DNA from: Nitrospinota bacterium
GTDB taxonomy: Bacteria; 2-12-FULL-45-22; JACOWJ01
Length of the DNA stretch: 49,616 nucleotides
Assembly: GCA_016176845.1 (NCBI GenBank)
Contig: JACOWJ010000026.1
Location: forward strand, 1-49,616
Reading direction: 5' to 3'
In this document: positions 1 to 49,616 of the stretch, piece by piece
Numbering within the stretch: the stretch's first letter is position 1
How the letters are laid out: every line of letters starts with the position of its first letter
Position numbers and translations under genes: made by a program
Notes under the pieces: generated by a model
Seen by the model: only the letters and a program-made list of their open reading frames with translations
Databases searched by the model: none
What the model was told of the DNA's origin: nothing

Positions 1-65
1 ATCTCCATGACCGCCCCGGGGAGGAGCGGAGTGGGCCCGGGAGCCAACAGGTATTTCTTCTTCAC
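1..65 (-). CDS. Class-V aminotransferase, N-terminal fragment
   Basis: Only the first 21 codons are in the window; the gene runs off the left edge. It reads from a GTG at 65 and begins MKKKYLLAPGPTP. The motif YLLAPGPTP near the N-terminus is typical of the PLP-dependent serine-pyruvate/alanine-glyoxylate (class V) aminotransferases, which act in the cytoplasm in serine, glycine and glyoxylate metabolism. A GGAGG ribosome-binding site lies at 71-75, 5-6 nt before the GTG, and supports the start. The substrate cannot be told from this piece. A promoter-like sequence and an intrinsic terminator lie upstream. Confidence 0.7.
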   Translation of the reverse strand, partial: MKKKYLLAPGPTPLLPGAVME

Positions 66-154
66 GGGAGCCTCCTTGTTTCGATCCTTATGTTCATGGA
101 TAGGTCTCTGCGACCCCACCCCCATGCAGTTCACGATGGATTATTGGATCCTTC

Positions 155-183
155 AATAAAAAACGAGGCCTTCTTCGCCTCGT
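155..183 (-). terminator. Intrinsic terminator (minus strand)
   Basis: On the minus strand ACGAGGC (183-177) pairs perfectly with GCCTCGT (169-163) around a short loop, followed directly by TTTTTTATT. It lies 130 nt after the NusG-like gene, which it could terminate. It also lies between the promoter-like site at 252-280 and the aminotransferase start at 65, so it could attenuate that gene instead. Confidence 0.85.
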
Positions 184-251
184 CCTTCCTGAATCTCTTG
201 CCTCCAAAAGTCGCTGAAAAGAAGCCCTATTTCCACAAAAAGCTGGCCATT

Positions 252-280
252 AACCTACCAAAAAGAGGACCCTTTGTCAA
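252..280 (-). promoter_or_regulatory. Putative sigma70 promoter for the aminotransferase
   Basis: Minus strand: TTGACA at 280-275, 17-nt spacer, TAGGTT at 257-252. The -35 is perfect, the -10 weak. Transcripts would have a leader of about 180 nt that passes through the terminator at 155-183. Confidence 0.4.
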
Positions 281-311
281 GGCAAAACCCTTCCAATCGC
301 GACGCCAACGA

Positions 312-869
312 TTAGCACCGTTCCAGCCGGCCGGGGTCGATCCGGATAGCCACGCTCCTCTGCAGAAGCTCGAAGGTGACCACGAACAGCGAACGCCGGC
401 GATCGATCTCCACCAGTAACCCCTCGATCCCCTCGAGCGGACCATCCTTGACGCGGACCCGCTCCCCCACCTTCGGATTGGGGAAGGGGCAGAGCGGCTC
501 CTCAGACATCACCATCCGTTGGACGGACAGGATCTCCTCGTCGGGGACGACCGCCAGCCGATCCCACGATTCTCCCAACAGTCGCACCGTCCCGGGGATT
601 CGAAGGACCTCGAAGTAAGATGCTTTATCGATCGGGCCGCGCAGGAATAGATAGCCGGGGAAGAGGGGCACCTGGATCTTAAGGCGCTTGCCCCGTCTTT
701 GCCTCCAGATATCGGCCTGGGGGAGGAAAAGGTCGAAGGCCTTGCGGCTCAATGCAGTGTAGACCTGTTGCTCGCAATGGCTTCGGGTATACAGGACGTG
801 CCAAGAAAGGAACCCCTTGGATAAAAAAGCGGGATCCGGCCCCATCTGGGGCGCTCTCGATTCCAGCAT
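312..869 (-). CDS. NusG-like specialised antiterminator (UpxY/RfaH type)
   Basis: A 185-aa paralogue of NusG; the housekeeping nusG is at 39134-39664. Residues about 22-118 form an NGN domain (WHVLYTRSHCEQQV, then VPLFPGYLFLRG, the family's FPGY signature). Residues about 130-185 form a KOW domain (VGERVRVKDGPLEGIEG). Proteins of this size and type bind paused RNA polymerase and allow transcription through long, poorly translated operons, commonly exopolysaccharide clusters. No polysaccharide genes are in view, so its target operon is unknown. An AGAGGG site precedes the ATG. A sigma54-like site lies 48-63 nt upstream. It runs toward a terminator at 155-183. Confidence 0.85.
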   Translation of the reverse strand: MLESRAPQMGPDPAFLSKGFLSWHVLYTRSHCEQQVYTALSRKAFDLFLPQADIWRQRRGKRLKIQVPLFPGYLFLRGPIDKASYFEVLRIPGTVRLLGESWDRLAVVPDEEILSVQRMVMSEEPLCPFPNPKVGERVRVKDGPLEGIEGLLVEIDRRRSLFVVTFELLQRSVAIRIDPGRLERC

Positions 870-917
870 AATTCATTACCCTCTCGTCATGGTTGTCGGA
901 TATTTTCCTCCGAAAGA

Positions 918-933
918 AGCAAAAACTATGCCG
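918..933 (-). promoter_or_regulatory. Putative sigma54 (-24/-12) promoter
   Basis: Minus strand CGGCATAGTTTTTGCT has the invariant GG (932-931) and GC (920-919) separated by exactly 10 nt and resembles TGGCAC-N5-TTGCT. A small hairpin (TCGGA/TCCGA) follows before the NusG-like gene. RfaH-like genes under sigma54 control are plausible, but this rests on one motif match. Confidence 0.4.
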
Positions 934-1001
934 AATTTCCATTCTCAGGGCGAGATCATCGGGCGGTCATCCAATGAATCTCTCAATGGTTATCCTGATC
1001 T

Positions 1002-1523
1002 TTATTGAATATTCCATCCTCTACCCGGTCTGTCTTTCTCTCTTCCGCGGTTCGCTGCTCGCTGACGGATCACGAAGGTACCGGCAAGCTTGTCGTGCCA
1101 GCCCTGTCGGCGATCGTCAATGAGGACCCACAGGAAACCCAGCCCCAGCGGGAGGGCCGAAAGCAGGTACCCCATGGTTCGCCCAAAGGCTTGCAGACTA
1201 CTTACCTTATCCTCCTTGACCCCGACCACCCGGATGCCCAGCAGGAGCTTCCCCAGCGTCTGGCCTTGAGCGCTGGTCAAATAAGTAAAATAGCCCAGGT
1301 GGATCCCGAGCAAGAACAGGAGGAGAGGCAATATGAACAGGGAGAGCTTGGTCAAGAGGAGCTCCAGCTGGTGAGGGTCATCCCAGGAGAACTCGGGACC
1401 CAGGAGGGTCCAGAAGGAGAGGGAGATGAAGGCAAGATCGAGTAGCCCAAGGAAGCATTGATCGATCAAGCAGGCCAGGCAGCGTCGCCCCCAGCCAGCC
1501 CGCCTTTGCTCAAACCCCTCCAT
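1002..1523 (-). CDS. RDD-family integral membrane protein
   Basis: 173 aa. The RDD family signature is visible: an N-terminal R-R-x(3)-ACLID helix (residues about 11-35), a second hydrophobic stretch (about 58-85), the motif GQTLGKLLLGIRVVG (about 87-101) and a third segment (about 117-137) followed by DDRRQGWHDKLAGT. RDD proteins are small inner-membrane proteins; most have no proven role, and some are proposed ion or solute transporters. The start ATG lies 2 nt after the stop of the acidic zinc-ribbon gene, so the two are probably cotranscribed and may work together. Confidence 0.8.
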   Translation of the reverse strand: MEGFEQRRAGWGRRCLACLIDQCFLGLLDLAFISLSFWTLLGPEFSWDDPHQLELLLTKLSLFILPLLLFLLGIHLGYFTYLTSAQGQTLGKLLLGIRVVGVKEDKVSSLQAFGRTMGYLLSALPLGLGFLWVLIDDRRQGWHDKLAGTFVIRQRAANRGREKDRPGRGWNIQ

Positions 1524-1525
1524 CG

Positions 1526-2203
1526 TTACCTCCCCTCTTTCTTCCCCGGGTCTTGCTCCTCTTCCTCATCTTCCCAGGAGAGCTCGATCTCCTCGAGATC
1601 GAGGAGATCTGAGGCGTCCTCCGTTTCCTCGTCCATCTCCATTAGCGGCCCCTTTTCCTCTGGCTCGCCCCCCACCAGCTCGATCTCCTCCAAGTCGAGG
1701 TCGATCTCCAGGGGGGACCCCTTTATGGGCGGAGACCCTCCTGGCGGTTCCTCTTTCTGGGTCCCCTCTCCCGCTTCCTCCACCAGGGCGATCTCCTCCA
1801 GCTCCATGGCAACCTCTTCCCCTCTGTCTTGGAGAGCCAGGGTGACCTCCTCCTCCTCTTGAAAGTCGATCTCCCCAAGATCCAGCTGGATTCCCTCCAA
1901 CTCCGCCTCCGGGATGACCGACGACAAAGCATCCTGGGAGAAGGTCGGTTCCTCGTCTTCCTCTTCGATCATCTCGATACCGTGGGGCAGACCCTCCTCC
2001 AGGTCGGTCAGATCTTCGATCGATGGGACCGGTCGGGGCTCTCCTTGCTCCATGGCCTGCTGCATTGAGGAATAAATGTTCAGGGTTCCGGGCTTGATCC
2101 CCCAAAGGTTATGCTCCGCCTTGAAGGCCACCAGGTCCCTCCCGCACTTTTTGCACCTTTCCAGGTAATTAAAGCTCACGTAGCCGCACTTGGGACATTT
2201 CAT
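1526..2203 (-). CDS. Zinc-ribbon protein with long acidic tail, unknown function
   Basis: 225 aa. The N-terminus holds a short zinc ribbon with Cys3, Cys6, Cys17 and Cys20 (CPKC...CKKC). After residue about 65 the protein is dominated by Glu and Asp with repeated leucine-acidic patches such as DLEEIEL and DLGEIDF, and little predicted structure. A GGGGAGGAGC site precedes the ATG at 2203. It sits just upstream of the RDD membrane protein. I do not recognise a named family. The recurrent L-D-L-E-E-I-E-L segments suggest short docking repeats on a charged linker, possibly tethering a partner at the membrane, but that is inference. Confidence 0.7.
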   Translation of the reverse strand: MKCPKCGYVSFNYLERCKKCGRDLVAFKAEHNLWGIKPGTLNIYSSMQQAMEQGEPRPVPSIEDLTDLEEGLPHGIEMIEEEDEEPTFSQDALSSVIPEAELEGIQLDLGEIDFQEEEEVTLALQDRGEEVAMELEEIALVEEAGEGTQKEEPPGGSPPIKGSPLEIDLDLEEIELVGGEPEEKGPLMEMDEETEDASDLLDLEEIELSWEDEEEEQDPGKKEGR

Positions 2204-2260
2204 GCTGCCAGGCTCCTCCCCTCATCACGGGGGTCTTATTCCTTGAGCTCTTTAATCTTC

Positions 2261-3058
2261 TCACTCTACGGTGATCTTGGCGTCTTCGATGATCACGTTA
2301 TATAAGTACCCCGCGCCAAAATCTTTATCCTTCCTGAGGGTACCCTGGACCAAGATCGTATCCCCGGCTGTAGCGGCCTGATCTGTGGTCACCGTAAGAT
2401 CGTTGGCCCCCGAAGTCCCGGTACCATCCTGGAGGTGAACCCAATTCTTTCCCATAATTTCGCTGGAGAATTTCACCACCTTGCCACGCACTGCGATCGT
2501 CTTCCCATTCAGTTGATCCTTGTTCGAAAACAGCTCCTCCACGGTGTATCCGTCCTTAGCTTTTGAAATAGAGCCGGCCTTCGGAGCTTCACCCGCCGCT
2601 TTGCCCGTCGGGGCTCCCGCACCAGGATGGCCAGGAGGCATGGCCGATGAATCCATGGTCAAGCCATGAGGCATATCGGGACTTCCTGCCAAATGGAGCT
2701 CCGAAACGAAAAGGATCGATTCAAAGGTGCGGTTTAGCGTCCTGCTGTGATAGTTGGGCATCGGCATGCCCCCCCGAAACTCCACCTTGTCGCCGACGAC
2801 GACCTTCATCCGGGGTCCAACCGCCCAAATCTTCTTGCCGCCCTCGTCGATTTCAACATACGTGTATATGCCTCCATCCATCGTCGTCAAAACCGTTCCT
2901 GAATGGGTTTCACCGGAAGGGGCGCTTCCATGCCCCTGTATTTGTGACGTGGGGGTAGATGGAGCTTCCGGCATATTTGCGGCAGGCTTATCCTGACAGC
3001 CTCCCGTCATAAAAAAAGCAACCGCCGCGAGCGAAACCACGACCAATTTCCTCTTCAT
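2261..3058 (-). CDS. Lipoprotein with two OB-fold-like domains
   Basis: 265 aa from the ATG at 3058, chosen over an upstream in-frame ATG because GGAGG lies 5 nt before it. Residues 1-20 are a lipoprotein signal peptide ending in MTGG-Cys21, so the protein is probably membrane-anchored on the periplasmic side. A first module at about 40-112 (SGTVLTTMDGGIYTYVEID...GGMPMPNYHSRTLNR) resembles small secreted proteins seen near cytochromes in deltaproteobacteria. After a Pro/Ala/Gly linker, a second module at about 170-265 (GKTIAVRGKVVKFS...WVHLQDGTG) has the strand pattern of an OB fold. A ligand or partner cannot be named. Confidence 0.75.
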   Translation of the reverse strand: MKRKLVVVSLAAVAFFMTGGCQDKPAANMPEAPSTPTSQIQGHGSAPSGETHSGTVLTTMDGGIYTYVEIDEGGKKIWAVGPRMKVVVGDKVEFRGGMPMPNYHSRTLNRTFESILFVSELHLAGSPDMPHGLTMDSSAMPPGHPGAGAPTGKAAGEAPKAGSISKAKDGYTVEELFSNKDQLNGKTIAVRGKVVKFSSEIMGKNWVHLQDGTGTSGANDLTVTTDQAATAGDTILVQGTLRKDKDFGAGYLYNVIIEDAKITVE

Positions 3059-3175
3059 CGATTCCTCCGACCGATATCGTTGCAATAGTCCATAAAAATC
3101 GGCACCGTATCATCTCCTCCTGCCCTTTCGGAAGGCCTCGTCGATGCCTGTCTCCCCCGTAAGGGCGCTACGCCT

Positions 3176-3230
3176 GGCACCTGCCCCTTGGTCAGGGCTG
3201 GGTAAGCTTGCCCTAACAGACGCAGGTGCC
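3176..3230 (-). other. Long hairpin in the 5' leader of the lipoprotein gene
   Basis: GGCACCTGC (3176-3184) pairs perfectly with GCAGGTGCC (3222-3230). Inside it, TCAGGGC (3192-3198) pairs with GCCCTAA (3210-3216), with one mismatch or wobble. It lies about 120-170 nt before the lipoprotein start and just after a promoter-like site. It could be a structured leader or a dispersed palindrome; it matches no riboswitch consensus that I know. Confidence 0.6.
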
Positions 3231-3237
3231 CCAAATG

Positions 3238-3268
3238 GTTATAAATTTATCTTATCCCAAGGGGTCAA
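3238..3268 (-). promoter_or_regulatory. Weak sigma70-like promoter for the lipoprotein gene
   Basis: Minus strand TTGACC at 3268-3263 and TATAAC at 3243-3238. The 19-nt spacer is longer than ideal. The predicted start of transcription (about 3231) falls at the base of the hairpin at 3176-3230, which gives the site some contextual support. Confidence 0.3.
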
Positions 3269-3313
3269 AAAGGGCAAGCTCCTCGTCCTCCTCCTCATGG
3301 TCGCCTCGAACTT

Positions 3314-3382
3314 AGATTGCTTCGCTTCGCTCGCAATGACTTTATCGTGTCATTGCGAGGAGCGCCAGCGACGAAGCAATCT
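3314..3382. repeat. REP-like palindromic element
   Basis: AGATTGCTTCG at 3314-3324 pairs with CGAAGCAATCT at 3372-3382, and CGCAATGAC (3332-3340) with GTCATTGCG (3350-3358); the right arm has about 7 extra bases. The wording (CATTGCGAGGAGCG...CGAAGCAATCTC) is that of a palindrome common in intergenic regions of many bacterial genomes. No transposase is nearby. The rest of the 3059-3644 gap holds only the hairpin leader, a promoter-like site and a possible relic ORF. Confidence 0.75.
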
Positions 3383-3388
3383 CAAAAA

Positions 3389-3523
3389 ATGGAAATTCCT
3401 ACGATCGACTTAGAGGAACACTGGCCTCCGGGGACGGAATGGATGCTGGAGGTGAATGAGAAGGCGATCGACATGGTGGAAAAGGAGCTGCCCGAGGGGA
3501 TGGCGGTGGAGTTGTTCAAATAG
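3389..3523 (+). other. Possible relic ORF, 44 codons
   Basis: An ATG six bases after the REP-like element opens a 44-codon frame ending at TAG. Its product begins MEIPTIDLEEHWPPGTEW and looks more protein-like (mixed acidic and hydrophobic residues, sensible codons) than the surrounding DNA. There is no ribosome-binding site in front. It may be the C-terminal remnant of a gene whose 5' part was lost, or chance. I do not recognise it. Confidence 0.2.
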
Positions 3524-3644
3524 GGCCATATGGGGGAGAGATCCGCTCTCGGATCGGGGAGCCGGAGATCACAATGCGAAAGAGCATCGGCTGCGGCCCG
3601 CTGACCTGGGTTGCGAAATCGAGGGTTCTTGAAGGAAAAGGACC

Positions 3645-4292
3645 TTAGTGGATCAGCTTTCCGAGCCGGCTCCAGCGGATCCCGTGGTCCTCCCCGTTCC
3701 ATGAGAAATAGATGAGAAAGGCCTTCCCCTTGATCTTCCTCTCGTCCAGGAAGCCCCAGAAGCGGCTGTCCATGCTATTGTCCCGGTTGTCTCCCATCAT
3801 GAACAGGTGGCCGGATGGGACCTTGACTGGCCCAAAGTTGTCTCGGGTGGAGGCGGAATCGGGCAGGAATCCTTCATCCCGGTAAATGGCGTAATGCTCC
3901 TTCATGGGCCTCCGGTTGACATAGACCTGTTTGTTCCGGATCTCCACCATATCCCCGGGCAAGCCGACCACGCGTTTGATGAAGTCGCGTTTTTCGTCCT
4001 CGGGATATTTAAAGACGATGATATCCCCCCTTTGGGCCTCCTTGAAATGAATCAGGGTGGTATCCGTGAAGGGAAGCTTCACCCCGTAAATGAATTTGTT
4101 CACCAGGATATGATCCCCACTAACGAGGGTAGGGATCATGGACCCCGAGGGGATCTTGAAGGCTTGGACCACGAAGGTCCGGATGACCAAGGCCAGAATA
4201 ACCGCGTAGATCAAGGCCTCGGCATATTCCCGGACCACGGACTTTCTTTGGACTGATTCCTCTTGGGCGATCTCTAACGCTTTCTCTTCCAT
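3645..4292 (-). CDS. lepB: Signal peptidase I
   Basis: 215 aa, S26 family serine protease of the inner membrane that removes signal peptides from exported proteins. A transmembrane helix spans about residues 23-44 (YAEALIYAVILALVIRTFVV). The catalytic serine is Ser51 in PSGSMIPT, and the catalytic lysine is Lys106 in KRVVGLPGD. The C-terminal MGDNRDNSMDSRFWG box is intact. It starts 6 nt after the lepA stop, so lepA and lepB form a translationally close pair, an arrangement known in many bacteria. No clear terminator follows; only a short GATCCG/CGGATC hairpin at 3540-3555 without a U-run. Confidence 0.95.
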   Translation of the reverse strand: MEEKALEIAQEESVQRKSVVREYAEALIYAVILALVIRTFVVQAFKIPSGSMIPTLVSGDHILVNKFIYGVKLPFTDTTLIHFKEAQRGDIIVFKYPEDEKRDFIKRVVGLPGDMVEIRNKQVYVNRRPMKEHYAIYRDEGFLPDSASTRDNFGPVKVPSGHLFMMGDNRDNSMDSRFWGFLDERKIKGKAFLIYFSWNGEDHGIRWSRLGKLIH

Positions 4293-4298
4293 TCCACC

Positions 4299-6089
4299 TC
4301 AAACCTTCAACAGGGCGAGGAAGGCCTCCTGGGGCAATTGGATCCTTCCCACCTGTTTCATCCGCTTTTTGCCCTCTTTCTGCTTCTCCAGCAGCTTCCG
4401 CTTGCGCGTGATGTCGCCCCCGTAACACTTGGCCGTCACGTTTTTGCGCAGCGCCGCGACCGATTCCCGGGCGATGATTCGCCCCCCGATGGCCGCCTGG
4501 ATCGCCACCTCGAAGAGCTGCCGCGGGATCACCTCGCGCATCTTCTTGACCAACTCCCGGCCCTGGTAGTAAGCCTTGTCCCGGTGGATAATGAGGGAGA
4601 GGGCGTCCACGGGCTCCCCATTCAGCAGGATGTCCAGCTTCACCAGAGGGGCCTGCCGATAGGCCAGGAACTCGTAATCGAAGGATGCATAGCCTCGACT
4701 CACCGTCTTCAGTTTATCATAGAAGTCCAACACGATCTCATTCAATGGCAGCTCATAGGTGAGCAGCACCTTGTCCTTGCCCAGGTATTCCACCCCTTTC
4801 TGGACCCCTCTTCTCTCCTGGGCCAGCTTGAGGATGGCCCCCAGATACTCGTGGGGAGCAATGATGGTGGCGGCGATGAATGGTTCCTCGATCGCCTGGA
4901 TCTCTTGGAGTGGGGGAAGGTGGGCCGGATTCTCCACTCGGATCATCTCCCCTTTTTGGTTGATGACCTGATAGACCACCGTGGGGGCCGTGGCGATCAG
5001 GGAGAGGCCGAACTCTCTTTCGAGCCGCTCCTTGATGATATCCATGTGGAGCAGCCCCAGGAAACCGCAGCGGAATCCGAAGCCCAGTGCCGCGGAGGTC
5101 TCGGGCTCATACCGGAAGGAGGAGTCGTTCAACCGCAGCTTCTCCAGGGCCTCCCGCAGGAAATCGTATTGACTGTTCTCCACCGGGTAGAGGCCGCAGA
5201 AGACCATGGGTTTCATCTCTTTATATCCGGGCAAGGGCTTGAGGGCCGGTCGGCCAGACTGCGTGATCGTGTCGCCAACCTTGGTGTCGCTCACCCGCTT
5301 GATCCCCGCGATCAGGTAGCCCGCCTCGCCCACCTGCAACCGATCCACCGGGGCGGGCTTGGGGCGCAGGACGCCCAGCTCATGAACCTCGAACTCCTTG
5401 CCGCTGGACATCAGCTGGATTCGATCCCCCGTTCGGATCTCCCCCTGAAAGACCCGGATCAGCACTACCGCTCCCTGGTAGGAGTCGAACCAGGAGTCGA
5501 AGATGAGGGCCTGGAGGGGCCCTTGAGGATCTCCCTGGGGAGGCGGGACCCGCTCGATTACCCGCTCCAGGATCTCTCGAACCCCGATCCCCTCCTTGGC
5601 GCTGGCTAGCAGGGCCTCGGAGGGATCGATTCCCAGGGCCCCCTCGATTTGGGCCTTGACCTTCTCCACATCGGCCACGGGAAGGTCGATTTTGTTGATG
5701 ACAGGGATGATCGCCAGGTCGTGCTCCAGGGCCAAATAGAAGTTGGCCAGGGTTTGGGCCTCGATGCCCTGGGAGGCATCGATCACCAACAGCACCCCTT
5801 CGCAGGCCGCTAAACTGCGGGAGACCTCGTAAGAGAAATCGACGTGCCCCGGCGTATCGATCAGGTTCAGGAGATACTCCTCCCCCTTCAGGCTACGGTA
5901 ACTCATGCGCACCGATCGCGCCTTGATCGTAATGCCTCGCTCCCGTTCCAACTCCATATCGTCCAGGACCTGCTCGGTCATCTCCCGGGCGGGGATGGTC
6001 TGGGTGATCTCCAGGAAGCGGTCGGCCAGGGTAGATTTTCCATGATCGATATGGGCAATGATCGAAAAATTGCGAATCTTATCTTGCAT
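4299..6089 (-). CDS. lepA: Elongation factor 4 (LepA), ribosome back-translocating GTPase
   Basis: 596 aa, the usual length. The G1 motif AHIDHGKS is at residues 12-19, RGITIKA at about 51-57, DTPGH at 78-82 and NKID at 132-135. The C-terminus ends in the family's basic tail ([20 protein letters not shown]). LepA acts on ribosomes in initiation/elongation quality control, especially under ionic stress. The start lies inside the end of the isomerase gene (11-nt overlap), suggesting translational coupling. A strong product match throughout; no missing motif. Confidence 0.97.
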
Positions 6090-7152
6090 CCAACCTTGTA
6101 TCCAGCGCTTTCTTCAAAGAATCGATCGAGGCCACGGGTGTGGGGTCCATCCCCTTCGCCAGGGCCAGGTAGTAACTCACGAAATCCCCCAAGTAGAGCA
6201 GGGAGAAGAGGCGGGCTAACCAGCTCCTTCCCTGCGAGGCGATAGAGATCACCTCTCCCCCGCGTTGGGTAGCAATTTGTGCCGTGATCTCCATCCTACG
6301 AACCACGCGGGGATGATCTTCCGCGTCCCGCAGGAAGAGGAAGAGGGCCGATTTCATGATCTCGCCCGCCCCCTCCCAGCCCATGATCTCGTTGTGATTA
6401 AGCTCGGGGAAGCAGTTGTAAACCGCGATATGCTTGCTATTCTCGTTCAGCTGTCCCTTCCAGCGGAGGGCTACGGCCTCGGTGTGATCCTGGCTCCCGC
6501 AAATAAAAGGCAGCCGCCCCTCCAATCGCAAGGCAAGCTGTTTGGCGGGATTCTCCGAAGTGGACGCTCTAGGCCCATAGGCCTGGCCTAGCTCGGCCAG
6601 TAGCCCTTCGGTCTCTTGCAGGGCCTCCCTTTGAGGTGAGATCAGACCTGCCCCTTCCAAGACGATCAGCAAAGGGAAAAAGAGATAACCCAGAGCTGCT
6701 CGCGGCGGAAGCCCCATCGGGATCGAGATCAACGGCAGCCCCCGGGCCTTAACCTCCTCCCCCAGCCTTCCTCCGCCGGTAATGACGACCACCTGACACC
6801 CAGCCTCCTCGGCATCGCGAAAGCTGCTAAGGGTCTCCTCGGTGTTCCCCGAGTAACTGGTGATGAAGGCCAGGGTCCCTCGGCTGACGAATGGGGGGAG
6901 GTGGTAGTTGCGGTTAACCCAGAGGGGAAGTCGAAGGTCCGTCGCGAGATAGTTGCGCAGGAGGTCTCCTCCGATCGCCGATCCTCCCATGCCAGCAACC
7001 ACGATCTGAGACAGCCCTTCTCGCGCAATCCTTAGATTGGCCTCCCGGCCAAGCCTGACCCCCTCCATGCACTGAAGGGGGAAGGAGGCCAGGTGGCCTC
7101 CCATATCGGACCTATCTATTCGCATCAAGGCGGCCAGATCGTCTAGATCCAT
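6079..7152 (-). CDS. Bifunctional phosphoglucose/phosphomannose isomerase-like protein
   Basis: 357 aa from an ATG at 7152. The open frame extends to 7311, but that part overlaps rplQ and AAGGAG lies just before 7155/7152, so the short start is preferred. Two SIS-type sugar-phosphate-binding modules are visible: [11 protein letters not shown] and SYSGNTEET in the first, and the C-terminal part with [14 protein letters not shown] typical of the PGI/PMI family. Such enzymes interconvert fructose 6-phosphate with glucose 6-phosphate and mannose 6-phosphate in the cytoplasm. No other glycolysis gene is near. Its position between rplQ and lepA suggests it is carried along in the superoperon. Confidence 0.85.
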
Positions 7153-7250
7153 CATTCTCCTTATCCCTGGCGTGCGAGGGTCCGCTTTCCGGTAACGAGG
7201 GGGGGCATGCGTTGGGGATCTTGCGAGAAGGTTGCAGACGTTAATCCCTG

Positions 7251-7652
7251 CTAAGCCCTGGCCTTTTCTTTCTTTTTGCCGCCCCGTTGCTCCGCCGGGC
7301 GGTCCACCCATTCGATGAGGGCCAACGGAGCGCTATCGCCGTGGCGGTGTCCCAGTTGGTAAATCCGGGTATACCCTCCATGCCTCTCCGCGTAGCGCTG
7401 GCCGAGGACATCGAACAATTTCCTTACCGCGGGCTCATCCCGGACCACCATGAGGGCCAAACGGCGGGCATGCAAGTCTCCCCGCTTGGCCAAGGTAATC
7501 ATCCTGTCGGCCACGCGCCTCAGTTCCTTGGCCTTGGCCAAAGTGGTAATGATCCCCTCGCTGGTGATCAAGCCCATCAGCATGTTGCCCAACATGGCCT
7601 GTCGGTGACTGGATGTCCTTCCTAGCTTTCTGCCTGCCTTCCTGTGGCGCAT
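7251..7652 (-). CDS. rplQ: 50S ribosomal protein L17
   Basis: 133 aa, somewhat longer than the minimal L17 because of a Lys/Arg-rich tail ([15 protein letters not shown]). It begins [20 protein letters not shown], the family's start. L17 lies near the peptide exit tunnel on the large subunit. It closes the alpha operon behind rpoA with a 40-nt gap, in the order rpsM-rpsK-rpsD-rpoA-rplQ. The next gene starts 98 nt further on. Confidence 0.97.
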
Positions 7653-7692
7653 CTCTTTTCCTTCTTTCCGCGGGTCTATGGAGGGAAGGCCT

Positions 7693-8796
7693 CTACTGCC
7701 TGTCCAGAAACTCCTCCTCCTCCTCTTCTTCTACCTCTTCCTCAACCTCTTCTTCAATCTCCTCGGCCTCAACCTCCTCGCCGGCGATGGCGTCCTCCGC
7801 CTTCTCACCCTCGTCGGTTGGGACCTCCGGCAGGTCCAGCTCCTTGAGATTCATTCCCAGCGATAGCCCCATCTCCCCCAGGATTTCTTTGATCTCGTTG
7901 AGGGATTTGCGTCCGAAGTTGCGGGTCTTTAGGATCTCAGCATCCGTCTTTTGAACGAGATCGCGAATCGTCCGGATATTGGAGCTAATCAGGCAGTTAT
8001 AGGCCCTGACGGAGAGCTCCAGCTCATCGATGCTCTTGTCCAGGTTGGCCAAGACCCTCATCTTCTTCTCGTCGATCTCCGGCATCTCGGCCCCCTCCTC
8101 CTCTTCGAAATGAGTAAAGATGCTGAGATGCTCCTTGAGGATCCTGGCGGCCGTGGCCACTGCCCCGTCCGGCGTGATGCTGCCGTTGGTTTCCACTTCC
8201 AAAATAAGCCGTTCGTAATCGGTGGCCTGTCCCACCCGGGTATTCTCCACGAGGAAATTGGCCTTCCGGATCGGAGAAAAGATGGCGTCGATGGGGATTA
8301 GCTGGAGATCCTGCCCGTCCTCTTTGTTCCTTTCCGCCGGCACGTAGCTTCTTCCGGGCTTCACGATCAGCTCCATCTCCAGCCTGCCCTCTTTGTTGAG
8401 AGTAGCAATATACAGGTCGGGATTCAGGATCTCGACCTCCTCATCGGGGGTGATATCCGCCGCCCTCACCTCTTTCTCCTCTTGGATGCGAAGGAAGAGG
8501 CTCTTGGGATAATCCCCTTTCAGCTTAACTACCAGCTGCTTGAGGTTCAGGATGATCTCGCTGACATCCTCTAATACGCCAGGAATGGTGGAAAATTCAT
8601 GATAAACGCCCTGGATCCTCACAGCGGTAACCGCCGCTCCAGGCAAGGAAGAGAGCAAAACCCTCCGGAGGGAGTTGCCCAACGTGACGCCGAAACCCCT
8701 CTCCAAGGGCTCGGCAATGAACTTGCCATAGGTGCTCGTTAATGAGCTGCGGTCGCACTCCAGCCGTTTGGGCTTCAATAGCTCTTTGACCATCAT
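7693..8796 (-). CDS. rpoA: RNA polymerase alpha subunit with extended acidic tail
   Basis: 367 aa. The assembly domain (residues about 1-230) contains [18 protein letters not shown]. The C-terminal domain (about 250-318) contains the [20 protein letters not shown] and [13 protein letters not shown] helices that contact UP elements and activators. Usual length is 310-340 aa. Here about 40 residues follow the domain, and the last third is nearly all Glu ([15 protein letters not shown]). Two ATGs are possible (8796, 8793). Located between rpsD and rplQ as usual. Confidence 0.97.
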
Positions 8797-8814
8797 AGAA
8801 ATTTCATTCCCATT

Positions 8815-9441
8815 TCATTTGGAATACAATTCGACAACCAACTGCTCCTGGACGTTGGTGGGCATATCCTCCCTTTGCGGCAAGGCCTTCACGGCGACCG
8901 CGAGGCTCTCTTTGTCCAGGTCGAGCCAAGCCGGGACCCCCCGCTGCTCGGACCTTCGTCGGGCATCCTTGATCGGTTCAACCTCGCGGCTGCCCTCCCT
9001 GACCTGGATCATATCGCCCACCCTCACTTGGTAGGAAGGGATGTCCACCTTTTTGCCATTGACCAGGAAGTGGCTATGCCGCACGAGCTGTCGCGCTTCC
9101 TTCATGGAGCTGCCCAACCCACTGCGATAGACGACGGTGTCCAGTCGCAGCTCCAACAGTCGCAACAAGTTTTCCCCGGTAATGCCTTTCTGCTTTTCGC
9201 CCCTCTCGAAATAGTTCTTGAATTGCCGCTCGAGAACCCCGTAGATTCGTTTGACCTTCTCCTTCTCTCGGAGCTGGAGGCCGTATTCCGACAACTTGGG
9301 CCGCTTTTGCCCATGCTGCCCCGGGGCATAATTTCTCTTTTCGATGGCACACTTATCCGTAAAGCAGCGATACCCCTTCAGGAAAAGCTTCATTCCCTCT
9401 CGGCGGCAAAGCCTGCACACGGGACCCACATATCTGGCCAT
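8815..9441 (-). CDS. rpsD: 30S ribosomal protein S4, zinc-binding form
   Basis: 208 aa. S4 nucleates 30S assembly by binding 16S rRNA and in many bacteria represses its own operon. The N-terminus carries four cysteines (Cys9, Cys12, Cys26, Cys31), the C+ zinc-binding type. The S4 RNA-binding domain ([20 protein letters not shown]) is at about residues 96-160. Its ATG immediately follows the rpsK stop without a spacer. Confidence 0.97.
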
Positions 9442-9840
9442 TTAAACCCTTCTCCTCTTCGGGGGGCGGCAACCATTATGGGGAATCGGGGTCATGTCCC
9501 GGATCAGATTGATCTCCAACCCTGCAGCCTGGAGCGCCCGGATGGCCGACTCTCTTCCTGCCCCCGGGCCCTTGACATAGACATCCACTTTCTTGACCCC
9601 CACATCCATCGCCTTCTTGGCCGCGTTTTCCGAGGCCACCTGGGCCGCGAAGGGGGTACTCTTGCGGGAGCCCTTAAAGCCCTCGGTCCCGGCGCTCGCC
9701 CAGGCCACCACGTTGCCCGCCGAATCGGTAATGCTGATGATTGTGTTGTTAAAAGTGGACTGAATATGGACGATCCCTTCGCCGATAACCCTTCGTTCCT
9801 TTTTCTTCTTTGCCCCCTTTTTCTTTCCCTGCTTGGCCAT
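9442..9840 (-). CDS. rpsK: 30S ribosomal protein S11
   Basis: 132 aa. A Lys-rich start is followed by [20 protein letters not shown], the typical S11 opening, and the conserved end [14 protein letters not shown]11 sits on the 30S platform next to the mRNA exit. It lies 8 nt after rpsM and abuts rpsD, so all three are probably translated in step. Confidence 0.98.
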
Positions 9841-9848
9841 CTACCCCC

Positions 9849-10220
9849 CTATTTCTTTTTCTTCGCTCCCACAGTCCTGCGCGGGCCTTTGCGAGTCCGA
9901 GCGTTCGTTCGGGTCCTCTGTCCACGCACCGGCAGGCCTCGCCGGTGCCGCATTCCTCGATAAGACCCGATATCCATCAGCCGCTTGATATTGAAGGAGA
10001 AGATCTTGCGTAGATCCCCTTCGACCACATAATCGTGCTCGATGATCTCCCTCAGCCGGCTAACCTCTTTCTCCGCGAGATCCCTAACCCGGGTATCGGG
10101 GTTCACCTGGGCCTGTTCCAGGATCTTCTTCGCAGAACTTGACCCAAGACCGTAAATATAGGTCAGGGCCACCTCTACCCGTTTGTTCCTGGGGATATCG
10201 ACCCCTGCGATCCGTGCCAC
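9849..10220 (-). CDS. rpsM: 30S ribosomal protein S13
   Basis: 123 aa, starting [20 protein letters not shown] and ending in the basic tail that reaches the P-site tRNA ([20 protein letters not shown]). S13 forms intersubunit bridges in the head of the 30S subunit. It follows rpmJ after a 77-nt gap, the standard order of the alpha operon. Confidence 0.98.
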
Positions 10221-10297
10221 GTTCCCCTTCCTTATAGAGTTCTATAGCGACATCTTTCGGTTGGACATTCCATCGCCCCTACCACTATCGGTCGGGC

Positions 10298-10411
10298 TTA
10301 TCCTTGTCTCTGCTTATGCTTCGGGTTGATACAGATCACCCGGAGCACCCGCTTCCGCCTGATCACCTTGCATTTATCGCAAATCGGTTTTACAGAGGCC
10401 TTGACCTTCAT
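10298..10411 (-). CDS. rpmJ: 50S ribosomal protein L36, zinc-binding form
   Basis: A 37-residue gene found by reading the gap between rpsM and infA. The product starts [20 protein letters not shown] and ends NPKHKQRQG. Zinc ligands Cys11, Cys14, Cys27 and His32 are present, so this is the C+ form. The position infA-rpmJ-rpsM is the usual one. The start ATG (10411) follows a purine-rich GAAGAGGAAG site. Confidence 0.97.
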
Positions 10412-10495
10412 CCGTCTTCCTCTTCTCCCTAAGCTCGCGCCAGCAAGCACGAAAAAGGACCGGGGGCTCCAAAAGCATCTTGCCCCTTCCCGCCC

Positions 10496-10714
10496 TCATT
10501 TGTACCGGTAAACGATCCTGCCGCGCGTCAGATCATAGGGAGACAACTCCACCTTGACCCGGTCGCCGGGCAAGATCCGGATGAAGTGCATGCGCATCTT
10601 GCCCGAAATATGGGCCAAAACCCGATGGCCATTTTCCAACTCTACGCGGAACATGGCATTGGGCAATGGCTCCACGACTACGCCTTCCACTTCTATGGCT
10701 TCTTCTTTTTCCAT
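10496..10714 (-). CDS. infA: Translation initiation factor IF-1
   Basis: 72 aa, the standard length: a single OB-fold domain that binds the ribosomal A site with IF-2 and IF-3 during initiation. The family core [20 protein letters not shown] and the end GRIVYRYK are intact. It lies between map and rpmJ. The leader upstream carries a pronounced hairpin (10762-10812) and a small one (AGAAG/CTTCT, 10741-10755), so its translation or mRNA stability may be separately tuned. Confidence 0.97.
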
Positions 10715-10761
10715 CGAAAAACTTGCCCCCTTTACTCTGAAGAAGCGAAACTTCTGCCCGC

Positions 10762-10812
10762 CGCCTGAGAGCTACCTCTTGGGGCGCGAAAGAGTGGGCT
10801 AGCACTCAGGCG
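10762..10812 (-). other. Long imperfect hairpin between map and infA
   Basis: Three coaxial stems: CGCCTGAG/CTCAGGCG (10762-10769 with 10805-10812), GCTA/TAGC (10771-10774 with 10800-10803) and CTCTT/AAGAG (10776-10780 with 10790-10794), capped by a GC-rich loop. It begins 20 nt after the map stop. No U-run follows on the minus strand, so it is not an ordinary terminator. Confidence 0.65.
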
Positions 10813-10832
10813 TTGCCCCGAGAGCCGACCCT

Positions 10833-11582
10833 TCAATGAGCTGTCAAGATCTCTACCCCTTTCCGGGTGATGGCAATCGTATGCTCAAAATGGGCGGACA
10901 AGGAGCGGTCAGCCGTCAACACCGTCCAGTTGTCCTCTTGGATCTCCACCTCGTACCCCCCCACATTGACCATCGGCTCGATCGCCAGGACCATCCCTTC
11001 CCTCAGCTTGGGGCCCCGCCCAGGAGAGCCGAAATTGGGGACCTGAGGGTCCTCATGCAGAGAGGTCCCGATGCCATGGCCTACGAAAGCCCGAACGACC
11101 GAAAAGCCAAAACTCTCCACGTAACTCTGGATGGCATGAGAGATGTCCGATAGATGGCCCCCCTCGTGGGCTTGCTCAATCCCCATATAGAGGGCCCTTT
11201 CGGTAACCTCCATGAGCCGCCGGGCCCCTTGGCTGATCCCTCCCACGGGGAGGGTGATCGCTGCATCCCCATAATATCCCTCAACCTTGACCCCCAAGTC
11301 AAGGCTCACGATATCCCCCTCTTTCAGCCTGCGCTGGCGCGAGGGGATCCCGTGGACCACTTCCTCATTGATGGAAACACACAAGGACTTCGGGTACCCC
11401 CGGTATCCCTTAAAGGCCGGAATGGCCTTTTTAGCGATGATCCGGGACTCCGCGAACCGGTCGAGCTCCTCGGTAGTCACCCCGGCCTGAACCGCCTCTT
11501 TTAGCTCCTGAAGGACCTCCGCTACCAACCTCCCGCTGACCCGCATCTTCTCGATCTCTTGGGAGGTCTTCAGGATGATCAT
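10833..11582 (-). CDS. map: Methionine aminopeptidase, type I
   Basis: 249 aa from the ATG at 11582, which overlaps the adk stop as ATGA; a longer frame to 11612 is unlikely. The enzyme removes the initiator methionine from new proteins. Metal ligands expected for the family are visible: Asp95 (SLDLG), Asp106 (YYGDA), His169 (FVGHGIG), Glu202 (IEPM) and Glu233 (HFEHT), with His77 in VVHGIP. The secY-adk-map-infA order is the common bacterial arrangement. Confidence 0.97.
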   Translation of the reverse strand: MIILKTSQEIEKMRVSGRLVAEVLQELKEAVQAGVTTEELDRFAESRIIAKKAIPAFKGYRGYPKSLCVSINEEVVHGIPSRQRRLKEGDIVSLDLGVKVEGYYGDAAITLPVGGISQGARRLMEVTERALYMGIEQAHEGGHLSDISHAIQSYVESFGFSVVRAFVGHGIGTSLHEDPQVPNFGSPGRGPKLREGMVLAIEPMVNVGGYEVEIQEDNWTVLTADRSLSAHFEHTIAITRKGVEILTAH

Positions 11583-12235
11583 TGCCGGCTCATTCTCTCT
11601 AAAGCCGCCCAAATCTCGTCAAAAACCTGGGAGATTTCCTTCTCCCCGTTTACCGTCATGAGCTTGCCCCGCTCTCGGTAGTACTGGATCAAGGGCTCCG
11701 TCTGCTTCTTATAAGCCACCAACCGGTTCCGGATGGCCTCCTCTTGATCGTCCTCCCGATGGAAGAGGGCAGCCCCGCAACAGTCGCAGACACCTTCCCT
11801 TTGGGGGGGTTTAAAGAATAGGTTGTGCTCTTGGCCACAATGGCTGCAAACCCTTCGGCCTGTCAGCCGTTTCCACAGCTCCTCGTCTCGAATCTCGAGG
11901 TTGATGACCGCATCGATCTCCTTGCCCAGCCGTCCCAAGGCCCGAGAGAGGGCCTCCGCCTGGACCACCGTCCGGGGAAACCCATCCAGGATATAGCCCT
12001 TCTGGCAGTCCGCCTCCTGGAGCCGATCCTCGATGATCCTAACCACCACCTCATCCGGGACCAAAGCCCCCCGGTCCATGTAGCTTTTGGCCTCCAGACC
12101 TACCGCCGTCCCTTTCTTCACCGCCCCGCGCAGGATGTCCCCGGTAGAGACCTGGGGGATCTCGTATCGCTGTGTGAGCATCTTCGATTGCGTGCCTTTT
12201 CCCGCCCCGGGCGGACCGAACATGATCAGGCGCAT
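11579..12235 (-). CDS. adk: Adenylate kinase with zinc-binding lid
   Basis: 218 aa, long-lid type, converting ATP plus AMP to two ADP. The P-loop GPPGAGKGT is at residues 7-15, DGFPRT at about 84-89, and the lid carries a zinc site with Cys130, Cys133, Cys150 and Cys153. It starts 9 nt after secY and its stop overlaps the map start, so it is tightly coupled within the operon. Confidence 0.98.
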   Translation of the reverse strand: MRLIMFGPPGAGKGTQSKMLTQRYEIPQVSTGDILRGAVKKGTAVGLEAKSYMDRGALVPDEVVVRIIEDRLQEADCQKGYILDGFPRTVVQAEALSRALGRLGKEIDAVINLEIRDEELWKRLTGRRVCSHCGQEHNLFFKPPQREGVCDCCGAALFHREDDQEEAIRNRLVAYKKQTEPLIQYYRERGKLMTVNGEKEISQVFDEIWAALERMSRQ

Positions 12236-12244
12236 CGTTTCTCC

Positions 12245-13561
12245 TTATCCTCTGCGGCCCCGCAACCTTCCTTTCTTGATAAACCCTTCGTAATGCCGCA
12301 TCACCAAATGAGATTCGATCTGCTGCATGGTATCCATCGCCACTCCCACCACGATCAAGAGGGAGGTCCCCCCGAAGTAGAAGGGGATGCTCGGGTTAAA
12401 ACTCAACAGGATGGAGGGAAGAACGCAGACGGCGGAAAGATACGACGCCCCCCAAAAGGTGATCCGGGTCAGGGTGCGATCGATATACTCCGCCGTTCGC
12501 CTCCCCGGCCGAATCCCAGGGATGAAGCCCCCGTATTTCTTCATGTTGTCGGCCACATCCACCGGATTGAAGATGATGGCCGTATAGAAATAACAAAAGA
12601 AGAAGATCGCCGCCACAAAGAGAAGCTCGTAGATGAGCGTGCCCGGCATCAGGTAGTTCGCCGCATTCTGCATCCATGGCATGCGGCTGAACTGGGCGAT
12701 GGTTGCCGGGAACATGATCACCGACGAGGCAAAGATGGGAGGAATCACCCCCGAGGTGTTCACCTTCAAGGGCAGATGGGTGCTCTGCCCTCCGTACATC
12801 CTGCGGCCCACCACTTTCTTCGCATATTGAATCGGGATCTTCCGGTGGCCGGCCTCCATGAAGACGATCCACCCGATGACGGCAAACATGACCCCGATCA
12901 AGAGAAGGACCCACAGCGGCCCCATCTCTCCGGTCAACGTCAGCCTCAAGGTGTTGATCAACGCGGCCGGCATATCCGTAACGATGCCGGCGAAGATGAT
13001 CAAAGAGATCCCGTTTCCAATGCCCCTCTCGGTGATCTGTTCCCCCAGCCACATGAGGAAAATCGTACCCGCCGTCAGGGTCAGCACGGTCATCAAGCGA
13101 AAGGACCAACCGGGAGAGAGGACGATGGGAACGCCATCGGGGCTGGTCATGCTCTCCAGCCCAATGCTGATTCCCAGGCCCTGAATGAGGCTGATGAGCA
13201 CGGTTCCGTATCGAGTATATTGGGTAATCTTCTTCCTGCCCTGCTCCCCACCTTCCTTTTTAAGCTTCTCCAGGGTGGGGAAGACTACCGTCAACAGCTC
13301 CAGGATGATGGAGGCACTGATGTAAGGCATAATCCCCAGAGCGAAGATCGTGAGGCGCGCCAGGGCCCCTCCGGAGAACATGTCGATGAATCCAAGGATC
13401 GTGCCCTGTTGCCGCGCGAAGAAAGCGCTCAAGGCCTGCCCATCGATCCCCGGCGTAGGGACATGGGCCCCGATGCGGTAGACGATGAGCAGGGTAACGG
13501 TGAAAAGGATCCGCCTTTGCAGCTCCGGTACATTGAAGATGTTGCGGAAACTCTCGAGCAC
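12245..13561 (-). CDS. secY: Protein translocase channel subunit SecY
   Basis: 438 aa with ten hydrophobic segments, starting MLESFRNIFNVPELQRRI. SecY forms the membrane channel of the Sec system with SecE (encoded at 39673-39891) and SecG. The cytoplasmic loops conserved in the family are present (for example GIRPGRRTAEYIDRTLTRIT near residue 345 and KKVVGRRMYGGQSTHLPLK near 260). The start is a GTG directly after the rplO stop, preceded by AAGGTGG inside the rplO end, which implies coupled translation. Confidence 0.97.
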   Translation of the reverse strand: MLESFRNIFNVPELQRRILFTVTLLIVYRIGAHVPTPGIDGQALSAFFARQQGTILGFIDMFSGGALARLTIFALGIMPYISASIILELLTVVFPTLEKLKKEGGEQGRKKITQYTRYGTVLISLIQGLGISIGLESMTSPDGVPIVLSPGWSFRLMTVLTLTAGTIFLMWLGEQITERGIGNGISLIIFAGIVTDMPAALINTLRLTLTGEMGPLWVLLLIGVMFAVIGWIVFMEAGHRKIPIQYAKKVVGRRMYGGQSTHLPLKVNTSGVIPPIFASSVIMFPATIAQFSRMPWMQNAANYLMPGTLIYELLFVAAIFFFCYFYTAIIFNPVDVADNMKKYGGFIPGIRPGRRTAEYIDRTLTRITFWGASYLSAVCVLPSILLSFNPSIPFYFGGTSLLIVVGVAMDTMQQIESHLVMRHYEGFIKKGRLRGRRG

Positions 13562-14002
13562 CTAAACCACCTTGACCTTCCCACCGGCGGCCTCAATCTT
13601 GGCCGCCGCTGTCTGGCTGAACTTGCGCGCCTCCACCTCCAGGGGGACCTGGATCTCCCCTTCCCCCAGGATCTTAACCCCATCGCCGATCTTCTTGATC
13701 AGCCCCTTTTCCCTCAACCGGTCCGGGGTCACCACCTCGCCCGCGGAGAAACCTTTCAGCTCCCCCACGTTCACGATGGCATACTCTTTTTTGAAGGGAT
13801 TGTAAAACCCCCTCTTGGGGATCCTCCGCTGCAAGGGCATCTGCCCCCCCTCAAACCAGGGAGGAACCTTGGCCCCGGCGCGGGCCTTCTGGCCTTTATG
13901 CCCTTTGCCGGCCGTCTTGCCAGAGCCTGAGCCGGGCCCTCGGCCGACCCTCTTTTTTTCCTTTCTCGCTCCCTCGGGGAGCTTCAAATCGCTCAAGCCC
14001 AT
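13562..14002 (-). CDS. rplO: 50S ribosomal protein L15
   Basis: 146 aa. The N-terminal Gly/Lys-rich extension ([21 protein letters not shown]) penetrates the large-subunit rRNA in known structures. The C-terminal globular half ends [20 protein letters not shown], as in the family. Position rpmD-rplO-secY is standard for the spc operon. Confidence 0.97.
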
Positions 14003-14056
14003 CGCTTTCCCTCAAATAAACCGACATGGCCGACCGAAGTTGGCCACCCCCGGGAA

Positions 14057-14096
14057 TGAAAATGGCCCCCGGAAGACTCGGGCATTTTCACGGTAA
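14057..14096. repeat. Intercistronic repeat, family G copy 1
   Basis: Contains CGGGCATTTTCACGGTAA (14079-14096), also present exactly at 37558-37575; including flanks the match is 23 of 24 bases. TGAAAATGGCCC at 14057-14068 forms an imperfect inverted arm with GGGCATTTTCA. It starts 8 nt after the rpmD stop and fills most of the rpmD-rplO gap. Confidence 0.65.
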
Positions 14097-14103
14097 AATC
14101 CTT

Positions 14104-14289
14104 TCATTCGTCTTCCACGACCTCGACCAGGTGGCTTACTTGCCGAACCATCCCTCGGATCGCCGGATTATCTCTCACTTCCACTGTCCTGTGCAGCTTG
14201 GTCAGACCCAAGGCCTTCAAGGTCGCCTTATGCTTGGCAGGCCTGCTGATGCCGCTTCTTCTCAAGGTAATCTTCAAGAGTGATTCCAT
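14104..14289 (-). CDS. rpmD: 50S ribosomal protein L30
   Basis: 61 aa, the usual size. The sequence [20 protein letters not shown] and the helix [13 protein letters not shown] are typical of L30, which lies on the solvent side of the large subunit near 5S rRNA. It follows rpsE by 31 nt. The C-terminus VVEDE is followed by a repeat cassette before rplO. Confidence 0.95.
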
Positions 14290-14320
14290 CCGTCCATCCC
14301 CTACGCTACGCCTAGGCCGG

Positions 14321-14854
14321 CTAGTTCCTCACACGCCTCTCGGCCCGCAACGGCCGGCTCAACTGCTCGACCATCTTCCCCCGCAACCGGGCCACCTCTT
14401 CTGCGCTCCGCAGCTGCTTCAGGCCTTCCAGGGTGGCCTTGACCACGTTGTGGGAATTGTTGGAGCCGAGCGATTTGCTCAGGACATCTCGTACCCCCGC
14501 CACTTCCAGGACGGCCCGGACCGCCCCCCCCGCGATCAATCCAGTCCCTTTGGCGGCCGGCTTCAGCAAAACCTCCCCCGCCCCGAAGTGTCCGATCACC
14601 TTGTGAGGAAGCGTATCCCCTTCCAGGGACACCCGGATCATAGACTTTTTGGCCTTCTCGATCCCCTTTCGGATGGCCTCGGGAACCTCGTTGGCCTTGC
14701 CCAGCCCGGACCCCACCCGGCCAGCCCGATCTCCTACCACCACGAGGGCGCTGAAGCTGAAGCGACGCCCACCTTTCACCACTTTGGCCACCCGGTTGAT
14801 GTGGACGATCTTATCGATCAGCTCCGTACTCGGAGCAGGACTCCCATTGGCCAA
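14321..14854 (-). CDS. rpsE: 30S ribosomal protein S5
   Basis: 177 aa. The double-stranded RNA-binding part ([20 protein letters not shown], residues about 14-33) and the C-terminal ribosomal fold are intact. S5 acts in decoding fidelity and mRNA unwinding at the ribosome entry. AGAAGGAGAG precedes the ATG at 14854. The 79-nt gap before it holds a repeat cassette that begins in the rplR stop codon. Confidence 0.97.
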
Positions 14855-14873
14855 TGGATCTCTCCTTCTAAAA

Positions 14874-14937
14874 TCAGGGGTTAGCCGTTAGGGCCTAGCA
14901 AATGGACATGATCGGAAATAAGTTTTTGAAGCCCTAA
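14874..14937. repeat. Heptamer-type repeat cassette A (rplR-rpsE gap)
   Basis: TTAGGGC at 14888-14894 and GCCCTAA at 14931-14937 form inverted arms; the right arm includes the rplR stop codon. The 12-mer TAGCCGTTAGGG (14882-14893) occurs inverted in cassette B at 19846-19857. Related by wording (GGGGTTA units, TAGCAAA) to the cassettes at 23051-23132 and 32120-32230. Confidence 0.6.
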
Positions 14938-15305
14938 AAAACAATCCCTTGTTGCCGAACCGCATCCGCCAGGGCCTTGATTTTTCCATGATAGAGGAAA
15001 CCGCCCCGATCGAACACCACCTTCTGGATGCCCAAGGCCAGGGCCTTTCCTCCCAGGATCTCTCCGACCACCCGGGCCGCTTCTACCGACTTCCCTCCCT
15101 GAGGCATCCGCTCGCGAAACTCCGGACTCAAACTGGAGGCTGCCACCAGGGTGTGGCCTCTCTCGTCGTCGATGATCTGTGCGTAAATATGGTGGTTGCC
15201 CTTGTAGACCGTCAGACGGGGCTGTCCCGAGCTTCCTAAGACCTTCCTCCGGACCCTTCGCTTTCGAATGAGTCTGGGGTCTTTCCTCTCTCTCTTGGTC
15301 AGCAT
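14934..15305 (-). CDS. rplR: 50S ribosomal protein L18
   Basis: 123 aa from the ATG at 15305. The frame is open further upstream but that part overlaps rplF, and L18 proteins begin as this one does (MLTKRERKDPRLIRKRRVRR). L18 binds 5S rRNA with L5 and L25. The core RLTVYKGNHHIYAQIIDDERG is clear. It starts just before the rplF stop region with GAGG 3 nt upstream. The stop TAG is part of a repeat cassette. Confidence 0.96.
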   Translation of the reverse strand: MLTKRERKDPRLIRKRRVRRKVLGSSGQPRLTVYKGNHHIYAQIIDDERGHTLVAASSLSPEFRERMPQGGKSVEAARVVGEILGGKALALGIQKVVFDRGGFLYHGKIKALADAVRQQGIVF

Positions 15306-15309
15306 ATCC

Positions 15310-15846
15310 TCACACTCTGCCCTTGCCTTCTTTAAGGCGGAGCTTCTCCATCGCGTACCTGATTCCCTTGCCCTTATAAGGATCCGGTGGCCTGAAGCCC
15401 CGGATCTCGGCCGCCACCTGTCCCACCAACTGCTTGTCGATCCCACTCACGACAATGATGCTCCGCTGAGGCAACTGGATCTCGATCTCCTCCGGAGGCG
15501 TATACCGGATCGGGTGAGAATAGCCCAAGCTCAAGACCAATATCCTCCCCTCCAGGGTGGCACGGTAACCCACTCCATTGATCTCCAGTTGCCGCTTAAA
15601 TCCCTGGGTGACCCCCACGACCACATTGTTCAGCAGACTGCGGGTCAGACCATGAAGGGCCTTCACCCGGTGAGCCTCGGAGCTCCTCTCCACCCAAATC
15701 TTCCCATCACCCATCCGGACAGAGACCTGAGGATTGACCGGGAGAGAGAGGACCCCTTTGGGTCCTTTCACCCGTACCCTATGATCGGCAAATTCCACCT
15801 CCACATCGGAGGGCAATTCGATCGGAGCCCTTCCTATCCTGGACAA
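15310..15846 (-). CDS. rplF: 50S ribosomal protein L6
   Basis: 178 aa with the two repeated L6 domains. Signatures include MSRIGRAPIELPSDVEVEF at the start and PDPYKGKGIRYAMEKLRLKE near the end. L6 lies beside the sarcin-ricin loop and the factor-binding site. It is 16 nt after rpsH, the standard spc operon order. Confidence 0.98.
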   Translation of the reverse strand: MSRIGRAPIELPSDVEVEFADHRVRVKGPKGVLSLPVNPQVSVRMGDGKIWVERSSEAHRVKALHGLTRSLLNNVVVGVTQGFKRQLEINGVGYRATLEGRILVLSLGYSHPIRYTPPEEIEIQLPQRSIIVVSGIDKQLVGQVAAEIRGFRPPDPYKGKGIRYAMEKLRLKEGKGRV

Positions 15847-15862
15847 CCGCTATCCCCCCTTC

Positions 15863-16261
15863 CTACCAAACCTGGCAGAGGACCTCTCCTCCCACCCTCA
15901 GCTCTCGGCAGGTCTTATCTGTCAGAATGCCCTTGGAGGTGGAAAGGATGGCCACGCCCAAGCCATCTAAGACCCGAGGAATCTCCTCCCTTTTCATGTA
16001 AACCCGGAGCCCCGGCTTGCTCACCCGCTGTATCCCATGGATCACGCTTTTTTCCCCTGGGGCATACTTGAGCTGGATCTTCAGGATGCCCTGCTTGTTG
16101 TCCTCGATAAACTGAAACTCCCGGATGAACCCCTCATCTTTTAAGATGGAGGCCACTCCCAGCTTGATCTTGGAAGCGGGTATGCGCACCTCCTCGTGTT
16201 TCGCCAGAATCGCATTCCTGATTCGGGTCAGCATATCCGCGATCGGGTCGGTCATGGACAC
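15863..16261 (-). CDS. rpsH: 30S ribosomal protein S8
   Basis: 132 aa, beginning [17 protein letters not shown] and ending in [19 protein letters not shown], the conserved C-terminal motif. S8 is an early-binding 30S protein and, in E. coli, the repressor of the spc operon through a site near rplE; no such site is recognised here. A 162-nt gap with a heptamer hairpin cassette separates it from rpsN, unusually long for this junction. Confidence 0.98.
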
Positions 16262-16281
16262 CTTTTACCTCGCTTCGCTCG

Positions 16282-16403
16282 AATGCAAAATGCAAAGTGT
16301 AAAATGCAAATTGTAAATTGTAAAAGAATCTCGTGCTTCAAGGTTCTTCATTTTGCACTTTGCACTTTGCACTTTGCACTTTGCACTTTGCATTTTGCAT
16401 TTT
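16282..16403. repeat. Convergent heptamer hairpin cassette E (TTTGCAC type)
   Basis: The right half (16350-16403) is seven tandem 7-mers, five of them exactly ACTTTGC flanked by ATTTTGC, plus a partial unit. The left half (16285-16326) is six degenerate units of the complement (GCAAAAT, GCAAAGT, GTAAAAT and so on). The outer 18 bases are a perfect inverted repeat (16282-16299 with 16384-16401). It starts 20 nt after the rpsN stop and ends 20 nt before the rpsH start. Confidence 0.9.
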
Positions 16404-16423
16404 CCAATTCCCCGCAGGGGCCG

Positions 16424-16609
16424 TTACCAGCTCGATTTGGTCACCCCGGGGATCTCTCCCCTGGAGGCCATATTGCGAAAACAGATCCGGCAAAGCGAAA
16501 ATTTGCGCAGATATGCCCGCGACCTCCCGCAGAGCCGACAGCGGTTCCGTGCCCTCACCTTGTACTTCGGTTCCCTTTTCGCCTTCTCGATCAAGGCCGT
16601 TCTTGCCAT
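16424..16609 (-). CDS. rpsN: 30S ribosomal protein S14, zinc-binding short form
   Basis: 61 aa with Cys24, Cys27, Cys40 and Cys43 as zinc ligands, the type-Z form. It ends [13 protein letters not shown], as expected. S14 is a late-assembling protein of the 30S head. Located between rplE and rpsH, the normal spc order. The stop is followed by a large repeat hairpin. Confidence 0.98.
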
Positions 16610-16618
16610 ACCTTCTCC

Positions 16619-17167
16619 CTAAAGCCTGAAAGGCATCCCCAGCAGCCGCAAGAGCTCTCTGGCCTCCTCATCCGTCTTAGCCGTGGTCGTCACGATTACC
16701 CCTAAGCCCCTCATCTTGTCCACCTTATCGTAATCGATCTCCGGGAAGATGACTTGTTCTCGTAGCCCCAGAGCAAAATTGCCCCTGCCATCAAAGGCCT
16801 TCCCCGATACCCCCCTGAAGTCTCGCACGCGGGGCAAGGCTACGCTCACCAGTCGGTCCAGGAACTCATACATCTGACCGCCCCGCAGGGTCACTTTGCA
16901 TCCGATAGACATCCCCGCTCGGAGCTTGAAGTTCGAAATCGATTTACGCGCCTTGGTGACTACGGGCTTCTGCCCGGTGATCCGGCCCAACTCTAGGACC
17001 GCCGAGTCGATCATCTTGGGGTTTTGGGTCGCCTCCCCCAGTCCCATATTGACCACGATCTTTTCCAGTTTCGGGACCTGCATGGGGTTCTTGTAGCCAA
17101 AGGTTCGCTGCAACTGAGGCACAACCTCCTGCTGATATCTCTCTCTCAGTCTGGCAACCGTAACCAT
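16619..17167 (-). CDS. rplE: 50S ribosomal protein L5
   Basis: 182 aa, starting [19 protein letters not shown]. The conserved [16 protein letters not shown] and [16 protein letters not shown] stretches are present. L5 binds 5S rRNA and contacts P-site tRNA. A 192-nt gap holding an inverted-repeat element separates it from rplX; a GAGAGGG site lies about 10 nt before the ATG. Confidence 0.98.
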
Positions 17168-17286
17168 GAATCCCTTGCCCTCTCTGGCCGCCGGTCTAAA
17201 CGATCGGCATCCTTATCAGAAGATTTGCCCCCAGCGGCTCTACTTTTTCAAATTCTGAGATTAAAGGTTGTGAAGGTCTTAACTGT

Positions 17287-17356
17287 CTATCCGGAAACCC
17301 CTCTTGCTCCTCTGCCTTCTCGGTCCAGGGAGGCCTTTTGGGAGGTTTTCGGATAG
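17287..17356. repeat. Inverted-repeat element F, copy 1 (70 bp)
   Basis: CTATCCGGAAACCCCTC at 17287-17303 is an imperfect inverted copy (3 mismatches in 17) of GGGAGGTTTTCGGATAG at 17340-17356. The element begins 3 nt after the rplX stop. A second copy with the same ends is at 39016-39130 after nusG. The remaining gap (17168-17286) shows nothing else recognisable. Confidence 0.7.
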
Positions 17357-17359
17357 GCT

Positions 17360-17692
17360 CTAAGTGCGGCCGATGGCCTCTCCGCACTTTTTACAGCTCC
17401 GGACCTTTTTCCCTTCCGGGTTGACCCGGTGGCCTACGCGCACCGGCTCGTTACATCGCGCACAGACAGGCATCACGTTGGAGATATGGAGTTTGGCCTC
17501 TTTTTCTACGATGCCCCCCTGTTGTCCCATCTTCGAAGCGCGCGTATGTCGTTTGACCAGGTTGACCTTCTCCACCAGGAGGCGGCTTTTGCCCGGGAAT
17601 ACCTGAAGGACCTTTCCTCGCTTCCCCTTCTCTTTCCCTGCGATCACTTCGACCAGGTCGTCCTTCTTTACGCTCAGCTTAACGGCCTCCAT
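17360..17692 (-). CDS. rplX: 50S ribosomal protein L24, cysteine-containing form
   Basis: 110 aa from the ATG at 17692; an upstream in-frame GTG is rejected because AGGAGG lies between the two. The KOW motif (VEVIAGKEKGKRGKVLQVFPG) at about 12-32 is typical. The C-terminal half carries CxxC pairs (VCARC and SCKKCG), a zinc-ribbon form of L24. L24 initiates large-subunit assembly. It is followed at once by the F1 repeat element. Confidence 0.97.
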   Translation of the reverse strand: MEAVKLSVKKDDLVEVIAGKEKGKRGKVLQVFPGKSRLLVEKVNLVKRHTRASKMGQQGGIVEKEAKLHISNVMPVCARCNEPVRVGHRVNPEGKKVRSCKKCGEAIGRT

Positions 17693-17703
17693 GCCTCCCT
17701 CCT

Positions 17704-18072
17704 TCACAACACTTCCGGCGCCAAAGAGATAATCTTCATGAATCCGGCTCTCCTCAGCTCTCTCGCCACCGGACCAAAAATGCGCGTGCCCAAAGGCTCC
17801 CTCTGGTCATTGATCAGCACGGCTGCATTCCGATCGAACCGGATATAAGAGCCGTCATCTCGCCTGTGCTCTTTTCGGGTTCGAATCACGACCGCGCGCT
17901 TGACATCCCCCTTCTTGACCGCACCCGTGGGCAAGGCCTCTTTCACCGCAACCACGATGACATCGCCAATATGGCCATACTTCTTCCGGGTTCCCCCTAG
18001 AACCTTAATGCACATGGCCTTCTTGGCCCCTGTATTATCAGCAATATCCAGCATCGTCCGCGATTGTATCAC
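17704..18072 (-). CDS. rplN: 50S ribosomal protein L14
   Basis: 122 aa, the exact family length, if read from a GTG at 18072 ([18 protein letters not shown]). The open frame extends upstream into rpsQ sequence without homology, so the GTG is chosen; GGTGAAAAG precedes it. L14 forms bridges to the 30S and binds the silencing factor RsfS. It is 11 nt from rplX. Confidence 0.97.
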
Positions 18073-18095
18073 CTTTTCACCCCGTCTCCTAGGCT

Positions 18096-18362
18096 CTAAA
18101 CCGTTGGGGCCTTCTCGACAACCTCCAGGACCCGCCATCGTTTATGACGGCTCAGGGGCCTCGCCTCGATGATCTTTACCTTGTCTCCCTCCCGGCATTC
18201 CTGGTTTTCGTCATGGGCCATGAACTTCTTGGTTCGCTTGACGATGCGCTTATATTGGGGGTGGGGCACAGCCACTTCCATCTTCACCATCACGGTCTTC
18301 TGCATCTTGCCGCTCACCACCTCCCCGATCCTGACCTTTCTCTTTCCCCTTTCTTGTTCCAT
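18096..18362 (-). CDS. rpsQ: 30S ribosomal protein S17
   Basis: 88 aa OB-fold protein. The core [23 protein letters not shown] and the helix [22 protein letters not shown] are the S17 signature. S17 binds 16S rRNA early in assembly. It is 13 nt after rpmC and 23 nt before rplN. Confidence 0.98.
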
Positions 18363-18375
18363 ACCGATCTGGCCC

Positions 18376-18561
18376 TTACCCTCTCTCTTTCAGAATGGTC
18401 TTGGCCCTGGCGATATCACGCCGGACCAACCGGATCCTCAGCGGGTTCTCGATCTGCCCCGTAGCCAGTTGATACTTCAAGCTAAAGAGCTCCTGCTGGA
18501 GGTCCCGGATCTTGGTCTTGAGCTCCTCCGCCGACAGCTCCCTCACTTCTGTGGCCTTCAT
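18376..18561 (-). CDS. rpmC: 50S ribosomal protein L29
   Basis: 61 aa from the ATG at 18561 ([20 protein letters not shown]). The frame opens earlier but those codons have no L29 similarity. Two helices with [19 protein letters not shown] between are the family pattern. L29 lies at the polypeptide exit, where trigger factor docks. The 76 nt between it and rplP hold nothing recognised. Confidence 0.97.
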
Positions 18562-18637
18562 CCCATAACTCCCTAAAGAGCCCCACCTCGTGGCCCCTCC
18601 AGCGAGCACTCGCCAAGGGGACCGCACTCGGCAATGG

Positions 18638-19057
18638 TTAACTGCCTATCGCCCCTTTCGCAATAAACCGGGTCCCCATCGGCAGCTTGTGCGAAGCCAG
18701 CCGCATGGCCTCCTTAGCTACCTCCTCCGAGACCCCATCCATCTCATAGAGGATCCTGCCCGGTTTCACGACGGCGACCCAGAACTCTGGAGGACCTTTG
18801 CCCTTTCCCATCCGGGTCTCGGCCGGCTTCTTGCTGATGGGCTTGTCGGGAAAGGCCCGGACCCAAATCTTGCCCGCTCTCTTGATGTAACGGGTCATCG
18901 CGACCCGGGCCGCCTCAATCTGACGACTGGTCAGCCAGAACGGCTCCAAGGCCTGCAATCCATAGCTGCCAAAGGCCAACGAGGCACCCCGCGTGGCCAT
19001 GCCGGTGCGCCGGCCTCTGTGCTGCTTCCGGTACTTGACCTTCTTCGGCATTAACAT
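18638..19057 (-). CDS. rplP: 50S ribosomal protein L16
   Basis: 139 aa, starting [19 protein letters not shown] and containing RVFPDKPI-like [21 protein letters not shown]16 sits near the A site and peptidyl transferase centre. Standard order rpsC-rplP-rpmC. The start ATG is followed two codons later by a second ATG; the first fits the family. Confidence 0.98.
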
Positions 19058-19083
19058 CGGTTATTCGATCTCCCCCTGACCTT

Positions 19084-19761
19084 TCAGCCCCTTGCCCTGG
19101 CTCTCCCCATCGGGATCGGGGGCTCCGGTCGCACCATCCCCAGGATATCCCCTTTAAAGATCCAGACCTTCACGCCAATCATCCCATAGGTGGTCTTGGC
19201 CTCCGCGAAGCCATAGTCAATATCGGCCCGCAAGGTTTGCAAGGGAACCCTTCCCTCCCGATACCATTCGGTCCGAGCCATTTCTGCTCCGGCCAGCCTG
19301 CCCCCACAAGTGATCTTGATGCCCTTCGCCCCAAACCTCATCGTGGAGGTCACGGCCTTCTTCATCGCCCTCCGAAAGGAGACCCGACGCTCCAGTTGCA
19401 AGGCGACATTCTCGGCGACCAGTTGGGCATCCATCTCCGGTCTTCGGACTTCCTTGATATTAATGGCGATCGTCTTGCTGATCTTTTTCTGAAGCTCGTC
19501 CTTGAGTTTGTCGATCTCGGCGCCTTTCTTGCCGATGATGATCCCCGGCCGGGCGGTATGGATATTCATTTTCATCCGGTTGCCCGTCCGCTCGATCTCG
19601 ATCCTTGAGATGCCGGCATGATACAGCCGCTCCTTGATGTACCTGCGCAGGAAGAGGTCCTCGTGCAGCAGGTCGTCGTATCCCTTTTTGGCATACCAAT
19701 TCGACAGCCAGGTCTTATTGATACCCAACCGCAAGCTAATGGGGTTCACCTTCTGTCCCAT
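19084..19761 (-). CDS. rpsC: 30S ribosomal protein S3
   Basis: 225 aa. A KH domain with [18 protein letters not shown] (about residues 70-87) and the C-terminal S3 domain with [13 protein letters not shown] are present. S3 forms the mRNA entry channel with S4 and S5. AGAAGGAGGA lies before the ATG. Upstream is an 86-nt gap filled by repeat cassette B. Confidence 0.98.
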
Positions 19762-19786
19762 CGTTCAATCCTCCTTCTAATAGGAA

Positions 19787-19857
19787 CCAGGCGCCTGGAA
19801 TTAGCAAAAGAGCCGTTTCTCTTTTCGCCATCACTAGCTCCTAACCCCTAACGGCTA
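19787..19857. repeat. Palindromic cassette B (rplV-rpsC gap)
   Basis: Contains CCCTAACGGCTA (19846-19857, the inverse of the cassette A core), a 7-bp hairpin AAAAGAG/CTCTTTT (19806-19812 with 19819-19825) and the perfect palindrome CCAGGCGCCTGG (19787-19798). The repeat core supplies the last codons and the TAG stop of rplV. Confidence 0.6.
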
Positions 19858-20258
19858 GCCCCGGCTCCACTGGACCGACGCTGTAACCCTCTGCGGGCAG
19901 AGACCCTCGCACCGACCAGCTTTTCTTGCGCCGATAAGACAAGCGTGATATGGCTGGTCCTCTTTCGAATGGGCGTCGCACGTCCCCTGGCCCGGGGCAG
20001 GAATCGCTTCATGACCGGGCCGCCATCCACCCAGGCTCGGCTCACCATCAGTGAGTCCACATCCACCCTCTCGTTCTGGCCGGCGTTGGCGATGGCGGAC
20101 CTCAAAAGCTTTTCAGTGATCCTGGCGGCAGCTCTCGGAGTGTAACTTAAGATGGAGAGGGCCTCTTCGGCCTTTTTCCCTCGGATCAGGTCCACGACCT
20201 GACGGGCCCTGCGAGGAGAAGTATGGATATGTCGGACAACCGCCCTGGCTGCTTCCAT
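19848..20258 (-). CDS. rplV: 50S ribosomal protein L22 with C-terminal extension
   Basis: 136 aa; typical L22 is about 110-115. The core (HIHTSPRRARQVVDLIRGKK to RKRTSHITLVLSAQ, residues about 11-111) is normal, including the hairpin that lines the exit tunnel. About 25 basic residues follow (GARVSARRGLQRRSSGAG). The last four codons and the stop are made of repeat sequence shared with another gap, so part of the extension may stem from an insertion at the original 3' end. Confidence 0.96.
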   Translation of the reverse strand: MEAARAVVRHIHTSPRRARQVVDLIRGKKAEEALSILSYTPRAAARITEKLLRSAIANAGQNERVDVDSLMVSRAWVDGGPVMKRFLPRARGRATPIRKRTSHITLVLSAQEKLVGARVSARRGLQRRSSGAGASR

Positions 20259-20271
20259 TTGGTTTGATCCC

Positions 20272-20556
20272 TTACTTTACCGAGGTCACCCTCTTGGTAT
20301 GCCCACTGTGGGTCTTAAAGGCCCGGGTTGGAGCGAACTCTCCCAGCCTGTGGCCCACCATGTTCTCGGTGACGTAAACAGGAACGAACTTCTTCCCACT
20401 ATGGACGGCGAAAGTGTGGCCTACCAGGGCAGGGGTGATGGTTGAACGCCGCGACCAAGTCTTTAGGACCTTCCTTTCGCCCTTTTCGTTCATCTCCTCC
20501 ACTTTTTCCGACAGCTTCGGGTCGATATAGGGACCCTTCCTTATGGAACGGCTCAC
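20272..20556 (-). CDS. rpsS: 30S ribosomal protein S19
   Basis: 94 aa, beginning [19 protein letters not shown] and containing [21 protein letters not shown]19 lies in the 30S head and contacts the A-site region with S13. Spacing to rplB 17 nt and to rplV 13 nt, as in a compact S10 operon. Confidence 0.98.
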
Positions 20557-20573
20557 GCCTCTTCACCCCCCCT

Positions 20574-21398
20574 TTATTTCCTTTTTTTCACGATATATTT
20601 GTTGGAATAAGCCTTTTTCTTCCGAGTCTTGTACCCCTTGGTCGGCTGCCCCCAAGGCGTCACCGGGTGTCTTCCCCCCGAGGTTTTCCCCTCTCCCCCT
20701 CCATGGGGATGGTCCACGGGGTTCATGGCGACCCCTCTAACCCTGGGCATGCGGCCCAGCCAGCGCTTCCTTCCCGCCTTGCCCACGCTTACGTTCTCGT
20801 GGTCCAGGTTGCCCACCTGGCCCACAGTCGCCATACAATCCAGCGGGACCAGCCTCACTTCGCCCGAAGGCATCCGAATATGGGCATATTCCCCCTCTTT
20901 GGCCATCAGGCGGGCGAAGGCGCCCGCGCTCCGGACCATCTGCCCTCCCCGGCCCTTCTTCAGCTCGATGTTGTGGATCAGGCTGCCCATGGGGATATCT
21001 CTCAGGGGCAGGGCATTGCCCGGCCGGATCTCCACCCCCGGACCCGACATCACCGTGTCTCCCACCTGGAGCTTCACCGGGGCCAGGATATACCGCTTCT
21101 CCCCGTCGGCATAGTGTAAAAGGGCGATCCGGGCCGACCGGTTGGGATCATATTCGATTGCCGCCACCCTGGCTGGAACATGCCACTTGTCCCGTCTGAA
21201 ATCGATGACCCGGTACTTTCTCTTGTGGCCTCCCCCTCGATAGCGCGCGGTGATCCGGCCGTAACTGTTCCGGCCTCCCGTCTTGGGCTTAGGCTCTAGC
21301 AGGGATTTTTCCGGTCCTCTTCGGGTAATCTCCTCGAAGGTGAGGGCGGTCTGAAACCGCCTCCCTGGAGAGGTCGGGTTATACGTCTTGATCGGCAT
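20574..21398 (-). CDS. rplB: 50S ribosomal protein L2
   Basis: 274 aa, the family length. The C-terminal [20 protein letters not shown] motif near the peptidyl transferase centre is intact, as is [19 protein letters not shown] near the N-terminus. L2 is essential for subunit joining. It starts 4 nt after rplW. Confidence 0.98.
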
Positions 21399-21402
21399 CT
21401 CG

Positions 21403-21699
21403 TTAAACCCCCTCGAAGAACTCTATCTTATCGCCATGCTTCAGGGTAATGTAGGCCTTCTTCCAATCGGGCCTCTTGCCCTTTCGCAGGCGCAGCCCCT
21501 TGATCTTTCCCATAACCTTGGTGGTGTTGACATCGAGCACCGTGACCCCGAAGACCTCCTCGATCGCCCGCCGGATCTCATTCTTGTTGGCCCGGAGATC
21601 CACCACAAAGGCCACGCAATCGTTGGCATCTTTCAAGTTGATGCTCTTTTCGGTAACCAGAGGCCGCCGAATGATCTGATAAGGATCCCATGTTTTCAT
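21403..21699 (-). CDS. rplW: 50S ribosomal protein L23
   Basis: 98 aa. The pattern [20 protein letters not shown] followed by [17 protein letters not shown] is typical. L23 is the exit-tunnel docking site for trigger factor and SRP. Its ATG overlaps the rplD stop as ATGA, so the pair is translationally coupled. Confidence 0.98.
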
Positions 21700-22322
21700 C
21701 TCGATAGGACCCCTTCTATCTTGGAGACTGCCTCCAAGGGAGAAATGATCTGGTCATAGTATAGCAGATCATACACGTTCATGGCCTCCACCTTCAAGGC
21801 CTTGGTTTGAGGCAAGTTTCGCACCGCCAGGGCAAAATTCCGATCGATCTCCGGCAGCAAGAACAAGACCTTCCCCGAGACGCCCAAGCGCTCCAATAGG
21901 GCCACCACCTCTCGGGTCTTGGGGTTCTCCACGGCGACCCGATCAACCACCAGGAATTGGTTCTCCCGGACCTTGGAGCTTAAGGCCACCCTCAGGGCGG
22001 CCCGGCGGACCTTTTTGGGAACCGAATAGGCATAATCTCGGGGCTTGGGGCCGAAACTGATGCCTCCACCCCGCCACAGGGGGGATCGCTTATGCCCAGC
22101 CCGGGCCCTTCCGGTCCCCTTCTGCCTCCAAGGTTTCACGTTGCTCCCGCTAACCTCGGACATCGTCTTGGTGGAGGCCGTCCCTCTTCGCCGGTTGGCC
22201 AGCTGCATCGTCACCACCTCTTGCAGAAGGTGCTCCTTGCCCTCTACGGCGAAGACCTCGGGCTTCAGCGCTACCTCGCCCACCTTTTGCCTGTTGATAT
22301 CGATCACATCCACCGTCGGCAT
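21696..22322 (-). CDS. rplD: 50S ribosomal protein L4
   Basis: 208 aa. The extended loop with WRQKGTGRARAGHKRSPLWR (about residues 63-82) lines the exit tunnel. In E. coli L4 also controls the S10 operon by attenuation at its leader; no equivalent leader is evident here, since rpsJ is fused behind tuf. The stop overlaps the rplW start. Confidence 0.98.
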   Translation of the reverse strand: MPTVDVIDINRQKVGEVALKPEVFAVEGKEHLLQEVVTMQLANRRRGTASTKTMSEVSGSNVKPWRQKGTGRARAGHKRSPLWRGGGISFGPKPRDYAYSVPKKVRRAALRVALSSKVRENQFLVVDRVAVENPKTREVVALLERLGVSGKVLFLLPEIDRNFALAVRNLPQTKALKVEAMNVYDLLYYDQIISPLEAVSKIEGVLSR

Positions 22323-22378
22323 CTCTCTTCCTCATGAGGCATAACGACCCCATCGCCCAAGCGATAGGCCCTGTGAGT

Positions 22379-23032
22379 CTAACTGCCTTTGGGACCGACC
22401 GCCTTCTTCTTGCTCTTCCGGATGAGGAGCAGCCCGCCCTCCGCACCCGGCACCGCCCCTCGGATGAAAAGCAGGTTTCGCTCCGGGATGATCCGTAAGA
22501 TCCTGAGGTTTTGAACCGTGACCCGCTCGCCACCCATCCTCCCGGCCATCCTCATGCCCTTGAATACCCGGGAGGGATAAGCCGAAGAGCCGATCGATCC
22601 CGGTCCCCGGAAGGACTCATGGGTCCCGTGAGAGCCCGGGGCCCCCGAGAAGCCATGTCGCTCCATCACCCCTGCAAAACCGTGCCCTTTGGACCTCCCA
22701 ATGACATCCACGAACTCTCCGGCCTTGAAAATCTCCACTCCCACGGCCTGCCCCACCTGGATGGCCTCGAGGTCCGATGCAGGGACCTCCCGCAAGGCCC
22801 GGACCGGGTCCACCTTCGCCTTTTCCAGATGCTTCAAGAAGGGCTTGCTCAATCGGCCAGGCTTCTGCGGACCAAACCCCATCTGGACCGCCTCATACCC
22901 GTCCTTCTTTTCCATCTTCTTCTGAACTACCCAGCAGGGACCGGCCTCCACGATGGTGACAGCAATGGGATTACCCTCTGAGGAGAAAACCTGGGTCATC
23001 CCCAGCTTCTTTCCCAACAAGCCCTGTATCAT
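22379..23032 (-). CDS. rplC: 50S ribosomal protein L3
   Basis: 217 aa from the ATG at 23032 (MIQGLLGKKLGMTQVF), preceded by GGGAG; the longer frame uses a TTG in the repeat region and is rejected. The W-loop region GHGFAGVMERHGFSG near the peptidyl transferase centre is clear. A 109-nt gap before it holds a hairpin cassette of TAATCCC heptamers. Confidence 0.97.
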   Translation of the reverse strand: MIQGLLGKKLGMTQVFSSEGNPIAVTIVEAGPCWVVQKKMEKKDGYEAVQMGFGPQKPGRLSKPFLKHLEKAKVDPVRALREVPASDLEAIQVGQAVGVEIFKAGEFVDVIGRSKGHGFAGVMERHGFSGAPGSHGTHESFRGPGSIGSSAYPSRVFKGMRMAGRMGGERVTVQNLRILRIIPERNLLFIRGAVPGAEGGLLLIRKSKKKAVGPKGS

Positions 23033-23050
23033 CTGGTCTCCCGAAAGCAA

Positions 23051-23132
23051 GGGGTTAGGATCCAGGGATTAGGGATTAGTAGAAACCGAGGATTACCAAC
23101 TCGTTCTTACTAACCCCTAATCCCTAATCCCT
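23051..23132. repeat. Convergent heptamer hairpin cassette C (TAATCCC type)
   Basis: AGGGATTAGGGATTAG (23064-23079) and CTAATCCCTAATCCCT (23117-23132) are a perfect 16-bp inverted repeat made of tandem 7-mers, with variant units GGGGTTA and TAACCCC beside them. It begins 9 nt after the rpsJ stop and ends about 20 nt before rplC. It would fold into a stable hairpin in the mRNA; there is no U-run. Confidence 0.9.
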
Positions 23133-23141
23133 CTTTGCGCG

Positions 23142-23450
23142 CTAAAGTTTGATCTCGATGTCCACCCCGGCGGACAGGTCCAATTTCATCAGCTCGTCGA
23201 TCGTTTGAGGGGTGGGATCGTAGATATCCAAGAGGCGCTTGTGGGTACGGATCTCAAACTGCTCCCGCGATTTCTTATCCACGTGGGGTGACCTCAAGAC
23301 GGTGAACTTGTTCTTGACGGTGGGAAGGGGAATTGGCCCGACCACCTTGGCCCCGGTCTTCTTGGCCGTCTCCACGATCTCCCCCACGGACTGATCCAAT
23401 ACCCTGTGATCGTAAGCCTTCAGGTGGATCCTGATCTTTTGGTTCGCCAT
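23142..23450 (-). CDS. rpsJ: 30S ribosomal protein S10 (NusE)
   Basis: 102 aa from the ATG at 23450, preceded by AGAGG; the frame opens five codons earlier. The sequence [18 protein letters not shown] and the loop [20 protein letters not shown] are the S10 signature. Besides its place in the 30S head, S10 acts with NusB in antitermination and binds NusG. It follows tuf after 76 nt, so the S10 operon appears joined to the str operon. Confidence 0.98.
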
Positions 23451-23526
23451 AACCTCTCTTGACAAAGAAGTCTCCTATCGGGCCCCCCTTGCGGGCGCAC
23501 CTTCGTAAGGCCGGGATAGCCCCCCT

Positions 23527-24726
23527 CTATTCGATGATCTCGCTGATTACACCTGCCCCTACGGTCCGGCCACCCTCACGGATAGCGAATCGCAGCTCCT
23601 TCTCCATGGCGATCGGGGTGATCAGATCGACCTTCAAGCCGACGTTATCCCCAGGCATCACCATCTCCACCCCCTCGGGCAGCTCCACCACCCCGGTCAC
23701 GTCCGTTGTCCGGAAGTAAAATTGAGGCCGGTAGCCGTTGAAGAAGGGGGTATGTCGCCCGCCCTCCTCTTTGCTCAAGATATAGGTCTCGGCCCGGAAC
23801 TTGGTATGCGGGGTAATGCTTGCCGGCTTGGCCAACACTTGCCCCCGCTCGATCTCTTCCCGCTTGACGCCTCGCAGCAACACCCCGATGTTATCGCCCG
23901 CCTGTCCCTGATCCAGGATCTTGCGGAACATTTCGACCCCCGTGGCCACCGTCTTGACGGTTTTGCGGAAGCCGACGATCTCCACCTCCTCCCCGACCTT
24001 GATGACCCCGCGCTCGACCCTCCCGGTCGCCACGGTCCCCCGGCCGGAGATGGTGAAGACGTCCTCAACCGACATCAGGAAGGGCTTATCGATGTCCCGC
24101 ACCGGCGTGGGGACAGAACTATCGACCGCCTCCATCAGCTCGAGGATGGGCTTGCAGCTCTCGCAGGTGTCCTTGCCGCAGCCGCAGTTCAGGGCGTTCA
24201 GGGCGGATCCCGCGATCACGGGCACCTCATCCCCCGGGAAGGAGTACTTGCTCAGCAGCTCTCGCACCTCCAGCTCCACCAGCTCCAGCAGCTCCTTGTC
24301 GTCCACCGCGTCGGCCTTGTTCATGAAGACCAGGATGTAGGGCACCCCGACCTGGCGAGCCAGCAGGATGTGCTCCCGCGTCTGGGGCATGGGGCCATCG
24401 GCGGCGCTGACCACCAGGATCGCCCCGTCCATCTGCGCAGCCCCGGTGATCATGTTCTTGATGTAATCAGCATGGCCAGGGCAATCGACATGGGCATAAT
24501 GGCGATTGGCGGTCTGGTACTCGACGTGGGCGGTGGCGATGGTAATCCCCCGCTCCTTCTCTTCCGGCGCCTTGTCGATCTCATCGAAGGGCACGAAACT
24601 GGCCATCCCCCGCTTCGACAAGACCAGCGTAATGGCAGCCGTCAACGTGGTCTTGCCATGATCGATGTGGCCGATCGTACCGACATTTACGTGAGGCTTG
24701 GTCCTTGCAAATTTCTCTTTGGCCAT
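23527..24726 (-). CDS. tuf: Elongation factor Tu with a four-cysteine insert
   Basis: 399 aa. GTPase motifs: GHIDHGKT at 19-26, DCPGH at 81-85, NKAD at 136-139 and SAL at 174-176. Domains II and III are complete and end [11 protein letters not shown]. Between the G5 motif and the helix ILELMEAVD there is a short insert with Cys181, Cys183, Cys188 and Cys191 ([11 protein letters not shown]), which looks like a small metal site. EF-Tu brings aminoacyl-tRNA to the ribosome. This is the only tuf in the window; the other common location beside tRNA-Thr lacks one. Confidence 0.97.
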
Positions 24727-24754
24727 TGCTGATTTACCTCCTCCTTAAAGCTTT

Positions 24755-26860
24755 TCAAGCTACCGTCCTTCTCGTCTCCCGTTTCTTAAAGTCCCCCGAG
24801 AGGATGGCCTCGCTCAAGTGGGCCGGTATTGGACCATAATGGGAGAACTCCATCGTGTACGTGGCCCGGCCCTGCGTAGAAGAGCGCAGGTCAGTCGCAT
24901 AACCGAACATCTCCGCCAAGGGAACATTGGCCCGGATCACCCTTGCCCCTGCCCGGCTGCCCATGCCCATGATCTTGCCCCGGCGGGAGCTCAAATCCCC
25001 GGTGACCTCCCCGACAAACTCTTCGGGGACCACCACCTCCACATCCATAATGGGCTCCAAGAGGACGGGGCGGGCCTTCTTCGCAGCCTCTTTCAAGGCC
25101 ATCGAGCCGGCGATCTTAAAGGCCAACTCGGAGGAATCCACCTCGTGGTAAGAGCCATCGTAGAGGGCGACCTTGAGGTCCGTCAGCGGATAGCCTGCCA
25201 GGACCCCGTTCTCCAGGGCCTCCTTGACTCCTTGCTCCACTGCCGGGATATACTCCCTCGGGATGGATCCTCCAATGATTTTATTTTCAAAGACAAAGCC
25301 TTTCCCCCGCTCCAGCGGGGCAACCATCAGGGAGACACAACCATATTGTCCCCTTCCACCCGTCTGGCGGATGAACCGGCCTTCGGCCTTGGCCTCGGCC
25401 TGGATCGTCTCCTTGTAGGCCACTTGCGGCCGAGAGACGTTGGCCGAGATCTTAAATTCTCTGAATAGTCTATCGATTAAAATCTCTAAATGCAACTCCC
25501 CCATGCCGGAGATGAGCGTCTGGCCGGTGTCACGATCGACCCCCACCTGGAAGGTCGGGTCCTCCTGGGAGAGCTTGTTCAGCGACAGGCTCAATTTCTC
25601 CTGATCCGCCTTGGTCTTGGGCTCGATCGCTACCGCGATCACCGGCTCGGGAAACTCCATCGCCTCCAACACGATCGGCCGCCCCCTCTCGCAGAGCGTA
25701 TCCCCTGTCAGGGCCTTCTTGAGGCCCACGGCGGCCACGATATCTCCCGCGCGGCCCTCCTCGATATCCTCTCGCTTGTTGGCATGCATCTTCAGCAGCC
25801 GGCCGATCCTCTCCTTCCCTCCATGGGTGGAGTTATACACCGTGGAGCCCTGCGTCAAGATCCCGGAATAGATCCGGATGAAATGGAGCTGGCCCACATA
25901 AGGGTCGGTCATCACCTTGAAGACCAATGCCGCAAAGGGGCTCCCATCCTCGGCCTGCCGGACCTCCTCCTGATGCGTATCCGGGTGATGCCCCCTCATG
26001 GAAGGGATATCCAGCGGCGACGGCAAATACTTGACCACCCCATCCAGCAAGGGCTGGACGCCCTTGTTCTTGAAGGAGGCCCCGCAGAAGACCGGAATCA
26101 TCCGGTCGTCGAGGGTCCCCCCCCGCAGGGCGCGCTCGATCTCCTCGGGCAGCAACGGTTCCTCGGCCAGGTACCGCTCCATCAGCGCGTCGTCCACCTC
26201 GGCCGCCGCCTCGACGAGCCGGATGCGGTACTCCTCGGCCTGCTCTCGGTACTCCGCCGGGATCTCTTCTTCGTGGTAAACGATGCCCAGAGACTCCTCT
26301 TCGTAAAGGATCGCCTTCATCTCGATCAGGTCGATGACTCCCCGGAAGTCGCCCTCCTTACCCAAAGGCAGCTGCAGGAGAACGGGATGAGCGGCCAGCC
26401 GCTCCTTCATCATCTCCACACAACGGAAGAAGTCGGCCCCCGTTCGATCCATCTTGTTGACAAAGGCGATCCGTGGCACCCGGTACTTTTCGGCCTGGCG
26501 CCATACCGTCTCCGACTGAGGCTGTACTCCGCCCACGGCGCAGAAGATGCCAATCGCCCCATCAAGCACCCGCAGCGAGCGCTCAACTTCGGCGGTAAAG
26601 TCCACATGGCCCGGAGTATCGATGATGTTGATCTTGTGGCCCAACCAAAAACAGGTGGTGGCTGCCGAGGTGATAGTAATGCCTCGCTCCTGCTCCTGCT
26701 CCATCCAGTCCATGGCCGCAGAGCCCTCGTCCACCTCCCCGATCCGATGAGACCGACCCGTATAATAGAGGATCCTTTCCGTGGTCGTGGTCTTCCCCGC
26801 GTCGATGTGGGCGATGATTCCGATATTTCTGACTTTTTCTAAAGAAACTTCTCTAGGCAA
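24755..26860 (-). CDS. fusA: Elongation factor G
   Basis: 701 aa, five-domain translocase. AHIDAGKT is at residues 17-24, [11 protein letters not shown] at 60-70, DTPGH at 81-85 and NKMD at 135-138. The order rpsL-rpsG-fusA-tuf identifies it as the main ribosomal translocase (EF-G1). Its 3' end lies 28 nt before tuf, with a GGAGG site between. Confidence 0.98.
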
Positions 26861-26913
26861 ACCACAAACCCCTTCACAAGCGAAGCCTGACTTCTGCGCT
26901 AACGAAGAACGTC

Positions 26914-27384
26914 CTACCAGCGGTAGTGAGCAAAGGCCTTGTTGGCCTCGGCCATCTTGTGCGTGTCTTCCCTTTTCTTGATCGCAGTCCCTGTGCCCTT
27001 GGCCGCATCCATCAGTTCCGCAGCCAGCCGCTCCTGCATGGTCTTCTCCCCCCGGGCCCGGGCACTGAAGATGATCCAGCGGATGCCCAAGGCGATCCTT
27101 CGATCAGACCGCACCTCCACCGGGACCTGGTAGGTAGCGCCCCCCACCCGGCGAGATTTGACCTCCAAGACCGGCTTGACGTTTTCAACCGCCTTCTTGA
27201 AGATCTTCAAGGGATCCTCGCCCACCTTCTGTTCGATGATCTCCATGGCCTTATAGAAGATACGCTCGACCAGGCTTTTCTTGCCGTTCTTCATGATCAC
27301 GTTGATACACTTGGCTACCAGGACATCGTGGTACTTGGGATCCGGCAAGATCACCCGTTTGGTCACCTCTTTCCTTCTCGGCAT
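26914..27384 (-). CDS. rpsG: 30S ribosomal protein S7
   Basis: 156 aa from the ATG at 27384 ([19 protein letters not shown]); the frame is open 35 codons further back but overlaps rpsL. S7 nucleates the 30S head and is the autoregulator of the str operon in E. coli. The rpsL-rpsG spacer is only 19 nt, too short to hold an E. coli-like S7 site, so control here may rest on the leader hairpin upstream of rpsL. Confidence 0.98.
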
Positions 27385-27403
27385 AGCCTTCCCCTCAAGC
27401 GTC

Positions 27404-27775
27404 TTACTTGGGCCTCTTGGCACCGTATTTGGATCGGCTCTTCCGACGGCCCTGCACGCCCATCGCATCCAGGGTCCCCCGGATGACATGATAGCGCACC
27501 CCCGGAAGGTCCTTCACCCGCCCTCCCCGGATCAGGACGATCGAGTGTTCTTGCAGGTTGTGACCAATGCCGGGGATGTAAACCGTCACCTCTGCCCGAT
27601 TGGTAAGCCTCACTCTGGCCACCTTTCTCAAGGCGGAATTGGGCTTCTTGGGGGTGGAGGTATAAACCCTCAGGCATACGCCCCGCTTCTGGGGGCAGCC
27701 CTTCAGGGCGGGACTCGCGGTCTTCTTCTTGACCGGCTCGCGCCCCTTCCGAACCAGCTGGCTAATCGTAGGCAA
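27404..27775 (-). CDS. rpsL: 30S ribosomal protein S12
   Basis: 123 aa if read from a TTG at 27775 (TTG CCT ACG ATT = [15 protein letters not shown]), which matches the family start exactly; GGAGGAG lies 5 nt upstream. A longer ATG frame to 27838 adds 21 unrelated residues. S12 sits in the decoding centre. The streptomycin-relevant [15 protein letters not shown] and [10 protein letters not shown] loops are wild-type-like. First gene of the str operon, with a strong promoter upstream. Confidence 0.95.
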
Positions 27776-27859
27776 ACGTCTCTCCTCCGCCGAATCATCA
27801 GGAACAAACGACCCAGGCAGATCGATTTCCCTGGCCATCTGCCCCGAGCTATTCCCGTT

Positions 27860-27903
27860 CCTGGAGAGCCCCCCAGCTTTTGAGCGGGACGGGGCTCTCC
27901 AGG
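27860..27903 (-). promoter_or_regulatory. Leader hairpin upstream of rpsL
   Basis: CCTGGAGAGCCCC (27860-27872) and GGGGCTCTCCAGG (27891-27903) form a perfect 13-bp stem; an outer CGTTC/GAACG pairing (27856-27860 with 27910-27914) can extend it. It occupies the first part of a 5' leader of about 140 nt, begins near the predicted transcription start and is not followed by a U-run. It may protect the mRNA 5' end or bind a ribosomal protein. Confidence 0.75.
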
Positions 27904-27923
27904 CCTTGGGAACGAAATTCCTT

Positions 27924-27951
27924 ATTATACTTCTTTATGAATATTTGTCAA
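27924..27951 (-). promoter_or_regulatory. Strong sigma70 promoter of the str operon
   Basis: Minus strand: TTGACA at 27951-27946, 16-nt spacer rich in A/T, TATAAT at 27929-27924. Both hexamers are perfect. It lies 20 nt after the rpoC stop and gives a leader of about 140 nt to rpsL. Confidence 0.9.
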
Positions 27952-27971
27952 GAACGAAAGCAGACCGCCGG

Positions 27972-32093
<4,122 letters not shown>

Positions 32094-32119
32094 AAGAACC
32101 CCTCCTCACACACAGGAAA

Positions 32120-32230
32120 TAGGGGTTAGGGGCTAGGGGTTAGCAAAAGCAAATGCATTTCACCAACCTCCAACCTCCGATCACCGATCCGGCGAATCCC
32201 TAATCCCTAATCCCTAATCTCTAACCCCTA
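32120..32230. repeat. Convergent heptamer hairpin cassette D (rpoB-rpoC gap)
   Basis: TAGGGGTTAG (32120-32129) is the perfect inverse of CTAACCCCTA (32221-32230). The next 14 bases inward match with four transitions, so up to 24 bp can pair. The right arm carries three TAATCCC units. It overlaps the rpoB stop codon (32228-32230) and ends 26 nt before rpoC. Confidence 0.85.
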
Positions 32231-35200
32231 ATTTGAGTTCTCTTCGCCCTCGATCAACTCCACATCTAAGGCCAGGCTTTGAAGCTCTTTGATCAAGACG
32301 TTGAAGGACTCTGGCAGGTTCGGCACCGCCGTATACTCTCCCTTGACGATGGCCTCGTACATCCGGGTCCTCCCCGAGACGTCGTCCGATTTGATGGTCA
32401 ACATCTCCTGAAGGGTCTTGGCTGCCCCATAGGCCTCCAGGGCCCATACCTCCATCTCTCCCAGACGCTGGCCGCCGAACTGGGCCTTGCCCCCCAGGGG
32501 TTGCTGGGTGATCAAAGAGTATGGACCGGTGGAGCGGGCATGGATCTTATCGTCCACCAGGTGATGGAGCTTCATCATATAGATCTGGCCCACGACCACC
32601 TTTTGATCGAAGGACCCGCCCGTCTTGCCATCGTACAGGACGGTCTCCCCCCATGGGGGCAAACCTGCCTGCCGGAGGAGGTTTTGGATGTCCTCTTCCG
32701 TAGCCCCATCGAAGACGGGGGAGGCCACATGATAGCCCAGGGCTTTGGCCGCCCACCCCAGATTGGTCTCCAGAATCTGACCCACGTTCATCCGTGAAGG
32801 CACCCCAAGCGGGTTGAGGATCAACTCGATCGGCGTCCCGTCGGGCAAGTAGGGCATATCCTCTTCGGGGACGATCTTGGCGATGACGCCCTTGTTGCCA
32901 TGCCGGCCTGCCATTTTGTCGCCCACGGAGAGCTTGCGTTTCATGGCTACGTAAACCTTGACCACCTTGATGACTCCAGGGGCCAGATCGTCGCCCCTGC
33001 GCATCTTGGAGATCTTCTCCTCCAGCATGGTCCGAAGGATATGGATCTGTTCGCCAGCCCGGGCATCCATCTCCTGGATCCCGGCCTTCAAGGAGTCCTG
33101 GCTATCGCCTTCGATTTTGAGGTTCAGCAGCTGATAGGAGCTTATTCGCTCAAGGACCTCCGGAGTCAGCTTGCCCCCCTTGGAGCTTAGGCCCTCGCCC
33201 GTGGCCGGGTCTCGGACCTCAGCCCCGCTGATCTTCCCCGCCAGGAGCCGCCGAATCCGCTTATCTCGTTCCTCTTGAACCAGATGGATCTCGTCGTTAA
33301 AATCCTTCTCGATCCTGGTCGTCTCCTGCTCCTCGATCGACAACGTCCTCGGGTCTTTCTCCGTTCCCTTGCGGGAGAAGACTTTTACGTCGGTCACCGT
33401 CCCTTCGATGCCGGGAGGCACAACCAACGAGGTGTCTCGCACGTCACCGGCCTTCTCGCCGAAGATCGCCTTAAGGAGCTTCTCTTCCGGGCTCAGCTGG
33501 GTCTCTCCTTTAGGCGTGATCTTGCCCACCAGGATATCGCCCGGCTTCACCTTGGAGCCGATCCGGATGATGCCGCTCTCATCGAGGCTCTTGAGGGCTT
33601 CTTCGCTCACGTTGGGGATATCGCGAGTGATCTCTTCCTTGCCCTGCTTCGTGTCGCGCGCCTCCACCTCCAGCTCTTCGATATGGATCGAGGTAAAGAC
33701 GTCCTCCTTGACTACCTTCTCGCTGATGACGATAGCGTCCTCAAAGTTATAGCCTTCCCAAGGCATGAAGGCCACCAGGATGTTGCGGCCTAAGGCCAAT
33801 TCCCCGCGATCGGTGGCCGGCCCATCGGCGATGATATCTCCTTTCTCCGCGGGCTCCCCTTCTCGGATGATCGGCCTCTGATTGAGGCAGGTGTTCTGGT
33901 TGGAACGCTGATACTTGGTCAAGTTGTAAATCTCGATTCGGGGCTCAGCGTTCTCTTCTCTCTCCTCTCTCTCCTCCTCCAGCACGCGAACTACGATACG
34001 CGAGGCATCCACGGAGATCACCGTGCCGTTGGCCCGGGCGACCACCACCGCCCCAGAGTCCCGGGCCGTGATGTACTCCATGCCCGTCCCCACGAGCGGA
34101 GCCTCGGTCTTCAGCAAGGGCACTGCCTGCCGTTGCATGTTGGAGCCCATTAGGGCCCGGTTGGCATCATCGTTTTCCAGGAACGGGATCAGCGAGGCGG
34201 CCACGCTCACCAGCTGCTTGGGAGAGACGTCCATGTAATCGACCTTTTCCGGCGGGACCATCACAAATTCGCTGCCCTTCCGGGACGAGATCAGCTCCTG
34301 GGTGAAATCGCCCTCTTCGTTCACCTCGGCATTGGCCTGTGCGATGACGTATCTCTCCTCCTCGATGGCCGACAGATGATCGACCTGATCGGTGAGCCGG
34401 CCGTTCTCCACTTTCCGATAGGGGGTCTCGATCAGGCCGAACTCGTTGACCCGGGCGTACGTGCTGGGCGAAGCGATCAGGCCGATGTTGGGCCCTTCCG
34501 GGGTCTCGATGGGACAGATCCGCCCGTAATGGGAGGGATGCACGTCTCGGACTTCGAAACCCGCCCGATCCCGCGTCAGCCCGCCCGGCCCCAGGGCGCT
34601 TAGGCGACGCTTGTGGGTGATCTCCGACAGGGGATTGGTCTGGTCCATGAACTGCGAGAGCTGGCTGCTGCCGAAGAATTCCTTGATCGCCGCCATGATC
34701 GGCTTGGAGTTGATCAGGTCGTGGGGCATGGCCGACTCCAGGTCCTGGATGCTCATTCGTTCCCGGAGGGCCCGCTCCATGCGAACCAGGCCGATGCGGA
34801 ATTGGTTCTCCAACAGTTCCCCCACCGATCGCACCCGCCGGTTTCCCAGATTATCTATATCATCCACCGAGCCGATGCCGTGTCGCAGGTCGATCAGGTA
34901 CTTGATGACCGCCACGATATCCTCGGTGGTTAGCGTCCTTTGGTCCAAGGGGATGCCCAGGCCCAGCTTGGTATTGAGCTTCATCCGACCGATCTTGGAA
35001 AGGTCGTACCGCTTGGCGTTGAAGAAAAGGTTATTGAAGAGCTTGACCGCCGGCTCCTTGGTCGGCGGGTCCCCTGGCCTGAGACGCTTGTAGATCTCCA
35101 GCAGGGCCTCATCCGAGGTGCTGATCCGGTCCATGGCCAGAGTATCTCGCAGGGAGGAATCGTAGCGGAGGTTATCGATGTAAAGAATCTTAAATTGCTT

Positions 35201-36310
35201 GATCCCTCTCCCCTTGATCTTCTCCAAGACGCCCGGGGTAACCTCGCGGTTGACCTCCAGCAGCACCTCTCCCGTCTCCTCGTCCACGATGTCCTGGGCG
35301 CTGATCTTCCCGATCAGCTCATCTTCGGGCACGGCCAGGGTATCGATCCCCAGGGTCTTGATCTTCCTCAGGGCGCTCTTGGAGATCCGGCGGTTGGCCT
35401 TGACGACGGCCTCCCCGGTCTCCGGGTCGATGACGTCCTCCTTGGGCTTCTGGCCGATGAGGAAATCGGTGACCTTCTTGGAGAGCTCCTCTTTGACCGG
35501 GTTGTAGAAAACCTCCTCGGTCTTATAGAAGAGGGCCAGCAGGTCCTCGGTGGTCAATCCCAGGGCCCGCAAGAGGATCGTGGCCGGGAGCTTGCGCCGC
35601 CGATCGATCCTCACGTTGAGCAGGTCTTTGGCATCGAACTCAAAGTCGATCCATGAGCCCCGATAGGGGATGATGCGGGCCGAGTAAAGGACCTTGCCGC
35701 TGGTGTGGCCTTTGCTCTTCTCATGGGCGAAGATCACCCCTGGAGAGCGATGCAGCTGGCTGACGATGACACGCTCCGTCCCGTTGATGATGAACGTCCC
35801 TTTGTCGGTGATCAGGGGGATCTCCCCCAGGTAGACCTTCTGCTGCTTCACGTCCAGAAGCCTCAGGCCTCCGGTCTCCTCATCCTTCTCATTGATTACC
35901 AGACGCACCATGATCCTCAAGGGATCCGCGTAGGTCATCCCCCGCAGCTTGCACTCTTCCACTTCATACTTGGGTTTATAGAGCACATGCTGGTTACAGC
36001 GAGAGCAGACTACCCGGGGACCACCCAGCTCCTTGTACTCGCCGCAGCCGCACGCCCACGTGCCGATCTCGTACCCCACGTGCTCCAGGAAAGCCGTTTC
36101 GCTGAAATCACTGATGGGGAAGACGCTGCGGAAGACCGACTCCAGCCCGATGTCTTCTCGCTCATAGGGATTGACGTCCAACTGTAAGAACCGGCGGTAA
36201 GACTCCTGCTGGATCTCGATCAGATTGGGCAGCTCAATGATGGTTGGGATCCGAGAAAAATCTTTCCTCTCCCTCAGCTTGCCATTGGTTGAAACACCAA
36301 TTTTGGCCAT
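32228..36310 (-). CDS. rpoB: RNA polymerase beta subunit
   Basis: 1360 aa. The rifampicin-pocket region is wild type ([33 protein letters not shown]). A zinc-like [11 protein letters not shown]...CSRC sits in the first 120 residues (CGCGEY...VVCSRCNQH), a cysteine pair set often absent in E. coli RpoB. C-terminal catalytic signatures ([14 protein letters not shown]) are intact. Preceded by rplL at 59 nt, the standard order. The stop TAG is inside a repeat cassette. Confidence 0.98.
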
Positions 36311-36369
36311 TAAGCTTCACCTCAACTTCTGTATATCATATCATTTTCATTTCTTTGAAACGGGTCAGG

Positions 36370-36753
36370 CTACTTGACCTCCACTTCTGCTCCGGCCTCC
36401 TCCAGCTTCTTGCGGATCTCCTCGGCCTCTTCTTTTGAGACCCCCTCTTTCACTGGTTTGGGGGCAGTATCCACCAGCTCCTTGGCCTCCTTGAGGCCCA
36501 AGCTGGTCAGGGCTCTGACCTCCTTAATCACCTGAATCTTCTTCTCGCCCGCGCCCTTCAGCAGAACCATAAAGGAGGTCTTCTCTTCCTCGACGGGCTT
36601 CTCGGCCATAGCTGTAGGAGCCATCATGGCCATGGCAGGGGCGGCAGCCGTGACTCCAAACTTTTCCTCCAGCTCCTTAATGAACTTTGACAGATCCAAG
36701 ACGGTCATATTCTCGATGAAGCTCACCACGGCTTCTTTCGTGATATCGGACAT
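36370..36753 (-). CDS. rplL: 50S ribosomal protein L7/L12
   Basis: 127 aa. An N-terminal dimerisation domain, an Ala/Met/Pro hinge ([16 protein letters not shown], about residues 36-51) and the C-terminal domain with [19 protein letters not shown] that recruits translation GTPases. The hinge is unusually rich in methionine. A 103-nt leader carries a motif shared with the rplK leader. Confidence 0.98.
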
Positions 36754-36762
36754 CTTCTCTCG

Positions 36763-36814
36763 GTTTAAGCAGCCCGACGAGACCGCAAGCTGCTAAGGCC
36801 GCCTTTCTTCGGCC
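36763..36814 (-). promoter_or_regulatory. Leader motif upstream of rplL, shared with rplK
   Basis: On the minus strand a GGCCG/CGGCC hairpin is followed by GCGGTCTCGTCGGGCTGC and TTAAAC. The 43-nt part 36763-36805 matches 38942-38984 at 34 of 43 positions without gaps. It ends 9 nt before the rplL start. AGCAGC/GCTGCT can also pair here. Function unknown. Confidence 0.65.
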
Positions 36815-36856
36815 TACATCGATCTATATGCCTTCAAGCGCTCCCGCTCGCCGGGG

Positions 36857-37420
36857 TTAGAATCCGTCGGGTTGCTCGGGGAACGCGTCCGCCGGCCCCT
36901 TTTTCTCCTCGAGCGCTTTAAGGACGTACAGGAAATCCCTTAAGACCCCTTGGAGCACCCCGACCAGGTTGGCCGCTGGTGCCTGCAACTGGCTCAGCAA
37001 GTGGCTGAGCAGCACCGGCTTCGCGGGCAGGTTGGCGACAGCCGCAACCTCATCGGGCCTCACCGCAGCACCGTCCAGGACTCCGCCCTTGATTTGTATA
37101 GGGCGCTCTTTTGGACCCTGCTTTTTGATGAAGGAAGTAAGGACTTTGGCCGGGGCCAACTCGTCCTGATAACTGTAGGCCACCGCTGTGGGCCCCGCGA
37201 ACAGGTCTGCGGCCTTCTCAACCTCTGTCCCTTGCGCGGCTCGCTTGGCCAGGGTATTCTTGACCACCAGGTACTCGATCCCGGCCTCTCTCAATTGTGC
37301 CCTCAGCTCGGTCATCTTCCGGACGTTCAAACCCCTGAAATCCACCAGGATCATCCCTTTAACCCGCTGGAACTTAACGCGCAACTCTTCCACCATGTCG
37401 GTCTTCGCCTTGTCCGCCAA
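36857..37420 (-). CDS. rplJ: 50S ribosomal protein L10
   Basis: 187 aa if read from a TTG at 37420 (start L-A-D-K-A-K-T-D-M-V-E-E-L); AGGAGGT lies 11 nt upstream. Alternatives are an ATG at 37396 or the longer ATG at 37483, which has no ribosome site. L10 anchors the L7/L12 stalk. The conserved MILVDFRGLNVRKMTELRAQ is clear. A leader of about 280 nt between rplA and rplJ is the usual place for the L10 autoregulatory site. Confidence 0.93.
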   Translation of the reverse strand: MADKAKTDMVEELRVKFQRVKGMILVDFRGLNVRKMTELRAQLREAGIEYLVVKNTLAKRAAQGTEVEKAADLFAGPTAVAYSYQDELAPAKVLTSFIKKQGPKERPIQIKGGVLDGAAVRPDEVAAVANLPAKPVLLSHLLSQLQAPAANLVGVLQGVLRDFLYVLKALEEKKGPADAFPEQPDGF

Positions 37421-37505
37421 GTTCGATCCCACCTCCTTCCAGGACCCTTCGTCCGCTGTCCGCTCTAAAACAAGATCCCTCATTGGAAGACCCGTAAACC
37501 ATCAT

Positions 37506-37523
37506 GACCCACCAGGGTGGGTC
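37506..37523 (-). other. Perfect hairpin in the rplA-rplJ leader
   Basis: GACCCACC (37506-37513) pairs with GGTGGGTC (37516-37523), a compact 8-bp palindrome about 85 nt before the rplJ start. It may be part of an L10-binding leader, but I could not match the known L10 leader consensus by eye. Confidence 0.5.
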
Positions 37524-37551
37524 GTCCCCGCAGAGGAAAAGGTCCTTCAGA

Positions 37552-37616
37552 AAGACCCGGGCATTTTCACGGTAACCGGTCATACCTAATAGGCACCCAA
37601 GCCCATGAAAATGGCC
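37552..37616. repeat. Intercistronic repeat, family G copy 2
   Basis: CGGGCATTTTCACGGTAA at 37558-37575 is identical to 14079-14096. TGAAAATGGCC at 37606-37616 is its inverted partner, here on the other side than in copy 1. Lies in the rplA-rplJ gap. Confidence 0.65.
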
Positions 37617-37623
37617 TGTGAGG

Positions 37624-37661
37624 CCCCCTCTCCCTTCGGGGGAGAGGGTTGGGGTGAGGGG
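37624..37661. repeat. GAGAGGG-type dispersed hairpin
   Basis: CCCTCTCCC (37626-37634) pairs with GGGAGAGGG (37640-37648), followed by TTGGGGTGAGGGG. This wording is a very common intergenic palindrome in many bacterial genomes. It lies between rplA and rplJ, about 40-75 nt after the rplA stop. Confidence 0.7.
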
Positions 37662-37698
37662 CTATTTTCATATTAAACCCTCCCCCAAACGGGGCCCC

Positions 37699-38403
37699 TT
37701 ACCTCAAGAGGCTGGCAACCTGGACGGGATCCAATTTGATCCCTGGCCCCATGGTGGAGGAGATTGCCATCCCTCGGATGTATTGTCCCTTGCTGGAGGC
37801 AGGCTTGAGCTTGACCAACATCTCCAAAAAGGCCCCCGCGTTCTCCTTCAAGGCCTCCGGAGAGAAGCTGATCTTGCCCAGGGGGACGTGCATGATGCCG
37901 GCCTTGTCCACCCGAAACTCGATCTTGCCTGCCTTGACCTCGGCCACCGCCCGGGCGATATCGAAGGTCACCGTCCCGGACTTTGGGTTCGGCATCAACC
38001 CCCGTGGCCCCAAGATCTTTCCCAACCGGCCCACCGTCCCCATCATGTCCGGGGTGGCGATGGCTCGATCAAAATCCAGCCAGCCGCCCTGGATCTTCTC
38101 CACCAGATCCTCGGCCCCCACGTAGTCCGCTCCAGCCTCGAAGGCCTCCTTCTCCTTCTCCCCCTTGGCGAAAACCAGGACCCGCACGCTCTTGCCGGAC
38201 CCCTTGGGGAGCACCACACTGCCCCGAACCATCTGATCCGCATGCTTGGGGTTGACGCCCAACTTGACGGCGATCTCCACGGTCTCATCGAACTTGGCGC
38301 AAGCCGTCTTTTTGACCAGCTCCAGGGCCTCTTCCAGGGGATATCTCTTCTCTCGATCGATCACCTTCAAGGCTTCCAGATATCTCTTTCCTCGGTTTGG
38401 CAT
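37699..38403 (-). CDS. rplA: 50S ribosomal protein L1
   Basis: 234 aa. Two-domain L1 with [16 protein letters not shown] and [17 protein letters not shown] at the C-terminus. L1 binds 23S rRNA at the E-site stalk and, in E. coli, represses the rplKA operon. Standard order rplK-rplA-rplJ-rplL. A GAGAATCC-type leader of 91 nt separates it from rplK. Confidence 0.98.
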
Positions 38404-38494
38404 TGCTTGGATTCTCCCGAAAAAAACTCAAGACCTAGAACCCGAAGCGCAAAGACTCCTCTTCTCGCCTGCCCCAAGCTTAGGTCTTAGCCGC

Positions 38495-38923
38495 TCAATC
38501 GGCGATTACCTCGATGCCCATTCCCCTGGCCGTCCCCTCGATGATCCGCATAGCCGCCTCCAAATCATTGGCGTTGAGGTCCTTGCCCTTCTGCTGGGCG
38601 ATCTGCCGGATCTGGATCCGGGTCACCTGACCCACTTTCTCTCGCTTGGGTTTGGAGGAGCCCTTGGCGATACCTGCGGCCTGCTTGAGCAAGATAGCGG
38701 CAGGCGGGGATTTGGTCACGAAGGTAAAGGTTCGATCCGAGTAAATCGTCACCACGACCGGGATGATAAGTCCCTGTCGATCCTGGGTCTGGGCATTGAA
38801 GGACTTGCAGAACTCCATGATGTTGACCCCGTGCTGCCCCAAAGCCGGGCCCACAGGCGGTGCCGGGGTGGCTTGCCCTGCCGGGATCTGCAATTTCACC
38901 GAGCCGGTTACCTCTTTTGCCAT
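38495..38923 (-). CDS. rplK: 50S ribosomal protein L11
   Basis: 142 aa. N-terminal [20 protein letters not shown] and C-terminal rRNA-binding domain are typical, with [15 protein letters not shown] between. L11 forms the GTPase-associated centre and mediates RelA activation. A 210-nt upstream gap carries element F2 and the leader motif shared with rplL. Confidence 0.98.
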
Positions 38924-38941
38924 CTTTCCACTCGCTCCTGA

Positions 38942-38997
38942 GTTTAAGCAACCTGACGAGATCGCCAGATCCGGAGGCCGTCTTGGCTCAGCCGGCC
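38942..38997 (-). promoter_or_regulatory. Leader motif upstream of rplK, shared with rplL
   Basis: GGCCG (38997-38993) can pair with CGGCC, followed by GCGATCTCGTCAGGTTGC and TTAAAC. The 43 nt 38942-38984 match the rplL leader at 34 positions. It ends 18 nt before the rplK ATG. Differences are mostly transitions. Confidence 0.65.
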
Positions 38998-39015
38998 CAC
39001 TCCTCCACCTGAGGA

Positions 39016-39130
39016 CCTATCCAAAAACCTCCCGAAAGGCTTTTTCGACCGGAAAAGGGGTTGAAAGAGAGGTGTCCGAAGCGGTGCTTAAGTAAGCTTC
39101 GCTTCTCGAACCAGGGAGTTTTCGGATAGG
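39016..39130. repeat. Inverted-repeat element F, copy 2 (115 bp)
   Basis: Ends CCTATCCAAAAACCTCCC (39016-39033) and GGGAGTTTTCGGATAGG (39114-39130) are inverted, differing by one base and one indel. Inside are nested hairpins, for example GAAGCG/CGCTTC with GCTTA/TAAGC. It begins 3 nt after the nusG stop, exactly as copy 1 follows rplX. Confidence 0.7.
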
Positions 39131-39133
39131 CAG

Positions 39134-39664
39134 TTAGACCTTCTCCACCTGAGAGAATTCTAGCTCCAGGGGTGTGCTCCTTCCGAAGATGGAGACCATC
39201 ACCTTCAGCTTGCCCCTCTCCGGGTTGACTTCGTCGATCACACCGGTGAAATTGGCGAAAGGACCCTGGACGACCTTAACGGTCTCTCCGCGCTCGAACT
39301 CCAGCTTGTGCTTGAGTCTGGGGGCCTTGCCCTCCAACTGCAGCAACAGCTGTTCCGCCTCATGATCCAGCAAAGGGGTAGGGTCGTTCATGCCTCCCAG
39401 GAAGCCGGTCACTTTGGGGGTATTCTTGACGAGATACCACGTGCCCTCGCTCATCTCCATCTCAACGAGGACATACCCCGGGAAGAACTTCCTGGGGATG
39501 ACCCGCTTCTTACCTCCCCGGCTTTCCATGACGTCCTCGCTGGGGATCAAGATGCGGGCGAAAAAATCTTGTAGCCCAGCGCTCTTGATTCGCTCCTCCA
39601 GGCTTGCTTTCACCTGGCCCTCAAAGCCGGAGTAGGTATGGATGACATACCATTTCTTGACCAT
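39134..39664 (-). CDS. nusG: Transcription antitermination/elongation factor NusG
   Basis: 176 aa from the ATG at 39664; a GTG frame four codons earlier overlaps the ribosome site. NGN domain with [19 protein letters not shown] and the [10 protein letters not shown] strand, KOW with [20 protein letters not shown]. NusG promotes processive transcription and links RNA polymerase to the ribosome through S10. The secE-nusG-rplK order is universal. The paralogue at 312-869 is shorter in the linker and probably specialised. Confidence 0.98.
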
Positions 39665-39672
39665 GGATGAGA

Positions 39673-39891
39673 TCACCTGAGATTCCCGTATTTGATTACT
39701 CCTCCCACCACCTTGGAGAGGAGCAAGTCGACCAGGCCCAGGAACGTTGCGATGAGCAAAACGGAGACGATCACCGCCACGGTGGATGCGATCGTCTCCT
39801 TCCTGGCTGGCCAGGAGACTTTTTTAATCTCTCCCCAAGACTCCTTAGAAAATTGCTGGAATTTCTTGAACTGCTCTATCGGATCGAACAT
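39673..39891 (-). CDS. secE: Protein translocase subunit SecE
   Basis: 72 aa from the ATG at 39891. One transmembrane helix (about residues 36-60) preceded by the conserved amphipathic WGEIKKVSWPARKETIAST. SecE stabilises SecY. The frame continues upstream into tRNA-Trp; a K-rich stretch just before the ATG could be part of a slightly longer protein, but the tRNA 3' end at 39934 limits it. Its stop overlaps the nusG leader. Confidence 0.95.
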   Translation of the reverse strand: MFDPIEQFKKFQQFSKESWGEIKKVSWPARKETIASTVAVIVSVLLIATFLGLVDLLLSKVVGGVIKYGNLR

Positions 39892-39933
39892 CTTCTTTTT
39901 TGCCTTGCTCTTTGCCGTGGGCCCCGAGGAATC

Positions 39934-40010
39934 TGGCAGGCCAGGAGGGATTCGAACCCCCATCCCCCGGATTTGGAGTCCGGTGCTCTAGCCGTTCGAG
40001 CTACTGGCCT
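39934..40010 (-). tRNA. tRNA-Trp (CCA anticodon)
   Basis: AGGCCAG acceptor pairs with CTGGCCT; anticodon loop CTCCAAA gives CCA; T-arm GGGGGTTCGAATCCCTC; the 3' CCA is encoded. It lies between rpmG and secE, a common place for this tRNA. Confidence 0.95.
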
Positions 40011-40041
40011 GCTACCGAAGCATCCCCATTCTCTCTGAATC

Positions 40042-40191
40042 CTATTTGGTTTCCCGATGAGGAGTATGCTGCCGACAGGACCGGCAATATTTCTTCAGCT
40101 CCAGCCGATCCGGATGTTTCTTGCGGTTTTTGTCCGTCGTGTAATTGCGTCCCTTGCACTCGGTGCAAGCCAGAGTAACCGTCTCTCTCAT
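40042..40191 (-). CDS. rpmG: 50S ribosomal protein L33, zinc-binding form
   Basis: 49 aa, found between tRNA-Trp and tRNA-Thr. Product starts [19 protein letters not shown] with Cys9, Cys12, Cys36 and Cys39 as the zinc site, and ends PHRETK. L33 lies near the E site. The slot between tRNA-Thr and rpmG often holds a second tuf, absent here. Confidence 0.96.
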
Positions 40192-40225
40192 GCTGTTCCC
40201 TGCCCCTGCAATCCTGACAGCCGAT

Positions 40226-40301
40226 TGGAGCCCACGACCGGATTTGAACCGGTGACCTCCTCATTACCAATGAGGTGCTCTGCCGGCTGAGCTACGTGGG
40301 C
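40226..40301 (-). tRNA. tRNA-Thr (GGT anticodon)
   Basis: GCCCACG/CGTGGGC acceptor; anticodon loop TTGGTAA gives GGT; T-loop GGTTCAAATCC; CCA encoded. Last of the cluster Thr-Tyr-Gly-Thr read along the minus strand. Confidence 0.95.
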
Positions 40302-40373
40302 CATCGATGAGATCCACCACCTGGCTAAAGCGCGCTGCCTGTTGCCCTCCCCAGGATCATACCTCCGTAAAAA

Positions 40374-40449
40374 TGGAGCGGGAAACGGGATTCGAACCCG
40401 CGACCCTCAGCTTGGAAGGCTGATGCTCTACCAACTGAGCTATTCCCGC
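40374..40449 (-). tRNA. tRNA-Gly (TCC anticodon)
   Basis: GCGGGAA acceptor, D-arm AGCTCAGTTGGTAGAGC, anticodon loop CTTCCAA gives TCC, T-arm GCGGGTTCGAATCCCGT, CCA encoded. Confidence 0.95.
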
Positions 40450-40492
40450 CCAGGTTTCCTGTAAGCCGGCCCAAACCGATTTAGAACCCTGA

Positions 40493-40575
40493 TGGGGAGG
40501 GGAGGATTCGAACCTCCGAAGGCTGTCGCCGACAGATTTACAGTCTGTTCCCTTTGGCCGCTCGGGAACCTCCCC
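40493..40575 (-). tRNA. tRNA-Tyr (GTA anticodon)
   Basis: An 83-nt class II tRNA with a long variable arm (GTCGGCGACAGCCTTCG). Acceptor GGGGAGG, anticodon loop CTGTAAA gives GTA. The CCA end is not encoded (discriminator A followed by TCA), unlike its neighbours. Confidence 0.94.
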
Positions 40576-40640
40576 AGGAAACCGCCTCCCATGCTCTTTC
40601 TCTTCCGGAAGAAAAGGCCCTCTTCTCTCTTTCGCACCTC

Positions 40641-40716
40641 TGGAGCTGGCGAAGGGATTTGAACCCCCGACCCACTGATTACAAATCAGTTGCTCTACCT
40701 GCTGAGCTACGCCAGC
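40641..40716 (-). tRNA. tRNA-Thr (TGT anticodon)
   Basis: GCTGGCG/CGCCAGC acceptor; anticodon loop TTTGTAA gives TGT; CCA encoded. First gene after the cluster promoter. Confidence 0.95.
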
Positions 40717-40731
40717 GCACAAGAAAACATA

Positions 40732-40760
40732 AATATAGAGGGATTCACTTTTTTTGTCAA
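40732..40760 (-). promoter_or_regulatory. Sigma70 promoter of the tRNA-rpmG-secE cluster
   Basis: Minus strand TTGACA at 40760-40755, 17-nt spacer, TATATT at 40737-40732, about 16 nt before tRNA-Thr. This is the likely entry point of the superoperon. Confidence 0.9.
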
Positions 40761-40792
40761 GGAGAAATGTTCGCGGATTCTCAGGGATTTTG

Positions 40793-40817
40793 GGGGAAAT
40801 ATCGCTCGATTTTCCCC
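40793..40817 (-). terminator. Hairpin downstream of cysS, possible terminator
   Basis: GGGGAAA (40793-40799) pairs with TTTCCCC (40811-40817), with TCG/CGA inside. It lies 42 nt after the cysS stop but is followed by CCAAAATCCC rather than a U-run on the minus strand. On the plus strand a CTTTTTC tract follows, but no plus-strand gene ends here. Confidence 0.35.
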
Positions 40818-40858
40818 TTTTTCTCCATCATTTGGCAAATTGCCCCTGTGCCCTCCCC

Positions 40859-42400
40859 TTATCCCCGAAATCGGATGCCGGTCCCGGCCGGAGTATCCTC
40901 CAGGGTAATCCCCTCCCGAGACAGCTCCTCGCGAATCCGGTCGGCCTCAGGCCAATCCTTCCCCTGACGGGCATGGTCCCTTCGCACGATCCGCTCCTTC
41001 AACCGGACCAGCTCGTCGGGAGACAACCAGCGGCAGATCTCCCCTTCGCCCCGCTCCACGGCTGCCACCAGGTCGACCCACGCGAAGCTGGCTCCCCGCT
41101 CTTCCTCCAATGGGTAGTCCGCCGGCGCCGAAAGGAAGAGGCCCAGCACCCGCCCTACGCCCAGCATCTCCTCCCAGGCCTCTCGCAACAGGGAGACGGC
41201 CGCTGGCCTGCCATCAGCCCCCTCCAGGAGCTGGCCCAGCCGTTTGCCCCACTGAAACAGGTAGCCCAGAGCCCTCGCGGTGTTGAAATCGTTGTCCATG
41301 GCCTCTTCAAACCGACCCCGCCAGAGTTGCAACTCCCGGTAGAGGCTCCGCTCTTCGTCGTTGAGCGCTTCCACCACAATGCCGCCGGGCATCCCTGTCC
41401 CCCGCTCCTTCAGGACCTCCTCCAGCTGCCGCCGCAGCCGATACAGCTCGTTGAGGCCCCGGTGGCTCTGCTCGACGTGCTGGGGAGCGAAATCGATGGG
41501 ACTGCGATAATGCTTGGACAACAGAAAGAGCCGAATCACCTCGGGATGATACCGCTCCAGGATCTCCGCGATGGTGAAGAAGTTCCCGGCCGACTTGGAC
41601 ATCTTCTCCTGGTTGATGTTGATGAAGCCATTGTGGACCCAATAGCGGGCGAATGGGCGGCCCGTATAGGCCTCGGATTGCGCGATCTCGTTCTCATGGT
41701 GGGGGAAGATCAGGTCCTGCCCTCCCCCATGGATATCGAATCCCTCCCCCAGGTATTTCATGCTCATGGCGGAGCACTCGATGTGCCACCCCGGACGTCC
41801 CTTTCCCCAAGGGCTGTCCCAGGCCGGCTCGCCTGGTTTGCCGGCCTTCCATAAGGCGAAATCCAGGGGGTTGGCCTTCCGCGCGTCCACCTCGATGCGG
41901 GCCCCCGCCTGCAGCTCTTGGAGGTTCCTGCCCGAGAGCCTACCGTAGGAAGGAAACCTCTCCACCGCGTAATAGATGTCCCCATCCACGGGATAGGCAT
42001 ACCCTTTGGCGATCAGACCCTGGATGAGCTCGATGATCTCGGGCAGGTGCTCGGTCACGCGGGGCTCCACCTGAGGCCTTTCAACCCTCAGGGCAGCCAT
42101 ATCCTGCTGGAACCTCTCGATGTACCTCCCCACGACTTCCTCGCAGCCGGCTCCCTCCCGTTGGGCCCGGGCGATGATCTTGTCATCGATATCGGTAAAG
42201 TTCCGCACGTAAGTGACCTCGTACCCCCGGTACTTCAGGTAGCGGGAGATCACATCGAAGACGACAAAAGCCCGCGCATGCCCCACGTGGCAGAGGTCGT
42301 AGGCGGTGATCCCGCACACGTACATCCCCACCTTCCCCTCCCGCAGGGGATGGAAAAGCTCCTTCTTCTGCGTCAACGTGTTGTAAATCTTTAAGGCCAT
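40859..42400 (-). CDS. cysS: Cysteinyl-tRNA synthetase
   Basis: 513 aa from the ATG at 42400 (MALKIYNTLTQKKELFHP). Class I synthetase with HVGH at about 38-41 (the HIGH motif), KMSKS in EKMSKSAGN near residue 267, and catalytic-zinc ligand Cys29 in MYVCGIT. It charges tRNA-Cys and may also persulfidate proteins. Last gene of the ispD-ispF-cysS run; its position beside the tRNA cluster is common in deltaproteobacteria. Confidence 0.97.
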   Translation of the reverse strand: MALKIYNTLTQKKELFHPLREGKVGMYVCGITAYDLCHVGHARAFVVFDVISRYLKYRGYEVTYVRNFTDIDDKIIARAQREGAGCEEVVGRYIERFQQDMAALRVERPQVEPRVTEHLPEIIELIQGLIAKGYAYPVDGDIYYAVERFPSYGRLSGRNLQELQAGARIEVDARKANPLDFALWKAGKPGEPAWDSPWGKGRPGWHIECSAMSMKYLGEGFDIHGGGQDLIFPHHENEIAQSEAYTGRPFARYWVHNGFININQEKMSKSAGNFFTIAEILERYHPEVIRLFLLSKHYRSPIDFAPQHVEQSHRGLNELYRLRRQLEEVLKERGTGMPGGIVVEALNDEERSLYRELQLWRGRFEEAMDNDFNTARALGYLFQWGKRLGQLLEGADGRPAAVSLLREAWEEMLGVGRVLGLFLSAPADYPLEEERGASFAWVDLVAAVERGEGEICRWLSPDELVRLKERIVRRDHARQGKDWPEADRIREELSREGITLEDTPAGTGIRFRG

Positions 42401-42419
42401 TGCGCGCTCTTCTCCATCC

Positions 42420-42911
42420 TCAGCCGATCCTCGTCCCATCCCGAATCCGGATCAACACCACCGCGTAAGCGGCGATCCCCTCTCCACGTCCCGGAAACCC
42501 CAGCCCCTCCGTGGTCTTAGCCTTTACGTTGGCGGCTCCCGGAGAGATGCCCAGGAGTTGGGCCAGGACCTCGCCCATCTGGGAAAGATAGGGCTGAAGC
42601 TTGGGGGCTTGGGCCACCACGGTGGCATCGAGGTTGACCACCTCTACCCCCTTCCTTTCCGCCAGGGCAACGACCTCCCCGAGCAGCACTCGGCTGGAGA
42701 TATCCTGGTATCGCGGCGAAGAGTCGGGAAAATGTTTCCCCATATCTCCCTCTGCCATCGCCCCCAGCAAGGCATCGCAGACCGCATGGATCAGGACATC
42801 CGCATCGGAATGGCCATCCAGCCCGCGATCGTAAGGCACCTCTACCCCCCCCAAGACCAACCTTCTGCCCTCGGCCAGGGGATGGACATCATAACCGAAA
42901 CCGATCCTCAC
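42420..42911 (-). CDS. ispF: 2-C-methyl-D-erythritol 2,4-cyclodiphosphate synthase
   Basis: 163 aa from a GTG at 42911 that overlaps the ispD stop as GTGA. Metal ligands Asp8 and His10 in GYDVHPL and the His of LDGHSDADVLIHAV are present, and the C-terminus has KAKTTEGLGFPGRGEGIAAYA. Fifth enzyme of the MEP isoprenoid route, making MEcPP in the cytoplasm. The overlap suggests coupled or cofolded expression with ispD. Confidence 0.97.
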   Translation of the reverse strand: MRIGFGYDVHPLAEGRRLVLGGVEVPYDRGLDGHSDADVLIHAVCDALLGAMAEGDMGKHFPDSSPRYQDISSRVLLGEVVALAERKGVEVVNLDATVVAQAPKLQPYLSQMGEVLAQLLGISPGAANVKAKTTEGLGFPGRGEGIAAYAVVLIRIRDGTRIG

Positions 42912-43624
42912 GCATACCCCTTCTCCAGAATCCACTCTGCCAACTGCAGGTCCGCCTGAACGGTCACCTTGAGGTTGTAAGACTCCCCCGAGATCACCCG
43001 GACGGGATGGCCGGTCCGCTCCACCAAACAGGCCTCATCGGTGGCCCAAAACCCTTCGGCTACGGCCATCTCCAGGGCCTCCCTTAAAAGGGGGAGCCGA
43101 AAGGCCTGGGGGGTCTGAACTTGCCATAGCCGCCTTCGGTCCAGGGTGCGGCAGACGATGCCTTCTTCATCCACCTCCTTGATGGTATCGACGCAGGGAA
43201 GGGCGGCAACCGCCGCCCCAAAGAGCTCTGCTGCCCGGAGCGTTTCCTGGAGAAGGCGCGCACTGACGAAGGGTCGGACCCCATCATGGATCAGGACCAG
43301 CTCCGGACGGCCCTGCAGCCGGCTAAACCCCCGATAGACCGAGTCCTGCCGCTCCGGTCCACCCGCAACCACCTCCACCACCTTGTCCAACCCGTAAGGC
43401 ACGACCACCTCGCGTTGACAGTAAGCCACCTCTTCTGGAGGAACGATCGGATAGATGGCGCCAATGAGAGGGCATTCCTGAAGCCTCTGAAGCGTGTGGG
43501 CGAGCAAGGGTTTTCCCTTTAAGGCGCGGAACTGCTTGGGGATCTCCCCTCCCAGCCGACGGCCAGACCCGGCGGCCGGGACCAAGGCCACCACACGCGT
43601 CGCTTCTTTCGCCTCCGCCTTCAT
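42908..43624 (-). CDS. ispD: 2-C-methyl-D-erythritol 4-phosphate cytidylyltransferase
   Basis: 238 aa from the ATG at 43624, overlapping the PIN/TRAM stop as ATGA. Nucleotidyltransferase signature PAAGSGRRLGGEIPKQF at about 14-30 and the substrate loop VLIHDGVRPFVS and QTPQAFR are intact. Third step of the MEP pathway, transferring CMP from CTP. With ispF it supplies isoprenoid precursors. Confidence 0.97.
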   Translation of the reverse strand: MKAEAKEATRVVALVPAAGSGRRLGGEIPKQFRALKGKPLLAHTLQRLQECPLIGAIYPIVPPEEVAYCQREVVVPYGLDKVVEVVAGGPERQDSVYRGFSRLQGRPELVLIHDGVRPFVSARLLQETLRAAELFGAAVAALPCVDTIKEVDEEGIVCRTLDRRRLWQVQTPQAFRLPLLREALEMAVAEGFWATDEACLVERTGHPVRVISGESYNLKVTVQADLQLAEWILEKGYA

Positions 43625-44691
43625 CGGCCCTGGCTTTCCTCCTCCTTCGCTTTGCTGAAGGCCCAAAGGCTGGAGGTATGTTCCGTCTTTCCCCTCTCAA
43701 ACTCCTCTTTGAGGCGGGCGAAGATCATCCGGCCCGCGGTGGTCTGCAGGATGCTCGTCACGGCCACCTCCACGTTTCTCCCGATCTGTTTCTTGGCGTT
43801 ATCGATCACCACCATGGTCCCATCGTCCAGGTAGCCCACACCCTGTCCGTATTCCTTGCCTTCTCGCAGGACGAACACGTTCATGATTTCGCCGGGAAGC
43901 ACAACCGGCTTCAAGGCGTTGGCCAACTGGTTGATGTTGAGCACCGTCACCCCTTGAAGCTCAGCGATCTTGTTGAGGTTGAAATCGTTCGTCAAGATCT
44001 TCCCGCTGATCAGTTTCCCCAGGGCCACCAATTTGGTGTCCACCTCCTTCAGCTTGGGGAAATCCTGTTCGATGATCTGGACGTCGAGATCGGCGTTTTT
44101 CTGGATCTGATGAAGGATCTCCAGGCCCCGCCGGCCTCGATTCCGTCGCACTGAATCAGAAGAGTCCGCGATATACTGTAGCTCCTTGAGGACAAACTGA
44201 GGGATCACCAGGGATCCCTCGATGAAGCCGGTCTCACAAATATCTGCGATCCTTCCATCGATGATCACACTGGTGTCCAGGATTTTAAAGTTATTTTCCG
44301 AGTATCTTTTGAGGCCGGAGGTCTTCCTCGTCTCCTCGCCCAGCCCCAACTCCCCGCCTTTGCGGATCCCCAACAGCGTCCCCAGGTAACCAAAGGCCAC
44401 GCTCAAAAGGATCTTAAAGGTGTCTCTCAAGGAAAGATCGAAGCTCGATCCCAGGAAAAAGGAGTAGACGATCATATTGGCCGTGAACAGGCCCATGGAT
44501 AAACCCAAGAAACCACCGAGGATGCTTTTGGCGGAAGCCTTTCCCAATGCCTCTCCCAACCAAAGGATGATCAGAGACAGGACAAGGCCGCTAACCCCTC
44601 CTATAAAGGCAAACCGGTAGTCATGAGATAGCGTGAAAGCCCATTGGATGCCCAGGAAGATATTCGCTGTCCCAAAGAGCATTTGAATCAT
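43621..44691 (-). CDS. PIN/TRAM-domain membrane protein (YacL-like)
   Basis: 356 aa from an ATG at 44691 (AGGA 5 nt upstream); a GTG at 44730 is an alternative. Four hydrophobic segments in residues 1-115 are followed by a PIN domain (KILDTSVIIDGRIADICE, about 135-265, with acidic residues of a PIN ribonuclease site) and a C-terminal TRAM domain (VLPGEIMNVFVLREGKE). Family members are proposed membrane-bound RNases of unknown target; the Bacillus relative sits beside ispD as here. Confidence 0.9.
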   Translation of the reverse strand: MIQMLFGTANIFLGIQWAFTLSHDYRFAFIGGVSGLVLSLIILWLGEALGKASAKSILGGFLGLSMGLFTANMIVYSFFLGSSFDLSLRDTFKILLSVAFGYLGTLLGIRKGGELGLGEETRKTSGLKRYSENNFKILDTSVIIDGRIADICETGFIEGSLVIPQFVLKELQYIADSSDSVRRNRGRRGLEILHQIQKNADLDVQIIEQDFPKLKEVDTKLVALGKLISGKILTNDFNLNKIAELQGVTVLNINQLANALKPVVLPGEIMNVFVLREGKEYGQGVGYLDDGTMVVIDNAKKQIGRNVEVAVTSILQTTAGRMIFARLKEEFERGKTEHTSSLWAFSKAKEEESQGR

Positions 44692-44756
44692 AGATATCCT
44701 GTTCTTCCATTCTCTTAAAATCGTTATCACCCCCTTAACTCATCAAATAGACAACT

Positions 44757-44798
44757 GTCCCCTTTGAGCTTGACAAAAGGGACCTCATTTGCTAATTA
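44757..44798 (+). promoter_or_regulatory. Putative promoter and palindromic operator upstream of ald
   Basis: TTGACA at 44770-44775, 17-nt spacer, TAATTA at 44793-44798 (weak). GTCCCCTTT (44757-44765) and AAAAGGGAC (44775-44783) form an imperfect 9-bp palindrome around the -35, suggesting a repressor site. The palindrome and hexamers are visible; regulation is inference. Confidence 0.45.
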
Positions 44799-44863
44799 GA
44801 AAGAGGTTTTTTCAGGGGCTTCGCCCAGAGCTCTCCCTATCCTTTAACTGAGAAAGGTTCGCC

Positions 44864-46021
44864 GTGATCTTCGGCATTCCCAAAGAAATCAAAGAGCACG
44901 AATACCGCGTGGCTATCGTGCCAGCCGGGGTTAGAACCTTGGTGCAGGTCGGCCACCGGGTCTTGATCGAGAAAGGGGCCGGCCTGGGAAGCGATATCTC
45001 GGACGAGGAGTTCCAAAGGGCAGGGGCAACGCTCCTCCCTTCCCGAGAGGAGGTCTTCGGAGAGGCTGAGATGATCATGAAGGTCAAGGAGCCTCTGCCC
45101 GAAGAGTATGGCCTCTTACGGACCGGACAAATCCTTTATTCTTACCTCCATCTGGCGGCCTCCCCTTCCCTGACTCAAGCCCTCTTAGAAAGGGAGATCA
45201 TCGGGGTCGCTTATGAGACGGTCCAGTTGGAGAGCGGCCTGTTGCCCCTGCTGACTCCTATGAGCGAGATAGCGGGCAGAATGGCGATCCAAGAAGGGGC
45301 CAAATACTTGGAAAAGGAAGAGGGTGGGCGTGGCGTCCTCTTGGGAGGAGTCCCTGGCGTCGAGCCTGGCCGGGTCACCATCCTGGGCGGCGGCATCGTG
45401 GGCACCAACGCGGCCAAAATCGCCGTTGGGCTGGGGGCCGACACGACCTTGCTGGACATCCACCATGCGAAGCTAGCCTACCTCGATGACCTCTTCGGCA
45501 ATCGGATCAAGGCGCTGATGTCGAACTACCCTAACATCTTGCAGGCCCTGAGCATGGCCGATGTCGTTGTGGGAAGCGTCTTAATCCCTGGAGCCAAAGC
45601 CCCCCGTCTGATCACAGAAGAGATGTTGGATACGATGAAAAAGGGCTCCGTCTTAATCGATGTCGCGATCGACCAGGGTGGCTGTGCTGAGTCCTCCAGG
45701 CCTACCTCCCTCAGTCATCCCACTTACGTCCATCAGGGCGTCATCCACTACTGCGTGACCAATATGCCCAGCGCCGTTGCCCGGACCTCCACGTACGCCT
45801 TAACCAACACGACCCTTCCCTACGTCCTCCTAATTGCAAATCATGGCTTCCGCAAAGCCCTCCAAGAAGACTCCGCCCTGGCCAAAGGGCTTAATCTATT
45901 CGCCGGCAAGGTCACCCACCGGGCGGTAGCCCAAGAGCTCGGATATCGCTACTTTTCTCCCATCTCGCTCTTAAATAAACGCCTCTCTCGATCCGCTTAT
46001 TCCACCGAGACGACTTCTTGA
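44864..46021 (+). CDS. ald: Alanine dehydrogenase
   Basis: 385 aa (family about 371) starting at a GTG with GAAAGGT upstream. NAD-dependent interconversion of alanine with pyruvate and ammonia. Catalytic residues align with the M. tuberculosis enzyme: Arg15, Lys75, His96 and Asp270, with the dinucleotide loop GGGIVG at 175-180. The extra C-terminal residues (about 12) extend into the convergent overlap with nfu. It stands alone on the plus strand with its own promoter. Confidence 0.96.
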
Positions 46022-46218
46022 ACCTCGGGGATTTCTTCCTTAAGTTTTCTCTCCACGCCCATCTTCAGCGTCATCTGGGAGGCGGGACAACTCCCGCACG
46101 CCCCCGTCAGCCGCACTTTCACAATACCTCCATCCACTTCTACCAGCTCGACGTCTCCACCCTCGTACTGCAGAAATGGCCGAATCTTCTCTAGAACCTG
46201 CTCGATCCGCTCACGCAT
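45997..46218 (-). CDS. NifU-like (Nfu) iron-sulfur scaffold domain protein
   Basis: 73 aa, a lone NifU C-terminal domain with CGSCP (Cys41, Cys44) that can carry a bridging 4Fe-4S cluster between two copies. Starts at an ATG with GGAG 8 nt upstream. Such proteins deliver Fe-S clusters to apo-enzymes. Its 3' end overlaps ald by 25 nt tail to tail. Its own promoter lies at 46297-46325. Confidence 0.93.
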
Positions 46219-46296
46219 CCACGGCTCTCCTTATGGAAATACGAATAATCTCTTTGGGCTCGCCGGTTCCGGCTATCCCAAAAAATAACCAGTGTA

Positions 46297-46325
46297 ATTC
46301 TAACATATCCCGTTCCCGAAGGCAA
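46297..46325 (-). promoter_or_regulatory. Sigma70 promoter for nfu
   Basis: Minus strand TTGCCT at 46325-46320, 17-nt spacer, TAGAAT at 46302-46297. It lies just after the mogA stop (46334), so nfu is probably transcribed separately from mogA, with a leader of about 75 nt holding the palindrome GCCGGAACCGGC. Confidence 0.7.
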
Positions 46326-46333
46326 GATCACTT

Positions 46334-46831
46334 TCAGGGGGTTTCCGTACCGCATTCCCCCGGATCCCCCAAGAGCTTCTCGATGGCATGCGGCAGAACC
46401 GGAAGGATGACGGCCAGGTTCTCCCTGGCTCCCTTGGGGCTACCCGGCAGATTCACGATCAGGGTTCCCTTGCGAATGCCCGCCACTGCCCGGGAGAGCA
46501 TGGCCAGAGGGGTCACCTTCAGGCCCTCCATGCGCATCGCCTCGGCCAGGCCTGGCACTTCCCGCTCGATGACCGCAGCGGTCGCCTCCGGCGTCACATC
46601 CCTCGGCGCCAGGCCCGTCCCCCCAGTGGTGACCACCAGGTCCACCTCGCCTCCATCCGCCAGGTCCCGCAGAGACTGGGCAATCTCCTCCTTCTCGTCC
46701 GGGAGGATTCGGTAATGGCACAGCTGGTACGGGGGAGCGGTAAGCATCTCCCGGATGGCGGCACCGCTTCGATCCTCTCGCTCACCTCGGGCTCCTTTAT
46801 CGCTGATGGTCAGGACGGCATAACGAATCAT
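46334..46831 (-). CDS. mogA: Molybdopterin adenylyltransferase-like protein (MogA/MoaB)
   Basis: 165 aa from the ATG at 46831 (MIRYAVLTISDKGARGEREDRSG); the frame extends upstream into fmdB sequence. The MPT-binding motif TTGGTGLAPRDVTPEAT (about 78-94) and NLPGSPKGARENL are complete. It activates molybdopterin for Mo/W insertion in cofactor synthesis. The neighbour fmdB was first named from a molybdenum formylmethanofuran operon, which fits a loose functional link. The start has no strong ribosome site. Confidence 0.9.
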   Translation of the reverse strand: MIRYAVLTISDKGARGEREDRSGAAIREMLTAPPYQLCHYRILPDEKEEIAQSLRDLADGGEVDLVVTTGGTGLAPRDVTPEATAAVIEREVPGLAEAMRMEGLKVTPLAMLSRAVAGIRKGTLIVNLPGSPKGARENLAVILPVLPHAIEKLLGDPGECGTETP

Positions 46832-46856
46832 CCGTGAGGGAACCCCATTCCTGGTA

Positions 46857-47075
46857 TCAATGGCAGCTGCTGCAACTGCTCGCGGTACAGGAGCCGCAGT
46901 TGCCCCCTCCCATGGAGCTGGAAAAGCTGCTGCCGCTCTTAATGCCGAAAACGGAGAATTTCTTTTCGATCTCCGGAGTCCCACAATCGGGACAGTGTAT
47001 CTCTCGGGAGGAAGAGAGGACCAACTTTTCGAAGTCCTTCTCGCACTTGAGACAATGAAACTCATAAAGGGGCAT
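46857..47075 (-). CDS. FmdB-family zinc-ribbon protein
   Basis: 72 aa. The domain MPLYEFHCLKCEKDFEKL with a second CPDCG forms a four-cysteine zinc ribbon in residues 1-32. A Ser/Gly linker leads to a second cysteine set (CGSCTASSCSSCH) at the C-terminus, common in this family. GGAGG precedes the ATG. FmdB proteins are proposed regulators but the target is unknown. Confidence 0.92.
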   Translation of the reverse strand: MPLYEFHCLKCEKDFEKLVLSSSREIHCPDCGTPEIEKKFSVFGIKSGSSFSSSMGGGNCGSCTASSCSSCH

Positions 47076-47104
47076 AGATGGTTACCTCCTTGATTACCGC
47101 CCAG

Positions 47105-47749
47105 CTATTTGGGGACCTTTTCCCAATCGGCCAGGAATCGCTCGATCCCGATATCGGTTAATGGGTGCTTCACCAGCTGCTCGATCACCTTGAAGGGGAT
47201 GGTGGCAACATGGGCCCCCATGAGGGCAGCGGACACCACATGCAAGGGATGGCGAATGCTGGCCACGATGATCTCGGTGGAGAAGGCATAGTTTTGGTAG
47301 ATGGTCAGGATCTGCTCGACCAACTCCATCCCCCCGTGGCCGATATCATCCAGTCGGCCCACGAAGGGGCTAACGTAACGGGCCCCGGCCTTGGCCGCCA
47401 GGAGGGCCTGGGTGGGGGAGAAGAGCAGTGTGACATTGCTGTCAATCCCCTCCTCTTTCAGGATCCGGGTGGCTTTGAGCCCCTCGGTGGTCATGGGGAT
47501 CTTGATGACAATATTTCGGCTGATCTCTGCCAACACTCTGGCCTCTCGCACCATCCCCGGCGCCTCGTGGCTCACCACCTCCGCGCTGATAGGGCCATCG
47601 ATGATTGCGCAGATCTCCTCGATCAGCTCTCGGAAGCTCCTCTTCTCTTTGGCTACCAGAGACGGATTGGTGGTGACCCCATCGATCACGCCCCAGCTAT
47701 TGGCCTCGCGGATCTCCTGGATATTGGCCGTATCGATAAAGAATTTCAT
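47105..47749 (-). CDS. Transaldolase-like protein (TalC/fructose-6-phosphate aldolase)
   Basis: 214 aa, the short single-domain type. Class I aldolase with Schiff-base Lys83 in VIKIPMT; the start [20 protein letters not shown] is typical. Members act as transaldolase or fructose-6-phosphate aldolase; which one cannot be told here. GGAGG lies 5-9 nt before the ATG. Probably leads the fmdB-mogA transcript. Confidence 0.92.
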
Positions 47750-47768
47750 AAATTCCTCCGCTCTCTCC

Positions 47769-47830
47769 CTGCCTCAGTCATCAAGCACCATAGCCCGCTT
47801 CGCGAGCGGGAATTCTTACCTATGAGGCAG
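47769..47830. repeat. Nested palindromic element
   Basis: CTGCCTCA (47769-47776) pairs with TGAGGCAG (47823-47830), and inside CCCGCT (47794-47799) with AGCGGG (47805-47810). It sits between the divergent transaldolase and dehydrogenase genes. The 47750-48108 gap otherwise holds one promoter and a long leader. Confidence 0.65.
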
Positions 47831-47930
47831 ATTACCTCCGGTGATGGAGAAAGTCAAGGGGGTTTTTCAGCTTGTGATCCGGGTCGCAGCGGAACCCAAG
47901 ATGAATGAAGGAGCACGCCGTTATTGGGGA

Positions 47931-47958
47931 TTGACTTTTGGGAAAAGAGTGGTACAGT
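47931..47958 (+). promoter_or_regulatory. Sigma70 promoter of the dehydrogenase-aldolase operon
   Basis: TTGACT at 47931-47936, 16-nt spacer, TACAGT at 47953-47958. It predicts a leader of about 145 nt, which holds a small hairpin GCGTA/TACGC near 48010. Confidence 0.65.
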
Positions 47959-48108
47959 GTCGATAGGCTTGGTGCCTTGGCGTTGGTTCGTTCCCTCCCC
48001 AGGAGGCCCTGCGTACTGACTACGCTGGGCATACAGCAAAATGAAGGGAAAGCGTCTTATCGCACGTCTTTACCAACCCCCGGGGAAATGATCTGCAGAG
48101 GGATAAAT

Positions 48109-49140
48109 ATGATGCGAATTGCGATGTATTACAACAATCGGGATGTAAGGGCGGAGGAGATGCCGGTTCCAGAAATTGGCCCCGGGGAATTGTTGATTAA
48201 GGTAGCGGCCAGTGGGATTTGTGGCAGCGATGTAATGGAGTGGTATCGGATTCACAAGGCGCCTTTGGTACTGGGACATGAAATTGCCGGCGAAGTCTGC
48301 GCTATCGGAGATGGGGTATCGCGGTATCGGGAAGGCGATCGTGTCTCTGTGGCGCATCATGTCCCATGTAACACTTGTCATTACTGCCTGAACGATCATC
48401 ATACGGTATGCGATACCCTCCGCCAAACCAATTTCGATCCCGGAGGCTTTGCCGAATACATCCGGTTACCGGCGATTAACGTGGACCGTGGGGTGTATCT
48501 CTTGCCCGATGAGGTATCCTTTGAAGAAGGAACCTTTACCGAGCCTTTGGCCTGCGTCCTACGCGGTCAAAAAATGGCCCATATCCAGCCGGGCCAGAGC
48601 GTGCTCATCATGGGGTGTGGAATGGCAGGGCTGCTCCACCTGGAGCTGGCCCGAGCGCAAGGAGCGGGACGCATCATCGCGACCGATATCGCCGAGTATC
48701 GGCTGGAAGCTGCCCGTCGGTTTGGGGCCGAAGTCGCCATCCATGCCCAAGAGGATGTTCCGACTGGGGTTCGAAAAGCCAACCATGGCCGCCTGGCCGA
48801 TCGGGTGTTGGTATGCACGGGGGCCAGCTCGGCGATCGCGCAGGCCTTGCAGTCGGTAGAGCGCGGGGGTACCGTGCTGTTTTTCGCCCCCACCGGACCC
48901 GGGGTCACCATCCCGATTTCGATCAACGAGCTCTTTTTCCGGAACGATATCACCCTGACAACCTCCTATGCCGGGAGTCCCGCAGATTACACCACGGCCG
49001 TGGAGCTGATTCGCTCCCGCAGGGTCCGGGTGCGGGACATGATCACGCATCGGCTAAGCCTGGCAGAAGCCGGTCTCGGGTTTCAACTGGTTGCCCAAGG
49101 TCAGGACTCCATGAAGGTGATTATCGAGCCGCAGCGGTAG
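48109..49140 (+). CDS. Zinc-dependent medium-chain alcohol/polyol dehydrogenase
   Basis: 343 aa from the ATG at 48109 (an ATG follows at 48112), with AGAGGG 6 nt upstream; the longer open frame is untranslated leader. Catalytic zinc ligands Cys38 (GICGSD), His57 and Glu58 (GHE); structural zinc cysteines 87, 90, 93 and 101. Nucleotide-binding GCGMAGLLHLELA and a following TDIAEYR acid suggest NAD(H). The family includes sorbitol, threonine and xylitol dehydrogenases. Paired with an LsrF/DeoC-type aldolase, it probably belongs to a sugar or sugar-phosphate breakdown route; the substrate is not identified. Confidence 0.9.
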   Translation: MMRIAMYYNNRDVRAEEMPVPEIGPGELLIKVAASGICGSDVMEWYRIHKAPLVLGHEIAGEVCAIGDGVSRYREGDRVSVAHHVPCNTCHYCLNDHHTVCDTLRQTNFDPGGFAEYIRLPAINVDRGVYLLPDEVSFEEGTFTEPLACVLRGQKMAHIQPGQSVLIMGCGMAGLLHLELARAQGAGRIIATDIAEYRLEAARRFGAEVAIHAQEDVPTGVRKANHGRLADRVLVCTGASSAIAQALQSVERGGTVLFFAPTGPGVTIPISINELFFRNDITLTTSYAGSPADYTTAVELIRSRRVRVRDMITHRLSLAEAGLGFQLVAQGQDSMKVIIEPQR

Positions 49141-49178
49141 CCTTAAGTTAGGGATCAGGAAGAGGAGGATCATTTAAA

Positions 49179-49616
49179 ATGGACTGGGGAATGAAAAGTC
49201 GCATGTCACAACTGATTCAACCCGACGGTCATTGTTTCTTTTTGCCCATTGACCACGGATATTTTCAAGGGCCCACGGCCAAACTGGAAAGGCCCGGGGA
49301 GACCATTGCGCCTCTTCTCCCTTATTGTGATGCCCTCTTTGTCACCCGTCATCCTTCGGGTTTCTGGCGGCACCAGTATGGTGGGTAAAGATCTGGCCAA
49401 TGAGACGCTCACGACTTCTATCAAAGAAGCCCTCCGGCTGAACGTTGCCGCAGTCGGTATTTCTGTCTTCGTGGGGAGCGATTACGAGCACCAAACCTTA
49501 TCGAATTTAGCAAAGCTGGTCAATGAGGCCGAGGAGTATGGTATCCCTGTAATGGCCGTTACCGCAGTAGGTAGGGAGCTGGAAAAACGAGATGCTCGCT
49601 ATCTGGCATTGAGCTG
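49179..49616 (+). pseudogene. LsrF/DeoC-family aldolase, frameshifted and cut by window edge
   Basis: Starts at an ATG with GGAGG upstream. Frame 1 (49179-49388) reads MDWGMKSRMSQLIQPDGHCF... up to PYCDALFVTR and then goes out of frame to a TAA. The correct continuation lies in another frame from about 49350 (ILRVSGGTSMVGKDL, then GISVFVGSDYEHQTLSNLA and MAVTAVGRELEKRDARY). Compared with LsrF from memory, about 14 residues between VTR and ILR are missing. So there is a deletion plus frameshift in one spot. The family contains class I aldolases and thiolases. Either a true pseudogene or a sequencing/assembly error. Confidence 0.8.

What the first reader, a model, noticed from the sequence alone, without database searches (positions are those of the whole stretch)
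14057..39130. Palindromic cassettes start right after stop codons throughout the ribosomal superoperon
Nine gaps carry hairpin-forming cassettes: after map (hairpin, 20 nt), rpmD (8 nt), rplR (overlaps stop), rpsN (20), rplX (3), rplV (overlaps), rpsJ (9), rpoB (overlaps) and nusG (3). They come from at least four unrelated sequence families, yet all occupy the same position relative to the upstream stop and leave the downstream ribosome site free. Either several palindromic elements can only survive there, or the host uses such hairpins as mRNA stabilisers or processing sites between ribosomal genes. I know of no described system of this form.
Basis: partly seen in the sequence, partly recalled or inferred. 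Interest (0 to 1): 0.72.

Follow-up and report, generated by a model that had tools for sequence, protein, structure and literature searches.

The report
Scattered hairpin repeats fill operon gaps
The hairpins between this bacterium's ribosomal genes are copies of short repeated DNA elements scattered through the whole genome, and they sit just after stop codons mainly because that is the only room left between one gene's end and the next gene's ribosome-binding site.

Summary
The cassettes are real, but they are neither specific to ribosomal genes nor drawn to stop codons. In a 1.05 Mb sample of the host genome, 172 of 593 gaps carry strong inverted repeats, against 6 in shuffles. The ribosomal gaps hold copies of dispersed families: F3 (36 copies in the sample), F4 (65), and hairpins with heptamer-tandem stems (GGGRYTA, GCAAART), some with conserved loops, present in both orientations. 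Of the nine listed gaps, the map gap is single-copy, and rplR and rplV are degenerate. The 302-nt rplA-rplJ cassette was missed.

Placement follows geometry. With 18 nt reserved before the next start, 55 of 139 same-strand hairpins start within 10 nt of a stop, 53.2 expected. Four other genomes agree: 57 observed, 57.7 expected. F3 alone shows an excess (9 versus 5.3, p=0.006), because its ends carry TAG/TAA and can supply the stop. Heptamer stem arms do not covary, and the families are absent from the only same-order genome held. This favours tolerated insertions over a host mRNA-stabilising system. Heptamer hairpins near stops are already described in Xanthomonas.

The parts
14018..14098 (-). 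F4 element (TTTTACCGTGAAAATGCC...CATTTTCAT...GGCCATGTCGGTTT) in rpmD>rplO; residual gap 20 nt
   Evidence: nhmmer family of 65 copies in the 1.05 Mb sample, true ends from flanks; 43 exact core copies in the whole assembly; homologous gap in L062 is 19 nt
14860..14898 (-). degenerate arm of a GGGRYTA heptamer element in rplR>rpsE
   Evidence: blastn matches at two other places; fold not significant, z 0.83
16282..16401 (-). GCAAART heptamer hairpin in rpsN>rpsH
   Evidence: IR score 32.5, TRF period 7, fold z -5.25
17279..17364 (-). F3 element in rplX>rplE; its left end CTTAG supplies the rplX stop TAG
   Evidence: nhmmer family of 36 copies, true ends, fold z -2.59
19775..19860 (-). degenerate GGGRYTA-like segment spanning the end of rplV (its last codons and stop lie in GGGGCTAGCCGTTAG) and the rplV>rpsC gap
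   Evidence: sequence; no other copy found; fold z -0.58
23051..23131 (-). GGGRYTA heptamer hairpin in rpsJ>rplC
   Evidence: fold z -4.43
32117..32233 (-). GGGRYTA heptamer hairpin in rpoB>rpoC overlapping the rpoB stop (AATTAG|GGGTTAG)
   Evidence: IR score 18.7, overlap -6 nt; fold z -3.87
37496..37575 (-).
37592..37676 (-). second palindromic element (TATGAAAATAGCCCC...GGCCATTTTCATGGGC) in rplA>rplJ, at least four further copies
   Evidence: fold of the composite z -3.76
39014..39136 (-). F3-type element in nusG>rplK; the stop TAA of nusG is the first triplet of TAACTGCCTATCC
   Evidence: fold z -4.42
38943..38993 (-). F5 element before rplK (ends 19 nt before its start)
   Evidence: four copies in the sample, all just upstream of start codons
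36764..36814 (-). F5 element before rplL (ends 10 nt before its start)
10715..10832 (-). map>infA gap: single-copy leader, NOT a cassette
   Evidence: no other copy; fold z -1.09

Best explanation
The cassettes are copies of several unrelated families of short, non-coding, palindromic dispersed repeats (REP/MITE-like) that have spread through the intergenic DNA of this genome. In the heptamer families both stem arms are tandem 7-nt units; the two best-sampled heptamer families also have a conserved loop. Shown: they are dispersed, occur in both orientations, lie between genes of all kinds, are under-represented in divergent gaps, and keep clear of roughly the last 12-18 nt before a start codon. 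Shown: homologous operon gaps in relatives are usually 12-30 nt, so an insertion that spares the ribosome-binding site must end up within a few nt of the stop; position matches uniform placement in the allowed room. Shown for F3 and several heptamer copies: the element edge contains TAG/TAA and can itself be the gene's stop codon. Inferred: they spread by a copying mechanism (enzyme unknown), vary in heptamer number by slippage, and are tolerated rather than selected. Any effect on mRNA stability or ribosome release is incidental.
For: Dispersed families: F3 36 and F4 65 copies in 1.05 Mb, with 43 exact F4 cores and 34 GGGATTA-array hits in the assembly. Conserved loops GTAAGAAAGAAGAGCTTTTGC and TGTTAAGCAAGAAA in both orientations. 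IR excess: 172 gaps versus 6 in shuffles. Of 410 intergenic tandem arrays 332 have period 7, 14 or 21, against 23 of 229 in coding sequence. Placement null: 55 observed versus 53.2 expected, and 30/31 versus 30.9 where slack is below 30 nt. Replicated in four other genomes: 26/27.3, 14/14.4, 4/3.0 and 13/13.0. Divergent gaps 0.54 elements per kb versus 1.66 tandem and 2.10 convergent. Relatives' gaps are short. Element-borne stops. No arm covariation. Not enriched in the operon.
Against: The placement test depends on how much room is reserved before the start: with 8 nt the excess near stops is significant (P 0.018), with 12 nt marginal (0.09), with 15 nt or more absent. Gaps with 60-120 nt of slack show 9 versus 5.1 expected. 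F3 on its own is enriched near stops. No mobilising enzyme was identified: no Y1_Tnp in the 68%-complete assembly. Genes were called with a home-made ORF caller, so some start positions are uncertain.
Confidence: 0.82

Rival explanations
1. Host-used RNA hairpins: the cassettes were recruited as 3'-end stabilisers, processing sites or ribosome-stalling elements that tune expression between ribosomal genes, as some E. coli REPs do.
For: Stable folds just after stops in the rpsN, rpsJ, rpoB and nusG gaps. E. coli REPs stabilise upstream mRNA, and REPs within 15 nt of a stop are reported to stall ribosomes (PMC12306157). Unrelated genomes also have hairpins in many of their S10/spc gaps.
Against: Same families genome-wide and in divergent gaps; no operon enrichment; placement explained by room; heptamer arms do not covary; families absent from the same-order genome; several listed cassettes fold no better than shuffles.
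Confidence: 0.1
2. Insertion-site preference: the mobilising machinery targets sequences typical of gene ends, such as T-rich TTAA/TTAG stop contexts, so copies land at stops.
For: F3 9 versus 5.3 expected within 10 nt of a stop, with TTTAA|C or TTAG|A at the junction.
Against: Those junction letters are also present at F3 copies far from any stop, so they belong to the element ends. The other three families tested show no excess.
Confidence: 0.08
3. Chance hairpins of a GC-rich genome.
For: True for map>infA, and the RNA folds in the rplR, rplV and rpmD gaps are not significant.
Against: Genome-wide excess of inverted repeats over shuffles and high-copy families.
Confidence: 0.01

Closest known systems
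GGGAATC heptameric repeats of Xanthomonas, and GGGGA(C/T)T of Nostoc (PMC4692102)
   Same: 7-nt units, intergenic, many paired as convergent inverted arrays, mostly 0-50 bp after stops with some overlapping the stop codon
   Different: One main unit per genome there; here several unrelated units in one genome, conserved loops shown for two of them, and placement tested against a geometric null
REP/BIME sequences of enterobacteria and pseudomonads
   Same: Dispersed extragenic palindromes, often just after stop codons, within operons
   Different: Longer (60-120 nt), heptamer-tandem stems, no Y1 transposase found in the incomplete host assembly
MITEs and small mobile repeats (RUP/ERIC/RU type)
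   Same: F3 has terminal inverted repeats of about 15-20 nt and a fixed length near 80 nt; termini can fuse to genes
   Different: No parent transposase or target-site duplication established
Heptanucleotide repeats of Geobacter metallireducens and TAACTGA repeats of Beggiatoaceae (PMC2700814, PMC4679880)
   Same: Abundant intergenic heptamer arrays; TAACTGA arrays also lie in ribosomal protein operons
   Different: TAACTGA arrays are direct repeats just upstream of start codons, not hairpins

Membership tests
Heptameric intergenic repeats (Xanthomonas type) | tandem 7-nt units, intergenic | tested here: met
   257 of 410 intergenic arrays have period 7 (332 with 14 and 21); 23 of 229 in coding
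Heptameric intergenic repeats (Xanthomonas type) | paired as convergent inverted arrays | tested here: met
   unit-first/complement-second 87, reverse 0, over five families
REP/BIME | high-copy dispersed extragenic palindrome | tested here: met
REP/BIME | 20-40 nt unit | tested here: not met
   elements are 60-120 nt
REP/BIME | associated Y1 (RAYT) transposase in the genome | tested here: inconclusive
   none in the 68%-complete assembly; present both in genomes with and in genomes without the hairpin excess
REP translation control (within 15 nt of stop, ribosome stalling) | hairpin within 15 nt of the stop | tested here: met
   55 of 139 within 10 nt, but as expected from geometry
REP translation control (within 15 nt of stop, ribosome stalling) | stalling or altered expression | not testable with these tools
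   needs ribosome profiling or reporters
MITE | terminal inverted repeats, fixed length | tested here: met
   F3 ends CTTAGAGCCTATCC / GGATAGACMGTTAR
MITE | target-site duplication and parent transposase | not tested
   no empty sites available in close relatives

The most novel reading that the evidence does not exclude
Unrelated bacteria (this candidate-phylum lineage and several deltaproteobacterial MAGs) independently carry several hairpin families whose stems are built of 7-nt units with different sequences but one fixed polarity (usually a purine-rich first arm), and these fill most ribosomal-operon gaps. A shared generating process, for example a polymerase or enzyme with a 7-nt step, rather than descent of one sequence, would then be acting across phyla.
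Probability: 0.3. Interest if true: 0.6.

Novelty: new member of a known kind. Interest (0 to 1): 0.36.

Why it matters
It gives a quantitative reason for a pattern often read as regulatory: when dispersed hairpins enter short operon gaps, sparing the ribosome-binding site alone forces them against the stop codon. The same test can be applied to REP claims elsewhere. It also shows element ends that bring their own stop codon, and the recurrence of 7-nt-unit hairpins in unrelated genomes, for which no mechanism is known.

Tried and rejected
- Transcription-orientation bias of the arms: first read as a bias, then rejected, because an inverted repeat reads the same on both strands. What remains is a fixed polarity of each family.
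- RAYT as the mobilising enzyme: absent here, and it does not track the hairpin excess in other genomes.
- Rfam: only tRNAs in the window.
- Intrinsic terminators: few hairpins are followed by T-runs (13 of 139 in sense).
- Stop-codon usage: a TAG excess next to cassettes is only suggestive (p 0.077).
- Compensatory pairing between heptamer arms: none above within-element permutation.

Full report
What was checked. The superoperon is transcribed on the - strand. I listed every gap in mRNA sense and folded it. Repeats in rpmD>rplO, rpsN>rpsH, rplX>rplE, rpsJ>rplC, rpoB>rpoC and nusG>rplK are real. map>infA has no second copy in the sample and does not fold better than shuffles; rplR>rpsE and rplV>rpsC are degenerate.

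Genome-wide context. The host assembly is 1.53 Mb in 61 contigs, 68% complete; only one other genome of its phylum is held. I took 1.05 Mb as stretches and called 902 genes, 78% coding. The best inverted repeat per gap reaches score 14 in 172 of 593 gaps, against 6 after dinucleotide shuffling. Intergenic tandem arrays are dominated by a period of 7 nt: 257 of 410, or 332 counting 14 and 21, against 23 of 229 in coding sequence. Main units are GGGRYTA, TTTTARG, AATTGRAA, GCAAART, ATAGCTC and GGGRACA.

The elements. F3 (36 copies in the sample) and F4 (65) are unrelated palindromic families found in tandem, convergent and divergent gaps and in both orientations. The GGGRYTA and TTTTARG hairpins have conserved loops, again in both orientations, and variable numbers of units, so they are dispersed copies rather than local expansions. 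In five heptamer families the unit arm always comes first and its complement second, 87 to 0. An inverted repeat reads the same from both strands, so this is a property of the element, not of transcription direction. Matching units in the two arms do not covary above a within-element permutation: 0.876 versus 0.890, and 0.933 versus 0.939.

Placement. Of 139 hairpins between co-directional genes, 55 begin within 10 nt of the stop. If each is placed uniformly in its own gap with 18 nt reserved before the next start, 53.2 are expected. By slack class the figures are 30 versus 30.9 (below 30 nt), 14 versus 14.0 (30-60), 9 versus 5.1 (60-120), 1 versus 2.5 (120-300) and 1 versus 0.7 (above 300). 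Reserving 15-25 nt gives no excess, 12 nt a marginal one (P 0.09), 8 nt a significant one (P 0.018). Few hairpins end close to a start: 10 of 139 within 12 nt. The same test gives 26 versus 27.3, 14 versus 14.4, 4 versus 3.0 and 13 versus 13.0 in four other genomes with an excess of hairpins. Homologous gaps in relatives are mostly 12-30 nt, so there the only room that spares the ribosome-binding site is the first few nt after the stop. For rpmD>rplO, the gap minus F4 is 20 nt, and the gap in the closest named relative is 19 nt.

Stops inside elements. F3 is the one family enriched near stops (9 versus 5.3, p 0.006); F4, GGGRYTA and TTTTARG are not. Its ends read CTTAGAGCC... and, from the other side, YTAACNG..., so the stop codon often lies in the element end, as for rplX and nusG. 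Several heptamer copies likewise run through the stop (gggattagGGATTAG), and 31 of 139 hairpins overlap it. In rplV the last codons and stop lie in GGGGCTAGCCGTTAG.

Function. Against a dedicated ribosomal RNA-stabilising system: no enrichment in the operon (3 of 23 versus 136 of 461 gaps), presence in divergent gaps, both orientations, no arm covariation, and absence of the F4 core and the GGGATTA array from the same-order genome, which nevertheless has its own hairpins and heptamers. Under-representation in divergent gaps (0.54 versus 1.66 and 2.10 per kb) fits removal from promoter regions. RNA data were not available, so incidental effects on decay or ribosome release remain possible.

Wider occurrence. 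Ribosomal operons of several deltaproteobacterial MAGs (L071, L100, L112, L101) also carry heptamer hairpins in multiple gaps, with other units. Their genomes show lag-7 arrays in excess (91 of 115 segments of lag 5-10 in G031). Three control genomes have at most one such hairpin. Y1 transposases do not track this.

Known work. REPs within 15 nt of stops are reported to stall ribosomes, and REPs stabilise mRNA (PMC12306157). Xanthomonas carries GGGAATC heptamer arrays, about 70 in convergent inverted pairs, mostly 0-50 bp after stops on the coding strand and including copies overlapping the stop (PMC4692102). Heptamer repeats are also known in Geobacter metallireducens and Beggiatoaceae, in the latter within ribosomal protein operons (PMC2700814, PMC4679880). 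The families here are new members of that kind. The least explained part is why unrelated genomes share a 7-nt unit with fixed polarity.

Noticed in passing
window 38943-38993 and 36764-36814; L019 19797-19847; L021 18243-18293: F5: a 51-nt palindromic element (GGCCGAAGAAAGGCGGCCTTAGC...GCTTAAA) that in all four copies ends 10-19 nt upstream of a START codon in the same orientation, including rplK and rplL.
   Followed up: partly
window 27924-27951 (- strand): Consensus-like promoter TTGACA-16-TATAAT in the rpoC>rpsL gap, followed by a strong single-copy hairpin.
   Followed up: no
window 19848-20258: rplV ends in a C-terminal tail whose last codons and stop lie in heptamer-like sequence (GAGASR*), possibly an element fused to the gene.
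   Followed up: partly
window 18562-18637: rplP>rpmC gap is 76 nt here, whereas these genes usually overlap or abut in relatives (median -4 nt); single-copy sequence.
   Followed up: no
genome sample, intergenic: GTCATTGCGAGC / GAAGCAATCT and GGAAATTCCTATA 10-mers occur 40-108 times between genes: further dispersed families not in the operon.
   Followed up: no
L071, L100, L112: Ribosomal operons of other deltaproteobacterial MAGs have heptamer hairpins in many gaps, 0-10 nt after stops and 11-27 nt before starts, with different units.
   Followed up: yes

Follow-up and report, generated by a model that had tools for sequence, protein, structure and literature searches.

A heptamer hairpin between rpsJ and rplC belongs to a genome-wide population of inverted period-7 arrays with several unrelated cores

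The genome from which the window was taken (the window being the whole stretch of 49,616 nucleotides analyzed here) carries a population of hairpins with a period of 7, an inverted design, several unrelated cores, and ends that are shared by 63 elements with five core types. The hairpin at 23064-23132 of the window is probably one copy, of the family that we call A, within this population, whose many members are short, non-autonomous, and intergenic and would have spread ready-made and had their arms resized later by slippage.

A sequence-only reading had described a perfect 16-bp heptamer stem between rpsJ and rplC, and the stem is real: arms AGGGATTAGGGATTAG (23064-23079) and CTAATCCCTAATCCCT (23117-23132) are complementary at 16 of 16 nt, with 37 nt between them, while 49.6 kb of random sequence is expected to contain 0.001 inverted repeats of this length and perfection with spacers of up to 100. 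An alternative shifted register pairs 23064-23086 with 23103-23125 at 87%. The start at 23051 given in that reading is explained by an outlying AGGGGTTAGG at 23050-23059, which, judged from its letters, is probably the leftover of another heptamer unit. The features of the window that concern us are as follows, with strand given where one is assigned:

23033-23141, minus strand: rpsJ-rplC intergenic gap containing the cassette
23050-23059: outlying AGGGGTTAGG, from our reading of the sequence
23064-23079: left arm, 2.3 copies of AGGGATT (family A core)
23080-23109: loop region of 30 nt, the outer parts of which form an imperfect stem extension (GTAGAAACCGAG / CTCGTTCTTAC), from sequence and predicted fold
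23110-23132: right arm, 3.3 copies of CTAATCC/CTAACCC, with 23117-23132 perfectly complementary to the left arm
16282-16403: family C cassette between rpsN and rpsH (gene names as in the sequence-only reading), AATGCAA / TTTGCAC arms, 27-nt spacer
32117-32233: second family A cassette between rpoC and rpoB, TAGGGGT / AATCCCT arms

The cassette at 16282-16403 has the same architecture built on an unrelated heptamer, as first proposed, and the spacer of the one at 32117-32233 holds further heptamer-phased units, CCAACCT and CCGATCA. Another dispersed repeat, which contains an CCCTCTCCCTTCGGGGGAGAGGGTTGGGGTGAGGGG hairpin, lies at 37494-37676; it has no heptamer kinship and up to 23 overlapping matches in the genome sample.

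The gap that holds the window hairpin measures 109 bp between the stop codon of rpsJ (23142-23144, minus strand) and the ATG of rplC (23032-23030), and the predicted folds of 23040-23140 reach -45.0 kcal/mol on one strand and -44.7 kcal/mol on the other. Among the 77 measurable of 80 other bacterial loci the median rpsJ-rplC gap is 16 bp; since seven of these loci have gaps of 97 to 3831, length by itself is not decisive. In the single same-order genome compared (G001), the gap is ~20 bp (between the end of the rpsJ match at 1481 and the start of the rplC match at 1501). A search of the window against Rfam at gathering score returned five tRNAs only, and the hairpin matches no known RNA family. 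Its best end-to-end match is a hairpin at L130:14366-14448 (83 nt aligned at 71%, E 5e-7). In its arms, in loop length, and in the TTCTTA-CTAACCCC junction it agrees with family A hairpins, which identifies it as a member of that core family.

To define this population, we sampled the source genome (G000), a 68%-complete MAG of 1.53 Mb in 61 contigs, through 40 stretches and the window (704,759 b, 46% of the genome); the stretches are contig starts, except C61:60000-79999, which was chosen for known hits. Period-7 arrays, defined by a self-match score of 12 or more, number 193 in this 705-kb sample, and the other periods from 2 to 30 give 0 to 11 arrays each, save the multiples 14, 21, and 28; no period-7 array appears when the first 401 kb are replaced by third-order Markov sequence. 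With rotations and strands merged, the arrays reduce to 29 consensus heptamers. An inverted partner lies within 150 nt of 140 of the 190 arrays with full flanks, compared with 19 direct partners, and the control for pairing yielded 18 inverted matches in the best of up to six places 1.2-3 kb away. Inverted heptamer arrays with several cores are thus found genome-wide, in agreement with the sequence-only reading, and fall into at least five families, which were assigned by short strings:

Family A: TTAGGGA/TAGGGGY, 54 arrays
Family B: TTTTAAG/TTTTAGG, 53 arrays
Family C: AAATTGG and AAATGCA types, 59 arrays
Family D: AGCTCAT/AGCTCGT, 21 arrays
Family E: GGGGACA, 4 arrays
Other cores: 2 arrays

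That reading had set its mechanism against drift of all arrays from one ancestral sequence. When every rotation and both strands are allowed, the families are separated by minimum Hamming distances of 2 to 4 (1 between two C subgroups), and random three-variant heptamer families lie at distance 2 in 53% and 3 in 34% of cases. The families are thus as far apart as random heptamers, and common descent of all cores from one heptamer, as judged on 7 letters only, is not supported.

Polarity is fixed within families A to D. The G-rich arm comes first in all partnered arrays of families A (39/39), B (50/50), and C (38/38), and family D is reversed, with the C-rich arm first in 10 of 11; these counts are per array, so that one cassette may count twice. 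Chance meeting of arrays would be expected to produce both polarities. Loops and flanks are also conserved among hairpins of one family. The arms of a given locus pair no better with each other than with arms swapped in from other loci in families A, B, and D, which gives no sign there that one arm was copied locally from its partner or that pairing is under selection; on these grounds we rejected arm-to-arm copying and compensatory change. In family C, own arms pair somewhat better than swapped ones, a value reached by 103 of 5000 shuffles. Family C arrays also often have a small outer hairpin whose stem sequence varies by copy at the same position and with the same shape (e.g., L119:5842, L126:15061, L175:2132, L190:321). 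An outer stem of 5 or more is present in 21 of 58 family C arrays, compared with 28 of 430 control places in intergenic DNA and 8 of 108 flanks in family A, a sign of structure conserved without sequence conservation.

The conserved loops and flanks and the single polarity within families, together with the shared ends described below, point to dispersed copies instead of arrays made on site. The sequence-only reading had proposed a mechanism that makes heptamer-based inverted arrays, in place of the spread of one sequence; what stands of this proposal is that the design outlives any one sequence and recurs with several cores, and what does not stand is making on site, since the families behave as copies and own arms have no advantage in A, B, and D. 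Some cellular activity could nevertheless build such arrays from any sequence, through an enzyme with a 7-nt step or through slippage and template switching at hairpins. The recurrence of one design in at least five unrelated families, the dominance of period 7, and the spacer of the 32117-32233 cassette, which holds the 7-nt phase while the unit changes, are what this explanation would predict; we consider it unlikely in light of the within-family conservation of loops, ends, and polarity, the failure of own arms to outperform swapped ones, and enzyme searches (below) that found no reverse transcriptase and no linkage to Y1_Tnp.

Alignment of 63 right ends reveals AAAAWGGAAATTCCTATRCGAT at 0.9-2.25 bits per position, followed by a weaker YAARTTA, after which conservation drops off sharply to nothing. 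Left ends carry the same YAARTTA, in an alignment for which the start-finding rule mis-set a few left ends. The ends YAARTTA ... AAAAWGGAAATTCCTATRCGATYAARTTA are common to four heptamer core types and one ordinary palindrome (type P, GATTGCTTCG or GATTCCTCGC); under a stricter start rule, which retained 63 of 73 right ends, the shared-end elements divide by core into A 20, B 13, D 11, E 11, and P 8. Eight of the 63 stand in direct tandem with a further same-direction element. With two mismatches or fewer, the ends match 84 times in the source genome, 26 times in the same-order genome, and once or twice in each of 4 genomes among the other 288; viral contigs contain no exact match to them. One of these outlying copies, in G265 from another lineage (L206, around position 1500), has two mismatches and heptamer-like AATTACG/AATTACA units upstream. 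Copies in the same-order genome enclose other cores, including, by eye, an GCAGGCTAAAGCCTGC-type hairpin in 6 of 13 loci fetched. The presence of several cores inside the same ends in both genomes indicates that cores have been exchanged between fixed ends. A second host element has GACYAAATAACTTKCCCAT ends in inverted orientation, mostly with the B heptamer inside (22 termini), and TTTTAAG therefore occurs as one heptamer in two host elements. An element at L118:9608-9691 has the type B inverted ends and a non-heptamer core (9608-9673).

Conserved termini, a short noncoding body, and dispersed copies, the hallmarks of MITEs, are found in the 63 elements and in the type B inverted-end elements. 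The window copy itself lacks the conserved termini, as do 20 of the 54 family A arrays under a 110-nt rule, and may have arrived as part of an element. No target-site duplication was detected at the shared ends of 55 non-tandem elements, the flanking 7-mers of which match at 4.02 of 7 positions vs. 3.94 when shuffled; the same comparison ruled out the left and right YAARTTA as a target duplication. Integron attC sites were considered, given the integron integrase described below, and dropped, as the ends do not keep the GTT triplet (left position -4: G 24, A 20, C 11). A promoter or leader role, considered because several shared ends precede start codons, was dropped because their orientation to genes is random.

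The arrays lie outside predicted genes in 178 of 193 cases; genes were called with a home-made dicodon caller, whose first cut-off missed rplV and rpsS of the window, and array placement used a lower cut-off. Occupied gaps (n = 111) comprise 89 co-directional, 14 divergent, and 8 convergent, which, with the strong predicted RNA folds and the location of three cassettes within the S10-spc and rpoBC gene clusters, would suit operon hairpins retained for transcript stability, pausing, or attenuation. However, the available gaps of 30 bp or more (n = 443) are themselves 345 co-directional, 58 divergent, and 40 convergent, hence there is no excess, and element ends in co-directional gaps are oriented with the genes in 20 cases and against them in 25. 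The lack of extra pairing between own arms in A, B, and D, the lack of an Rfam family at the site, and the short rpsJ-rplC gap of the same-order genome likewise weigh against such an RNA-level role, which appears quite improbable.

The sequence-only reading had also proposed looking for a linked enzyme such as a transposase or reverse transcriptase, and no such enzyme could be tied to the arrays. Searches of the 68%-complete source genome returned no match for Y1_Tnp, which is present in 7 of 10 genomes searched, for RVT_1 (reverse transcriptase), or for Transposase_20 (IS110). They returned six matches for tyrosine recombinase, one for DDE_Tnp_1 (below its cut-off), one for Transposase_mut (positions 204-270 of 379), and one TnpB-like gene truncated by the contig end. 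Two of the genes located were the following:

L265:3593-4444 (G000 contig C6): TnpB-like gene, no element ends beside it
L181:3379-4611 (G000 contig C17): a transposase gene of the IS1634 family that seems to lack the N-terminal part, matching profile positions 167-438 of 483

The stretches around seven enzyme-match places in this 68%-complete genome contain no autonomous element with shared ends. Where such ends do occur close to tyrosine-recombinase genes, at L266 and L267, the copies resemble ordinary neighbors. The genome also encodes an integron integrase at L268:763-1731 (G000 contig C26; TIGR02249, 506.7 bits vs. a cut-off of 265) and a second one present as a C-terminal fragment only (L269:1338-1715).

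These searches bear on RAYT-type REP elements, whose mobility depends on a Y1 (TnpA-REP) transposase. Dispersed, paired intergenic hairpins and the occurrence of Y1_Tnp in most genomes searched are in keeping with this system, yet the Y1 transposase flanked by repeats that characterizes it was found neither in the source genome, a third of which is missing, nor as an enrichment elsewhere, 20 Y1_Tnp neighborhoods in four other genomes having only 3 arrays in 78 kb; we regard it as very unlikely. Hardly credible as a full account are ordinary long simple sequence repeats, in which polymerase slippage generates heptamers and their inverted pairing is incidental: a heptamer excess is published (Mrazek 2007, as cited in PMC4679880 and PMC4692102) and identical units do cluster, but the 140 of 190 arrays with inverted partners against 19 direct, and the conserved loops and ends, refute all but a contribution from slippage, which we keep as part of the best explanation.

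In the arrays, 164 of 477 adjacent units are identical, compared with 136.7 +/- 7.1 in shuffles, the excess that slippage would yield. In the explanation we favor, the hairpins, presumably mobile, would spread ready-made in the manner of MITEs or REPs, carried by an enzyme that may be absent from the assembly, extinct, or unrecognized. After landing, arms would grow or shrink in 7-nt steps by slippage, which would leave runs of identical units and unequal arms. The rpsJ-rplC copy would be an insertion that the cell tolerates, present as an RNA hairpin in S10 operon transcripts and with no sequence-dependent role. Counting against ready-made spread are the failure to find an end-carrying enzyme or a target-site duplication, the window copy without ends, and the own-arm match in family C; it also leaves the period of 7 in so many unrelated cores unexplained.

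The heptamer habit is patchy outside the source genome. Twenty stretches from 20 other-lineage genomes contain no period-7 array in 326 kb (one stretch, L241, is without readable bases), and 80 rplC loci, mostly from Actinobacteria and Bacteroidetes, contain three in 1.47 Mb. Smaller samples of G001, G002, G010, G017, G030, and G048 hold 7, 6, 3, 9, 5, and 4 arrays, with partly different cores, the last four genomes having been picked for TAATCCC dyads, which makes their counts a non-random sample; inverted partners were found for 2/7, 0/6, 0/3, 0/9, 0/4, and 2/4, respectively. The sparseness of these arrays and of their inverted partners indicates that the density and the hairpin form are special to the source genome. 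Long arrays of AGAACAA and TCTTTGC, about 110 bp each and with few inverted partners, occur in the same-order genome at L150:3278-4148.

The closest known systems, as described in the available parts of the papers cited, share some of these features. The GGGAATC heptamers of Xanthomonas and GGGGAYT heptamers of Nostoc form intergenic arrays (186 and 183 in two genomes), with facing pairs that form inverted repeats in 70 and 75 cases (Rehm 2015, PMC4692102). The Xanthomonas repeats resemble ours in their intergenic arrays, inverted pairs, and one polarity, and family A has a similarly G-rich core; in contrast, one core is described per genome, vs. at least five families here, and the available text describes no conserved ends, loops, or exchanged cores. 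Bacterial long simple sequence repeats with a heptamer unit (Mrazek, Rehm) are marked by tandem arrays in a mostly intergenic position, which are likewise found here. The P6b hairpin of the cyanobacterial tRNA-Leu intron (PMC3488679) also has degenerate heptamers on both sides, variable copy number, and more than one repeat class, although it is presented there as a single intron site with no dispersed population. The TAACTGA repeats of Beggiatoaceae (PMC4679880) are abundant intergenic heptamer arrays of one lineage, but are reported as one heptamer in direct orientation (169 sets, one inverted repeat) before start codons. REP palindromes of the GTAG and CGTC superfamilies (PMC3733652) are hairpins dispersed between genes and often found in pairs, with no known transposase for the CGTC type; unlike ours, they have 5-13 bp stems, and the accessible portion of that paper mentions no tandem heptamers. 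Finally, a Porphyromonas gingivalis MITE (PMC4596501) holds an internal minisatellite and thus tandem repeats within a miniature element, described there as a single family.

Inverted heptamer arrays are therefore known already from Xanthomonas; several families with exchanged cores are new, and in the literature covered, mostly openly accessible, we found no paper on such families in one genome. A tentative extension, which we hold to be possible if rather doubtful, is a mobile system of one order that keeps its ends YAARTTA ... AAAAWGGAAATTCCTATRCGATYAARTTA and swaps its hairpin cores, accepting any long hairpin, in most cases one made of 7-nt units, for its architecture and not for its sequence. 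If this were true, the 7-nt period would reflect the step size of an enzyme that moves or copies the cores. For the preference of long bacterial tandem repeats for a unit of 7, the sources at hand offer only a guess about polymerase contacts (Mrazek 2007, via PMC4679880 and PMC4692102). A genome in which at least five heptamer families without evident kinship follow one inverted design, and in which four of these families share a pair of ends, separates the question of what is copied from the question of why seven, and, given comparison with sister genomes, the hairpins of this genome are a natural series for telling apart slippage, hairpin transposition, and selection.
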